This document shows, one piece after another, positions 1 to 64,000 of a stretch of DNA of 64,000 nucleotides. Below the pieces are notes generated by a model, which had not been told where the DNA came from, did no database searches, and worked only from the letters and a program-made list of their open reading frames with translations. Position numbers and translations under genes: made by a program. The stretch's first letter is position 1. The number at the start of each line of letters is the position of its first letter. This DNA is from Trebouxia sp. TZW2008 (lineage: Eukaryota > Chlorophyta > Trebouxiophyceae > Trebouxiales > Trebouxiaceae), in contig BDIU01000223.1 in assembly GCA_002118135.1 (NCBI GenBank), positions 185,565-249,564 of the forward strand, given 5' to 3'.

Positions 1-227
1 TGGGCTGGACAAATGCTGCTCAAACCTCTCTAAAGCATGAGCTTTGTACACAGTACAATGTACTGTACACTTTGCAGCTCATGCGCAACTTGAATATTGA
101 GATCACCTAACGGAAATATGCACAGATGCAGCATCAGGTGAGCAGTCAATGCTGAACACAATTCGTTGAACAGCAGAACAGGACACATGTGCCAACAAGC
201 AAATGCTCAAAACAACAACTCAGCTTG

Positions 228-320
228 AAAAGCTCGCGCAGGGGCTCAATGAGATTCAAGTCTAGGTCCTTGGGCAGGCCTGCTACATGATGGCGAGACT
301 TGATGGTGTGGCTGTGCTCT
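228..320 (-). repeat. Echo of GMP synthase exon 7 (3' part)
   Basis: Downstream copy of the exon at 425-574. It still reads [19 protein letters not shown] and LIEPLRELF, but the donor GT has become CT. It lies inside the intron after the true exon and cannot splice normally. Confidence 0.85.
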
Positions 321-424
321 TCACTGCTATTGGGTCAGAGCAACACACCACCACAGGGAAAGTGCTGTTCAAACAGCAGACCAGAACAGCAACAGGGGGG
401 GCTCAGAACAAAACAGTGGGTCAC

Positions 425-3400
425 CTTGAACAGCTCTCGCAGGGGCTCAATGAGAGTAAAGTCTAGGTCTTTAGGCAAACCCCCGACGTTGTGGTGGGAC
501 TTGATGGTGTGACTGTGCTTCTGACCGCTGCCAGGTGGCGGACATGACTCAATCACATCTGGATATAGTGTCCCCTGCAAGCACCTATTGCTTGACCACA
601 CAAGCATCATACACTCTTGCTGTGTTGCACACCTCATGTGATAGGGAATGTCTAACATTCATTTGGTCAAGCAAGCAGGGCAGGCAAGCAAGCATAAAGC
701 AAGCAAGCAGGCTGGGAAGAAAGCAGAGGCTGAACTGCCTTGCAGTGAGCAGGCTCACTCGGCTGCAGAGCAGTGCAAAGCAATGCATCTCGGCATGAAG
801 AAATTCAAGCTAGTTCATGATGACAAGCTAGGAAACAGCCCTTGGTATGGTAATCACAACAGGCATTTCTCACCAGCTTTTGGCACTGGAGATGTACACA
901 GCAAGCCAACCCAGATGAACTAATCAACGCCACAAGCAGCCACAATTGCAAAGCACAGGCAGGTGCACATGTGTGATCTTTTGATAGAGGTTGTAGGCGC
1001 TATGAACAGACAGACATGCGATCTGTGAGCCAGACAGCCTTAGCTGTGGGATGATCTGAGCACATCTGGGCATACCTGCACCAGGAATCTGGGTTTGATG
1101 CCGTGCTTGGTCTTCAGGGTAGTGGCAAACTCCCTGAACACGTCTATGAAGCCGCCACCAATGGTCTTGCGCTTCTCTTCAGGGTCCTTCTTGCCCTGTG
1201 GCAAATCAACAGCTGACCGCACTGAGCCCAATTGCAGTGTCGAATACACAAAGAGCAATGGCTGTCCAGCAGACTAAATTGCAAGTGTCATAAGGTTTGT
1301 GTGAAAGGCGTGAGCTTCAGAATGGCATAGCATGCTTGCTGCCTTTGGCTCAAGCGCTTGCTAACAGTTGCTTGCTTCAGTACAGCGCATGACTTGCAAC
1401 AAAAGGAAAAAGCCTGTATCAGTCGAGGCTATTGCAAGCTGCATTGATGCAACCCCTAGCTGTGCCTGACAGTCACATGACCCTGGAAATGAGATGCAAT
1501 ATGACTGGCATCGTACTCCATATTGGGTGCTTACCTTGAGCATACTGAGCATCCGCTTGCTGTCATCTATGCGGGTAACCGGCAAATGCAGTTGCTTCTG
1601 GAAAGTTTCCATCACACGCTCTCCTTCCTAAACAATGTCAAGTGATGACTTTGCCTGGATCAACAGAGATTCACAGCAGGCGGCAGTGGTCATATTCTAT
1701 GTGGCTACTGGTCATCGCAGCCTTGAGAGCTGCATTGCCCTGAGTGACCAGGATCCAATAGGGCACGCGATGACAGTTGAGTGTGTTACACTGAGTTGCA
1801 GGACGAAATGTCAGAGGTTGAGTCACATTTGTCTGCTGCTGGCGTTTGATAGCAAGAGGCAAGACACGCAAATCATAATATAATTGTAAGCCATAACAGC
1901 TAAGCCGTGTGGGAACAACAAAAAATACTGACAGCACTGAGGAGCCCTTGACTGGTTATGACCCTGACTGCAAGCCTGCAGCATGATGCTTACAGTAACA
2001 GGCAAGATATACGCACGTCTCTGCAAAATGTTGCAGCAAGCAACGCTCATGCAGGCTACCAAGCCTCTACCATGGTCAAGTGTGTGCTGCAGCAAGTAGC
2101 TCTCAAGAAGTGTGTTAAAGCTAGAAGTCTTACCTTGTAGCGCAGGAGGCCATTGTCTACAAAGACGCAGTGAAGGCGGTCTCCCAGGACCTTGTGCACC
2201 ATGGTGGCTGCCACAGTGCTGTCCACTCCGCCAGACAGAGCACATATGACATGGTCTTCTGGCCCCACCTATGCAAAACAAGACTAAGCTTTGCTGATGT
2301 GGGATACAAGGATGACACATAGTAAGTGGGTGCAGGTCATGACCTCCAGGACAAAAATGACATGATCCTCTGAGCCCACCTGCACAAATCACACTGTCTG
2401 CTTGAATGATGTGCAACACAGCAGGATACGGTGATGCGTGAGAGAGTGATGGTGTTCAGAAGTCAGTCAATGATTGATAGGTAATGAGCAGGTGAGTCAG
2501 TAGTTGACTGCATGATGGCTGCCACAGTGCTGTCCACCCCGCCAAACAGGGCACCCATGACATGGTATTCTGGACCCACATATGCAGATCTGCAAATCAG
2601 GACTCGGCCTGGGTATCATGCAACACAAGAGGATCTGTTGATCAGTCAGTGGTTGACTGAGTGAGGGAGTGACTGAGCAACCGGGTGGGCGGGTGCTTGC
2701 ATAACCCAGTGGGTGAGTGATTGAGCAAGGAAGCGAGTGAGCAACCTTCAGAAGCTACTTCTGATGCAGATGAGCAGACGCTTGTCACATCATTTAATGG
2801 GGAGCCAGTCAAGATAGAGTAGAGAGGCATGCGTGGCCAAGTGGGCCTTCTTTAAAAGCACAGGCAGTTGTACCCTGGCTTACCTGCCGTCTGAGCTTCT
2901 CCAGCTCCTCCTCCAGGATGTTCTCCAGCTTCCAGTCTGCCTTCAGCTTGGCAATGCCAAACAAAAAGTGCTTGACAGTCTCCATGCCTCGGTCTGTGTG
3001 TTTGACCTCTGGGTGGTATTGCAGGCCATAGTACTGCTTGGCCTGGTTCTCAATGGCCACAATGACACCCTGCAGCATATTGTATTGTCTCTATAAACAC
3101 CATGCATCAGTCTGTGTGCTTGAATGGCAGCTGGCATGGGCTCTGTGGTTATCAGGCTCTCGTTTGTGTGTTTGACCTCCAGGTGGTAGTGTAGATTGGA
3201 GTACTGCTTGGCCTCGTCCCCAATGGCCAGATTGAGACCATGCAGAGATCACTGTTGTGCCTATGGTTAACAAGACACAGGTCTGACCCTTTCCTGGTGT
3301 ATCTGCACACTTTTGGCTGCATCATAAATGATAATGCCCCCCAAGCAAGTTTACTTGCATGCATGTCTTGAACCAGGCTTAGGCTGATGGTACACATGTA

Positions 3401-4195
3401 CATAAAAGCAAGCACCATCAGCTGCTACTGTTAGACAGAGCAGACAGCTGCAGAGTTCATTGCAGATATCGTGAGCCATGATGCAGCGCCCCGCAGGACA
3501 TGAGCATAACATCTGTTGAGGTTAAGGGCAGAGTACAGTAGGACAATGTCTTGTGCAGTGGCAGATTCAGCCATGTAGAGCTTGACCTGCTCACTGGTTG
3601 CAACTGGCTGGAAACCATCTGGCAGCTTGTCGATGCTGTCTCCATGACTCATCCAGACGCTTTCTTTGTGCACTCCATGCTCGCCAGACTCATATGCATA
3701 CAGCTGACTTCCGCCTGAAGCACGTATAACCATGCGGCCATATTCTCCGCCATCTGCTGCTTGATGCACAACTCCTCCAAGGTGCTGAACCATGAGCTGC
3801 ATCCCATAGCAAATGCCAAGTACTGGTATATGCTGGCTTTGGCAATATTCAAAAAAGCCTGCCGGCACTTGGGGAGCGCCTTCGATGTGCACTGAGTTCG
3901 GGCCGCCAGATAGAATGATGGCTCTTGGGTTGGCTTCTTTAATTCGATCCTGCGCGGACAGCAAAAGGTTCTGCTGGCTGTACGAGACAGGGCTTTGATC
4001 AGTCGCACGTCACAAAAGGCGCACCAGAGTCGCGTCGCCTGGCAGCAGCAGAGAGCACACGTTGTTTTCACGAACGCGACGCGCAATTAGCTGTGTGTAC
4101 TGTGAGCCATAGTCGAGGACCAGGCACACAGAGTGAACAGCATGTAGTCCATTGTCTAGCTTAGCCTTTTTGGCTACGTGACCGTTCTCTGTCAT
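425..4195 (-). CDS. guaA: GMP synthase (glutamine-hydrolysing), C-terminus off the left edge
   Basis: Converts XMP to GMP using glutamine and ATP in de novo guanine nucleotide synthesis. Seven exons: 4195-4025, 3949-3587, 3069-2884, 2268-2134, 1627-1535, 1195-1076 and 574-425. All junctions are phase 0 with GT-AG ends. Together they give 406 codons from ATG 4195. The N-terminal class I glutamine amidotransferase has [15 protein letters not shown], the nucleophile motif GICYGMQ and the His-Glu motif YHPEVKHT. The ATP-pyrophosphatase half has the P-loop SGGVDST, then [27 protein letters not shown] and [13 protein letters not shown]. The last exon ends in [10 protein letters not shown] with a GT donor. 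From the family's usual length, roughly 120 further residues (dimerisation domain) lie beyond coordinate 1. An in-frame ATG at 4237 would add 14 residues. Introns carry echo copies of exons 3, 4 and 7. Confidence 0.95.
2338..2582 (-). repeat. Two echoes of GMP synthase exon 4 (5' part)
   Basis: Copies at about 2338-2385 and 2508-2582, upstream of the true exon 2134-2268. The first reads [11 protein letters not shown] after an intact CAG. The second reads [20 protein letters not shown], so the P-loop serine has become phenylalanine and the frame runs into non-homologous sequence. Confidence 0.85.
3105..3250 (-). repeat. Echoes of GMP synthase exon 3 (5' part)
   Basis: A copy of the segment that encodes EVKHTDRG and the preceding residues, at about 3160-3250, plus a shorter fragment at 3105-3130. 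Both lie upstream of the true exon 2884-3069. The longer one keeps the TTTGACCTCCAGGTGGTA stretch of the plus strand with substitutions that break the frame. Confidence 0.75.
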
Positions 4196-4300
4196 GGCGC
4201 CGGCTCTGCTCATCAGCGACAACAACACCGCATGCAAATCTGAGCCGCGCTATCCACACTGAGCGGAGCTAGCTACCAAACTGCCGGTCAACTTCAAAGT
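4000..4300. promoter_or_regulatory. CpG-dense patch at the GMP synthase start
   Basis: Many CpGs (GCGTCGCC, CGAACGCGACGCGC, GCCGGC) covering exon 1 and upstream, in contrast with the CpG-poor introns that follow. Likely promoter region. Confidence 0.5.
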
Positions 4301-4997
4301 CGAGGACTGGCAACTAGGTCACTAATGTGCTTGACTAACCTAGGCTGCACAGGAGGCTGATGACAAAAGGTTTGGTGTCAAGCATTGCGACGTCTTGTTG
4401 TGCTTCTGTTACCGTGGCGGTGATTAATGCGACATGCACTGCACACAGCAAGGCAGAGATCATCAGCCTTGGCTGCTCTGCTATCTGTACTGTCCACTTG
4501 ACATGCAGCTGCAATGCATCCTACCATGGTACTCCAAATGTGATGAGTGCGATGAGAGACTGACACAGGCAGTTCAGCTGTAACAGTTTAATTGAGAACA
4601 GTCCAATTGTGGTCAGCAGCGAGCTCACGCCAAGCAATGAAAGTACTGCTACGGCACAAGGACTTAAAAAATTGACCGTATAGAAATGAGCCCCAATGGG
4701 CACTACCCACGCATGCATAGCATGCCTAATCTAGCGGCCACAATTTCTCTGTGCTGAAATGTGTATTGTATGCTGAACATACAATCTGCTTCATTAGCTT
4801 GTCTGCACTGCAATACATGGCTGCTGACATGACCTGACTTGCCATTGTGCCCCTGACTAGATATTGCATGACTCCCGTTCATATAGCCTGCTGCCATACT
4901 CTACACGAATCCTGGGCTGCCTCTCTGGACATAGGCTCTTGTTACGACGCCTTAAGGCAAAGACTTTTCTTCTTCTCTGGTCTATGCTATAGCTGTC
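4301..4997. other. Intergenic stretch, no gene seen
   Basis: Between the GMP synthase promoter and the end of the oxidoreductase gene, both minus strand. No supported exon or RNA gene. Confidence 0.6.
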
Positions 4998-7900
4998 TCA
5001 CTGGATGTCAAATGAAATGCCAGCCTTTCTGAGGCGATGCAAGAGCAGCATGCCCATGGCGGTGGCTGGCGTCAAGACACCTCCCTGCTTCAGACCAGCC
5101 TCCTTCAGCTCATCCTCCTGCAGCATACAGCCATTATCACTTACAATAACACTTCAGACAGTGACTTTCCTCTGTAATGACTGCTGTGTTTGCCAGGACG
5201 CTGTCCTTACATCCAATTCTCCATACTCAAGAGATACCACTGCAGTTAGAATGCAGTGCTGGTTCACAATTGCCTTGTCCTGACATTGAGCTTGTCCTCA
5301 CATCGAGCGTCTTTACAAGGAGGCATTGATGTACACAGATATTTCTTGATGTAAAGAAACTGCAATGGAACCAATGACTGCATTCTGAATGCAGTGGCAC
5401 CTGTGAATATGGACAATGTGATATAAGGACAATATTCCTAGGACAATCCTTGGTACCCAAAGCAGTTGCCGTACAGAGGAAACACTGTATACACCTTATT
5501 TCACTTGCCAAGCATGCTGATGGGTTCGAGTCTTGCTGGGTGCTCTGGAGTGTTGCCTCCAGGAAAAGCACTTGCATGTCGCACCAAGCCAACAGTGCAT
5601 GATGGCGGTTTTCTCAACTTGCAATCAGCTCACATGAGCAGCAGTGCAACAGCCTGATGTCTGCTTGTGCAGTAGGTCAGCTCACATGAGCAGCAGTGCA
5701 ACAGCCTGATGTCTACTTGTGCAGTAGGCATGTAGCATGCAAACAACTGATGATCGTGCTTACATGCTTGCTAGTGAAGATCTCTGACCCTGCTCAATGC
5801 ATATATATGCTTGGAGGCAGTGAGCAAGAGCAGCGTGTGACAAGACAGCAGCTTGCAGTGTTGCAGCAGCGTGTCTGAGACAGGGGCAAGGTATGCATAC
5901 CTGTAAAGCTAAGCAAAGGGCTGCTTCCAGCAGCAATCTGGAAGTGCCTCCATACCCAGGATCCCTCTTGTCCTGCAGAGTTCAACATCATATTCACCTG
6001 TGATCTATCGTTATGTGCCAAAACGATACCATCTCAAGACCCATTTTCTGATCTTGACAGGTTTCCACCTTTGATCTCTGACCCTGACATACTGACTGTA
6101 TGCACCCAGGTACTGCATGAGTACACTCAGCAGATGATGCTGGTATGCTATAGGAGTATGGTTTACAAAATGACTAAGCGTCCAGTATGTGGTCACGGAA
6201 GTGTACATGAAAAGTTACGGATGATACAGTTTAGCTTATCACTCAGCTGAGCTCAGTGCATGCAGCCTCACCTTCAGCTTTGCAATGACCACTTGAGATG
6301 GATGACCAGACTGCTCTTCACTTTCAGCTACAATGGTGCTGTTCCAGTATCCTCCGCCCTGAATGATCTTCTCAGGATCTGCACCAGACGCAGTCGACCA
6401 TGCAACATGAATGTTGGCAGCAGATGAAAGTTTCGACAGAAATGACCACGCATTGAAGGCAATGGCAGCAACTAAAACCACCAGCCACGAAAGCCTGCTC
6501 AACACAGGCAGTCGCAGAAAAATCCTAGACACAGATGACTGCACATCACAGGCTTGAACAGCAAATCAAAAGCACAACAGCAAGTGTGCATGCGGTTCAA
6601 AGCATTAAAGCCCTCATCATTGTCACCATTTGCATGCCTCTGGTGAGGATCTATGACCCTGCCAGGTGCATACACAAGCAGTGAACTAGCACCATAGCAT
6701 AGTCGGCATTAAAGTGATGAAGAGAAAGCTCAGTGCAGGGTGATAACCACCTCCACCAATTTTGGGCAGCAGCCAGTTGATGAGAGGATACAAGGGCCGC
6801 ACGCTGCAAAGGAAGGCAATGAATGTGAGGACTGCCCAACCTATACCAGCGACCACTACATTGGGCACTTCCTGAACCTCTTGATAGCTGAAGTTGGAAC
6901 CTGCAATACACAAGGATTTGTCGCAGGCATATGAATGTTATCGATGGCTGCTTCTGGCAAGCTGCACAGGAAGACAATCAAGGTGAGCACTGCCCAGCCA
7001 ATACCAGCAACCACCACACCTCTTGTCCCTCCTGGTTTGAGCCTGCATTGTTCCATTGGAATCAAGTTGCCCTTCAAGGCCCGAGGACAGCTATGAGATC
7101 AGACCTGTCTCATGTCTGTCATGCACAGTAATCATTGCAAGAACACAGCTCACATGCAGGTGCCCGCAGATGGCAGTGAAGTACAATTCAAGTACATCAA
7201 CCACAGTTTGTGCCTTTCAGTCATGATACACTTGTCTACGTTGTTACCTCACCTTGTTTCATGGTGACATTACATGGCTGACCAAACTGCATATGCAGCT
7301 GTGAAAGCAGTAGCGGTTGCTAATTCGTGAAGACAGACCGGCACTACTGACCACGGGAGTGGTGCATCAAAGCATTGCTGCGGCGCACAACCCTGGTGTT
7401 GCAGGGTGTCATAACGAAGGACATCAAACAGCTATAACTGCAATGCACATGCAATAATGAAAGCTGCAAGTGTTGATGATTCACTTAAAGGCATATCAGG
7501 ACATCTTACCAGAGGACTTTCAGGTCTCTTGGTGGAGCAAAACATTGCTGTGGCGCACAACCCTGGTGTTGCAAGGCGCCATAACAAAGGATATCAGATA
7601 GCTACCGTCGCAATGCAATGATGAAAGCTGTGACCTTTGATGATTTACACAAAGATGCGCCAGTGCAGCTTACCATAGGAGTGGTGGAACAGCGCATTGC
7701 TGCGGCGCACAACCCTGGTGTTGACAGGAGCCATGATGAAGGGTATTGTCCATTTCTTCAGAGGCGCAACATACCCTATGGCCAGCGTGGAGATGCCAGC
7801 TTTATCAGGACCACCTCTGCAAAGAAGACAAACATATATTTGTTGCTTGTTTGCGAAATCAATTGTGAAAAACCATTGCAGACAAGACAAGATGAATAGA

Positions 7901-10196
7901 CGTAGGATCTGTCTTTACGCCATGTAATTTGAGAACGCCATGCAACTTGGTAAACAACAAGCATATGTGCACCGTGGGCATGGCAAATGCAGTGCAGTCT
8001 GGTTGGCATCAAGCACATGCGGGTTAGAAAAGCATAAGTGTTCAAATATGACGTATAGATCTTGAGGCAATCTGTGCATGCAAGGCAGATGTTGTTGGTA
8101 TGAGCGGTAATAATTGACCGCACGTTCCAGCTGACAGTAATTCTAGGTGTCTGAGGCACAAGATTGGTCTTGCCAGGCGATCTTGCTTAGAGCGTCACGT
8201 TGAGGACATCTGATGATCAAGTATTGGAAGTCAAACAAAACAATGTCATTCCAGATCTTCTCAAGGCAACCAGAATATTTGTGCCTTTGACTTGCCCAAA
8301 CAACATGAGCAGATCTGGTTGGCTGACCTGCTACCAGAAGGATTAAAGCAGATGCTCTTTAGGCAAGCTGCGCATAAAAGCCAGATCTCATTGGCCAACC
8401 CGCTTCAAGAGGCAGAACATGTTCTTGCAAGCTGTGCATGCAAGGCAGCTTTGGTTGGCTAGCCTGCTGCCAGATGGGTCAAGACAATAGGGGTCGTTGA
8501 ACTGCATATGGTCTACAGAAGCAGAGCATGTGCAATTGCATGAGCAAGCCATGTAGTCATAATGTCATTGACCAACCCGCTACAGAAGGCAGTACATATT
8601 TTTACAAGCTGTGCATGCAAGGCAGATCTGGATGGCTGACCTGCTACCAGATGGATCCAGGCAATAGGGGTCATTGAACTGCCGTGCTTCCTTGGACCTC
8701 TCCTCAAAGAAAGCACCGAAAAGTGACATCAGTGTGCCCTGACTAAACTGCCCTCTGGCATCACCATATACGTGCGTGACTTTCTTGCATCGCCTGCACA
8801 ATCACAGGTACAGGTCACAACATGTGGCCTTTGGCAAGCATCATTGCCTGGGTGTAAGACGTCAGTTGTGCTCATCGTCGTCACTACTGACAAACGTTCT
8901 AGTGAGATTCTCTGGCCCAGCTAGATGCTTACAGAAGCAATGAGCCGTCTCCTGAAAGATAAATGACCAGATGAAATTTGACTGACTGTCATCAAGAATG
9001 CTGATGTCTTTAGCATCCAGTAGTGCAGGACATGGTGCTGGGTCTTTGGTCTTACAGAGACTGCCTGTCATGGCACATGCAATGAGGCCAGCTGACAATT
9101 TTGAGCACATGCAAGTTCTGTTTGTTCTTTGGCTCCTCATGTTTTTCATCCTTACACCATGCAGGAGTTTGCTGGCAACATGGGCATGCAGGCTCTGTGC
9201 ATCAACTCAAATGGCACAGGCATTTGCTGGCCTGCAGGCAAGGGGTTCTACATGCATTCTGCTATGTTTTGATATGTTTGTGTGGAGGTATGCCATAAAT
9301 GGGCTCACTTGTGCAGCTTCTCTTGCATGTGCTCAACCACGTAGGCTGTGCCTATGTCTGCAGGAACGCTGTCAAAGCCACAGAAGTGCACAATCTTGAC
9401 GTGGGCTTTCACAGCCTCTGCATGGTAGTTGTTGATATTACGTATCACCCACGGGACTTCAGCTGCAGACACCAAACCACTCTTACCAGGAAGAACAATA
9501 CATGCAGCAGTAGATGCAAATCCCATCGCAGCTTGCATGGAAGCACTTTGGCTGATGTCAAGTCAGTGGGAAACATGCAGACCCCTGATTCACCTGTAAT
9601 GTCACAGTAATGAGTGCCAGCGGCTACACAAGCTTTGACGACTGAACCACCTATCTTGGCATAAGGCCCAGAAGTGGATATCAGAACTTTTGTTTGGGAT
9701 GCTATATCCAAAAGAGAGTTCAAGTCTTGTGCATCTCCAGTCAAAATTGGTATGTTTTGCACAGCAGGGTACTCTTTAGCGAGCTGTTCTCGTTCTTTTG
9801 CCAGTTTCTCTTGATTCCTACCAGCCATAGCCCATTTGACCTTACCCTACACATTGTCGGCAAGTCAGGCCCGCCTAGAGGAGTGTGTCGTGGTATATAT
9901 GCTTGCTGAACAAGCATGCCGAGCGACCGAGTCTGCGAAAATGACAACCTGCACACCTGATAGTGCTGTGAGAGGTGCCTCGAAACAAGTCGCCCTACGA
10001 TACCGGTGGAACCCCAAACCACAATTTGGTACGTTCTGTCCGTTTTATTCTGCATCTGGTCGCCTGATGTCTGACTCAGGGCGACAACTGGAAAGCGCAG
10101 ACGATGCGAACGACTGTTCCTATGCGTGCGGTGAGACCTCAACGTACTCAACTGCAAAGCAAGAGTCGGACGCGCGGCGCAGGTTGCGAGAGGCAT
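4998..10196 (-). CDS. Saccharopine dehydrogenase-like oxidoreductase
   Basis: Nine exons: 10196-9957, 9846-9594, 9462-9309, 8793-8648, 7814-7674, 6900-6751, 6378-6272, 5972-5901 and 5117-4998. Lengths sum to 461 codons (460 aa) and every junction keeps phase. After a 50-residue Ser/Arg-rich leader (possible organelle targeting) comes a Rossmann fold with IVVWGSTGIVGRLV, then AMAGRNQEKL, STSGPYAKIG, GTHYCDI and FCGFDSVPADIG. Later come YGDARGQFSQGTL and RVVRRSNALF. A hydrophobic stretch, VVAGIGWAVLTFIAFL in exon 6, may be a membrane segment, as found in SCCPDH-like relatives. The end reads DPGYGGTSRLLLEAA and GGVLTPATAMG, the usual tail of this family. The family includes plant and animal proteins whose substrate is not firmly known, so lysine catabolism should not be assumed. 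Exon 5 uses the second AG of CAGAG|GT. The TGE motif reads TAE. Confidence 0.9.
5203..5431. repeat. Fold-back (MITE-like) element with about 70-bp inverted arms
   Basis: The arm at 5203-5275 (starting GTCCTTACATCC) matches the reverse complement of 5362-5431 over about 70 bp with mismatches. The centre carries further GTCCTNACAT motifs. It lies in the last intron of the saccharopine-dehydrogenase-like gene. A related single arm lies at 51469-51533 in the F-box gene, so this is a dispersed family. Target-site duplications were not resolved. Confidence 0.5.
5626..5729. repeat. Perfect-looking 52-bp tandem duplication
   Basis: The unit beginning CAGCTCACATGAGCAGCAGT is repeated once, 5626-5677 and 5678-5729, with about one internal difference. 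It is intronic. Its near identity shows a recent local duplication, a young example of the process that gives the older echoes. Confidence 0.85.
6950..7060 (-). repeat. Echo of oxidoreductase exon 6 (5' part)
   Basis: Reads VVVAGIGWAVLTLIVFLCSL, nearly the same as the hydrophobic segment of the true exon 6751-6900. It lacks the downstream half and lies upstream of the exon. Confidence 0.8.
7358..7600 (-). repeat. Two echoes of oxidoreductase exon 5 (3' part)
   Basis: Copies at about 7358-7420 and 7525-7600 of the segment encoding NTRVVRRSNALFHHS in exon 7674-7814. Spacing is about 160 bp. Both lie downstream of the exon, and flanking intron sequence is duplicated with them. Confidence 0.85.
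8290..8640 (-). repeat. Degenerate tandem echoes of oxidoreductase exon 4 (3' end) and its donor
   Basis: Three or four copies of the exon end NDPYCLDPSG plus the following intron sequence (plus-strand CAAGCTGTGCATGCAAGGCAG), at about 8300-8360, 8365-8420, 8430-8510 and 8570-8640. All lie downstream of the true exon 8648-8793. Confidence 0.75.
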
Positions 10197-10260
10197 ACGG
10201 CTTCAGACTGTGGTCCACAAGCATGCATGCATTGCATGCTGAGCTGATGCCATCAAAAGC
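9890..10260. promoter_or_regulatory. CpG-dense patch at the oxidoreductase start
   Basis: CpG-rich over exon 1 (GTCGGACGCGCGGCGC at 10166-10180), ending abruptly on both sides. Likely promoter of the minus-strand gene. Confidence 0.5.
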
Positions 10261-11226
10261 GCACTGAAACCAGTTCAAATCTCAAGCTCTTCCAGCAATA
10301 GCAGCCTTGCTGCAGTCTAGATTTGGCAGCTCTGAGGTAGACACGAGGCAGGTTTGAGTCGGATTCGGCGCAACATGTGGCCGTTGTAAGTGAGGCAACC
10401 ATTCCTGTCATTAATGCCTGCCGGACTTGAGCTCATGCTCAATCACTTGTTGATGCAGAGTCAAATCTCAAACAGAGTCGATGAGCAAGGACAACAGATT
10501 ACAAGACTTTGAATGGCACACCCACAAGCAAATTCATAAGCGTAGAGGGTTTACATCAAATTTTCAAACTGGAACACAACGAAGCCTAATAATGGGAATC
10601 AAGCCATAGCAAGCTTGAATCAACAAGTCATCTGAGAACAAAGCAATTGCAAGCTGGTGGCATCTCTAAAGAGATGTCTTCCCAGAAGATCCTGGAGACA
10701 TATGCATGCAGACAATGCATGTTCCTATCAACAATGAGGTGCATCTGAACTGCTAACCATACACAGCGAAGCAGTACATACATGTGTATACATTATTTTG
10801 CAGCACTGTCCCTTGAAGCGTGAGACAGTCAGGGCGCAGCTTCAACAGCAGGCAGTACAACAAACTGTAAGAGTCAGGAAGCAGCATACTGGCCATTTTG
10901 CTTGAGCGACAATGCAACACCAGCTTGCCTATGGCGAGGCTTAGTCCTGATTGTGCACCTGGTCTGCACACACAGCTTGACATATAAGGAATTGCAAGTA
11001 AGAGAAATAGCGGTATGCTACAGGCTGATGTAGAGCATACATGGAGCATACACTCAGGGCGCCTTGACATCGGGCAAAGTTCTTGATGCTGAGCATTTGA
11101 GCAGAAGATGTCACTGCAAGCAGGCAGCAATGTGCAGTGCATTGGCATGAGGGACATCAAAGAATTTGGTGGTGGTGGTAGATGAGGACACAGACTAGTT
11201 GAGGTCTGAGCTGTCCAGACTTGAGG
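10261..11226. other. Intergenic stretch, nothing firm
   Basis: Contains a 135-codon minus-strand frame (10753-11160) without recognisable product, and alternating purine-pyrimidine GCATGC runs near 10221 and 10700. It may hold 3' exons of the uncharacterised ORF upstream. Confidence 0.4.
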
Positions 11227-12024
11227 TTAGCAAGCATGTATATGCCAAGCTAGCTTGCACACCTGAAAGCCTGGCTTGTTCAGGCAGCTGAGGCTGCAAT
11301 ACAAAGAGCAGGAGGAGGCTGTAGCAGGGGTCTGATGGTAGAAGCAGCACGGTGATGTCGCAGCATCATTCTTTGCAGATCCTATAGACAACACAGCTTT
11401 GGGCATGGAAGGAACAAGACACAGAAGTGCAGCATTGATAACAGACTTAAGCTTTTGCCTGTTGAATGATGACAAGTTGTGATGTGCTGCCAAGCAAAGC
11501 TTTGCATGTGATGCATGCAATTTAAACCTCACCAGTCGACGTTCGGCACGATACAGGCCTAACTGGCAGTGTGCTAGATGAACTTCTGACTCAGCCAGTG
11601 CACGCTGCAGCCTTTTCATCTTAGCTACTCTGAGCGAGAGTGAAACCTCTTGCAGGTGCATTTCTGCAACTTCCACTGCATTTGGAGTATCAAGGGTGGC
11701 TTGGATCCAGCGGTTGTGTAGCTGCTGCTGACAGTGAAAGTCCAAGTGGACGTGTCCAAACAAGGAGCCTTGACTTCCCTTCACATTCAGCTCCTGGAAC
11801 ATCGCTCTGGTCGCGGTGTAGCAGCTCTCTCGATCAACCGTCTGCGACGTCTGCTGCTGGCTCCCGCTTCGATTGGCAGTGTCTTCCTGCCAGCTACGGT
11901 ATTTTGCTTGAGTGTGCTGGAGCACTGTGGCCGGAGGCCCTCTTGCAGACTGCAGACTTGTGCGCTCATGTTGCCTGTTGCTGCATGCAAAGGGCCTGCT
12001 GCGGTCGATGTATGCCTTCAGCAT
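11227..12024 (-). CDS. Uncharacterised ORF, possibly multi-exon
   Basis: An open frame of 265 codons from ATG 12024, in a stretch with no other recognised gene. I do not recognise the product. The most protein-like part is residues about 110-165, a charged, Leu/Ala/Arg-rich, probably helical region. A good donor (CTG|GTGAGG at 11533/11532) falls at its end, so a first exon 12024-11533 (164 codons) is possible. Downstream sequence then looks less coding and is Cys/Ser-rich. The start lies about 400 bp from the divergent RIBA start. It may also be chance open frame in a moderately GC-rich region. Confidence 0.35.
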   Translation of the reverse strand: MLKAYIDRSRPFACSNRQHERTSLQSARGPPATVLQHTQAKYRSWQEDTANRSGSQQQTSQTVDRESCYTATRAMFQELNVKGSQGSLFGHVHLDFHCQQQLHNRWIQATLDTPNAVEVAEMHLQEVSLSLRVAKMKRLQRALAESEVHLAHCQLGLYRAERRLVRFKLHASHAKLCLAAHHNLSSFNRQKLKSVINAALLCLVPSMPKAVLSIGSAKNDAATSPCCFYHQTPATASSCSLYCSLSCLNKPGFQVCKLAWHIHAC

Positions 12025-12433
12025 TATAGCAAGTCCAGACTAGTCTAGGTCTGCTCAGGACCCTGGGCAAACATGGCAGAAGCTTCGAGCCTCCTGGTGA
12101 AAGCTATCTTTCAAATCGACTAGCAAAGCAACAAGACTGCTAGCAGACATGAAAGATGATGTCTACGGAACAATCATAACAGCTGTCAGACAGCCGAGAG
12201 AATTGTTGAACAGATCTTTGCTTTACGGTCCTCAACGCCTCATGAGATCTGTGCTGCTTGGGAAAGCGCGGCACACAAAGTTTCGCGTCATCATTGAGAT
12301 TGCGAGTCGCACACGCTTGTGCACGGCCTTGGCAATGCTTGAGCGCTAGCATTGCGCTAGCGTTGCCGCAGTGATGACTGAAGTAGCTGCTGCTTAGTAA
12401 GCAACCTTGAGGAGCGTCACATGGCCATGCCGC

Positions 12434-14026
12434 ATGCGCTTCACACAGGCGCATGTTGCAAGAGCCAGTTCGGCACGCCGCGCGGCGCACTTTCGCCGGC
12501 AAAGTATGATTTTATCTGCTCCGGCAACACGCAACTTCCTGTGCAACCCTCGCGCGTCTCGTGGACTTATTTCGTTCCGTGCTCGACCCGTTACGAAACA
12601 CAAAGGACCGACTTGCTCCGTTCAAGTCAAAGAGACCAAAGATCGGAAGGCGCAACTATCGACACGGGCTGTCAGTCCAGAGGCTTTGAATCGCGCACTT
12701 TGCGACGGTTCAGACTGGGAGCAGCCTGCGGAAGGTTTCAACAGCATCCCTGAGGCACTTAGTGACCTAGCTGAGGGCAAGTTTGTGGTGGTTCTGGATG
12801 ATGAGAGCAGAGAGAACGAGGGCGACCTCATTATGGCGGCGGAAACTATGACGATTGAAGCCATGGCCTTCATGGTCGAGTATACAAGTGGCGTCATTTG
12901 TGTATCTCTTGAGGGCAGGTAATTCTGCATGTTGTCAAATGCATCTGCAAAATGTGCACCATGGCTTATGGCGCTGTTATGCACTCAACCTATGTTGCGC
13001 TGCAGCGACCTGGACAGGCTTCAGGTACCCCTCATGATCAGCTCAGCAGAGAACGAAGAAATGCTGTACACAGCTTTCACAGTCACTGTTGATGCACGCC
13101 AAGGCACCACAACAGGCATCTCAGCAGCAGACAGAACAGCCACTGTCAAAGCCTTGGCCAGCCGCACTAGTCAGCCAAACGATTTCAAAAAACCCGGCCA
13201 CATTCTCCCGCTCAGATATAGGCAGGGTGGCGTTTTGAAACGGCCTGGACACACTGAAGCCGCTGTGGATCTTGCCAGACTGGCTGGCTGTGCACCTGTT
13301 GGTGTTCTGAGTGAGGTTGTCAGCAAAGCAGACGGCAGCATGGCTCGTACGCCTGAGCTACTTGAATTCGCCAAGCAGCACAAGCTGAAGTGTGTGACCA
13401 TTGCTGATTTGGTAGCCTTCCGGATGAAGAATGAAATGCTGGTGCAGCTTATCTCATCCCAATGGCTACACACAAGACACGGTCATTGCATGGCCCACTG
13501 CTATAGGTCACATATTGATGACACTGAGCACATGGCTTTAGTATCAGGCAATGTTGCTGGCAAGTCTCAGGTGCTAGTGACAGTCGTCACTGAAAACTCG
13601 CTGGATGATCTCTTTGGCGCTGAAGACTCTCAGCTAGATGCAGCGCTGAAAGCAATCTGTGATGAGGCAGAAGGTGTCTTGATCTACCTGTCTGGATCAG
13701 GCAAAGCCCCTACGTTCAGTGAACAGCTGGCACGCCTTAGCAGCAAGTCAGATAATGGTGACAGCAGCAATGCAAGTCCTGATCCGCTGCAACATGGGGT
13801 TGCTGCTTCCATTTTGAGGGACTTGGACGTGAAGTCCATGCGTATCCTCAGCAACAATGATAGGTTGCCGAAAAGCATGAATGGGTCAGGTTTAGCTGTC
13901 AGTGAGTCTGTCAGTTTAGAAAACTTGCATCATGTGTCAAACAGCAATGGCAGTCACTCTAGTTCAGACATGTCCTATCAAGAGTCTGTTGAGGCATCAC
14001 TGGATCAGTGGATGCCAAAACAATAA
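12434..14026 (+). CDS. RIBA-type bifunctional riboflavin protein: DHBP synthase with degenerate GTP cyclohydrolase II
   Basis: Two exons, 12434-12918 and 13006-14026 (phase 2 junction), give 501 aa. The first about 60 residues are Arg/Ser/Ala-rich without acidic residues, which suggests a plastid transit peptide. The 3,4-dihydroxy-2-butanone-4-phosphate synthase domain is well kept: [20 protein letters not shown] (acidic metal/substrate motif), [48 protein letters not shown] and [14 protein letters not shown]. The C-terminal half still resembles GTP cyclohydrolase II ([25 protein letters not shown]). However, the zinc site is gone: the usual HSEC reads VTEN and the CDCG-type motif reads AEDSQL. 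A Ser-rich tail follows. The protein probably makes DHBP only, like plant RIBA2. An upstream in-frame TTG at 12407 was not used as the start. Confidence 0.92.
12440..12670. promoter_or_regulatory. CpG-dense patch at the RIBA start
   Basis: About 19 CpGs counted in 12451-12600. Covers the transit-peptide codons and supports the start near 12434. Confidence 0.55.
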
Positions 14027-14514
14027 CACGTGTAGTCATTTGTTTTGCTCTTCGTGTTGGCGATGCTTGTTTTACAGCATGATTGCTTTTGTCAAACAAC
14101 AGTTGCCTTTAAAAATTAGTGGTTTTGAGCCCAGTGCAGCACGATTGCATCAAAACAGCTGAGTGAGTCTGGAGCAGTCTTTGTTGACCAGTTTTAGTTT
14201 GCAGGTGCATGCAGACTTTTGATGTGGTCTATTTGTGACTCAACTGCTATGTTTGTTCATTTACTTGTCAGTTCAGGTTGCAGGTACTGTTTGCTAGCTA
14301 GTTCACGTGCCATGACGGCGGCGATTGATGCATCCTTGACACAGCTCAATGCTATCATAACGAATTACGATGTCGATCTGGTTCTGATCATATGATTGAG
14401 CACCCACAATGTGATGTCATCACAAACCTGCTGTAGCTGCAGAACAGCCGAAAGCTCATTCTGGCATTCATTGACACCTGCAGATCTGGCAACGTGCATT
14501 GGATCAAACCGGTA
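14027..14514. other. Convergent intergenic region between RIBA and M16 genes
   Basis: Holds both 3' ends (tail to tail). No ORF or RNA gene supported. Confidence 0.6.
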
Positions 14515-17500
14515 TCAACTGTCAATGACCAGTGGCTCTACTTGGCCAAATCGCTGTGTCAAAGGTCCCCCAAAAATGCTTTTATCTGCGGCTATCACCA
14601 CAATCTGCTGCTCTGGGTGCAAATGCCTAGAAGCTGCATTACGCACGTCTTCCCTTGTAACCTTCTCAATGCCTGCCTTGTACTGAAACAAGTAGTCCTG
14701 AGGTAGCCCAAGCAACGAGTATATCAAAATCCGCTGCAGCTGAGTGTTGGTGTTGGCAAAGTTGAAAACAAACGAATTGAGGGTCTGAGCCTTGGCTGTG
14801 TCCAGCACCTTCTGAGACGGAGGCTGCTTGGTTACGTCCTGCAAGACACAGCCCAACTTTACCTTGCCCTGATACCGCTCTTAGCATGCCTGATGGGCAA
14901 GAATTGAAGAGCCAAAGCCAGATGCATCATGGACACGATGACCAAGTTGTCAGAATGATGGGGAAGGCTGCTGTGAACAGAAGGGCTTGAAAGTGAATGT
15001 ACATAGTTACAAGGATTCAACTCAACTGTCAGGCATGAATTGGTCGGCACAAGGAACTGCACTTGAGCTGTCTGACCCCATGTCCACTCTTCAGCACGCA
15101 AAAGCAGTCGGCTACAGCGTATTTGCACGGTGCAGGCATACTGTCCTTTCAGTCAGAATCAGCATTTCAAACAAAGGTTGTCAACGGCTCACCTCAAGCA
15201 CACGTTGCAAAGCTATGAGGAACTCCACAGGCTTTGCTGTCTCCCCGCCTGCCTGGAAGGTGCCCACATGGTCAGCCGGTGTGGTGTTCCACCCGCCAGA
15301 GACAGAGTATGCCAAGCCCTGCAGTACATTGACGGCTTTGATTTACTTGCTGATGTCATGAGATAAAACATGAGGCTCTCAGTAAGATCAGGTCCCAGCT
15401 CGTCTGAGACCCTATCTCTGAGACAGCCTTTTGCCTGATAGACCACGGACTAAGGCATCATTTGAGCTGTCTGTCAGTGCATTTCTGACAATAGCTTGTA
15501 TGCTGCATGGCAAGGCAGTGCATAGGAGCACTGCTGCCCCTCAGACAGGTTCTTTTGCGTTTCAGTATGACTGAGTTTCATTCTGAGTGTGTCTGTTTGC
15601 ACTGTCCTGGGAGATCTGTAAGGGAATCAGAGGTGATTAGCACAACTTCAGCTCAACACAACTGTTGCTGTGCATGGCTGCACATTCTTGAAGACGGAGA
15701 CCCACTCAAATGCTGGTGTAAGAACCACAAATGAGGCACAGAACGAAGGAATGAGAAGTAAGCCATCAATCTGACCTCTTTGGAGCGCAGCTCATCAAAA
15801 AGGCGTCCCCCAAAGCCGTTCATGATGTCCCCCAGCACGTCTAGGGCAAAGGAGTCTGGGTCCAGCAGGTTGATGCCCACCTCACCCACTGAAATGCTGG
15901 CTTGTGTCTGACCACTGCGGTCCACTAGAAAAAGCTTTCCTGCATGGTCAGCAGATGCAGCTACAACCAGCAAACACACTCATGGAAGGCAGGTTGCTGC
16001 CCACTTGACCCAGACACATTCATGACAAGCAGGTACATGCATGTACGCAAACACCCGGGTGTAGGCTGTTGTCTTTCAAACGAGAAGGTGGTCCTCCAGA
16101 TCCAGAGGGGCCAATGGCGTTAACTCTGACTGACAGTTTCTGGGGGCAACAGTAGCCTGAGGTTGCAACAACACATAGCAAGATAGCGCTATGTGTGCCA
16201 GCGAGCGAGAGACACACTTGTGTGCCCAGCCACAATGTGTATGTGTAAAGCTTGCTTACATGCATAGAGCAGCTTGCTGAGGGAAAACTTGATCAGAAGG
16301 AATCATCAGCATGCTTGATCAGCTCTGTCTGTGGGGCTTCTGTGAGTGGGCAGATAGAAATTTTGCGCCATGCAGAAAGGCTATCTGTCCAGGCACAGAC
16401 AGCCTACAGACAGAGCTGGCCAGACATGCTCATCAGCCCTTCTGCCTTAGCACATGTGACATTTTTCGAGTTGTTCTCTTAGAGCATAATTCTGCTGCAA
16501 AAGTACAGCATAAAAATCACTGCTTCAGCAACACAAATGAAGGTTCAGACAGAGCCCTCAGTTCTGAAGTGCCAATCGCTGCAGATGCTACTGCAAGCAT
16601 GCAGGCAGTGCTGATGGTGCTTGCATTGAGCATCCCATTGGTGTTTAGCAGATGATCAACAAGGAGCAAGTGACCAATGGAACGTCTGACCTGAGGCATC
16701 TTGGGGTGGCAGGGGGTCATTGGGGATTGGCACAGGGGTTGCCGGCTGAGAGGGGTGGGGCTTCCATTTGCCCAAGGACTCATTCAGCAGCGCAATGGCC
16801 TGCTTGCTGTCAAAGTCACCTGCATGGCATGGCATGCACATATTGCAAAATTCCAGCTAGCATCTGCTTTGGCCCAAGCAGATGATCTTGAGCTCAGGGG
16901 TGTCCGTTTATGACAGGTTCCCAGGTGCCCAGGGAGGTGTCTAGCAGCACACTGGCCTGCTTGCTGTCAAAGTCACCTGCATAAGACAAGGTGCAGCAAT
17001 TGTGTGTTGTGAACAGTGTGTCCCCGGACCAATTGGGTAGCTTTGAGCCTAAAGCCAGTTCACATATGGAGCAACTTTTGTTCTTCAGAACGTTAATTGC
17101 TGAATACAAGCGAGCTTGAAGGCGTTCCCCATCATCAAAAGTGTGAAAGTTATATTAGCACGGTCATTGATGGCATAATTGCTGAGACTGCCTTCATGAC
17201 AGTGACAGATATCATCGGCATAGACACGATTGACATTGTACAAAGCTGGTCACCTGCCATGCCAAAGACTGCTCCATCAGGCCTCTCCCATGTGTGCAAG
17301 AAGTCTGCAACATCCGCTGTGGTGAAGTTGGCCACCTGGGCAGCGGTGGGGCTGCGTGCAAACACGCTGTCCTGCCCATACACCAATTTTCTGAGCTCTC
17401 TGGGTGGTATGACTGCTGCATTGTCATTGCGATGGGTGATCAGGTTCAGCATCTGCACAATCAGATGCACATCTGAGCATTGTCATCTGTAAGTTGCAAA

Positions 17501-19804
17501 CATGGAATGCTCCTACAAAACTCTGCACATGCATGCAGGATGCTGTTGTCAATGTACAACAATTTGCAGGTTGTGTGCACTTGTGTGCTTTTGCATGCAG
17601 CTTATGACTAATGGCAAACCTGAGCGGTGCACACTGGGACCTGGTGCTCATGCAGTGCATCTGCAGAAACGCTCAAGCATTGCAACTATGATTGTCAGCT
17701 TACCTGTGCACATCTCGCAAGCAAGCAGTATGTTCTAGAGCTTGTGCTTGAGCATGCAGAGTGTGGAAAGGTTATGGCGCAAAAGAAACAGCAAATCCTA
17801 AGGCCATGATGTGCATGATGTTGTGACAGTGGCAGACCTGATTCTTATACAGCAGTAGTTTGTCCTGAGGAAGGGCAGGCTCCTGGATGACCTCATTGAA
17901 CAGGCCAAGGATCTCTCCAAGATCCTCTGTCAAGCACTCAAACCCTGCACTGCATGTCATTGCCTTGTCAAACCCCAGACTGTTTATAAGCAGCACAAGG
18001 GTCACAATGCTCGTCCATTAGTTTCCCAATGTCATGCTTAACACCTAAGGGCATCAATGCAGTATGATGACATGACATGACCAGGTGGGAAACTCAGCAT
18101 TGGGGTGGGGTTAGGTCAGAGCCTTACCCATAGCAATGGATTCTCCAGAGGCTCCACCCTCAATTGTGGCAGCCCGGAGCTCCAGGGCTTCCTCAAGGGC
18201 ACTGCCAGGGTGAGCCCTGGAGCCACCAGCCCTCTGTACCCCAGCACTGATGCTGGCAAGCCCTACCTGACAAGAGCACCATGATGTTGGCTGTCTCGTG
18301 ATTGTTAATGGTACACTTTCTGCTATATAGCATGTATTGAAAGCATTCAAATCCAGGGGTTCATCAAGAGCACTTCTGAAGTGTACCCTGTGCACTGCAA
18401 CACTGATGCTGGCCAGCCCTTCCTGAGAAATGAATCATGATGTAACCCTTGCGGCTGTAAATTGGTGTGTTTCAACTTGAAGCGTCAAGTTTTCAACACT
18501 CCCGTGGCTGTCAAACACACGGCCTCACATTTCTTCCTGCCTCATCAAGTTCAACAGTCAGGTGGTAAAGTACGATCTTCACAGGGGATACAATGAAACG
18601 CCTGGCAAAGCGCTTCAGCAGAAGCCATCACTTAGCTAGACCGCTCATGAGTATGTCTGCGTAGCCGCTGTAAAGCTGATCAAGCCAGTGCCAGTGACAC
18701 AGGCCTCAATGCCATGAGATGTACAGTGACCAAGATACAGCAACAGCAGCATACCTTGTCAGGAGGGCTTGCTCTGGCACCTCCCTTCATCAATAGGGAC
18801 CCTTTCACCAGAGGCACCTCCCTATCTTCCAATAGATACACCCTGAGGCCATTGTCCAATATCACCTGCGTGCAAGGCAGCAGCTTTCAAGTATGGACAA
18901 GTCCATCTGAGATTGCATTGTCTACAGCAAGCGCATCTAGGGCATTACAAAACAGGAGATCTGACATGCTAGCTAGCATCTGTGCTTGCCAGTGTTGTGA
19001 GCATGAAGGGCGCACATGCTGCCACTTGGGCTGCAATGATTGCAGCTGCGCTGACTGCTTGCTTGTCAGCACTTAAACTTCGTGACTAGTCTTTGGATGG
19101 CGCAAAAAAGTTTTCTGAAACACTTAGAAACTAGCTTGTTCACTCTGCTTGGAGGCAACTTTGCAAGAGTTCTTGGCAGCAGCAATCACCTCCTGAGGAG
19201 CTTGCACAGCCACATCTGGTAGCAAAGGGAAGCTGGTGGGCAAAGGCGGTAGCTGTGATGACGAGTTTGTGGCAGCTGACTGTTTATCTTGAGCAAGCGG
19301 CTGTGTTTTGGCCTGTTGCGTGTCAGCTGCTTGATTTGCTTGCTGGTATGGGCTTGTTGCCGTCTCTTCTGCCAGCGCCAGGCTCGGCATGCAGAGGAGA
19401 TTTGCAGCTGCAAGAGCAGCTGAAATATGGAGGCATAGTTTCTGCCCTGCGAGGCCGCAGACAGGAGGCATCAGTCAAATAGTCAGTTGCGCTTGAGGAC
19501 TGCAACAAAGCTCAAGTACTCGACTTGACAATCCAGTCACTACAAACAGGAGACATATCTACCGGCAGGGAAGCAGTCAGGCTGCTTGGGAAGCTAGGGC
19601 AGCACCTGGGAAAAGGCTGGGTATGATCAGCTTTTCCGGCTTGTTTTGAGACGCACAGGCGCTCCAAGGCAATATGCGCCGGCGACTGCAATGCTTTTGT
19701 TGAAACAGCAGCTGATATTTTGGGCGATGGTGTCTGCGAAAACGGCTTTGATCCGTCAACAACATACAGGGCCTGCCTCCGACACCGATCCTGCTAAGAA
19801 GCAT
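14515..19804 (-). CDS. M16 (pitrilysin/insulinase) family protein, zinc motif absent, plastid/thylakoid-like leader
   Basis: Ten exons: 19804-19606, 19446-19190, 18865-18755, 18266-18128, 17944-17838, 17452-17254, 16819-16691, 15939-15776, 15318-15193 and 14838-14515. They sum to 585 codons (584 aa) with phase kept throughout. An Arg/Ser-rich first exon is followed by a hydrophobic segment ending SLALAEE, which looks like a bipartite stroma-plus-thylakoid-lumen leader. Family landmarks are LDNGLRVYLLEDREVPLV, GGSRAHPG, IEGGASGES, LVYGQDSVFARSPT, LFLVDRSGQTQASISVGE, NGFGGRLFDELRSKEGLAYS and GTFQAGGETA. The catalytic HxxEH is not present; its place reads GLASISAGVQRAGG, as in the non-catalytic M16 subfamily that partners an active subunit. 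Exons 4 and 7 have an echo upstream. The join of exon 1 is inferred from phase and targeting logic. Confidence 0.88.
16905..16985 (-). repeat. Echo of M16 exon 7 (5' part)
   Basis: Reads AGDFDSKQASVLLDTSLGTW, the start of exon 16691-16819, with an intact CAG acceptor but no matching 3' half. It lies upstream of the true exon and could act as a decoy acceptor. Confidence 0.85.
18345..18435 (-). repeat. Echo of M16 exon 4 (5' part)
   Basis: Reads EGLASISVAVHRV, then SALDEPLDLNAFN, a decayed copy of GLASISAGVQRAGG and SALEEALELRA in exon 18128-18266. It lies upstream of the exon. Confidence 0.8.
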
Positions 19805-20060
19805 AGTTGCGCAAGCGCTGGTGTCGGCTCAACTTGTCCAGCTATGCACCACTGCGGTCAATAGGGCCATGCGTTGAACGCTGCAGTCAAACGGCTTTTG
19901 GGGAAACAAGGTCTGCACAGCGAGTAATGCCTGATCAGCTGGACACCGGGCGAGGCACATCACAGAACATGTCGGCAGCACGACTGCAATTGTCGGACTC
20001 ACTGATGCACCTAAGATGGGACTCAAGCGCCTGCGACGCGGTTGACAAGCTAAACAATCC
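19610..20060. promoter_or_regulatory. CpG-dense patch at the M16 gene start
   Basis: CpGs cluster from exon 1 (19606-19804) to about 250 bp upstream. This supports placing the first exon here and not at the inner ATG 19471. Confidence 0.5.
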
Positions 20061-20790
20061 ACAGAGAAATACTGGACTGGTCCACGTGTGGATGAACGTC
20101 AGACAGACCCTGGAGCAGGCATTTTGACCCATCTAGCACCTTGAGCATAGCGCAAATGGGCTGCGTCCTGCTGTACTCTTGTCAACATGCAGAAAATTGG
20201 CATACATACAACTCAGCACTTCGCTTTGCATCCCCAAGGAGGTCCTGAAGCCTGTTTGATCAAGTTGACTCCATCATAGAGCTGCACATAAAGCCACAAG
20301 GGACACTTACAATTTGAGCATCAGCCACAATGTATGACTTTGACTCCTAATAGTATGGCGGCCCACACGAGAGATGGCCTTGCACGAAGCGCGCTACATC
20401 CTTGCATGTTCAATGTATTGTGGTCTACATGACCCATATACAAATATACTCCTTTGCCCAAAGTGTAAAAAGTTACACAATTGTTGAATCAAAAACTACA
20501 CGGTCACTACTGCTGCAATGCAACTGAGCAAGCATGATAAGCACCATCAGTATGTCTCAAAGGTCTCTCCAAAACTAAACAATCTGGACTGACACTCTGC
20601 CAACTGCTGCGCAGGCACCGTGACTTTTCGCCCAGCCAACCTCAAGCTGGCCTGCGCTGTTTTGCAGGCCAGCGTACAACTCTGCCTTGCTATATGGTTC
20701 ATTTATCAACTGCTCTCTTGAGACAGTGCCAAGCCACAGTACACCTGTTTGCCATAGATAATGGCATTGTATAGGCTACCTTAACTGATG
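20061..20790. other. Intergenic stretch, no gene seen
   Basis: Between the M16 promoter and the end of HPRT. A short palindrome (GCTGGCCTGC...GCAGGCCAGC, 20649-20673) could be a stem-loop. Otherwise nothing. Confidence 0.5.
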
Positions 20791-22376
20791 TCATAGCTGA
20801 TAGCATCTGGGATGCAGCACGCCAATGTATGGCAGAGATCGATATCGCTGCTCAAAATCCAGTCCGTACCCCACTACAAACTCGTCTGGACACTGCATCA
20901 GAAACCCAAGCAAGCTGAAGAAGCAATGCGCATAGTGCGCACATGACTTGAACATTTTGCTCAGATGGACAGACAGCTGATGACACACAGATGGCAACTC
21001 GGAGATGACAACACGGATGACAATACAGAGATGACAACGCAGAGATGACAATGCACAGATGACAACATGGAGATGACAAGACGCACATGACAACACAGAG
21101 ATGACAATGCCGAGAAGACAACACACAGATGACAATGCCATACGTGCAGTTACAGACACTTTGTACCTGGAACCCAACATAGTCAGCTTGGATGTTGACT
21201 TTTCTTCTGGCTTGCTTGTTCAGTAGGGTGACAATCTTGACTGAAGCAACGCCTTGCTGCTGCAAGGTGCTGATTAGCGCTTTCAAAGTGCTGCCAGTGT
21301 CAACGATGTCCTCTACCTGAAACAAAATGCATAAACAGAGTCATGTTTGTGCCAGCAGTTACACATCATTATAGCGTATCTGAAGTTGAGAAAGCACACG
21401 CTTGCAGCACTGAGACTCAGCACATCTTTCCAGTGTCGCAGCATCACACATGCAACACGAAGTGTTGAGCAGCTGGATGTGGGTGGTAGCATTTCATCTG
21501 TCCACTACCCACACCAGCTGTGCAGCAGTGGGTTTTGCATGAGTGATGCTGTGGCACTGAAAAGATATACATACCTATAGCCATATACATATATGCATAT
21601 GTGCCGGCAGGCAAGAGCAACTGCATTTATGGGCTGACATGCACAGCTTAGAACAACGGAGAGGGAAGCAATCACTTGCCAAATGTCTTGATGAATTTGA
21701 GACCAGCACCAGCAAATTTGCTAACAGCATGAGCTTACCACTAACACATGCCTGCCCTTGACAGGCAAGCGTGATTGCATTGCCATTGTGCTGTTTCCTG
21801 AAGACTGTGTGCCAACATATGAGCTGATTCTAAGAAAATCCATGTCAAGTTCTTCTGGCACAGGGTCAATTGAGCGGACCAAATCTGGTGAACGCAGAGC
21901 CATCAGCAATCAGCCAATTAATGCATCATTGAATGACTGCGCAGGCGCCATGTCAACTTTGCTGTGGAGTGCAATGCATGTGGTGGACTGGCTTTGACAC
22001 ACGTGTGCAATCACTGCGACTGGCAAGAGGTCATACACTGTTCTGTCTATCACTCAAGCTGTTAGTCACCTGCCATGAACATGAAAGCACCGCACAGCGT
22101 CTGCACAGGCACAGCATTCAGGTCAGGCATGTGCAACGAAAACATGATGTGCAAGCTGATGGATGCTCACCCCTAATATCAAAGGCTGCTTGTCTGCATA
22201 GTCATGTGCCAGTTGCCTGCATGCAATGCAAGACTTGCATGTGTCAGAAAGGGTCTGTTTGTTTTGCCTGCAGACCTGTGAAGCTGCAGGGCTTACTTGC
22301 CCAGCTGTTTGACAGCTTGATTGATGGCCTCCTGACTGTACAAGACTTTGTCGATATCATGATGCAGGACTCCCAT
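20791..22376 (-). CDS. Hypoxanthine-guanine phosphoribosyltransferase
   Basis: Purine salvage enzyme joining hypoxanthine or guanine to PRPP to give IMP or GMP. Six exons: 22376-22297, 22216-22171, 22100-22070, 21884-21739, 21316-21167 and 20892-20791. They give 184 aa, the usual size, and every junction is phase-consistent. Exons 2 and 3 are only 46 and 31 nt. Motifs in order are [49 protein letters not shown], the PRPP loop [11 protein letters not shown], and the C-terminal [21 protein letters not shown]. No signal peptide is visible, so it is probably cytosolic. ATG 22376 is chosen because the family begins a few residues before DI.KVL; the open frame extends upstream to 22538. The last intron contains an array of about 15-bp repeats. 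Confidence 0.95.
20990..21138. repeat. Short tandem repeat of about 15 bp, about ten copies
   Basis: Plus-strand unit close to AGATGACAACACGG, imperfectly repeated inside the last HPRT intron, ending just before the donor of exon 5 at 21167. It has no direct repeat-spacer pattern, so it is a minisatellite and not a CRISPR array. Confidence 0.8.
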
Positions 22377-22379
22377 ATT

Positions 22380-22530
22380 GTTGGGGCCAGCAGCCGCGCG
22401 GAGGGATGGCAGCAGCACTGATCGTGGTCGGAGGACGCTCGGCCGCAGCGAACGCACAGAGGTAGCAGAGGTTGCAAAGCAGTTGTCGGAGCGCAGTCGT
22501 GATTGCAAGCCTTGTCCCAGGATCATGCGT
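22380..22530. promoter_or_regulatory. CpG-dense patch at the HPRT start
   Basis: CCGCGCGGAGG and CGGAGGACGCTCGGCCGCAGCGAACGC directly upstream of ATG 22376. Confidence 0.5.
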
Positions 22531-23288
22531 TCACACAACGGCTTACATGGGTCGCCTAGCAGTTAGTACTGCATGCCTAGGGTTGTTACCTGCATGCAGC
22601 TAATGCAGCATTGGTGCTGCAATGTGATGCATACACAGCGAGGGCAGAATGCTATGCACACTTTGCCAGGATTTGAGCAGCACTTGCGCAAACCTTGGAA
22701 GCCTTCTGAGCTGTGTCTGGCTGCTGCAACCATTTTCTGGGTGCATTGAACAATCAGTGCAAAGCAGACTCATAACAGGTGCCCACACTGCGTTGATTAA
22801 TGCAACAAGAACGCAGCTTGCTGACATCAGGGATTGCAGGTGTATTCATCGCATCGTCGCAGCAATAGACAGTGAGCACTCGTTCATTCCAAAGGCAGGA
22901 TGCAGTCTAGTGACGACTGGTAACTTGGGGATTTGGATAGACCGATTCTTGTTGCAAGCACATCATTTGCATCAAAGTTAAGGGTGAATGCAGAGCCACA
23001 TTGGCTGTTGATGCAGCAGGCATGGGGAGCAACACACACAACAAGATAAGCAAATCTTAGATAACATCGAATGTGTGTTACATGTGAGGTATATCCTGTA
23101 CCTGCCAAAAATGGCTAGGTGGCCCACAAGGCAAGCTGATGTGTAACCTGAAAACGCTGAACTAGTGCTGGCTGCATGTGGATTGCTGGATAATTCAGAA
23201 CCGCTGTATCTGCCTAAACCTCATCAAATGGTTGCACCAAAGGGGAAAATGTGCAAACACAGGCAGTGATGGTATACAGGGTAAGGCT
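22531..23288. other. Intergenic stretch, no gene seen
   Basis: Lies between the HPRT promoter and the end of the Gly/Gln-rich gene. CpG-poor, with no supported coding. Confidence 0.5.
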
Positions 23289-24094
23289 CTAGTTGGACTG
23301 GTATGAACCCTTCTCGTCAAGGTCATCCTTGTGGCGGTGGGTCTCGTAGCTGCCGCTGACACCACCTCCTCCTCCTCCCTGCTGAGGGAAGTTGCCCTGC
23401 AAGAAGATCACCAACACTTAGCACGATGATGCCCATAATTCAGTATTTGAATATCAGACATTTGCATTGCAAACGTGCTGTCTGCTGCACCTAAGTGGAC
23501 TTGTAGCAGCATGAGCACATCAGCAGCCACATACTTACGCAAACTATTGTGATCATACAAGGGTGCAACCCAACGCAGGCGAGTTGCACGGAACTTACCC
23601 CCTGAGGACCGCGGGCACCACCGAAGCCTCCGCCCTGGACTGGACCACCCTGCTGACCACCAAATCCACCTTGTCCACCCTGCTGCTGAACAGCTCCGCC
23701 TCCGAATCCGCCACCCTGGTTGCCGTAGCCTTGGCCTTGGCCGGGGTTGCCCTGAGTGTTACCGCCGTATCCGCCCTGGTTGCCACTGGTTGGGTTGGGG
23801 CCAGCGTTGGGGTGACCGGTCTGTGCACGGTTCTCTAGCTTGTTGCCTGCAACGCGCGCAAGGGGTAAACCTCTTACAAGATCTGGATCGGCCAAGATCG
23901 TAGCACGCTGCCTCGACATTCCATTGCGAGGCTAGCTATCTGTGGCTTGCACCAGTGCGCTTACGCGATAACGTGTACGATGCAGTAATATACGAGGCAA
24001 ACTGCAGACACGCAAAGCAAGTTTGCACAACCAAATCAGCTTGCTTACCCTGGTTGGCCAGGCCCTGTCCTGCGCGCTGCTCAAGTCCGGACAT
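23289..24094 (-). CDS. Small Gly/Gln-rich protein of unknown function
   Basis: Three exons, 24094-24049, 23846-23599 and 23396-23289, give 133 aa with phase kept at both junctions. The N-terminus MSGLEQRAGQGLANQG is followed by NKLENRAQTG, a long low-complexity stretch of GGYGGN, GGFGGG and QQGG repeats, and a charged tail ending HRHKDDLDEKGSYQSN. No enzyme or nucleic-acid-binding fold is recognisable. The make-up (Gly, Gln, Asn, Tyr, few hydrophobics) is that of a disordered, possibly phase-separating protein. It could bind RNA, but there is no RRM, zinc finger or RGG. A CpG-rich patch just upstream (24190-24620) supports a real gene start near 24.1-24.4 kb, and a further 5' exon cannot be excluded. 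Confidence 0.75.
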
Positions 24095-24189
24095 ATTGTA
24101 TTTGCTGTGTGCAAGCCGCAAAGAACTTTACCAAATCGTCGAAAGTGAGTTTTGTCGAGAGCGAATGTATTTGAGCAAGCTTGAGTGAA

Positions 24190-24620
24190 AGCTTACTTCG
24201 CTTTCGAGAACAGGTAAAGATTCATCAGCTGCTTCCCTACTCATCTGCCCCGTAGCTGGAGCGGCCGCCAGACCGCGGTAATGGCGGCGCTGCATGCCAA
24301 AAACGTGTTCTTGCCCCTTGCAATACTCTAGCATCTGGCGGCCGCCTGTCGCTGACTGTGTCTAAGTGCGGTGGCACTGCGCAGCTCACGTTTTAGTCAC
24401 AGCGCGGGCGTGCACGTGAGCTCGCGTGCTTCGCCCTAGAGTCAGACTGCCAGATGCAGCCTGCGAAGCTATCGCCCGTCTGATGCCTGACGATCGGCGT
24501 GACGATGACGACAAGGCATCATCAGCCAGCGTCTTGAGTGCAGTCAGCAGCTGACAGTTGTTCACAAGCAGGACGTGCTTGGCAAGCTTGTGATCGCTTG
24601 CTTCGATCAAACCGTGCTTC
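24190..24620. promoter_or_regulatory. CpG-dense patch upstream of the Gly/Gln-rich gene
   Basis: GGAGCGGCCGCCAGACCGCGG, GCGCGGGCGTGC and CGATCGGCGTGACGATGACG. Marks a gene start between 24.1 and 24.6 kb. Confidence 0.5.
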
Positions 24621-24643
24621 GATTGTAACGATCGCAAGCTCAT
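24386..24643 (-). CDS. Short ORF in a CpG-rich patch, doubtful
   Basis: An 85-codon frame from ATG 24643, only about 45 bp beyond the stop of the CPSF-A-like gene on the same strand. Its product is Ser/Arg/Ala/Leu-rich and not recognised. It lies in the CpG-dense patch that marks the start of the Gly/Gln-rich gene, so it may be 5' untranslated or promoter DNA whose GC content keeps a frame open. Confidence 0.2.
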   Translation of the reverse strand: MSLRSLQSKHGLIEASDHKLAKHVLLVNNCQLLTALKTLADDALSSSSRRSSGIRRAIASQAASGSLTLGRSTRAHVHARAVTKT

Positions 24644-24688
24644 GAGGCAGTCTGACCGTGCATTTGTTGTCTGTCACAAACTGTAATG

Positions 24689-27600
24689 TCAAACAACTGG
24701 CAAAGCATCCTCAACAACCTTCGAGAGTTGCTGCAATGAAAGGGTGACGTGCTGTAAACTCTGAGGGTGCCTGCCTGCATGCTGTACTTGAGCTTGAGAA
24801 TGCATAGCTGCAGACAGTCTTTGCTGCACATGTGGGGGCAGCTGCAAAAACTGCGCCAGCATGTCCCCATCCAGAGCTATGTGTAGCCCTGCAGCACCAG
24901 CTTCAATTGAGGCCCAGTGCAAGTTGCGACAGCAGCAAAACATGCTGGATCAGACACATCGCTTTGATGGTCGTGTACCTGGCATCCTGCATTAGCGCTG
25001 CTCATGACTTGCTCCAGCCAATTTCAACAAGGCGTGTTGCCCTTGTTGAAGCTGTGCTGCACCATGCTCAGCAGTATGCAGATGGCATCACCTCAATGCA
25101 CCCGACAGTATATGTGCACATGACCTTGCAAGAATGTTACACAGCAATACATTCCCGGTAGGACATAACAGGGCATTGCAGCAAGTCTTGCAGACATACC
25201 TGCTGCTTGCGGATGCTTCTGGGCATGGCCATCATTTGCAGCTCTATACTGCTGCAAGTCACAGCCTGATAAGGTGGCCAAAGCAGCATCTTTAGCCATC
25301 ACATGCTGCAATGTGCTCAACAGCTGGTGCTGCTGAGTGCTGAGCGCCCTGAGCTGTATTACATCACCCGCTGTGGTCATTGTGACCCAGTTGTGATTTG
25401 TCAGGGATGCTGACTGATGCCTTGTTTGACTCATTCTGGGCACATGCCACGTTCCTGAACGGCAGATCCTGAATTGGGCTGTTGTCAGGGAAGGCTTACA
25501 TGCCAGTATACAGTCACTTCAAGTCGCAGCAAGATGCATTGCCATCTGTACAGAGCAACTCAGGAGTCGCATCACACAAGCAAACGATATGTGCTTGTGT
25601 TAACAAAGCCACATGTGGGTCAGCAAAGGTGCTGCTCTGCACAGAAAAGCTACACCATGTGAATGCACATGTACTGGGCGCACTCACATACCTTGAGGCC
25701 TCCCACTTGCTTGTGGAGGGTCTACAGGTGCTGCATCAAGTCCCCTGCCTGACCCCACTGCACCTTGCTGCACCCCTCTGGGGTTCACAAACGTGGGCAG
25801 CAAAGCAGAAGAAGGCATGCAGGAGCTGTCCTGATGCGCTGCTCTGTGCAATGATGAAGGGCTTGGACTGTACCCATTTGCCCCTTCATCATCTTCTTCA
25901 GGGCTGGACCCCAAGTGCCCCTGGACAATCCCAGCTGGCGCTTGCCCTAAGTTGTACCGTACGGCAGTGTACATGTTACGCTCAGGGCTGTAACTCTCCA
26001 GCTCAGGGGCCAGAAAAAGTATCCTGCCCTGCTGATCCACTGCTGCAACTGTGGCATGAGATGGCAGAGGGTTCTGAATGGCGCAGCACTGACTAACAGG
26101 CTGACTTTGGCGGTCTGCATGAAGCATGTGGAATCCAGAGTCTGGCTTCAGCTGATATGCCATCACTGAGTCTGTTTCATTTGAGGCCACAAAACAGCCT
26201 GCAGAACCACATGTAATGTCAGCTGGCAAGCGCAATGACCATGACCTTCCTACACAGCATGATGAAAATTTGCAAGGATATGCCAGCACCTGCTGTATGA
26301 CAAAGCTAGCCAGTCAGAACTTCGTACACCTGCCCAACAGGAGACAAGCAGGCAAATGAACTGCAAGATGGTTCACAATAGCTTGGCATGTGCAGCAGAT
26401 AAACCTCAAATACTTCAAAAGGGGCCATGCACATCTGGGTACACATACAAATGCACATCTTGTGAGATGGTTGAACAGTAAGGAATCATTGTGAGCTCCT
26501 GTAGGCGTAAATAGGGTCAGTGGTGGTATTACAAGCTGATGTGCCAGTGTTGGACTGCGGATGCTTTCGCGGGCTTTGTATATGTTCAAGTCTAGCATCA
26601 TGCACTTGCTCTGCAAAAGGGTGTTTGCAAGGGATTGCGTTGCCATTGGCATCATGCCGCCTGCCTGCTGCATATGGATTATATCGTCATGATACATATA
26701 ATCGTATAACATGATAACTACATGTATACATCTGGGCTGCTGACATCCCTTGCAAGGCCTACAGCCTTCCAGGTGTGCAAAGGTGAGCGCATGTTCAGCA
26801 CATCAAAGCAAGTCTGGTTAGTCATGGAGCCAAATGCATTACTATGATTGCATCAGAGATCAATTCACACAGCTTTGCATAGGGCAAGCTAATATGCCCA
26901 GCTCACGAGCATGACAGAGCAAGCGCATGACATCATTCCTGCTTGAGTTGATGCATCCTCAAGTGAGACCGCATGAATGGATGGCGGTGGCTATACAGAC
27001 ACTACGTAATGACGCAAGCGTGTTGCAACAGCTGGAATTGCAGACAACCCACATTTTGGGCGAATCAGCAGGTAGGCTTATCTTACCACCATTTTGAGGT
27101 GTTATTCTCAAGTTGCAACTGGACCCAGTGTGCTTGACCCAAACATGGCACCGCATGATGACGACACAAATATCTCAAACCCGAAACACGCAATTTAATC
27201 TCATTTGCTCAGGAAGTACCTGAATTCCTCAAACAATACCATTCCATCTGACTTGCTCAGAAAAGACCTGGCATCTCACACCTGTGTGAATCTGTCTGAC
27301 ATACTTAGCTGAAGATGAAACAAAACAGACAAACAGAAAGAAAGAGACAAGCTGATGTCACCTGGGCTGCTGCCAGGTGAGAGGCACGTGACAGGCTGGG
27401 CAGTGGCGGCCAGATGCCGCTTCCACAGCCTTCCGTTCTTCTTCTCAAAGGCCACTAGCCTCTGCCCCACAGCTGCCACAACGACCCCCTGGGGTACCGC
27501 TGCTGAGCCCCCTGCCTGCTGTGCCTGCTGTGCTTTGGCTGCACAGCCTGGCAATAGCGTCACTGCATGCACTGGGTCTGCAAATTTGGACTCTGCCACT

Positions 27601-30600
27601 GTTGTCAGCCAAATGTCTGCAAGAAGACAACAGTGCTTGACTGCATGAAATGTGTCTGCGAATCAGGACGATGCCCCTAATGTACACAAGACTCCTGCAA
27701 CAAGGCAAAGTTGCCGGCTGAAGACTGCATGTACTGGGTCAGCAAAATTGGACCCTGCTACTGTTGTCAGCCACCCACCTGAAACAAGTCAAGACTGTTG
27801 CTAGGTCTTGACTGTACGCTTTTGCACATGATTTGTTGTGCCTGCTGTGTCTTGGCTGCACAGCCTGGCAGATATGTCACTGCATGCACGTGGTTTGCAG
27901 ACTGGGACTCTGCCACTGGCGTCAGCCAGACACCTTCGACACCTTCAGATTGGATGCTGAGGTCTGTAATCAAGAAGTAACATTGTATGCTATGTACCTG
28001 ACTTGCTCTGCCTGCTGTGATTCAGCTGTACAGCCTGGCAGTGATGTCACTGCATGCACTGGGGCAGCAATCTTGGCGCTCTTACGCCATCGTAGAGTGC
28101 ATTGAGTGCATGCAGAAAGACTTCCTGCAGGGCTGTGCAGAGTTCTACCTTTGTGTTTGAACCCAGACCCAATAACTGCAACCAGCAGCAGCCTCCCCTT
28201 GCAGGGTGACCAGTTGTTGGGCTTCTGTGTATTTACTGTGCCAACAATCACCAGCACCTCCTCTTCTTCCATTCCCTCTCCCCCTTCCTGTTGCTCCTCT
28301 TTGCCTGCATGTATGCTGTCTTCATCTTCGTTTCTGGAGTGTCCTGCTGCCCCTTCTGCTTCTTGATACGCTCCTGACTGTTGCATCTGCTGTTCTTCTG
28401 CCTGCAAGCTGCCTTCAGCATTCCTCTTCAGTGCTTCAGTTGCAGCCAGCTCGTCTTCTTCACACATCGCTGATAGGGGTCCTGACCCCAGCCGGGTGCT
28501 GGGGGTCCCCTGTGGGGCTGGTAAGGGAATGGCCCTGGGCTCGTCCTCAAAATTCCCTTCTGCCAGAACCAAGCTGCTTTCTGCACATGTCTGTGACTCA
28601 GCGGGGAAGCTGCTGGTGGCATCTGTTGCTGCTGCACAGACATCCAAAACGAGGCTTAAGACTGGTTGTGTTGCGCCTACAAGTTAGATACAAGAGATAT
28701 CTCAAGACAAAGTTCACCAGATGCTTGGTCGTAAGGCACAATGCACATCAGGTACACACGCTACTTCAAGCCAGACCTCACCTGATGCTTGCTTGTCAGG
28801 CGCAGTGGTAGGCTTCTGCCACATACATATGCTGGTAATGGACTCCCCTGACGGCAGAGGAAATCTCGCCAATGTGACACCTACATTGTACAGCATGTCA
28901 GCAGATTGCTGAAGCTGCTGCTTGAAAACACATTCAAATCATTGCTGTAGCTGCTGCTGGAAAAACAGATGGATCTGACTGATGGCAGAGGGGGCCTAGC
29001 CAGTGTGGCAGCTGCATTGCCCAGCGCCTGAGTGCATGTTGCGGCTGCTGATCAAGGAAGAGACAGGTACGGCTGATGGCAGGGGGAACCTGGCCAACGT
29101 GGCACCAGCATCTCGACACACTGTCCGTGCAGCCCAATTGCTGTCCAGTGTGATGAAAGCATTGCATTTGAGAGAGCAGTGACGTGAGTCCGGTGTTGCT
29201 GCTGTTGCGGTAAAGACCAAACGTACGATGGAGCTCATGCAAGCAGTAGATTTGCGTGACTCTGCAAGGTAACAAGACCATTGAAACAAGGCTTATGCAG
29301 CATAGCACTTCCCATACTTCTATAAACACAGTGAACAATGCATCGGAGGCAGAGCTGAGGCTCAGTAGTAACTTATGTCTTCCTGTCGCTGAACTCAACA
29401 CCACACTGAGACACGGCTTGTGCACGGAGATTCTCAGATTTTGTCAGTACTTTGGCAGGCAATAAGCAGCAGTGGTTTAGTGCAACACAGGAGTATACTG
29501 TTACTGCGGAACATTCATACCTGAGACAGGGCTCATGCAATCAGCTTGTCCAGATGTGTCTGTTGCTGTGACAAAAGCTACACACGTGACAGGACTCATG
29601 CATCGCAGTTCCCAGATGTTGTCAGTGCCCTGGCAGGCAACCAGCAGCAGGGGCTTGGTGGGGTGGATAGCCAGCAGGGGGGGGGCGGGCGGGGGGTAGC
29701 AGGGGTAGGCTGCACATATGCGGATGCTGTGTGCAACATAGCAATGTGCATGTTTCTGCTACTGCAGTGAAAAGCCCACCTGTGACAGGGCTCATGCATC
29801 TCAGTTCCCAGGTCTTGTCTGTTCCCTGGCAGGCAACCAGCAGCAGGGGCTTGGTGGGGTGGACGGTCAGCAGGGTGGGGCGGGCGGGGGGTAGCAGGGG
29901 TAGGCTGCGCATGTGGGGGTGCTCATCATGCTGTAGGTCAAGCAGCTTCAGTCGTCCACTAGAAGAGGCGCACAGCACACTAAACCTGCAAGTAATTGAT
30001 GTTGCTTGCAAATTCTCTACGTGACTGAGCGCAGGTCACATCCTGTTTGCTTTATGTACAAAAATTGCCTTGCAAGGGTGTGATAGCTAGGTTGTCGGCA
30101 GGTGGGGTGCTTTGATTGACAAGGAAACAGCCCAACTCACTTTGGACACGGCTGCTTGTAAGCGCTTGAGCTCAGGGGTTTTCAACAATATTGTGAGATC
30201 ATGTGCTGAAGCAAGCATGTTGAGTTGATGATTGCTGTACTGTCTGCTACGCATTGCATAAGATGGTGTCACCTGGAATGACTGGCACCGGCAACTGCTG
30301 CAGCAGGTTGCCACAAAGGCACAGCATGAGTCACCCCAGCCACAGCTAGAGGGCTGGCCCCAACCCGCCCTGTCCCAGGGGCATTTGACAACAAAGCCAT
30401 GCGCTCGCCCAAGGCCACAGCTGTGCCTTCTAGGCCCACGGCTGGGGGCAATGGGATGAGCACAACTGGCAGGCTGCCCAGATGCTTTATGCCCACAAGC
30501 TGCAGCTGTGGGGAGACATTATGGGGGGTTGCAGGTGGAGAGCCCTGGGATTGGGAGGGGCGGGCAGGGGGACCTGAGGGGGGTGGATGGGGTGATGGGA

Positions 30601-33600
30601 GCTGGCGTGATGCTGACAGCTGCAGCATTGTGCCATTGCGCAAGCCCAACAAGATCTGCACAGCATACAGTTGTACAGATCAGAGGTGCTTGTATGTACA
30701 CACACAAATTGCAAACACAGTAGGCTGAAGGGTTTGGGATGTGCAGTGACAGCCAGATTGCTGTTGATATTGCTATCTGAGTCTGCAACCAACATGACTA
30801 CACAAGCAGGGCAGCTTTGTGCCATCTTGCACTGGTGCAGCAAAGCCTGTTGATATGACTATTGGCCAAGCACCTGAACATGGCCAGATCTGGGCTGTGC
30901 AGGCAGAATTTGGACGCTCTCAGGGATGGCCTGATCAGGCAATGCTATCCTTGGGGATGCAGGCACGTCCTGTGGCACTGCGTCAGCCCCTAGCAAACCC
31001 CCCAGAGACTGGGCCTGCCCTCTTAAGGGGGATTGGGGCGCTGAGTGGGGGTCACCCCATGGGGGGTGGAGGGTCTGACTCAACAGGGGGCTGATGGCGA
31101 CTTCAGCAAAGGGCGTGAAGGAGGGGTGCTGCCAACTGCCCCTGCTGAGTTCCCCAGGCTGCAGCATTAGTACTTGTAGGCCTGGCTTGTATGTGCCGGC
31201 AGCAACCAATTTGCAGCCTCTGCCACCTACAGGGCATTCAGCAGTTGTCAGTGGTGATTCATGCAGACTTTCTGCTGTGAGGCCAGCAGCAGCAACAGCG
31301 GCAGCAGCAGCAACTGACTTGCAGCCTCCGCTTGCAATGCGGCGTTAGTCATGACTTTTGAGGAGTTGTGAAGTGCTTGTGCTGTGAGACCAGAAGCAGC
31401 AGCATCAGCAGCAGCAGCAGCAACAACAGCAACACAGCTGCAGCCTTTGCCACCTACACGGCATCATGCATGCTTTGAGGCAGAGCGTTAAACATGCTTG
31501 TGTCATGAAATGAGAAGCATTCTTATCATCATCAGCAGCAGCAGCAGCAGCAGCGACATGACTGCTTGAAAGCCATGAAATGTGGGGGAAGCAATACACA
31601 CACAATTTATCATGTGAAGGATGCTGGCACACCTTGAGGGAAGGGAAGGAGGTGTATGCAGGAGACTTCATCTTGGAGGGAAATGTCAGCCATGTGCTGC
31701 AGGCACCATTTCCTGCGGCTTCGTTTGCGCTTGCCTGGGGCTTGTGCCGCAGCCCCTGCTGACCAGGGCTGCTCCATACTGCCCTCATCAGTCAGCACAG
31801 CTTGCACTGCTGTCAAGCCCTGTACATCCGTGAAAAGCCTGTTATGACTGTAATGGTGAACGCAGCAGTATTTGCAACTGCCAGTACATGTGAGTGCATG
31901 TTCAGCAGCCCTTGCTCACCAAAGACTGTTCTGCACTGCCCTCGTCAGTGAACACGGCTTGTATTGCTGTCAGACCCCGCAATTCATAGATAGACTATCA
32001 TGCATGCAATGCATGCAACTGTAAAGGTGTCACTGTAACAGCTTGACAGCTGATGTTGCTGACTGACCATATCTGTTGCAACATGAAAAGCAGGAGTTGC
32101 AGTCTGCTACACAGTCTTTGCCACGTGGCCATTGTGATGCATGATTGGTGGCTGAGCTGTAGCAGACCAAGAGGTGGCCCTTGAGTAGCAGCAAGGGCAT
32201 TGAGCCATATGCAGCAGCTTAAGGTGGGTTCAGGAGGCGATGACAATGCCATCAACAGCAGTACCAGAAACATGACTCAGATTGAGCCTGTGCACCATAT
32301 CTTGAGATGGGTACATGAGGCAGCAATGAGCCAGTCAGCAGCACCATCAATAATGTGACTGTTTGGTTTGAAGGTCATATGCCTTACCTTGAGATGCGTG
32401 CAAAAGGCGACAACAATGCCATCAGCAGCAGCACCAACACTATGACTGTTCAAATGAGATTGAACCTGTGGGTCGTACCTTGAGGTGGGTACAGGATGCA
32501 ACAACAATGCCGTCAGCAGCAGCAGCTGTGCTGATGCTGGCACCTCCCGGCGGGGCCCATACATCTTCGCCGCCCCTCAAGCCCTACAAGGCATCACACC
32601 CTCAGCTGCATTAGGTCTTTCACATGGTGTCATCTGCTTCTTCATCTTATGCATGCCTCTTCATCAGCAGGCACATGACAACAGTACCTCACATGTGATG
32701 TCCTTGCAGAAGTCTCATGCCCCACCTGAAATGCCCTGGGCCCTGCTGACCCCTCAGGAACCCCACTGCTGCCAGGGGTGGGTATTGGGGGGGTCCAGCC
32801 GCCTGTATATGCTTCGTCATATGCTGACCGTCCACGATCCTCTGGACTAGAGATTTCCAAGTCCTCTAAGGTCAGGTGCTCACCCAAGCGTGCCCTAGAC
32901 TTGTCTCTGCTTGGGCTAGTTGATAGCTCCCCTGCATGTCAGCATTCACACACTCATTACGAAGAAAGACAAGAAAACAAATAATGATGATCTGCTGGGG
33001 TCTGGCTTGATCCCTGCTTGGTCTGCAAGATACCCGCAGTATCTTGATACCTTCCCGACAAAGAAGCAGTCAGAGACAAGCAAAGGGAGAACAGTCCACA
33101 AGAGCGCCTGGCCTAGGCAGTCATTACACGTTGTTTGGATGTAGGTTTTGTGGCAGCGTAGGTCACTGAGCATATAAATGCGCCGCCAAGAAACCAGAGC
33201 AAAGTGCTGGGTAAAGGCCATTCTGTCTACCTCAGATTCAGAGCAGGATCTGAGGTAGAGGAATCAGACTTCACATCAGGCTCTGCCTGGAGTCCTAGGT
33301 GAGGCATTCATGAGCCCAATTCAACAGGCCACAAAGGGACTGTATGCAGTTTAGGCCAAGACAAGGCAGGCAGCCGTCACACACGAGTTACTAGAACTGC
33401 TGTGGTGGCATGATCCAGTGGGTTCATTAGTGCCTCACCAAAAACTCGGCCCAAAGCCCGAGGTAGATCAGCCAGACTTTACCTCAGTCTTTAGCCTGGA
33501 TGGCGCAGGCCCAGTGAGCCCAGTCAAAAGGGGCCATGCCAAAGGTCAACATTGGCTGCAGCTTTTGTAGCAGCAAGGGTCATCTAAAATGTAAATGTAA

Positions 33601-36600
33601 ATGCCCCACCAAAGCTGCAGGTGTCTGCCAAAGGTAGGGGACGCAGACTTGACCCCAGGCTGTGGCCTGAAGCCTTGATGGGGTGATTCATGAGCCCAAT
33701 TGTAAGGGGCCTTGCCAAAGCTTGATATTGGCTTCTTGCTACACAGTGGCATGGGTCTTTTGGATTGTGAACGTCCCAACAAGGCCTCACATGACAATCA
33801 AAGGTAGATGACACAGGCTTCACCTCAGGCTGAAGCCTTGATGGGGCGCCTCATGAGCTCAGATGAAAGTTGCCTTGCCAGCAGTCAATACTGGCCCCAA
33901 CTCTTGTGGCGGCGAGGGTCATCAAGCTTGTGAATGTCTCAGCAAGGCTCTAGACAAGAGCCGAAGGTAGAGATTGCAAATTTTGCAAATTTTCACCTCA
34001 GGCTGTGTCCTGAAGCCTTGGCAGGATGGTTCATGAGCTCAACCGCAAGGGGCCGTGCCAAGGATGAACACTGGCCGCAAATCTTGCAGCAGCGAGGGTC
34101 AGCAGGCTTGAAATTCCCCCATCAACACCTCAGGCGTCACCCAAAGCTAAAGGACGCAGAGTTCACCTCAGGCTGGAGCCTGATGCCTTGATGGGGTGGT
34201 TCATGAGTTCATGTCAAAGGGGCCTTGCCAGAGGTCAGCACTGGCCGCAGCTTTTTGTTGCAGCGAGGGTTACTAAGCCTGTGAATGTTCCAGCAAGGCT
34301 CAAGACATCAGCCAAAGGTAGATGACGCAAAGCAAGCTCAGGATTTGGCCTCAAGCCTTGATACGGTGGTTCATGAGTCCAATTGACAGGGCCCCTGCCA
34401 AGGGGCAATAGTGGCTGCAGCTTTTCATCATCAGGGTCATAAAGCTTGAGGGTGACCCACCAAGGCCTTGGATATCAAAAGACACAGAATGTGCCCCCGG
34501 TTGTAGCCTGAAGGCTTGATGATATTTCATGCACTGGATAAAAAGGGGGCTTGTTGAAGGTCATCGTTGGCCACAATCTTTGTGGTAGCAACAGTTGCAA
34601 GCGTGTCTGGTGCCCCACCAAAGCCACAGATATCAGCTCAAGGTAGAGGATGCAGACTTGGCCCCAGGCTGTAGCCTGAAGCCTTGATGGGGTTGTTCAT
34701 GAGCCCGATTGAAGGGGCCTTGCCGACAGGCATCATTGGCTTCAATCCTTGTGGAGGACAGGGTGCCAGGCTTGCCAATGCCCCACCCACGACCCGGGCC
34801 CAAACTGTAAGGTACAGGAGCCAGAGGCTACCTTACAGCTTGACCTAAGTCCTAGGTGGGGCACTTAAACAAGCTCAGTTGGAAGAGACCTGGCCAATAC
34901 CCCTGTGCCATCCTGAGCACTAGATGACTGCCATTCTCAGTAGGCAGCATGGCCAGCAGCGCTTGTGGTCTACGATTATTGGCAAGTTTGCCAGTCAGGC
35001 TCGATGAGCCTGGTGGGTGCATACAGGAGGAGTGCTTGTGGGCCTGCCAGGCATGTGTCAAAGCCCAAGGCAAGCGAGTCAGGCAATTCCAGTCTCGTGC
35101 ATCTATGCCTCAATCAACGTTACTACTACTGTTATGCACGTGGATATCACGTCATACTCTTGCCGTTAATTCAGCAAGATGGTGACCGTCATCACTACCT
35201 TTGCTAATCAGGCCATGCAGAGGCATCCGGACGAAGTGCTTTGCCAACGACCAGAACTGAGCACACTGTTGTTACAATCGTCAACCTGATGCTGGGTTTG
35301 TTAACCACACAACATTTTGTCTAACATGTTTGTGCAGAAGCGTACCTAAGTCAGGCGCCAGGGCAGCATCCATGCAGATTGCAGATGAGGTGCATGCGCT
35401 TGTGCATGATCTGATCACAATCATCAATGTCATGCTGGACAGTTTCAGTAGCAAAATCATTCTTGCCACTAGGAGTTCTGCAGAGGCATACCTAGGTCAG
35501 GTGCCAGGGCAGCGTCCATGCAGATGAGGTGCATGCGCTTGTGCATGACCTGCACCAGCAGCCGCTCCGCCAGGCAGGCACACATCAATGTGCGCTCGTT
35601 GGCAACCAGGTCCAGAGTGTCCGTCACATCCCTCAAAGTTGCTCCTGCACCCACAGAGTCACAATTAAAAGGGGAGTGTGACTCCATAGAGTCAGGACTG
35701 AAAGGAGGTTCTGCCCAAAGCACAAGGTCCAGCATGTTAGTCACATCCCTCAAGGTTGCCAGTGCAATCCAAAAGTCGGGATGAACTGGGGGTTCTGACC
35801 AAAGGGTGGGAACCAGCAGGAACATATCAGCGTGCGCTCACTGGCCACCAGGTCCAGGGTGTCAGTCACATTTCTCAAAGTCGCTCCTGCACCCAGGATG
35901 TTGCAAATGTGAGCGTGACAGAGAGTGCTTGGGGTAAGACAAGCTGTAAAGAGGAAAGACTTGAGGTTGGCCAAAGTTTGTGCAGTGATATTCTTGGGTT
36001 GGTGACTGAGGCATGGCACGTACGCTAATTGGTTAATGATCGCGGCATACACATTATTTGCCTGGCTTGTGGCTGAAACTTGGTGACTGAGGCAGGAACA
36101 ATCCATGGCTTGCCCACCAGATGCAAAGGACGGCCCCAGCAAGCTGTGAATCTGCATCTGGCAAGTGAGGAAAGCATCACATGTCCAGCATAGTAGTGCA
36201 TTCAACACCATACATCTGCAATATTGGAGCATGGTTGGCAAACCAGGTGAGCTAGTGTGATGAGGTGCTGATGAATCAGCATCTGAGCAATGATTCAACA
36301 GGAAGCTCACCTGTGGCCATGGCTCGGGTGCTGGAGGCAAAAGACAGCACCAACAGGCTGTGGAAATCAGCATCTGGCCAAGGGGGAAGGCTCCACATGC
36401 CCAGGAGACCGGGGTAGTCTGCTCCACTCTCATACACCACCTCTACAGTCTGATCAGCAGAGATTACTCTGATGCTACCGTTGCTAGCACCACCACATGC
36501 TGCATATACCTGCACATGGCAGCAGCAGCATTGATATCTTCAGAACTGTTACTGTTCATTGATTTCTTGGGAGGCTGAGGTAGTCTGCCCTGCTCTCACA

Positions 36601-37063
36601 CACCACACCTGCTGTCTGATCAGCAGAGATCACTCTAATGTTGCCGTTGCTGGCAGCCCCACATGCTGCATACACCTGCGCATGGCACAAGTATTTTTAC
36701 CAATACTCAGACTGTGACAGCATTTGTGACTGGCATCACTGATCTACTCAATCTGTGTCACGCAGATGGTGCAAATGCTAGTGTCCCTGCATGCTGCATA
36801 CACCTGCAAATGGCAGCAGCAGCATTACAATCTTCAAAACTGTTGCAATTACTTTCTTTCTGAGGAAGCCAAGGTCATCCACCCTGCTCTCATACACCAA
36901 CTCCACTGTCTGACCAGCAGATTCCACCTACATGCTGCCATTGCTGGCGCTGCCACGTGCTGCGTATGCCTGCACATGGCACAAGCACTTTTGCCAATTC
37001 CATCTTCTTATCATTCTTACAAGCCTTTTTCCAGATTGTTACTGATGCTAGGAGTGCTGCTGC

Positions 37064-37096
<33 letters not shown>

Positions 37097-40000
37097 GGTT
37101 TCATTGGTATTCACGTACATACTGTTGTGAGTTTTGTCATGCTTATAATCTGATGCTTTGCAGATAAAGCTGCAGACAATCACCTGGTTTTGAGGCAGTT
37201 TCTGCAGGTTTGCAACCACAAAGCTCCACACAGGCGCTGCATTGTGCAGCACAGAGCTGACTCCTGGCTGCAGGCTGGCCATCCCCTTCTGGGTCTTTTT
37301 GGGGTGGTGGGGGGTTGGCACCCTGGCTATGCAGCCATCTCCTGTCTCACTGCCAAGCAACACATGGCTGTTTGGCAGGCTCAGCATTGTTGTTGGACTT
37401 GAGGGAGGGCTGTATCCAGTGTCCTGCACATTCAAGACACAGGTCACAGGCAATGACTGAAAGATGTAATTGCCTGTGTGCTTGTCAGTGTATGTCCATG
37501 ATTATAAAATCATTACAAAAAGTCTTGTGTGCAGTATTTGGAACTCTGGCTATGCAGCCGTCTCCTGTCTCACTGCCAAGCAAGATATGGCTGTTTGAAG
37601 GCTCAGCATGGTGGTTGGACTTGAGGGAGGGCTGTACTCAGAGTCCTGCACATCCAAGATGAACGGTCATCAGTCATCAAACTTGTTGCCATCAAGCCCT
37701 TCTGCGGCACATATTGCAAATGCATCAGCAACCTGACCGTGCACCCACTGCCAGACATGACAGGGACATGACATGACATGACATGACATGACATGTGATT
37801 AAACAGTTAGCTGCAGGTGTACTGTCCCTTGTGCTGATCGCTCAGTTTCGATGATCGTCTTCACTGTGAGGCTGAGGAGGCTGTCATGAAAGCCCTCAGA
37901 GACGTCAAAGCCCAGCAGCAGCTCTTGGTTCAGGAGTGGCGTGCAGACACATGACATACATGGCATTGGCGTGATATGACATTGAAACAGTCACCGGAAG
38001 GTGTACTGTCCATTGTGCTGGTCGCTCAGTTTCTGTAGTCTTCTTCACAGTGAGGCTAAACAGGCTGTGGTGAAAGCCCTCAGAAACGTCAAATTACCTG
38101 ATGAAGCTTTGGGTCATGGATATGACATACATGACACAGACATCACGCAGCATTGAAATAATCACCTGAAGTTGTACTGTCCATTGTGCTGATGGCTCAG
38201 TTCCTGCAGTTTGCTTCACAGTGAGGCTGAGAAGGCTGTGGTGAAAGCCCTCAGACACATCAAAGCCCAGCAGCAGCTCTTGCTCAAGATTTGGCGCCTC
38301 AGATGGCGGAAAATCACTGGAAAAGGCGGGAGTCAGATGTTCCCGCCAGCACCAGCTGGTTAGTAATCTTGGCGCTGTTGGACCGACCAACACATCTGCA
38401 CCAATGCTTTTGCACTTCAACAGATCTAAGCATATTTGACAATGGGAAAAAGAGTGGTTTGATGTGCACGAGATGCTCTGCAGTATATGTACTCTGTACT
38501 GATAGCCAACATAATGCTTATATGCATGCCGGACAACTTATCTGCTCATGCTATAATGTTGCAGGACGCTGTATGGCTCTGTGCACATCAAACCAATCTT
38601 GTTCCATTTGGGAATGTCCCTGTGAAGTGCTGCAAGTGCATGAGCAGCTAAGCATAGCATGACGGTGCACAGTACTCACCCTCAGTGGTCGTTTGCTCTG
38701 CTGCAGCTGTGGAATCCACAGCATTACTGCAAATCATGACAGAGGGGCTGTCTGACATCGCACAAGAGGGGCTGTTGCGGGTCTCATGGGAGGGGCTGTT
38801 GTGGGTCACGTGGGAGGGGCTGTTGAAGGGCCCAGCAGGCCACCTGCCCCCCCACACCACCCCCAGCGAAGCAGGGGTGGATTGGCGAGTCTCATTGACA
38901 AAGCTGTGGCATTGCACTGCAGCATAAGCACTCATCATAGGTAGGCCTGACACCACCAATGGTCCAGCTGCTGTCAGCAACGCTGTGGCATGGCACTGCA
39001 GCATACTGACGGCACCTTTGACCTGTCAAAAGGTGTCTGACCGACCTTGAGAGCATTTGCTTGCAAGTGTGTGACGCTATAAAGCTCAAATCATTCATCA
39101 ACATGCTCAACAGCCTTGGAATAACCGCGGCCTGAGCAGCAGCTGAATAAATCAACTGTTCACGCCTTGCTGGCTCTTGAAAATGCCACCGGTAAGGTTA
39201 GGCAGTGACAGCAATGATGCAAGGCAGACATGACAGGAATAAAACCAGCGTGCAAGCATTGCAGGCGGAACATTGCAGTGAGGACAGGAAAAGATCATGC
39301 CACACAAGCAAGCAATGCAGATGCAAGCCAGCCAGGATCAAGGGAGCATACAGCGAGTAGTGTGGGAACTAGCGCTGGAGGCCTGATCAAGCGGTGCATT
39401 AACAATGTCCTGTAAATCTAGCAGCACCAGGCCACTCTCGTACATCAGCACCAAGCCTGCATTTGCATCACATCCTCAATGACAGGTCGCAGTGCATGGT
39501 TTCAGTGCCATGCTGCCTCTGAGGTGTTCAAGCAAGCCAGCAGATGCAGAAGCCAGACACATCAACATTGAGCTGAGCAATTCACAGCAACACAGCAACA
39601 GTATGGACTTCAGCAGCCTGTTGTGCTCTGCAGCGACAATGATGCAGGACTTCTGCAACAGAATCCTGTCGGGCAGGAGTGCCATGACTGTGCCATGAGT
39701 GCCAGCTGGGCAAAGCACAATGCTACCAACCAAGAAGCTGAAAACATCATCAGCAACAGCAGGATACAGACTTGTCATGCACAAAACAGACAATTCAAAT
39801 TAACAGGGCAAAAGTACAGAGCAACAGTACAAACAAGTTTTGATGCCAACCTGAGTGACAGCCAGGCACAGTGCACAGGTCCAGCACAATGCTGCCCACC
39901 AAGAAGCTGAGAGCATCAGCAAATGCAAGCGTTGGACTCAGCATCAATGAAACAAGCTACTCACATCAGTAGGGCACAAGCACTGATCAGCAGCACAAAC

Positions 40001-42860
40001 TGTAGTAGGATACTGACCTGAGTGGCAGCCAGGCACAGTGCACAGATCCAGCACAATGCTACCGACCAAGAAGCTGAACGTATCAGCGAGCTCGTGCAGC
40101 TGCAGTCGGTGTCTGACAACCAAGCTTGACATGTCTGGAGCCCATGACAGCAGATCCAGTGTGAAGCCTGACTCTGGAGCCACATAGTACAGCACTGCTA
40201 TTGCTGAGCTCTCAGGCGACTGACCAGCAAGCTCTGCAGGCAGACAGGAATGGCCTCAGCAGCAAGGCTAATTGCAGCTGCAGGCGGTGTCTCACAACCA
40301 AAGTTGAGATGCCTGGAGCCCACGACAGCAGATCCAGTGTAAAGCCTGACTCTGAAGCCACATAGTACAGCACTGCCATGCCCAAGTTCGCAGGCAGCAG
40401 ACCTGGAAACTCTGCACACCAACATGAGGGACTGAGCATTGTTTGGGCAGGATAGCACAATGCTGCTGTGGCTCAGCTCTTAGGCTGTTGACCAGCAACC
40501 TCTGCAGACAGATATGAGACACTCAGCATTGAAGCCACAGGCAGCAGATCGAATGTGGAGCCTGAATCTGGGGCCACATAGTACAGCACCGCCATGCCCA
40601 AACTCACAGGCAACCCACCCAGAACCTCTGCACACAAACATGTGGGACTGAGCATTGATTCAGCAATATAGCGCAGTCCTGCTGTGGCTAAGCTCTTGGG
40701 CTGTTGACCAGCAACCTCTGCAGACAGATACGAGGCACTCAGCATCAAAGTCACATGCAGCAAATCCAGTTGAAGCCAGACTCTGGGGCCACATTGTGCA
40801 GCACTGCTGTGGCCAAGCGCTTAGGCAACTGACCACCAAGTGCTGCAGACAGATATGACACACTCGGCATTGAAGCCACACGCAGCAGATCTAGTGTGAA
40901 GCCGGAATCTGGGGCCACATTGTGCAGCACTGCTGCGGCTGAACTGTCAGGTGACTGAGCCGCAAGCTCTGCAGACAGATCCAGTGAGCTTAGAACCCAA
41001 GCCAGTATTACTACTAGCAGCATAAACACGCTATGCAGCAGTGCTACAGCAGTCCTGTCAGAACGCTAGTCAGCAAGCTCTGTGGCCATTGCATCACAGC
41101 TTGCCAAACAGCGATTGTCCCCATGCAATGTTTGGCGCAGCAGCTGAGCCAGTGTTGAGATCACAACACAATGAGCAGCTATGTGTCAGCATGTCAAAGT
41201 CAAACGCATCCACATGCCCAGGCACTCCAGTGTTGCAAGACAAGAAATGAATGCATGACATGTCAGAAATGGCAGCAGCCTGGGTAAACAGCAACAAAGC
41301 TCTGTATCTCATGTTCTGATGTTGACTGCCATCATGCCAGCGCACACAGCTATCTTAGAACAACACAACAGACATCAACAGCAATCATGCTAGCCATGCA
41401 CAGGCCAAAGGCAACTGCTCACCAACGAAGCAGATGTTGCGAATGAGCCCTGCAGGAGCCAGGTCCATGGTCCATGGGCTAACAGGCTGCTGCTGCAGAT
41501 ACTGCTGATGCAGCTGCTGCTGTTGCTGCTGCTCGTTTATCAGTTGTGCAATGCTATCCGCATTTGTTGTCATCCACGTTACATCCAGCCTTGCAGACTG
41601 TGTCTGTGCCCTCAGCCACTCCTCATCAGATGCAAAGGCTCTGCTGGGCGAAGGAGGGTCAGGCATGTCTTGCATGGGGGGTTCACGGTCCTGGGGCCCC
41701 TGGGGGGGTGGGGTTGGGGCCGGGGGTGGCGGTGGGTCACGGGGCGGGGGTTGGGTGGCTATCATTTCCTGCAGCTGCTGTGCGGCTAGCCAGGTGCGCA
41801 TGGGAACAAGACTGGGTAGAGTTGCTGTGATTGGATGGCTGAGGGCTGTGACTGGGTCAATGGAGGCTGTAAGCGGGTCACTTGGTGCTGTAATTGGAGC
41901 GCCGAGGGCTGAAGCTGTGGGGCTGGAGGTGACAGGAAGAAGACTGACCCAGTTGAAGCCAGCTATGACGATTGATTGCCCTTGTGGGTTCACATGCAGA
42001 GAAAGGGGCGGCAGCAAGCTTGAGGCCCCTGTCATCATGGCAATGGACAGGTGTTGTGAAGGCTGTCAGAAAACAAGACTGCAGGTGCATGCGCCGAGAC
42101 AGGACGTCAGCAAGCTTGAGTTGCCTGTGGTATAGCAATGCTTAGATGCTCCAACAACAACAAAGATCGTCTTCATTAAGTGTTTTGGCAAACAAAGTTA
42201 CGTCTGTCAAACAAGGTCAAATATGGCACGGCGCCAAGAGCAGATGAGAGGTAATTGTTACCTGGCAGCAGGAGTGGAGTTTGATGTAAAGGCACAAACC
42301 TGCAGCAAACAGCTGGCGTAATGGCTTTTGTCTGTGGCTAGACATGGACGTTGCTACAAATGTGTGCTTGTAAGCGGATGCATGCATGCTGAAGACAGAT
42401 TAGTCAACACACCTGTACAGAGTTGTGTCAAAGTGTATGACGGAAAGATTGCTGGAGGTTGTCAGCAGCACAAGCTTGTCCAAAGCCTGCGATGTGGCGC
42501 AAAGCATTAGGTTCCAGTTTTGGAGCGAGGTGAGCTGCCAGCACTGGACCCTGGCTTTTGTAGTGGTCAATTGCTAAGGTGTCTTCTCACCTTCTCAGTA
42601 CCCTCAACATGCAAAACTTGCATGTCGAGGATATTGGCGTGGACCGGCTGTTGGAACTGCGTTTTCAAGCTGCCGTCGTCGCTTACGGACGTCAGAGCTA
42701 GCGACGTCCCCGTGGCCAGCACTATGTCGCTTGTGCTGGCATGCCGGAAGTGCCCCGTCACAGATCTGTGTATGCCGTCACCGGGGATCAACGTCTGAGC
42801 AATCATGTGCATGTTGTTCTGCGCCACCCGCACCGGCGGACTTGTCTCGGGAACGGCCAT
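24689..42860 (-). CDS. CPSF-A / DDB1 / SF3b130 superfamily protein (plant At3g11960-like), 25 exons
   Basis: Exons: 42860-42591, 42486-42413, 42299-42262, 42028-41423, 40233-40018, 38916-38680, 38395-38166, 37423-37184, 36509-36311, 35644-35492, 35009-34890, 32931-32726, 32583-32479, 31819-31633, 31217-30874, 30655-30273, 30170-30141 (least sure), 29985-29780, 29261-29106, 28880-28782, 28676-28149, 27598-27362, 26198-25692, 25370-25200 and 24888-24689. The total is 1,914 codons with phase kept throughout. Landmarks are TSDIVLATGTSLAL, GFNWVSLLPV, AAPVWSFVVANL, NGSIRVISADQTVEVVYESG, SLQDEVSCIHLLPFP, VAAGTYKPGLQVLML, ILLGLRNGTML, FPLPSGESITSI, VLVIVGTVNTQKPNNW, VAAVGQRLVAFEK, VASNETDSVMAYQ, VAAVDQQGRILFLAPE and LDGDMLAQFLQLP. 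The family is a triple beta-propeller scaffold in RNA processing, splicing or CUL4 ligases; the role of this branch is unknown. It is longer than usual because of Pro/Gln-rich (exon 4) and acidic (exon 21) inserts. Introns hold dense echo arrays. Confidence 0.85.
27724..28085 (-). repeat. Three echoes of CPSF-A exon 22 (5' part)
   Basis: Copies at about 27724-27780, 27835-27935 and 27975-28085 of the segment encoding PVHAVTLLPGCAAKAQQAQQ. Period is about 150-165 bp. All lie upstream of the true exon 27362-27598, and each starts after an AG. Confidence 0.85.
28975..29105 (-). repeat. Two echoes of CPSF-A exon 20 (5' part)
   Basis: Copies of the TLARFPLPSGE segment at about 28975-29035 and 29065-29105, upstream of the true exon 28782-28880. 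One directly abuts the donor of exon 19, so the reading continues past the GT in a misleading open frame. Confidence 0.75.
29404..29725 (-). repeat. Echoes of CPSF-A exon 18 (3' part)
   Basis: Copies at about 29404-29463, 29525-29560 and 29585-29725 of the segment encoding PTKPLLLVACQGTD and MSPVTG. The best copy is offset about 190 bp from exon 29780-29985. All are downstream. Confidence 0.8.
31319..31480 (-). repeat. Echoes at the acceptor side of CPSF-A exon 15
   Basis: The plus-strand segment TTGCAGCCTCTGCCACCTAC at 31211 recurs near 31319 and 31439, about 110-120 bp apart, separated by CAG-rich filler. This duplicates the exon start and polypyrimidine/acceptor region. Confidence 0.65.
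31895..31985 (-). repeat. Echo of CPSF-A exon 14 (5' part)
   Basis: Reads RGLTAIQAVFTDEGSAEQS against GLTAVQAVLTDEGSMEQP of the exon 31633-31819. It lies upstream and loses homology after about 20 residues. Confidence 0.85.
32225..32450 (-). repeat. Three echoes of CPSF-A exon 13 (3' part)
   Basis: The segment encoding AAADGIVVASCTHLK plus donor is repeated at about 32390-32450, 32295-32355 and 32225-32275, decaying with distance from the true exon 32479-32583. All are downstream. Confidence 0.85.
33260..34870. repeat. Satellite-like array of about 160-180 bp units in intron 11 of the CPSF-A gene
   Basis: At least nine units, recognised by the plus-strand anchor GCCTTGATGGGGTGGTTCATG and a following GGGGCCTTGCCAAAGG. 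Anchors sit near 33311, 33510, 33690, 33850, 34033, 34203, 34372, 34530 and 34699. The unit nearest the exon aligns with the donor region of exon 11 (34890), so the array appears to be a much-amplified downstream echo. Confidence 0.85.
35325..35900 (-). repeat. Echoes on both sides of CPSF-A exon 10
   Basis: Upstream copies at about 35690-35770 and 35820-35900 repeat the 5' part (TLRDVTDTLDLV). A downstream copy at 35325-35425 repeats the 3' part (ICMDAALAPDLG). The true exon is 35492-35644. Confidence 0.85.
36585..36985 (-). repeat. Two echoes of CPSF-A exon 9 (5' part)
   Basis: Copies at about 36585-36685 and 36780-36985 of the start of exon 36311-36509 (VYAACGGASNGSIRVISADQ). They read ACGAASNGNIRVISADQTAG and ARGSASNGSM with a stop. 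Confidence 0.85.
37535..37655 (-). repeat. Echo of CPSF-A exon 8 (5' part)
   Basis: Copy of the exon 37184-37423 start (YSPPSSPTTMLSL, GSETGDGCIAR), offset by about 230 bp and upstream of the exon. Confidence 0.85.
37765..37794. repeat. Pentanucleotide microsatellite (ACATG)n
   Basis: About six perfect copies of ACATG in the intron between exons 7 and 8 of the CPSF-A-like gene. Confidence 0.95.
37800..38095 (-). repeat. Two echoes of CPSF-A exon 7 (3' part)
   Basis: Copies at about 37800-37940 and 37985-38095 of the segment encoding LLLGFDVSEGFHHSLLSLTV, downstream of the true exon 38166-38395. Each keeps a recognisable version of the donor side. Confidence 0.85.
39705..39935 (-). repeat. 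Echoes of CPSF-A exon 5 (3' part)
   Basis: Copies at about 39705-39770 and 39845-39935 of the segment encoding FSFLVGSIVLDLCTVPG. They lie downstream of the true exon 40018-40233. Confidence 0.85.
40255..40985 (-). repeat. About six echoes of CPSF-A exon 5 (5' part)
   Basis: Tandem units of roughly 110-140 bp. Each begins at a TCTGCAG-type acceptor and encodes variants of AELAGQSPESSAIAVLYYVA and PESGFTLDLL. All are upstream of the true exon 40018-40233. Several retain the full acceptor but lack the 3' half. Confidence 0.88.
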
Positions 42861-43340
42861 CGCCGTGGGCTAGCCTTGATCTATGTATCACTCGGCTGGA
42901 ATGTGACAACGAAGTCTCCGAAACGGCCGCGAAAGCTCCTGCTTCATGCGGGCGGCGCTCCGTGCACGCGCCTGAACTTGTGTTTCTGGCTCGCTAGCGT
43001 GCAGGCGTGCTCCGCGCGGCGCGCAACGCTCTCGGCCTTGGACTTGCTGAAACGCTCGCTAGTGAAGTAGAAGATGTACGCTTTCAAGCCTCAATTCCCA
43101 AGCTGGAGCTCGATCTCATGCAGACCAGCGCCAATAGCGTGGCTGGACCAATCCTGACCGCAATGGGTGCACCGCGTCCTGCTCAATACAGCACTGCTGC
43201 CAAGTTCATGCGCTGGAGGGGTAGCACGTCGGCACAGCTGTTGGACCTGCGTGTCGAGGTCCCCTGACCCCGATCTTGGATCAACAGATCACGCTGCCAC
43301 CCTGCGCGGACACAGCTATTTTACACCAACCTACTCGAGA
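42640..43340. promoter_or_regulatory. CpG-dense bidirectional promoter of the CPSF-A-like and FUSC-like genes
   Basis: Largest CpG patch in the window, covering exon 1 of the minus-strand gene (42591-42860) and about 450 bp beyond toward the plus-strand gene. It includes GGGCGGCGCTCCGTGCACGCG and CTCCGCGCGGCGCGCAACGC. A non-coding or unrecognised first exon of the FUSC-like gene probably lies in 42.9-43.4 kb. Confidence 0.55.
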
Positions 43341-43506
43341 CAGCAACCACTGTATGCTAGGTTCAAACACTGCGAGGTCTTCATGAAGCAGCTTCACGAC
43401 TAATTTATGCCAAGCGGCGAGGCTGTCGCCTGTACTTTGCAGCTTTGGGATCCGTGTGATAGGATATGTTGAGCATTTTCATTGTCCACGCCTAGCTTGC
43501 GCAAGT

Positions 43507-46500
43507 ATGCGGCTACATACAAAGAGGGGCATCAGGCTAGGCCTGGCTGTCGGCATAGAGCTGTTCTTGGGTTACGTGCTGGTTGCACCTTTGGGAGGTA
43601 TAGCCAGCTCGTATTTGACACTGTCCGGTCATGTACGGCTCTGCTTGTTGTGTAACAGATGAGGTCGAGCTTGCTCTGCTTGCATAGGAGAGCTGACACC
43701 TCTGGCTGTCCAAGTTCAGGAAGGTTGCATGTGGGCAGCTTTCACCAGGTGCGCTCGCAACACAGTGTTGCCCAACTTGCATTTGAAGCAAGTAGCTCTG
43801 ACACAGCAGTCATGCATATACTGCCATTGCATGCATGGAAATCCTAAGCTGGCAGGCATGCATCTAGCAATCAGCATTGTGCGTCAGGACCATTGGCACT
43901 GTTGTCAAGGCTTCCATTTGCTGCAGTATGGTCATCACAGCTCCTGTGGTGGGGAAGCTGAGTAGGCAGTCCTTGGAGCAGATCATTGGCACCCTAGTTG
44001 GCGGCGTATTAGGCTATCTCACATGGCTCATCATCGATGCCTACCACATCAACAAAGATGGCTTTCTACTGTCCTTCTGCCTATCAGCATGCTCAGCAGT
44101 GATCGGCTTCTGCAATGTGGTCATAGAGGAGTCGCTCTCTGATGCCAATATGACAGCATTGACATTTCTGTCAGTTGTCTTTGGCACCACAGAGTCTCCA
44201 GAAGGTATGCTGGCTCATGTCATCTGCAATTACAACAGGGAATCTTGGACTAGGATAGTACAAGCATGTTCACTGCTGACCTACAATCATCGTCATGGTT
44301 CTCTGCTTACCGCCTGAAGGTGATGTCAAATTTTGAGTCTCAGCTGCTCACTGCTTCACAGATCTCAGCAGTACTGGTCATGCCAGCCAGTCATGCTGCT
44401 TGTGTTTTGCGCTACAAGCGGCTGAGTCACTCTCCACGTCTGCCATGACATGCAATGTGAATTGCTGTATTAGGTATGTGTAATTGTGAATCAGGCTTTT
44501 GCTGATGCAGAGCTACTTCTGCCTGCAATCACGCGCGTGTTGGGCATCATTGGAGGAGTCGTGCTGTCCCTCCTGCTGTCAGTGGTGCTCTGGCCTAAAA
44601 GCGCCAGTGAGCAGGCAATGAGGTGAGATGCACCGCTATGTCTCCGCTCAATATCAATTGTTTTGATGCAACATCACAATTGCTCATGCAATAGCAAATA
44701 GGCACAGTGACACTGCAGCAATAGTCGCTTGATGTCAGCTGTCCCATTGCATTCTGACACCTTCTGCATTGATGACAACAGATCACAGAGACATGGCAGC
44801 AATGACACATATCTTGTTCTTGAAAGCACGCAGCTAAACTGCGCACTAAACACAAGGTCAAACATCTGATGCTGTGCTGCTTAGGCACATGAAGGCAGCT
44901 TTGCATGCCCTTGATGAGCTCAATGGCCTAGCCTGGCAGCACAGCAGCAGCCTCCCCATCAGCAGTGATGCAGGCCAGCAGTCCAACAGCAGCACAGCGC
45001 ATGCTGACATGCGAAGGACTGCGTCGTTGGAAAAGCTTGAACGCAGCCTTTCCATGCCTGATCAAATCAGCCGAGATCTTGCCAAGCCTTTGCTGGCTTC
45101 AGCCCTCAATGATGTGCGTCTTTGACAATGCCTTGCAAAACACAATGTATAGGCCCTTGTGCAGAAACTACAATTTTGAGAGTACTATGCAAGTCATGCA
45201 GTCATGAATCCTTGTACAAGCTACCCTGAGAAGGCTGCCATTGCTTATGGGTTCACCAAGCTGTCTTGCAAGCCTGTTGCCATGCAATTTTGTGAGATAG
45301 CTGTCAGGCAAGCCACAGCTATGATGTCTTGACTACATGTCTCCACTCCATGACTTGACCTGCTGCTTTTGCTTTGTGTTGTGCGTCACCCCATCTTGTC
45401 TGAATGCAGGATCCTGGCGCACAGCATGCAGCTTGGATCAGGGAGCTGCAGTGTGAGACAGTGCTCATGTCTGTGCATGACAATCTCTACAAGATGGAGG
45501 AGTATGCTGTTCACGCCAGTGCTGAAGCCTATGTGGGCACCATAGGTAAAGCTTGTCAGATCAATCAACATAAGCAAGCAAACTGTCCAGGACAAGTCAA
45601 ACTCTCTGCAGACCACTGTGTCATTGGCACTTGCTTGCAAACTTTGTGCTAATCATCTTGGCGCAAAGCTTATGCTGCCCTTTGCTTTGCAGCACATGCA
45701 GTGTGGTATGCAATGTTTGATGCACTTGTGCTCTCACTATGCGCATATTTGTCCCTGTTCAGGCTCAGTGTGCACCAATAGAAATCTCTACTGATGGCAT
45801 GTAAGTGGCTGTAGATGGTCATTGGTTCTTCTTGCCTGGGATGTACTGCTGGCAAATGGGCAGGTGGGCGCTGCCAAAGCAGGACATGGCTCAGCTGTCT
45901 CTGTGCATCCGCCAAGTTGCGCGTTTGCTGCGCTCTCTGCATGACACTTTTGCTGAGGTATGTGCTCAGCACAAGCTGAGTTGAAATGGTGGACAAAGCC
46001 TGTACAATGCACAAAACAGCATGCATGCAGCCATTACCTATGTTGCATGATCTGTATAGCAGACATGCAAGGCTAGTGCAGCAGCATCTCAGCACTTTCC
46101 CACAGTCAGCCCACTGAGGCTTTTCATGCTGTGCACTGCTAGCAAGCATAAGTAAGTCGCACAAACAGGGAGCTAGGCTTTTGTGGTCAATTTGGTTTTC
46201 AAAACAATCAGCATGCCAGCCAGTCAGAAAACAGCAGGCTGTCTTTGTCATGCAGGGTTTTGATGATGACTTGCGAGAGATGCTGGACAGACAAGGACCC
46301 TCCTGCTGGCAGGTCATTCTGCGCCTGACAGCAGGAGCAGTGGGAGTGCTGCAGGATGTCCTGTCTGCTTTTCCCAATGAGCCTGAAATGGACAGTCGCC
46401 ATCTGCTCAAGTTTGCTGAAGCTGTCAGGGAATTGAATAGGTGACCATGTCAGCACACAGTTCGACAGAATCTGATGTAAGAATCCTCACAGCCTCAGCG

Positions 46501-48120
46501 AGATGTAATATCTTCAAGGCTGTGACTCAGCCAAATCAGCGCCCATGAGCCAATTTATTTTCTCTGGCAAGGAGCATGTGGTGTTCTCACGCCATGGTTG
46601 CTTGCTTATGCTTTGCCCTGTTGTCCAAGCAATATGACAGACATGGTTGCTGAGCATATTGCTTGGTGTTATGTTCAGTGCACCGTCAAAAGCGCTAGCG
46701 TCACCTTGCCATGACTGCTTGTGCATGCTAGATATCAATATGCATGCTTTCGTGAGAGTTACAAAACGTGAAGTTTTGACACGAGTGCTTGCTCTGCACA
46801 TGGGCAAAATGAAGCTAGAAGTTTGGTTGCGAATGCTTGCTCAGGGTTTCTGACCATCAGCAAGCTCCAGTGCAAAGCCAGCTGCAGAGGATGCAGTCCA
46901 GGAGGTGGCCTGCTAGAAGGGGATCCAGCACATTGGTCCGTTCTGATGATGGCTCAGGCATGCCTCAAACCCACACTCATGACTTAGTGCACATAGCTGT
47001 GGTTGATGGTGCCAAGCCTCAGCATGCAGATGTATGTTGTAGAAGCTGGATTGGAAGCGGTGCAGCCTGCTTTGTCAGAGGTCACACATAGTGTCTGCTT
47101 GCTGTGCATCAGCAAGCAAGATATCAGCTTATTTCTGGAGGACACAGCTCAGCTGACGCTTGCAATAACAGCCAAACACCAGCAAACTGGTTGTGAATAC
47201 CATGTACATTGAACACTAGAGATACGCCAGTATTTGCCTGAAAGCACAGCCCATCATCTATCAGCTTGCCAGGAATTTTCCATTACATGTGGTACCTGCA
47301 CTGATTCACAAAAACAAAGAGCTACAATATTGCTGACCAATCATCTGGGTGGTACACCGATTTTGTTTGCATTGGCTCAAGATTTAAGGTAGCCTACGTG
47401 AGCTTCAGATAGCAGCTCCAGCTCCAAGTTGACTAGCAGTGCATTGGCACTACAGCTACATCAGGCTGATGTGCAGGAGCCAGCATACATCTCAAAGCAG
47501 CAGGACCCAGCATTCTCAGCCGCCAAGAACCAGCCTCAAACAGTATTACTGCTGCTCCAGCACATGTACATTGGAGCACAGCAGCAGCACCACCACCGCC
47601 ACAAGCAGCAAATCAGACTGGTGTAGCATCTAGTCATAGCTCGCCTTTTCAGAGCCAACAGCCAGGTCCAGCTGTAGAGCAGAGCAATATGCGCTTGTTT
47701 CCTGACACTGCAGAAGGACATATGGCCACAGTAAGCTCTTTAATCTTGCCACCCAAATAATTCTAGGATGACTCACTTCTGGCATGGTCATGTTGGGCTG
47801 AGATTGCATGACCTGCACTTGCTTGCCGTGATGCTGCATACTGCAGAGGCTTGCATTGTCTGTTACAGTGAGGATCAGAGCAATACAGTGTGTCAGAGCT
47901 ACAGGCTGTTGTGTTGTGCAATCTCAGAACATGTCGACGGCTTGTGGCCTCCTCTGAGTTCTTCTTGTGCTTACACAATAATGCCTGGTGGTATGCACTG
48001 CAGGTACGATGGTACAGCTTCCAATTCTTGATGCAGCAGATGGCAGAGGATCTCACTGAGCTGGTGGACGCTGTTGCAAGTCTGCTGCAGCAGATGCCAA
48101 ACACACGCCTGCATTTGTAG
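43507..48120 (+). CDS. FUSC/ALMT-like multi-pass membrane protein
   Basis: Proposed exons: 43507-43597, 43724-43748, 43888-44204, 44511-44622, 44885-45113, 45410-45545, 45815-45957, 46256-46440, 46865-46904 and 48004-48120. They sum to 465 codons (464 aa) with phase kept. Hydrophobic helices include GLAVGIELFLGYVLVAP, LVGGVLGYLTWLIID, SFCLSACSAVIGFCNVVI and VLGIIGGVVLSLLLSVVLW. The pattern matches the N-terminal membrane half of the fusaric-acid-resistance/aluminium-activated malate transporter superfamily (PVVGKLSRQSLEQIIGTLVG). A soluble helical part follows, ending WYSFQFLMQQMAEDLTELVD, as in FUSC C-terminal domains. The likely role is anion or aromatic-acid export at a membrane. The first exon is probably incomplete, because CpG-rich sequence upstream to 42860 suggests an earlier start. 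Exons 2 (25 nt) and 9 (40 nt) are tentative, and another exon may lie in 46.9-48.0 kb. Confidence 0.65.
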
Positions 48121-48690
48121 ATTATCATAAATGCTTGCTTCGCAGTAGCCTGTACCAGCTGCTTGCGTTCAGTCTGTGCAAGTCAAGAAGTTGATGGGTC
48201 ACAACGTCGTCAACCAGTACAATGCATCTGAGGAGGTTTCTCAATGAGCACAGCGCTTGCTTTTCCCGGAAATTCCTCACACAGTTTCATCTGCCAGTGG
48301 CACAGGTCTGTCAGTACACCTCAGCCTGTCACAGACTCAATCAGCAATTTGAACCGGTATTCAGAGTGTAAGCTTGCATGCGCTTTCTGCTCACTCTTTT
48401 CGTTTCCTGGTAATGTACTTTTTTCATCGTTAGCAGCTGAAATGCCTAAGAGAGAGAGAGAGTAATTTTACATGCTTCAGCTAGACAACAAGTCTAATCG
48501 CATGTGCCACAAGTGGCAACCTGTAATTCCATCAACTGAATTGTGTGATTGTATCATTGTAAGTCATGAGCGACAACAAACACGATAAGCAAACAAAGTT
48601 TGTGTTGTAAAGAAATAACCGGAAAGCAACCTCAAGCGTTAGCATTGGAATCAACAGCCATTGAAGTAGACCCAGCAGCATCTACAATTG
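48121..48690. other. Intergenic stretch with a GA-run motif
   Basis: Lies between the FUSC-like and F-box genes. Holds an AGAGAGAGAGAGAGTAATTTT run near 48450, similar to one near 55120. No gene supported. Confidence 0.5.
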
Positions 48691-49140
48691 AGGCAGCAAC
48701 GTTGCTTGGGGCCTCTGGCAAAATGCCGAAACGCTTGAGCAAAACGCTTGATGCGCAATGGCACATCCACGTACACTCAAAGAAGAGCAGGCGCGACGGC
48801 AATGTATGTCCACTTTGTGACTGCTTAGGCTGCAGCAAAAGATGGACGAGCTGCCAATTGACGTTTGGCACAATATCTTCTCTAGTCTCTGCGCCAGAGA
48901 TCTCCTGAACGCAACATGTAAGAGACGTGGCTCATGTGTTGACCCGTATGCAAGCGCAGATTCGGCACTGAGGGTGTCGCATGTCTGGCAGGGACTTGCC
49001 GCGCCTGGAGGTACCTGTTGGTCGGCAATGAAGCCTGGTGGCGGGACTGGTTTGATCGCAGGTGGCCTGCCCAGCAGACGCTTGCAGAAGCGACGGAAAG
49101 CCAACAAAGTTCATCGACCCCAGAGCTCGTCACCGACTGG
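48690..49140. promoter_or_regulatory. Moderately CpG-rich patch at the F-box gene start
   Basis: CpGs rise around ATG 48842 and continue over exons 1-2. Weaker than the other gene-start patches. Confidence 0.4.
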
Positions 49141-52100
49141 CAGCAGCACACTCTCGCCAGAGCTTTGCACATTGCTTGGCGATACAAGCCAATCACCAGC
49201 AAGAGCTTGCTATACAGTCTCGGCAGACAGGTGCATTCTGAACAACCACCCTCATCTCAGAATGCTTTGCACAACAAGCTTCACACTTGGTTTGCCAACT
49301 GCGCCCAACATCACAGATATCCCCAGCAGTAGCATTGCTTTGCAAGCTGTTCTGGTCTGATCCACATCACTGTTACATGCCACAGGATGGCTGGGATCGC
49401 AGAGGGCGCCCACCTGCTGTGTTGGTGGAAGGCAGCTGGTCTTTGCTCACGTGTACTCCTGGCAGAGCTGGCCCAAGCGGCGGACGTGACCGTCTGCAGC
49501 TAATCAAGTTGGCAACTCTTGATGCAGCACCAAACGCTGACCGCCGCAATCAGGTAATAATAACAGCAATACAGACAACATCTTCTAGCACAGGTGCTGT
49601 GTGTGTGTGGCATCAGTCCTGCAGTCATGTCCTGGGTCCAGCCCCTCTGTCATCAGGTCCTGTAAGCTAGTGACTGCTTGTTGCATTCTCAGACACCCAA
49701 TGCGTGCAGCAATGCATGTGCCTCCACATCCATGCTGCATGGACTCATCCCTTCTCATTACATATCAACGCCAATCTCCTCATCAACTCGTTGAGTACAG
49801 GCAACTGACAGTTCCGTGACCAGCGTTGTGCTGCGAACTGCCGCCTGTGCCATGCCAAGCAGCATGTCAGCAGCATGATCATGGCATGCTTATAAGATCA
49901 GCATGTGATGATAAGGTGCCATTTGATTTGCCATGCATCCCAGAGGTAGTTTGTGACACATTCGGTGGGGCGGATCACGTACTTTGTTTAGCTCATCAGT
50001 AAATGTGATGTCACCAGGAGCTGGGCAATGCCATGGCTTGCTAATCTGCTTTGTACTGTGTCGTGTCAGTCATCAAGCGTTTGCTGCTGCAGAGGCGTTG
50101 CATTGTTTGCGCTTTACATCCTGGGAGATGATCAAAGGTTTGCTTCTGCAGGTGGCAATCAGTATGCGCCCAAAGTACTGGCTCGACTTTGGCACAAATC
50201 AGTACAAGCCGTATGCACTGCAAGGCGGAGCTACAGACTTGCACCTGCCATTTGTAGCTCAGGTGACTCTTGTCCTGCTGGCTTTATGAGTTTTATGGTC
50301 AGTCAGGCTTGTGCATTCTGCAATTTGGTTTATACATGCAATACTATTCTGTGACAGCACAGATCTTGCAGCCTAGCCTTCCAGCTGTTGCATGTTAGTG
50401 CCCACTGCACACCTGGTGTTGCTCCTGAAGCACATACGGTCAAAACAGGTTGACACTGTTTGTTTGGCTTTCCCATATGCTGTGCATATGCATAGAGTGT
50501 TGACTCAGCTCCACAAACAATGAGTGGAGCAGCTTGCAGCACTCAGGGTGTCAAAATGAATGTCACAACACATATTGTCTGTTCCAGAGCAAATGCATAC
50601 AATATTGCATGCAATGACCAATGTGACATATTTTGCAGTGCAGTTATTCCTGCATCTTGAACGCTCTTGCATACGTGACACCAAGCTTACAGCAGAACAA
50701 TGGGCGGCGGACACTGGCACAGAACGCTGCAGACCTGTTGCAGCAAATACCAACAGCAAGGCCTGTTGTAGCAGATTCTAGCAGGCAACTGAAAAGCTGC
50801 TTGCAGGGCAGGGCAAGCGATGTGTTCGTGTGGAAGGCTGACCAGCAGGACCCCATAGCCATTCTGAGCCTGAGGTGTGGGGTGACAGTGCCGGCTGTGG
50901 CTATAGAGCGCACTCCTTGGGGACAGCACAAAGACGCTGAGGGCGTACGCCTAGCCACCTGTACTGACTCTGGCCGGGTACTTGCCTCTCAGCTGCTGTC
51001 TGCATGCGACTGTGTTGCTCTTGAAGTTCTGCTCGTATCCGCTCAAGAGCCTCCGAGGAAGGTTGTGGTGACTGTGACTGGCTGGGTGTTCCTTCCAGCT
51101 ATCATTATTGCTGCTGGTGCTGTGTACTGTGCACAGCAGTGCTAGCTGTGGGTTTTGAGTACGCTCTGTGGGAACAGTGCAAAGACGCTGAGGGCATGTG
51201 CCTAGCCACCTGTACTGACTCTGGCCGAATACTTTCCTTTCAGCTGTTTCTGCTGCTGTCTACTGAAAGGCTGTTGAGGCTCTAGTGAAGATTTGATCAA
51301 ATTGGCTGTACTCCTCCCTCCCAGCTGCTGTCGTTGCTGTACCACTATATGTCTATGAAGCAAATATCCCTCACATCAGCGGAAAAGCCACATCAGCTTG
51401 AACGATAGTGACAGTGGATCTAGAGCGCGTTTCAGATGTAAATGCAGGTGTTCTCTTCCACAGAATTTGTCCTTACATCAAGCTGTCCTGACTCAGGAAC
51501 ACCACTGCTGTCAGAATGCAGTGGTTCCTTTCCCAGGTGCGCTGTTCTGACAAGAAAGGGCTCACATCAAGTGTCCTGTGATCAAGAGACTATTGCGTCC
51601 AGCAGCAAGTTGATTGTTGTTGGTGCTCAGGCGTTTGTTTGGCTTGTGGACTCCCATAGGCTCACGCCTGATGGTACACTTCTGTGGTCAGGAACAGCGT
51701 CTTAGCTGTGTGGTGTACAGCACGACAGCTGTCAAGTGTCTTTGTTTCAAGAATCACTGTAACAGCAACAATGTGGACACTGTTGGTGCCCAGGTGTTTG
51801 TTTGGCTTGTGGACTCTCGTGGACTCACACCTGATGGCACTCTCTTGTGGACTGGAACAGCGTCTCAGCTGTGTGGCGTACAAAGCGACAGCTGCCAAGT
51901 TGGAGCCCTTGCTATGTGGAGCTTGGCTAGGTGATTTGCCTTGCTTGCAATTACAACATCTTTGTAAGTGAACCTTGGAGTGTTGGCTACAAAAGCAGCA
52001 ATAAGGTCGTGAGAAAGTACAATGACGGAAGTTCTAGTGGCGGCTGTCAAATTGGTGCCCTGAGCATGTAAGGCTTGGCTAGGTGATTCATCTTGCTTGC

Positions 52101-54862
52101 ATCACCAACATCTGTGTACTTGAGCCTTGCAGTGTCGATTGCCATGCTTGTGTCCGATGCAACAGCATGCAGTCTTTGCAGTGTCTGATGCCATGGCACG
52201 CAGTCACTATAAGTGGTATGTCTGTTGCTATCATCGTTTACATGCTTGCTAATGGACTGGCTGACCCTGCTAGCTGCATATAGAAGCAACGCTTGCTGTT
52301 ATTGGAGGGGCATACAAGTGTAGCAAGCAAATACTCTTGTGAATCAGAAAGCTGAAGCAATTAGTGCTGCCATGTTTCTGCAGGCCGACAAGCAGCTTCA
52401 CAACTTCCTGTTGTGTAGCTGTGGGCACAGATGGTCACGGTGTTGCTGTCCTTACCCTCACTTTCAACCAGCACAGTCCAAATGTTGTTGTCAGCACTCA
52501 GACCGTTCAGCACATTTCTCACACAGCACCAGCGCTGAGGATGTGTGTCAGCTGGGATCACTCTTCCCCTGTGTGTGACTTTCCCTGTCCTGCAATGCCT
52601 CAAAGAACAATGCAACAAACCCTGGAGCGGGATGCAGCAGATGTGCAAGCTGGTTTGGCTGTCGGCTTGCCACCAATTGCCCACAATGCTAGTGTCACAC
52701 AGACTGAGGCTTTCAGGCAATCTGCACTGAATCTGCAGCAGTCTGGCCCTGAGTATACCCAGCAGCAGCAGCAGCAGCAGCAGCAGACAGAAGATGGGAT
52801 CAAGGAAGGGTCTAATTCTGATGCCCGTGACGTATGTGGCAGCTCGGCAGGATCATCATCAGCAGTAGCAGACAGAGTGATCAAAGTTCAGCAGAACGTT
52901 GATGCTTTGGCAGCGGCGTGTGACAGGACCCATCTGTTCATTGTATGGGGCCTGACTCCCTTCACTCAGCCAGAAGCATCGCACTTTAGTACCTCCATTG
53001 CCAATGACTGTATACATCCGTCTGATGGCAACACAAGTTTGCCGAGCACGACTGCTGCTGCTGCTGGTGATACTGCTACTGCTGGTGATGCGGGTGGTGG
53101 TGCTGCCACTGCTGCTGCTGTCCCTGCTGGAGCTGGTGCTGCTGCTAGCGATGCTGCTGCTAGTGGTGCTGCTGCTAGTGCTGCTGCTGCTCGTGGTTCT
53201 GCTGCTGGTGCTCCTGCTTCTACTGCTACAGCCCCAAATGAGCCTAGTCAGGGAGGCTTCAGAGACAAGATCAGTGCAGATGATCTGGTCGCCCGCTTAC
53301 GCAGACTTAGGCCACAGCTGCATGCCAATGGCCCTTGCAGCCCAAAGTCAGCAGCAGCAACTAATGCTACACAGCACTCCTTGTTGGCTGTCGAGGCGCC
53401 GCAGACATCATCATCTGGCAGTGTACTGCAGAAATCATCAACTGATCAAGTGCCATTGACACATCAGGAGCACCGTCAAGCATATCACAGCAGCTGTGGC
53501 ACAAGCGCAGGTGTAGGGGGTTCAGTCAAATGTGTCAATCATCAGTGCTTGCCTCAGAATGCCACAGCTGGTGTTTGCAGCAATAGTCAGTGTGGCGTGG
53601 ATACTTTCAAATCAGATGAGCTGTCTTCTACAGGGCAGGGCAATGCTGGGCATGCCCCCTGGACCTCCCTCAAGGGTCATGACAGCTCCTTGCAAATGGA
53701 AGCGCTACATTTGTGCTGCAACACAGTAGCATGCTTTGATATACTAGACTGCACAGCTGGCGTGGATCAGTCATCGAGGGCTGTGGGCGACAGCCCCTCC
53801 GGCGGTCAAGGGGCAGTTCCCAGCAGCCCTGCTGAAGGTCAAGGGGCAGTTGGCAGCAGCCCTGTTGGGAGGGGCTGTAGGGTGCAGCTCCGGTGGAGCC
53901 ATCCTATTGTGGGCGCCTCACACCTGTCAGCTGCTGATGGTGCAGTGGCTGTTGCCTGCAGTGATGGCATGCTGCTGCTGCTGGACCAAGCGACTGGACA
54001 GCTCATCAGGTGGTTTTCGTCTAAGCTGCTCAACTTTGCCATACAGTTGCTGGCGATTGCCATATAGCTGTGATGCTCTGCACATTGTTATGGTGCTCAA
54101 GGCGCTCAACAAGAGGCTGTGTCTGATTCGCTGCTGTGGTGTGCTGCTGCTGCTGCCGCCGCCGGACCAAGCTACGAGACAGCTCAACTCATTGTTCTTC
54201 TGTGTTCCTTTCCTGTTTTCCTAAACTTACCTTAGGTTTTTTATGCCTTTGACTGTCCAAACTTGCCATGACACATTGGCACTGACTGATCACTGTCCAA
54301 CTGCAGGCGCATCCCCAACACACAGCTAGACCAGCGCTCATTCGAGAGACAGCGCCAATCAGGCTATGCAGCTATTTGTCGTAATGAGTGCATGGACTAC
54401 TGTTCACAAGCTTTTCCTACTGTACTGAACTGCACAGTTTGGTGGGGCTGTTTGAAGTCCAATAGCCCTGCCCTCAGCAGTAGTCACACATTGACTGTGG
54501 TTACAGAAATGCCCATGGAGGGAGCACAGCATCATCATCCTAAGGAACTGTGCATTGAGCAATATGGATGTGCACTGCACGACAAGCCTTTCTGCAAATG
54601 CAGCCTCAGAATTTTTGAAACAGGAAAGCATAACTTGATGTCGCTGAGAACAACTTCAGATCCCGCAATGGGAAAGTGCAACAAGCCAAAAAGCTATCTG
54701 GAAAAACTGCAAGACGGCATGGGAAATACCTTGATGAACATGCACATGTTAGGGATTCAATTGCCGCACCAAAGTATACCAAGGCGCTTCTGGTGTTGCA
54801 GTAGAATGCCGTCTTGGTCAGTCGACAAGGGAGGTTGCGGCTTTACTTCATTTTTTGACTAG
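48842..54862 (+). CDS. F-box protein with propeller-like repeats and low-complexity inserts
   Basis: The N-terminal F-box reads MDELPIDVWHNIFSSL, ARDLLNAT and then TCRAWRYLLVGNEAWWRDWF across a phase-1 junction (exons 48842-48917 and 48992-49230). Further exons are 49386-49553, 50152-50262 and 50693-50977, then a long one from about 52400 to 54009. The last exon, 54307-54862, joins in phase 2. Middle exons read like propeller blades (SDVFVWKADQQDPIAILSL, EGVRLATCTDSGRV, VGTDGHGVAVLTL, GAVAVACSDGMLLLLDQATG), but whether they are WD40 or RCC1 is unclear. The long exon holds a 9-Gln tract, an Ala-rich tract of about 60 residues and Ser-rich linkers. F-box proteins link substrates to SCF ubiquitin ligases through SKP1. 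Exons between 49.6-50.1 and 51.3-52.4 kb are unresolved. The final 185-codon exon has no recognisable domain. Confidence 0.65.
51140..51245 (+). repeat. Echo of the F-box gene exon 50693-50977 (3' part)
   Basis: A roughly 100-bp copy encoding HKDAEGVRLATCTDSGR, changed to KDAEGMCLATCTDSGR, downstream of the exon. The donor CGGGTACTT has become CGAATACTT. Confidence 0.85.
51595..52140 (+). repeat. Tandem copies of a propeller-like segment in the F-box gene
   Basis: About 51595-51725 and 51770-51905 are paralogous: both encode FVWLVDSxxLTPDGTLLW, GTASQLCGVQ. A further pair, 51905-51985 and 52055-52140, duplicates following sequence. Which copy, if either, is exonic is not settled. Confidence 0.75.
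52760..52786 (+). repeat. (CAG)9 coding for polyglutamine
   Basis: Nine perfect CAG codons in the long exon of the F-box gene, flanked by TEDG. A site prone to length variation. Confidence 0.95.
53041..53225 (+). repeat. Imperfect GCT-rich tract coding for an Ala/Gly-rich linker
   Basis: About 60 codons, mostly GCT, in the F-box gene reading frame. The other plus-strand frame reads as a Leu/Val-rich string, which looks like a membrane protein but is a shadow. Confidence 0.9.
54110..54190 (+). repeat. Echo of the F-box gene exon ending at 54009 (3' part)
   Basis: Copies the stretch encoding MLLLLDQATGQLI as LLLPPPDQATRQLN, in the intron between 54009 and 54307, downstream of the true exon end. 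Confidence 0.75.
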
Positions 54863-55320
54863 TTGTGTGGTGTTTGGGGTTAGGCTAGAGTCTGCAATGC
54901 ACGTCAGCACTGCTAATCTTTTCTGGCTTTCTTTCATTCTTTCTTTCCTTCCATTGTTGATTCTCTCTCCTCGTTTCATGGTAAAATGATTTGGTCCAGT
55001 AGTGACACAAGCTGCCCGTAAGCCAGATACCGTAGACTTTTATACATGGCTGGCGATAGATGAGGCTGCTGAGGGGGCTTTGTGACAATTTCAAATCTGA
55101 TCGGTGTGGAGGACCATGCAGAGAGAGAGAGAGAATAATTTGCAATGCTGCATGATGTGAAAGACTTATGCAATGCCTCATCATCTGGCTCTTTCTGTTT
55201 GGATTGCATGGGTCTCATTCAGATCAAAGCTGCTGCTGCTGCTGCTGCTGCTGCTGCAGCAGGAATTGCCAAGCTTTAAGTTCCAACAAATGATGCACAG
55301 CTCAGAAATCTGACAGAGAA
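54863..55320. other. Intergenic stretch, GA run and (GCT)n
   Basis: Holds GAGAGAGAGAGAGAATAATTT near 55120 and the (GCT)n repeat at 55228. No gene supported. Confidence 0.5.
55228..55259. repeat. (GCT)n microsatellite
   Basis: About 10.5 perfect GCT units in the intergenic DNA between the F-box and thioesterase genes. Confidence 0.95.
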
Positions 55321-55700
55321 TTGATCTGACGACCTGCATAGGTTTGTCGCGTCAGCTCGCACGCAACGGCTTTCTGGGAATGGAGAGCTATGTTCATGCG
55401 TAGCTGCAATGGCATCAGTCAAGTATACAAAACTTCCGGACGACGTGAGGGTGGACGCGTCTCGGGTTGACCTCGAGGCAACCCAGATCCGGCCCAGGAG
55501 TCGCAGAAGACTTGTGCTGTCGCTAGTGTCCTTGTTTGCGGTTCTGCTGGTCTTTTTCAACTGCACAGCCCCGCGGTCCGAGCCGGTTGTGTACAATCCC
55601 CTTCCGAGCAAGTATGACACGTCGTTCAACTCCACATCCTTGCCTGTCGTTTTGTGGCACGGTATGGGCGACTCCTGCTGCGCCACCTGGTCAATAGGCG
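55320..55700. promoter_or_regulatory. CpG-dense patch at the thioesterase start
   Basis: CpGs frequent from 55330 through exon 1 (GTCTCGGGTTGACCTCGAGG, CCCCGCGGTCCGAGCCGG), dropping sharply in intron 1. Confidence 0.5.
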
Positions 55701-57552
55701 CCCTGCAAGAACAGATTCAGCAGTCTTTGCCAGGTTAGAACATGCTTTGACTCCCCACCCACCTGCCCTATACTGTCCTGTATACACTGACGGAGGCTTT
55801 ACTTGCTGCTCACAGCACCTGACCCATGCAGGTGTCTTTGTGCATAGCATTGCCACTGGTGCTGACATTGGTCATGATACTCTCGGCGGGTATTTTGGCA
55901 ATTTGAATGAGCAGGTACCCTCCTCCGCTGACTGATCAATCTGCGCGCTCTTGAACAAGTCAGTCAGCAGGCTAAACTCAGTCCAAATGCCGCAGGTAGC
56001 CGCAGTGTGTGATCACATTGCCAGCATACCACAGCTCAGCCAAGGGTACAATGCAGTGGGCTTCTCTCAAGGCAGTCAGTTCCTGCGCGCTGTGTTAGAG
56101 CGCTGTCAGCACTTCGATGGCATGCCAAAAATGCACAAGCTGATTACGCTTGGGGGTCAGCATCAGGGCATCATGAACGGCCCTGCCTGTTCTGGCCCCA
56201 GCTTCAATCAAACGCCATCCACAGCATGCAAAGCGGTGCAACGCATCTTGGGCTTTGGTGCTTACCTGCCCTGGATACGAAGCCACATCATTCAAGCTCA
56301 ATATTTCAAGGTAAACTCACAAAAGAGCGTGTGAAGACATTATGCAATGCCAAAAACGATGCAAACGTAAAAGGTCGCAGCAAATTGTTGCAATGTAAGA
56401 GGCATCTGTGGCTGCTGCTGTTGCTTAGGCCAAATGTCCAAGGTAATTGTGCACGCATTCACTGAACACCAAGACAGCTATGCAGTTCAAACATGCATCG
56501 GTCATCATGTCTCAGAGTGATCTCCGCTGCTCAGCCTTGCTGTGCTGCAGCAGCCATACACAACTGAGCAAAGAATCTGAAAGGCTAGCTTGAGCTTCTG
56601 CCTCGTTTCATGACCCAGCAGCTTGGTCTGCAGGACCCCTATCACTATGACAAATACCTGGCACACATCTGCTCAGCCTGCTGTGCTGCCTTGATAGTTT
56701 GTCAGAAGCAAGCAAAGCTTTGCCAGGGTAGCACAAACTTCTGGCCTGTTTGTGCAATGTCTGAATTAACATCGTGGTCTGCAGGATCCCTATCACTATG
56801 ACAAGTACCTGGCACACAGCCAATTCCTAGCTGACATCAACAACGAGCGGCAGCAGAAGTCTCAGCAGTATAAAGACAACATGCTGAGTCTACAGCAGCT
56901 GGTTCTGGTCAGGTTTTCAGAAGATGTGCTGGTCGTTCCAAAAGACTCAGCCTGGTTTGGATATTGGGACGGCACGAGGCTTCAGAGCATGACTGAAACA
57001 GACCTGTACCAGGTATGCCATTCGCTTCAGCTTGGCTAATGCTAACGCTAATGTGTCAGATGCATGTCAAGGAATGCCCCGGCATAGATATTCTGTCTGG
57101 CAAACATGAAACCTTGCATTTGCGGTAGTGTGCACTTGTTGTGTGTGTTTGCAATGTAGGCTGCATGGCATTGTGCCAACTGCATACTACCGTAGTACTA
57201 CAAAGTAATAGCCTCACATGTAATCGATCAATGAATAAATCAATTTAGGTACTGTCTTTGGGACCCAGCAGGGGGTCCAACAGACAATGTCAACAATGAA
57301 TCAATACAAAACAGACAAATTAGCTAAAACAGACAATGAGAGCGCAACAGCCAGGCCTCAGCATGCATGTGACGGGAACTTGCGTACCACACACGACACC
57401 ATGGTTGAATGAATGTGCAGGAGGATTGGATTGGCCTCAAGCAGCTAGATCAACAAGGCAAGGTGAAGCTGGAGGAATGTCCAGGCCAGCACATGCATGT
57501 AACATTGGACTGGTTTGAGTCACATGTCATCAGGGCTCACCTTCAGTCGTAG
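55409..57552 (+). CDS. Palmitoyl-protein thioesterase (PPT1-like)
   Basis: Removes palmitate from cysteines of S-acylated proteins, usually in the lysosome or vacuole. Five exons, 55409-55733, 55832-55914, 55996-56310, 56785-57012 and 57421-57552, give 360 aa with phase kept. After a cytosolic N-terminal tail of about 35 residues there is a single hydrophobic helix (LVLSLVSLFAVLLVFF) preceded by RSRRR, so a type II signal anchor is more likely than a cleaved signal peptide. Catalytic landmarks are the oxyanion region LPVVLWHGMGDSCC, the nucleophile elbow GFSQGSQFLRAV, the Asp in VPKDSAWFGYWDG and the His in GQHMHVTLDWFESH. The family's GGQHQG loop is also present (TLGGQHQGIMNGPAC). A partial copy of the start of exon 4 lies 150 bp upstream in the intron. 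Confidence 0.95.
56620..56672 (+). repeat. Echo of thioesterase exon 4 (5' part)
   Basis: Reads CAG|GACCCCTATCACTATGAC (DPYHYDKYLAH), almost identical to the start of the true exon at 56785, then diverges. It is upstream and has an intact acceptor. Confidence 0.9.
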
Positions 57553-58213
57553 TCTGTTCAGGTCTTTCATGCAGCTTATCACTCTGCACCGAATTTGCGT
57601 ACATGTGTTGTTGCTTTTCAATGTTTTGCAGTGTTGTGCTATGTTTAGATTTGTTGCTTGACAATTTTTAGTTCTGTGCAGTAAGTGCATGTACAGTAGA
57701 TATCTCAGATGTCATTGAGTGTCAGAGTTTGATGTGATGTTACTTGACAAAGTCTCATGAAATGAATGGGCCCTGGTGCCCTCTTTTGGTAACACCAGGG
57801 ACCACATGCACCAGCATGGGGTCAGCATGCAGCCGTGCAAAAGATAACAGGCCTGCAATTGGTCTGCTGATTGAAGGCAGCAATGTGCATGTACAACATT
57901 GCAATCATATGGTTCGACATCTGTGCAAGTCGTAAGCACTCGTTGCTACGAAGAGACATCCCGCACACCTGAGGCTTAACGTGAACTTACTTTTTTACCA
58001 AAGCAAAAGCAATGACGAGCTCTCAGTGTTTCCAATTGAAAACTCCACAATGAATTGGCCTGCTCCAATCAAATCCATTTTATTCTAGCTGAGCAAGAGA
58101 AACAGTAGCACCAGACCAGGTTAGCAGCTTGACACGCAGAATTTGGCTCTAGACAGAAGCCTCTGAGCTATCATGAGCTCCTGGACTGTGAAACAAGCGC
58201 GCGCTGCAGCTGC
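57553..58213. other. Convergent intergenic region between thioesterase and CRY-DASH
   Basis: Both genes end here, tail to tail. No ORF or RNA gene supported. Confidence 0.6.
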
Positions 58214-61200
58214 TCAAAAGCGCTGGTACTGTCCCCGGGGCTGGTTGTGATGCCTGTCAAGGTTTCTGCCCCCTCGGCCTCTCCTGCCTCCCCTTCCTCT
58301 ACCTCTCCCCCTGCCACCATCTCCCCTGCCAGATCCAGGCTCTGCAGACCAGGTAAGCTCCAACATAAGTAATGCTGACACTAAGGACATAATGGCTTAC
58401 TGTGTAATTAACATTCCACAATGCTGGGCATCAGCAGTCCAAGTCTGGAAGGGCTATCTTGCAATATCCTGCTGTGATATCAGCAACTCTGGCACATCAG
58501 TGCCCATTGCTGCATGGTCAATGATGAAGAGCACAAGTGGCGTCACCTCCATGCGAACGATCAAGCGTGAGATATGTAGTCTCATCAAAACAGGCATTGA
58601 TACTCTGGTCAGAAACTGATCAACAAGCAGAGCAGTCTATAACTCCGTGGGGCCTGACGAGCTGAGAGTTGGGTATGGGGCCAGGGTAGTCCTGCCCCTC
58701 AGTGACATGTTCACAACAAGATAGTCAGAGTCAGATGGTCAATCATCAGTCGCTGGTGACATAAACAAAGTCACATGAATGATGATCAGGAGCGCAAGGA
58801 GTATCACCTCCGTGAGGGCGGACAAGCTAAGAGTTTGGAGCGGAGTCCTGCCCAATGATCACATGGCCAGAGTCACATGGCCAATGATCAGCTGCTGATC
58901 ACACAAACAAGTGCCACGGTTAATGATGAACAGTACAAGGGGTATCACCTCCATGAGGGCGGACAAGCTGGGAGTTAGGGATAGGGGCGGGGTAGTCCTG
59001 CCCTATGGTCACCCCAAACTGCTGCATTTCGCTCTGAGACATCAGGCAGGGCTCATGAATCCTCTTTGATGAGACATTCTTGAGCTCTGGCACCCAGGTC
59101 TTGATATACTTGCCTTCTTCATCATAGTCCTGTAACAAAGACATGCTTGACTGAAGTGCTAGCCCTCCATATTTACATTCTGGACTCCAAGCATCTGCCT
59201 TCAAAATGATGCAACCCTTCTTCAGCTCTGAAACTCAGGTCTTGAGACACATCCTCATCATAACCCTGCATCAAACACACTATTGAACATTATCATCATT
59301 ACCCTGCATCAAACACGCTCTTGTACCAACTGCTGCATCTCACTATGAGACATCAGCCATCAGCCAGTGCGCAAACACCCGCTGTGATGACAACATTACA
59401 TTATTGAGCTCTGGCACACAGGTCTTGATGTACTTGCCCTTCCTTGTCATAGTCCTATATCACAACATCATTATACAGCTGCTGCCCCTTATCATGGAGT
59501 ACAAGAATTCGCATTCACGCAATCATCACACACATCATAAGCATTGGCATCCAGCGTGATGACATAGATCACACTGGCATTCTGACAAATTCAATGCCCA
59601 ATGCACACACACACACACACACACCGGACGCATGGCAGACCCAACTGCAGTATGTGCTGGTGCAGATGTTTGAGGTGCTCAGAAGTGTCTGAGCGTGCTT
59701 GCATCTTGAATCGCTTGATCACGTTGACACATGTGATGCATCTGATTTGGTCATTGATCCATGCTGTGAAAAGTGGCCCAACATCTTGTGTGCATTGAAC
59801 TCTTTTGAAACTCTGAAGTGCTCGCTGCAAATGTCAAGGTGCGTTGATGCAGATATGTCAGGCATGAAACAGTAGTGAGTCATGTGCACACATTGGACTG
59901 CTTAGTGATGTCACAAGAATGCATGCAAGTGCCAGTGTGAACTGATTCAGGTATTTGATATGCCCCAGCTGTACTTGTACAGCATGCATGTGCACACCTT
60001 TGACTGCTTAGTGATGTTGAAGTGGTTGATGCGACCTCCAGTGAGGCCAGCAGCAGAGACCCAGTTGCCCCAGTTGCTGCATACATCATAGTCCTGCAGA
60101 ATGGTCTCAAACCAGTCCGCTCCCTTCCTCCAGTCCACACCCATGTCTAGGACCAAGTAGCTTGCCACATTCTGGCGACCCCTGTTACTCATGAAGCCTG
60201 CAGACACAACAAAATTTATCGTTAGCGCCATCACAAAGCAAGTAACACCCAAGGCTTACCACGTCCTGTTGGACATGAAACTTGCAGACACAACAGCATT
60301 TGTTGTTGGCATTATCATGGACCGAGCAACCCCGTTGCTGCACGCATCATAGTCCTTCAGGATTGCCTCAAACCAATCTGCTCCCTTCCTCCAGTCCACA
60401 CCCATGTCTAGGACCAAGCAGCTGGCAACATTCTGACGACCCCTGGACATGAAACCTGCAGACACAACAGCTTGTCATAAATTCTTGTACAACAGCTTGT
60501 GTTATTGACAGCGTGCAAGCACTTGAATAGCTTGCCATGGTTGCTGGACATGAAGCCTGCAGACACAGTAGTATCTATTGCGCGGCTTGACTGATGATGG
60601 GGCAGCGCTGACAGCTCGAATAGCACAATACAGTCTGGGCCCAAACTTCATTCTCCACCTAAAGCTAGATCAAGCAGGTTGTCGCATTCTGATTGGCCCC
60701 TCTGTGGCTGATACAGCCTGCAGACACATCAGCAATGTAACTGGCAACATCAACAGGGAAGACTTGACAGTCCTTACAATGCTCCTGCTCCCTGTTTTGA
60801 GACAGCGTCTCAAACAGAGCGCATGATCACAGAATCCTTTCTGCTGGGTCAAGTCAGAACCCCAGAATCAAGAAGCATTGTGGCCAAGGTGATCCGAGCA
60901 CAATGCACTCCGACTCTACGACTTCACCACAGGATGGGCCCTCAAAGCAGTGCACCCTGTCTCTTGGCCTTCTCTACAGGCATGATAGCTCACGCCTGGA
61001 GAGAAAAGTCAAGAGACAGAATGCTCTGCAGTGGGTTCATACCCGTAGACATTCAGATACAGCAAGCTTTGCAGGCGGAATTGCTTATCAGGGTGCAGTT
61101 CAGCGGTATCAGGCCTGGCAACAGTGCACCCTGACTGTTGGCCTTCCCATCAGGCATGATAGCTTCACGCCTGCCCTGATGGCAAGAGAAAAAGAATGCT

Positions 61201-63678
61201 CTGGAGTGGGTTCACACCTGTGATGAACATTCAGACACAGCAAGCTTTGCGGTTGGTAGTGCTTGTCATGAATTCTCCAAGTAGATTTCAGTGGGATCAG
61301 GCCTGTTGAAAAATTGGAGAGACAGAGTGCAGTGCGAAGGGAACATGCCTGTGGTGACCAAATCACAGAGGGCCTTGCAATAATTGGACCCTGCAATGGC
61401 ATCATGCGTATGGGAAATGCTCAGAAACAGAGGGTGTTGTGAAAGCAGCATGGCCTGTGCGTGGCGATGGGGTCTAGTCTGCAAGAAGGAGGCAAACTCA
61501 ACATTGTGTTGCAGTTGCATTGCATAGAGGAATGGCCTGAGAAAGCCTGGCGAGAAGGGACTTGAGCTGCACACCATAAGCTCCTCTGCTAGTGCGTATG
61601 ATCTGATTCAATATTGCTTGTTGTCACTGTGGCCTGACCTGCCTGCTTGAGCTCACGCATGTTTGCATCGACCAAAGGCAAGCCAGTCTGCCTGCACTTG
61701 TGTCTTGCAGACAGCACTTGTCTCTTGCAGACAGCACTCAAAAAATCCTGTTTTACGCAAGAACAACACATAATTTAAAAATAATACAGAATCCGTCTTT
61801 GTACCTGTCTGCTTGAGCTCACGCATGTTGGCATTGCCAATGGCGGACCAGTCTGACCATCTATGATTGATGCCTAACACACAATCGGACACCAATAACG
61901 GAAGAAGTGAAGGATTAGTACCTGTCTGTTTGAGCTCACGCATGTTGGCATCCACCAGAGGCAAGCCAGTCTGCCCATCCCTGCATCTGTCTCTTGCAGA
62001 AATACTCAAGGATGCCTGTTTTACGCAAGAACAACACATAAACGCAAAGGCAAAAGAATTTAGAGAGTGTGTGTTTGTACCTGTCTGCTTGAGCTCACGC
62101 ATGTTGGCGTCGCCAATGGCGGACCAGTCTGACCATCTATGATTGATGCCTGACACACAACCAGACACAAATAACGGAAGAAGTGAAGGATTGATACCTG
62201 TCTGTTTGAGCTCACGCATGTTGGCATCCACCAAAGGCAGACCAGTCTGCCCATCCCTGCATCTGTCTCTTGCAGACAGCACTCAAGGATACCTGTTTTA
62301 AGCAAGAACAACACATAAACCATGACTGACACACAACCAAACACCAATAACGGAAGAAGTGAAGGATTGATACCTGTCTGTTTGAGCTCACGCATGTTGG
62401 CATCTACCAAAGGCAGACCAGTCTGGCCGTCCTTCCACCTGTTGAAGGCTTCGTCGTTGGGGTCCTCATTCCACCTCACTTTCTTTCCACTAGTGCCGTA
62501 CTCAGAAAAGATTGCATTGCCGTGCTTTTGAGTGAAGAACCTGCACATACCCAGAAAAGATTGCACTGCCGTGCTTTTGAGCAAGGAACCTGCACATGAA
62601 CCTGCACATGGAATTAGGTCTTTCAGAAATCTCTAAAAACCAGTGCTGCATTCAGAAAAGATTATGTTGCTGTGCTTTTGTGTAAAGAGATTGCACATGA
62701 AAGCAGGTCTTTCAATTGAGTGCAGTATTTAGAGACCAGAAGTGGGAGGTACAACAGCAGGCCGCTTCTTGATCAGGACTCCGCATGACAACAGCATGAA
62801 CATACATCTGCTATGTAGCCTCTCAGCAGTAAGTCGCACGCAAGCCGCAAAAGGTATATTACAAGCCCTGACTGTCAGCAAAACAGGAACGCAACGTTGC
62901 GCAGCAAATGCACAGGTTGACACAAGACTTGCGAAGGTGCATTTTGACAGGAAGTGCTGATGTGCGCAATGAAGCCTTGAGCTCTGAGTGGCCAATGCAG
63001 GCCATTAGTAATGCACAAACAGAGGGGCGTGGTGCTATACTGACAAAGCTAGAAAACCACTGAAAAAGCGACATATCCACAACAGGGCTTGATCAATGCT
63101 GAACCTATCTCGCAGCACATGGGGTCCAGAGAATGAAGCAATCATCCTAGCTGAAGTAGTCCCTCCATGGCAGCTCAAAGCAAACCCAGTAACTGAACTC
63201 ATGAACTTTCCTCACACTGACTAAACATTCCCGTACCTGAAATAGTCTCTCCATAGCAGCTTGAAGCAACCCCAGTAAATGAACTCGTGCACTTTCCTCT
63301 CACTCATTCAACATGCCCTTACCTGATATAATCTGTCCACAGCAGCACAAAGCAGACCCATTTAAACAAAAAATGATCCTTTCCTCTCCCTCAGCAAACA
63401 TGAAAGTACCTGAAGTAGTCTCGCCACAGTAATTCAAAGCAAACCCAGTAAGTGGACTTGTTAGCTTTCCTCTCGCTCTCGTACTTCTTGATCTCATGGT
63501 ATATGGTTCTGGCTGAGATGTTGCCATGGGCCAACCAGGGACTGAATTTGGTGCTGTAGTCACCTCCTAGCATGCCGTTCCTGGTTTGGAAGTAAGTTGC
63601 TATCAGGTCTGAGTCCCACAGATAGTACTTCAGCCTTGCCAAAGCCTCTGTTTCACCTCCTGTGAAACGATGCACAGC
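58214..63678 (-). CDS. Cryptochrome DASH, C-terminal half (N-terminus off the right edge)
   Basis: Flavoprotein of the photolyase/cryptochrome family; DASH members repair or bind single-stranded CPD DNA and are often in plastids or mitochondria. Five exons are visible: 63678-63410, 62540-62374, 60197-59998, 59129-58949 and 58341-58214. They give 314 aa, with phase kept at all junctions. Hallmarks are [119 protein letters not shown] and [20 protein letters not shown]. These cover the FAD-binding domain. The tail is a short RGG-rich segment ([19 protein letters not shown]) ending QYQRF, a feature that suggests nucleic-acid contact. The photolyase-like N-terminal domain would lie beyond 64000. 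Both flanks of almost every exon hold echo copies. Confidence 0.94.
58640..58865 (-). repeat. Two echoes of CRY-DASH exon 4 (of the visible set), 3' part
   Basis: Copies at about 58640-58700 and 58795-58865 of the donor-side segment of exon 58949-59129 (plus-strand GAGGGCGGACAAGCTNNGAGTT), downstream of the exon. Confidence 0.75.
59215..59462 (-). repeat. Echoes of CRY-DASH exon 4 (5' part)
   Basis: Fragments at about 59215-59275 and 59405-59462 of the acceptor and [16 protein letters not shown] segment, frameshifted, upstream of exon 58949-59129. Confidence 0.75.
59604..59625. repeat. (CA)n microsatellite
   Basis: About eleven CA units in a CRY-DASH intron. Confidence 0.95.
60255..60590 (-). 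repeat. Echoes of CRY-DASH exon 3 (5' part)
   Basis: A long copy (about 60275-60475) encodes [31 protein letters not shown] with a one-residue loss, plus shorter GFMS fragments near 60480-60590. All lie upstream of the true exon 59998-60197. Confidence 0.85.
60880..61320. repeat. Tandem repeat of about 190 bp, two to three copies, origin unknown
   Basis: Plus-strand stretches beginning near 60945 (GTGCACCCTGTCTCTTGGCC) and 61123 (GTGCACCCTGACTGTTGGCC) are clear copies. A third decayed one follows near 61290. No matching exon was found nearby. Confidence 0.7.
61630..62285 (-). repeat. Higher-order echo array of CRY-DASH exon 2 (3' part)
   Basis: Five copies of the exon end. Type A (near 61637, 61922, 62203) encodes [15 protein letters not shown](A/T)G. 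Type B (near 61806, 62085) encodes DWSAIG(D/N)[11 protein letters not shown] and B alternate, so the larger period is about 280 bp. The true exon is 62374-62540. Confidence 0.88.
62546..62700 (-). repeat. Two echoes of CRY-DASH exon 2 (5' part)
   Basis: Copies at about 62546-62600 and 62645-62700 of the acceptor plus [13 protein letters not shown] segment, upstream of the true exon start at 62540. Confidence 0.8.
63140..63400 (-). repeat. Three echoes of CRY-DASH exon 1 of the visible set (3' part)
   Basis: Copies at about 63145-63215, 63235-63305 and 63320-63395 of the donor-side segment encoding [15 protein letters not shown], spaced 85-95 bp, downstream of exon 63410-63678. Confidence 0.85.
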
Positions 63679-63714
63679 CTGCAATGCACCAGATCAATGA
63701 ATATGCTGACGCAA

Positions 63715-64000
63715 CATGGTGCTGTGGTCACCTCCATGCATGTCATGTCTGGTTCGGAAGTAAATGACTATCAGACCTGTGCCCACAGACAGTACTTGAG
63801 CCTTGCCAAAGCCTCTATTCTCCTCCTAAGGAGTTGGTGCACAGCCTGTAATGCGGTTTGCATTCACAAGGCATTGCGTTGAGGGCTTGTTGATGCAACA
63901 GTGAGCTTGAGTTCCCATGCAGCATGCCGTTTCTGGTTCGGAAGTAAGTGGCTGTCAGGTCTGTGTCCCACAGGTAGTTTTTGAGCCTTGCCCAAACCTC
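63715..64000 (-). repeat. Echoes of CRY-DASH exon 63410-63678 (5' part)
   Basis: Copies at about 63715-63850 and 63915-64000 of the segment encoding [19 protein letters not shown], upstream of the exon. The last runs off the window, so the possibility that it is the true exon start cannot be fully excluded. Confidence 0.8.

Follow-up and report, generated by a model that had tools for sequence, protein, structure and literature searches.

The window, by which we mean the whole 64,000-nucleotide stretch of DNA analysed here, holds two minus-strand genes, GMP synthase and CRY-DASH, of which 13 exons were delimited by homology and their flanks searched for exon copies up to 1.5 kb per side. All coordinates given for these two genes are those of minus-strand features. 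GMP synthase exon G (exon 7 of the preliminary description; 425..574) was placed by tblastn with homologues, has the splice sites TTGCAG and GTGACC at its two ends and is co-linear with P0121; downstream of it, at 224..328, lies a copy, or echo, of its 3′ part, which covers bases 46-150 of the exon at 80% identity and an offset of 201 bp. Exon D (formerly exon 4; 2134..2268, by homology) has an upstream echo of its 5′ part at 2511..2579 (bases 1-69; 88% identity, offset 311 bp) and a second upstream copy at 2347-2379, and exon C (formerly exon 3; 2884..3069, by homology) has an upstream echo of its 5′ part at 3162..3239 (bases 1-78; 79.5% identity, offset 170 bp) and a short second upstream match at 3100-3123. 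Exon I is followed by four downstream copies at 140-bp steps, three of which retain donor-side intron and some of which have open frames and the donor GCAAGT. The intron preceding exon I contains a 108-bp stretch that is found again in another locus, L006, with 94% identity.

The CRY-DASH gene seems to continue into contig C481. Exon 1 of the model (63410..63678, from the alignment with PDB 1np7/2j4d and its splice sites) has upstream echoes of its 5′ part at 63708-63845 and 63921-64000, the latter cut by the window end, and three downstream echoes of its 3′ part about 86 bp apart (63323-63392, 63237-63305 and 63151-63218); one more copy of this exon stands at the end of C481. Exons 2 to 4 were placed by homology and splice sites. 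Exon 2 (62374..62540) has upstream echoes of its 5′ part at 62548-62589 and 62639-62688 and five downstream echoes of its 3′ part (62198-62266, 62081-62137, 61922-61990, 61805-61861 and 61639-61699), which form in part a two-copy unit of 276 bp with an ungapped core of 93% identity; donor-side intron homology is retained in four of the five, and some copies have open frames and a donor GT. Exon 3 (59998..60197) has an upstream echo at 60320..60445 (bases 14-140; 87% identity, offset 261 bp) in which intron homology past the acceptor is present. Exon 4 (58949..59129) has upstream echoes of its 5′ part at 59207-59261 and 59328-59454 and downstream echoes of its 3′ part at 58808-58862 and 58643-58697. 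The copies previously reported at CRY-DASH exon 2 and at GMP synthase exons 3, 4, and 7 were recovered in place.

The preliminary description had also placed copies of a CPSF-A exon 5 at 39.7-41.0 kb. A tandem array with periods of about 126-216 bp does occupy 39714..40985 (minus strand), but the exon that it surrounds could not be confirmed as CPSF-A exon 5: a PDB search with the translation of the exon inside the array gave no hits, and the RSE1/DDB1/CPSF1 propeller pieces recognised by Pfam lie elsewhere in the region. A large diverged array with an offset of about 171 bp and its multiples lies within the RSE1/DDB1/CPSF1-like gene region at 33431..34897, and another diverged array with an offset of about 223 bp lies at 37315..38296 (neither with an assigned strand). 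Arrays are also present in stretches without a known exon. Of the window, 23% lies in same-strand repeats that can still be detected and are separated by less than 1.5 kb, as do 985 of 4,913 bp (20%) of the GMP synthase introns and 2,720 of 3,913 bp (70%) of the CRY-DASH introns; all of these are lower bounds, given decay. The earlier remark that no transposons were seen is too strong, as the window contains palindromic elements, one of them with a dispersed relative.

Polarity of the copies and homology across splice junctions

The 26 exon-like matches found in the introns flanking the 13 exons (22 in the two window genes and four, to a GMP synthase exon, in L025, a locus just outside the window) are without exception same-strand; upstream matches repeat the 5′ part of the exon (11/11) and downstream matches its 3′ part (15/15). 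The same arrangement was found in a blind set of 12 AAA-domain exons on other contigs (the 12 best by E-value of 25 listed matches, with 1-kb flanks), in which echoes occur at 5 of the 12 exons and all 17 matches fit the polarity, so that in the two DNA tests together 43 of 43 matches have the orientation of the exon and lie where tandem duplication would put them. Four Pfam lists (194 matches) yielded eight same-strand pairs at most 2 kb apart and overlapping by at least 30 model positions. Seven of these fit the polarity, at offsets of 155, 166, 174, 191, 245, 316, and 346, although the seven include one ambiguous pair, in contig C144, where overlapping neighbouring exons would give an identical picture, and one, in contig C328, that is among the matches of the DNA test as well; the eighth consists of two copies of one exon piece and has no polarity. 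The polar arrangement that the preliminary description had proposed is therefore borne out, both in the window and on other contigs, but its standing as a separate rule is lost, since an exon edge duplicated in tandem cannot but produce that geometry. Polarity accordingly excludes scattered local copying, yet is no rule of its own.

Chance and low complexity were ruled out by shuffling. Self-comparison of the window and 22 other loci (histogram under a 30% overlap rule) gave 201 same-strand and 27 inverted matches within 2 kb, against 0 and 4 in shuffled sequence; shuffled sequence likewise gave no arrays. A shared repeat family as the source of the echoes was also ruled out: the exons found 26 matches in their own flanks and only six in 2,707 exon × kb of the 22 other loci, and the arrays at the most frequent unit lengths, described below, form no common family. 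Duplication during assembly is unlikely, as copies and exons are about 68-93% identical. The closest relative's 1,815-base contig, probably a cDNA, encodes a GMP synthase with a 93% identical protein and has no echoes. A search for a second genomic copy without echoes found none; the copy of CRY-DASH exon 1 in C481 turned up instead.

Whether the copies carry the splice junction together with adjoining intron was assessed for 24 of the 26 matches, all but the short one to GMP synthase exon C at 3100-3123 and the one to CRY-DASH exon 1 that is truncated where the window ends. A first test, in which 18 of 24 copies reached z≥2.5 against shuffles, was discarded as inflated by features common to all splice sites. 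When flanks of unrelated splice sites serve as the reference along with shuffles, intron homology past the splice site is present in 12 of 24 copies. On the donor side, 9 of 15 downstream copies exceed all unrelated donor flanks and shuffles and six do not; on the acceptor side, such homology is present in 3 of 9 upstream copies, two of the other six having had 29 bp or less for comparison. The upstream copies of GMP synthase exons C (80%) and D (88%) show no intron homology past the acceptor relative to unrelated splice-site flanks. In a second test, the 5% level of unrelated sites was exceeded by 0 of 9 upstream and 9 of 15 downstream copies. The claim that copies include the junction with its intron thus holds for the larger part of the donor side and for only a third of the acceptor side. 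Several echoes have lost the AG or GT of their splice sites. Spacers between alignable copies, among 54 higher-identity pairs, measure 10 bp or less in 6, 10-50 bp in 25 and more than 50 bp in 23, figures confounded by decay and indels; with so many copies not abutting, one has to suppose subsequent deletions, rapid turnover of introns or a more complex mode of copying.

Unit length of local arrays

A total of 177 local arrays was counted in 281 kb, and none in shuffled sequence, after removal of arrays with a dust score above 3 or overlapping a better one; the genome sample consisted of contigs chosen by their numbers and is thus not a random one. The whole range from 10 to 220 bp is represented among the offsets, and values such as 49, 87, 201, 276, and 311 are common, but 50 arrays fall at 140-179 bp against 53 in the flanking 120 bp (p=2.7e-7, all loci). 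The peak recurs when the window and L025 are excluded (33 vs 39, p=1e-4), a test that is not fully blind, as the 140-179 bin was picked after the window and the pooled histogram had been seen. Counts drop from 16 arrays at 170-179 bp to four at 180-189 bp, and only 8 of 177 arrays have an offset of 400 bp or more. Fifteen loci contribute the 50 peak arrays, among which there are eight similar pairs, seven of them within one locus; the single between-locus pair was not recovered by search, and a satellite family common to the 15 loci was rejected. The peak roughly matches nucleosome or Okazaki-fragment length.

No pairs above 97% identity at offsets of 100-220 bp were found among the sampled arrays, which would be surprising if the process were still active, except where young copies have been collapsed in the assembly; two contig ends fall in one echo array, which fits such collapse. 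That exon edges are a target of duplication, as might be read from the preliminary description, is not clearly indicated: arrays touch exon edges in 4/4 and 6/11 cases, against rotation means of 2.78 and 3.45 (P 0.26 and 0.03). The length of the exon part relative to the unit is consistent with a uniform distribution, as random placement predicts (KS p=0.23), in a hand-picked and detection-limited list of 11 copies with offsets of at most 210 bp.

Origin of the echoes

The echoes are probably remnants of short segments of green-algal nuclear DNA that were duplicated in tandem, locally and time and again, and introns appear to grow partly in this way. Where a duplicated segment spans an exon edge, the copy still attached to the exon body would stay in frame and be spliced as the edge, while the outer copy would become intron and then decay, each event lengthening the intron by one unit and leaving the protein unchanged. 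Polarity and junction homology support the earlier proposal that exon edges are repeatedly duplicated in tandem, the inner copy kept and the outer left in the intron, and the view that this acts mainly as intron growth finds support as well. Okazaki fragments are about the size of nucleosomes. The duplications are, in our view, set by chromatin, either through re-ligation of a displaced lagging-strand flap or through repair where nicks occur as a pair in adjacent linkers. We infer such a chromatin or lagging-strand cause, along with neutral fixation of the duplications and a splicing machinery that, in this species, would ignore the outer copies. In its widest form, in which tandem re-copying at nucleosome or Okazaki length would be a main source of intron growth in the lineage, recorded by the introns and made harmless by exon definition at the innermost splice site, the proposal is tentative and falls short of an even chance.

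The nearest competing account retains the tandem duplication but holds that its unit length is unconnected with chromatin and that the peak merely follows from unequal exchange, from which arrays survive or from how they are detected. Such an account may well be right, if short of an even chance: all offsets from 10 to 220 bp occur, the peak bins were first noticed in the window, and the arrays had been filtered by overlap and low complexity. Against it, the ungapped scan should have no preference among offsets beyond about 60 bp, yet counts fall fourfold at 180 bp and are sparse from 400 bp onwards, and the peak is also present with the window and L025 set aside. Local template switching or patch repair, by which spaced copies would be inserted near their source with no true head-to-tail duplication, would account for the frequent spacers, for the 6/9 acceptor-side and 6/15 donor-side copies without intron homology past the junction, and for an AP2-like copy in L023 that begins a few bases from the acceptor. 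It predicts copies on either side and in both orientations, however, whereas all 43 are same-strand on the tandem-duplication side, and the array at GMP synthase exon I has a constant period; we regard it as unlikely.

If the copies were alternative exons or decoy splice sites under selection, the open frames and donors in some copies (GCAAGT at GMP synthase exon I, GT at CRY-DASH exon 2) would be explained, but splice sites have decayed at several echoes, the copies are partial and absent from the closest relative's contig, and arrays occur too where no exon is known, which together make a function highly improbable. Introners occur in algae too. Filling of the introns by mobile elements akin to introners, or by a family of dispersed repeats, could draw on the presence of introners in many eukaryotes (PMC9860276), on the palindromic repeats of the window and on the 108-bp intron stretch shared with L006, which shows that these introns do contain dispersed repeats; nevertheless, the source of each echo is the adjacent exon, matches in other loci are very rare and the peak arrays have no common family, and there is hardly any chance that this account is correct.

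Relation to known systems

To our knowledge, lengthening of introns without transposons is poorly documented, and we know of no established source for most intron DNA. Part of that source is readable here, as the exon edges that border an intron and their neighbours, and a unit of nucleosome scale, if true, would connect genome architecture with a mechanism of mutation, namely duplication on the lagging strand or at linker nicks. Gene prediction can also be misled by copies of exon edges, which resemble real exons in homology searches. The peak at 140-179 bp, missed in the preliminary description, is new here.

The closest known process is intron gain by tandem duplication, here acting as intron growth. 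In the case described by Ma, Lan & Niu (2016; PMC4974935), tandem duplication across an intron-exon boundary turned the exonic piece of the upstream copy into intron, with the splicing signals inherited. The echoes likewise point to duplications that span a boundary, most clearly on the donor side, and to an outer exonic copy that becomes intronic, but that case is one event giving a new intron, whereas here there are many copies per gene, on both sides of exons, with apparent enlargement of introns and a preferred unit of 140-179 bp. In the AGGT model of Rogers (1989) and Hellsten (2011), as outlined in PMC4974935, both splice sites derive from a duplicated exonic AGGT; Drosophila cases are given in PMC2891723. 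The model shares with the echoes a tandem duplication within a gene whose product is unchanged since one copy is spliced out; in contrast to the model as outlined there, half of the copies here (12/24) include a splice site that was already in place together with the adjoining intron, so that these did not take both splice sites from exonic AGGT and intron number may stay constant. Nucleosome-length satellite DNA (PMC8122249) resembles the arrays in having tandem units of nucleosomal length, but the units here are low-copy, locus-specific, in and around genes and unrelated between loci. Like introners (PMC9860276), the echoes add intron sequence in many genes; unlike them, they share no element family and have the adjacent exon edge as their source.

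Exon echoes and the side on which they lie

The assembly that holds the window is eukaryotic and comprises 68.5 Mb in 527 contigs; base counts put the window (C215, 185565–249564) at ~50% GC, and its end coincides with that of its contig, C215. GMP synthase (GMPS) exons were located by tblastn with homologues and their splice sites read off the sequence, and CRY-DASH exons were located with PDB chains 1np7 and 2j4d. An algal protein (P0241) spanning 100% of the CRY-DASH composite at 71% identity supports that exon model, and the GMPS model (553 residues) is co-linear, at 93% identity, with a 552-residue protein of a 1,815-base contig. The simplest account of so short a contig with a 552-codon frame is that it represents a close relative's spliced transcript; the contig contains no echo, that is, no decayed partial copy of an exon edge. 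The first GMPS exon, whose 3′ end is uncertain by ~2 residues, was left out of the counts.

Thirteen exons (GMPS B–J and CRY-DASH 1–4) were each compared, on both strands, with their own flanking sequence, the search ending at the neighbouring exon or after 1.5 kb. All 26 matches are on the same strand: each of the 11 upstream matches falls in the 5′ half of its exon, and each of the 15 downstream matches in the 3′ half. They arise from eight exons (GMPS C, D, G, and I; CRY-DASH 1–4), the own flanks of GMPS B, E, F, H, and J (5/13) being devoid of echoes; four of the 26 belong to GMPS exon I, located just outside the window in the stretch L025, as downstream copies in 140-bp steps. Against 22 other loci, the same 13 exons gave six matches in 2,707 exon × kb. 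In a blind replicate, exons were picked elsewhere in the genome solely by a Pfam AAA match (the best 12 of 25 listed), and 17 of 17 copies obeyed the rule (10 upstream ones repeating the 5′ part, seven downstream ones the 3′ part), from five of the 12 exons; in seven of the 12, the matched part was without an echo. Four Pfam lists (194 matches), that of AAA among them, further contain eight same-strand pairs within 2 kb whose overlap covers 30 model positions or more. Seven follow the same polarity: five in HSP70 genes, one in an AAA gene that the AAA DNA test had included already, and one in a chaperonin gene (C144), ambiguous in that overlapping ends of neighbouring exons would give the same picture. 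Two of the HSP70 pairs are upstream copies on contig C150, at offsets 174 and 346, and the eighth pair, without polarity, is these two copies matched to each other.

The echoes reported in the preliminary description are thus real, given the 26 same-strand matches and the 17 in the blind set. The polarity it proposed as a rule holds as a pattern but is not a rule of its own, since a duplicated segment sits in tandem and a spare copy of an exon start can lie only upstream, and of an exon end only downstream. As this geometry fixes the side, the value of polarity is in separating tandem duplication from scattered local insertion.

Splice junctions within the copies

The copies had also been said to carry the splice junction with its intron. 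When the 40 bp of intron adjoining each copied splice site were aligned with those adjoining the real one and compared with shuffles, z reached at least 2.5 in 18 of 24 copies, though this control is too weak because of features common to all splice sites. Against the flanks of unrelated exons of the same genes, the 5% level was exceeded by 9/15 downstream and 0/9 upstream copies. The final test applied local alignment to the full stretch of intervening intron, to a maximum of 120 bp, requiring a copy to beat all unrelated flanks and 95% of shuffles, and was passed by 12 of 24 copies: nine of 15 downstream and three of nine upstream (CRY-DASH 2, 3, and 4). Half of the copies, predominantly donor-side ones, thus show duplication across the junction; on the acceptor side, local alignment bears the claim out in three of nine. 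In most acceptor-side copies similarity stops near the exon start, the exon part being 76–88% identical. This pattern may arise because intron pairs turn over more quickly than exon pairs, both members of an intron pair being free to drift while one exon copy is held. AG or GT is lost in several copies and retained in others.

Acceptor-side GMPS copies at 2511–2579 and 3162–3239, and the copy at 3507–3612 of the sampled locus L023, match the exon start at 80–89% identity, and the intron immediately preceding it shows hardly any similarity or none, a combination not easily obtained from simple tandem duplication and neutral decay. The L023 copy is 89% identical across 105 bases, past which no similarity is clear; its exon appears AP2-like on our own reading. 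Two GC-AG introns with CAG|GCAAG donors occur at GMPS exons H and I (L025, -635 and -1329 in window coordinates), and all four echoes of exon I have this GC donor or an altered form of it.

Local duplication and its unit length

Self-comparison of the window, a check proposed in the preliminary description, bears out same-strand duplication: of 78 matches, 72 are same-strand (70 within 2 kb) and six inverted (four of them single palindromes), with many same-strand offsets at 156–177 bp. Over 272 kb, the window together with 22 further loci, matches within 2 kb number 201 on the same strand and 27 inverted, vs. 0 and 4 after shuffling. An ungapped scan of all offsets from 10 to 1500 over 281 kb (L025 included) found 177 non-redundant arrays, and none in shuffled sequence. 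A low background of offsets extends from 10 to ~220 bp, and a peak stands out at 140–179 bp (50 arrays vs. 53 in 120 flanking bp, p = 2.7e-7); eight of 177 lie at 400 bp or more. Without the window and L025, the peak holds 33 arrays vs. 39 flanking (p = 1e-4), with 14 of the 22 loci contributing to it; restricting the bin to 150–179 gave p = 0.002. Sequence comparison rejected one shared family as the source of the peak arrays. Among 54 higher-identity pairs, abutting units are a minority, the spacer being ≤10 bp in six, 10–50 in 25, and >50 in 23. At offsets of 100–220, the 281-kb scan contains 13 arrays at 90–95% identity, two at 95–97%, and no pair above 97%; the explanation is a slowing of the process or the collapse of young copies during assembly. 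Collapse is favoured because contigs C215 (249564, window 64000) and C481 (49600, locus L038) both end inside an echo array of CRY-DASH exon 1, with copies 85% identical, so that the gene seems divided between the two and echo arrays seem to be places where the assembly breaks.

Arrays touch an exon edge in 4/4 cases in GMPS (rotation mean 2.78, P 0.26) and 6/11 in CRY-DASH (mean 3.45, P 0.03), counts that would come out too high if exon-containing pairs diverged more slowly, and exon edges are not clearly a target of duplication.

The statement that no transposons were seen goes somewhat too far, as the window holds palindromic elements looking like short inverted-repeat (MITE-like) transposons at 5202–5431, 16294–16444, 21424–21566, and 33167–33318, the first with a dispersed relative at 51468–51575. 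Part of the intron DNA is likewise dispersed repeat, since a 108-bp stretch before GMPS exon I (L025, -1143 to -1036) recurs on contig C8 (locus L006, 5490–5597) at 94% identity. A 14/28-bp minisatellite at 20983–21139 reads, by eye, as part of an intron of a putative phosphoribosyltransferase (HGPRT-like) gene.

Mechanism and relation to known intron gain

The duplication is local, same-strand, side-correct at exon edges, recurrent within an intron and across the sampled loci, and of a preferred length. We infer that this length reflects nucleosomes. Nucleosomes set the size of Okazaki fragments, and loss of FEN1 leads to duplications, so in a lagging-strand version the duplication would arise in the processing of nucleosome-sized Okazaki fragments; recent flap-processing papers also mention tandem duplications. 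Splicing would have to use the innermost acceptor and donor, and hence the shortest exon, because an outer site would bring in intron sequence; such use fits exon definition.

The observation in the preliminary description is real and its interpretation largely correct. The word "tandem" is absent from the main text of two Trebouxia papers (PMC12712428, PMC11523091), and the text of an Asterochloris paper reporting a mean of 9 introns per gene (PMC6652019) lacks "tandem," "introner," and "intron length"; in the literature covered, mostly at summary level and with few subscription journals, no account of genome-wide growth of introns through duplications of nucleosome length was recognised. Tandem duplication is known as a source of introns through the AGGT model (Rogers, 1989; Hellsten, 2011; both per PMC4974935), a potato case of duplication across an intron-exon boundary (PMC4974935), and cases of intron origin in Drosophila (PMC2891723). 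The echoes, for whose scale and length signature no description was found, are a variant of this known idea.
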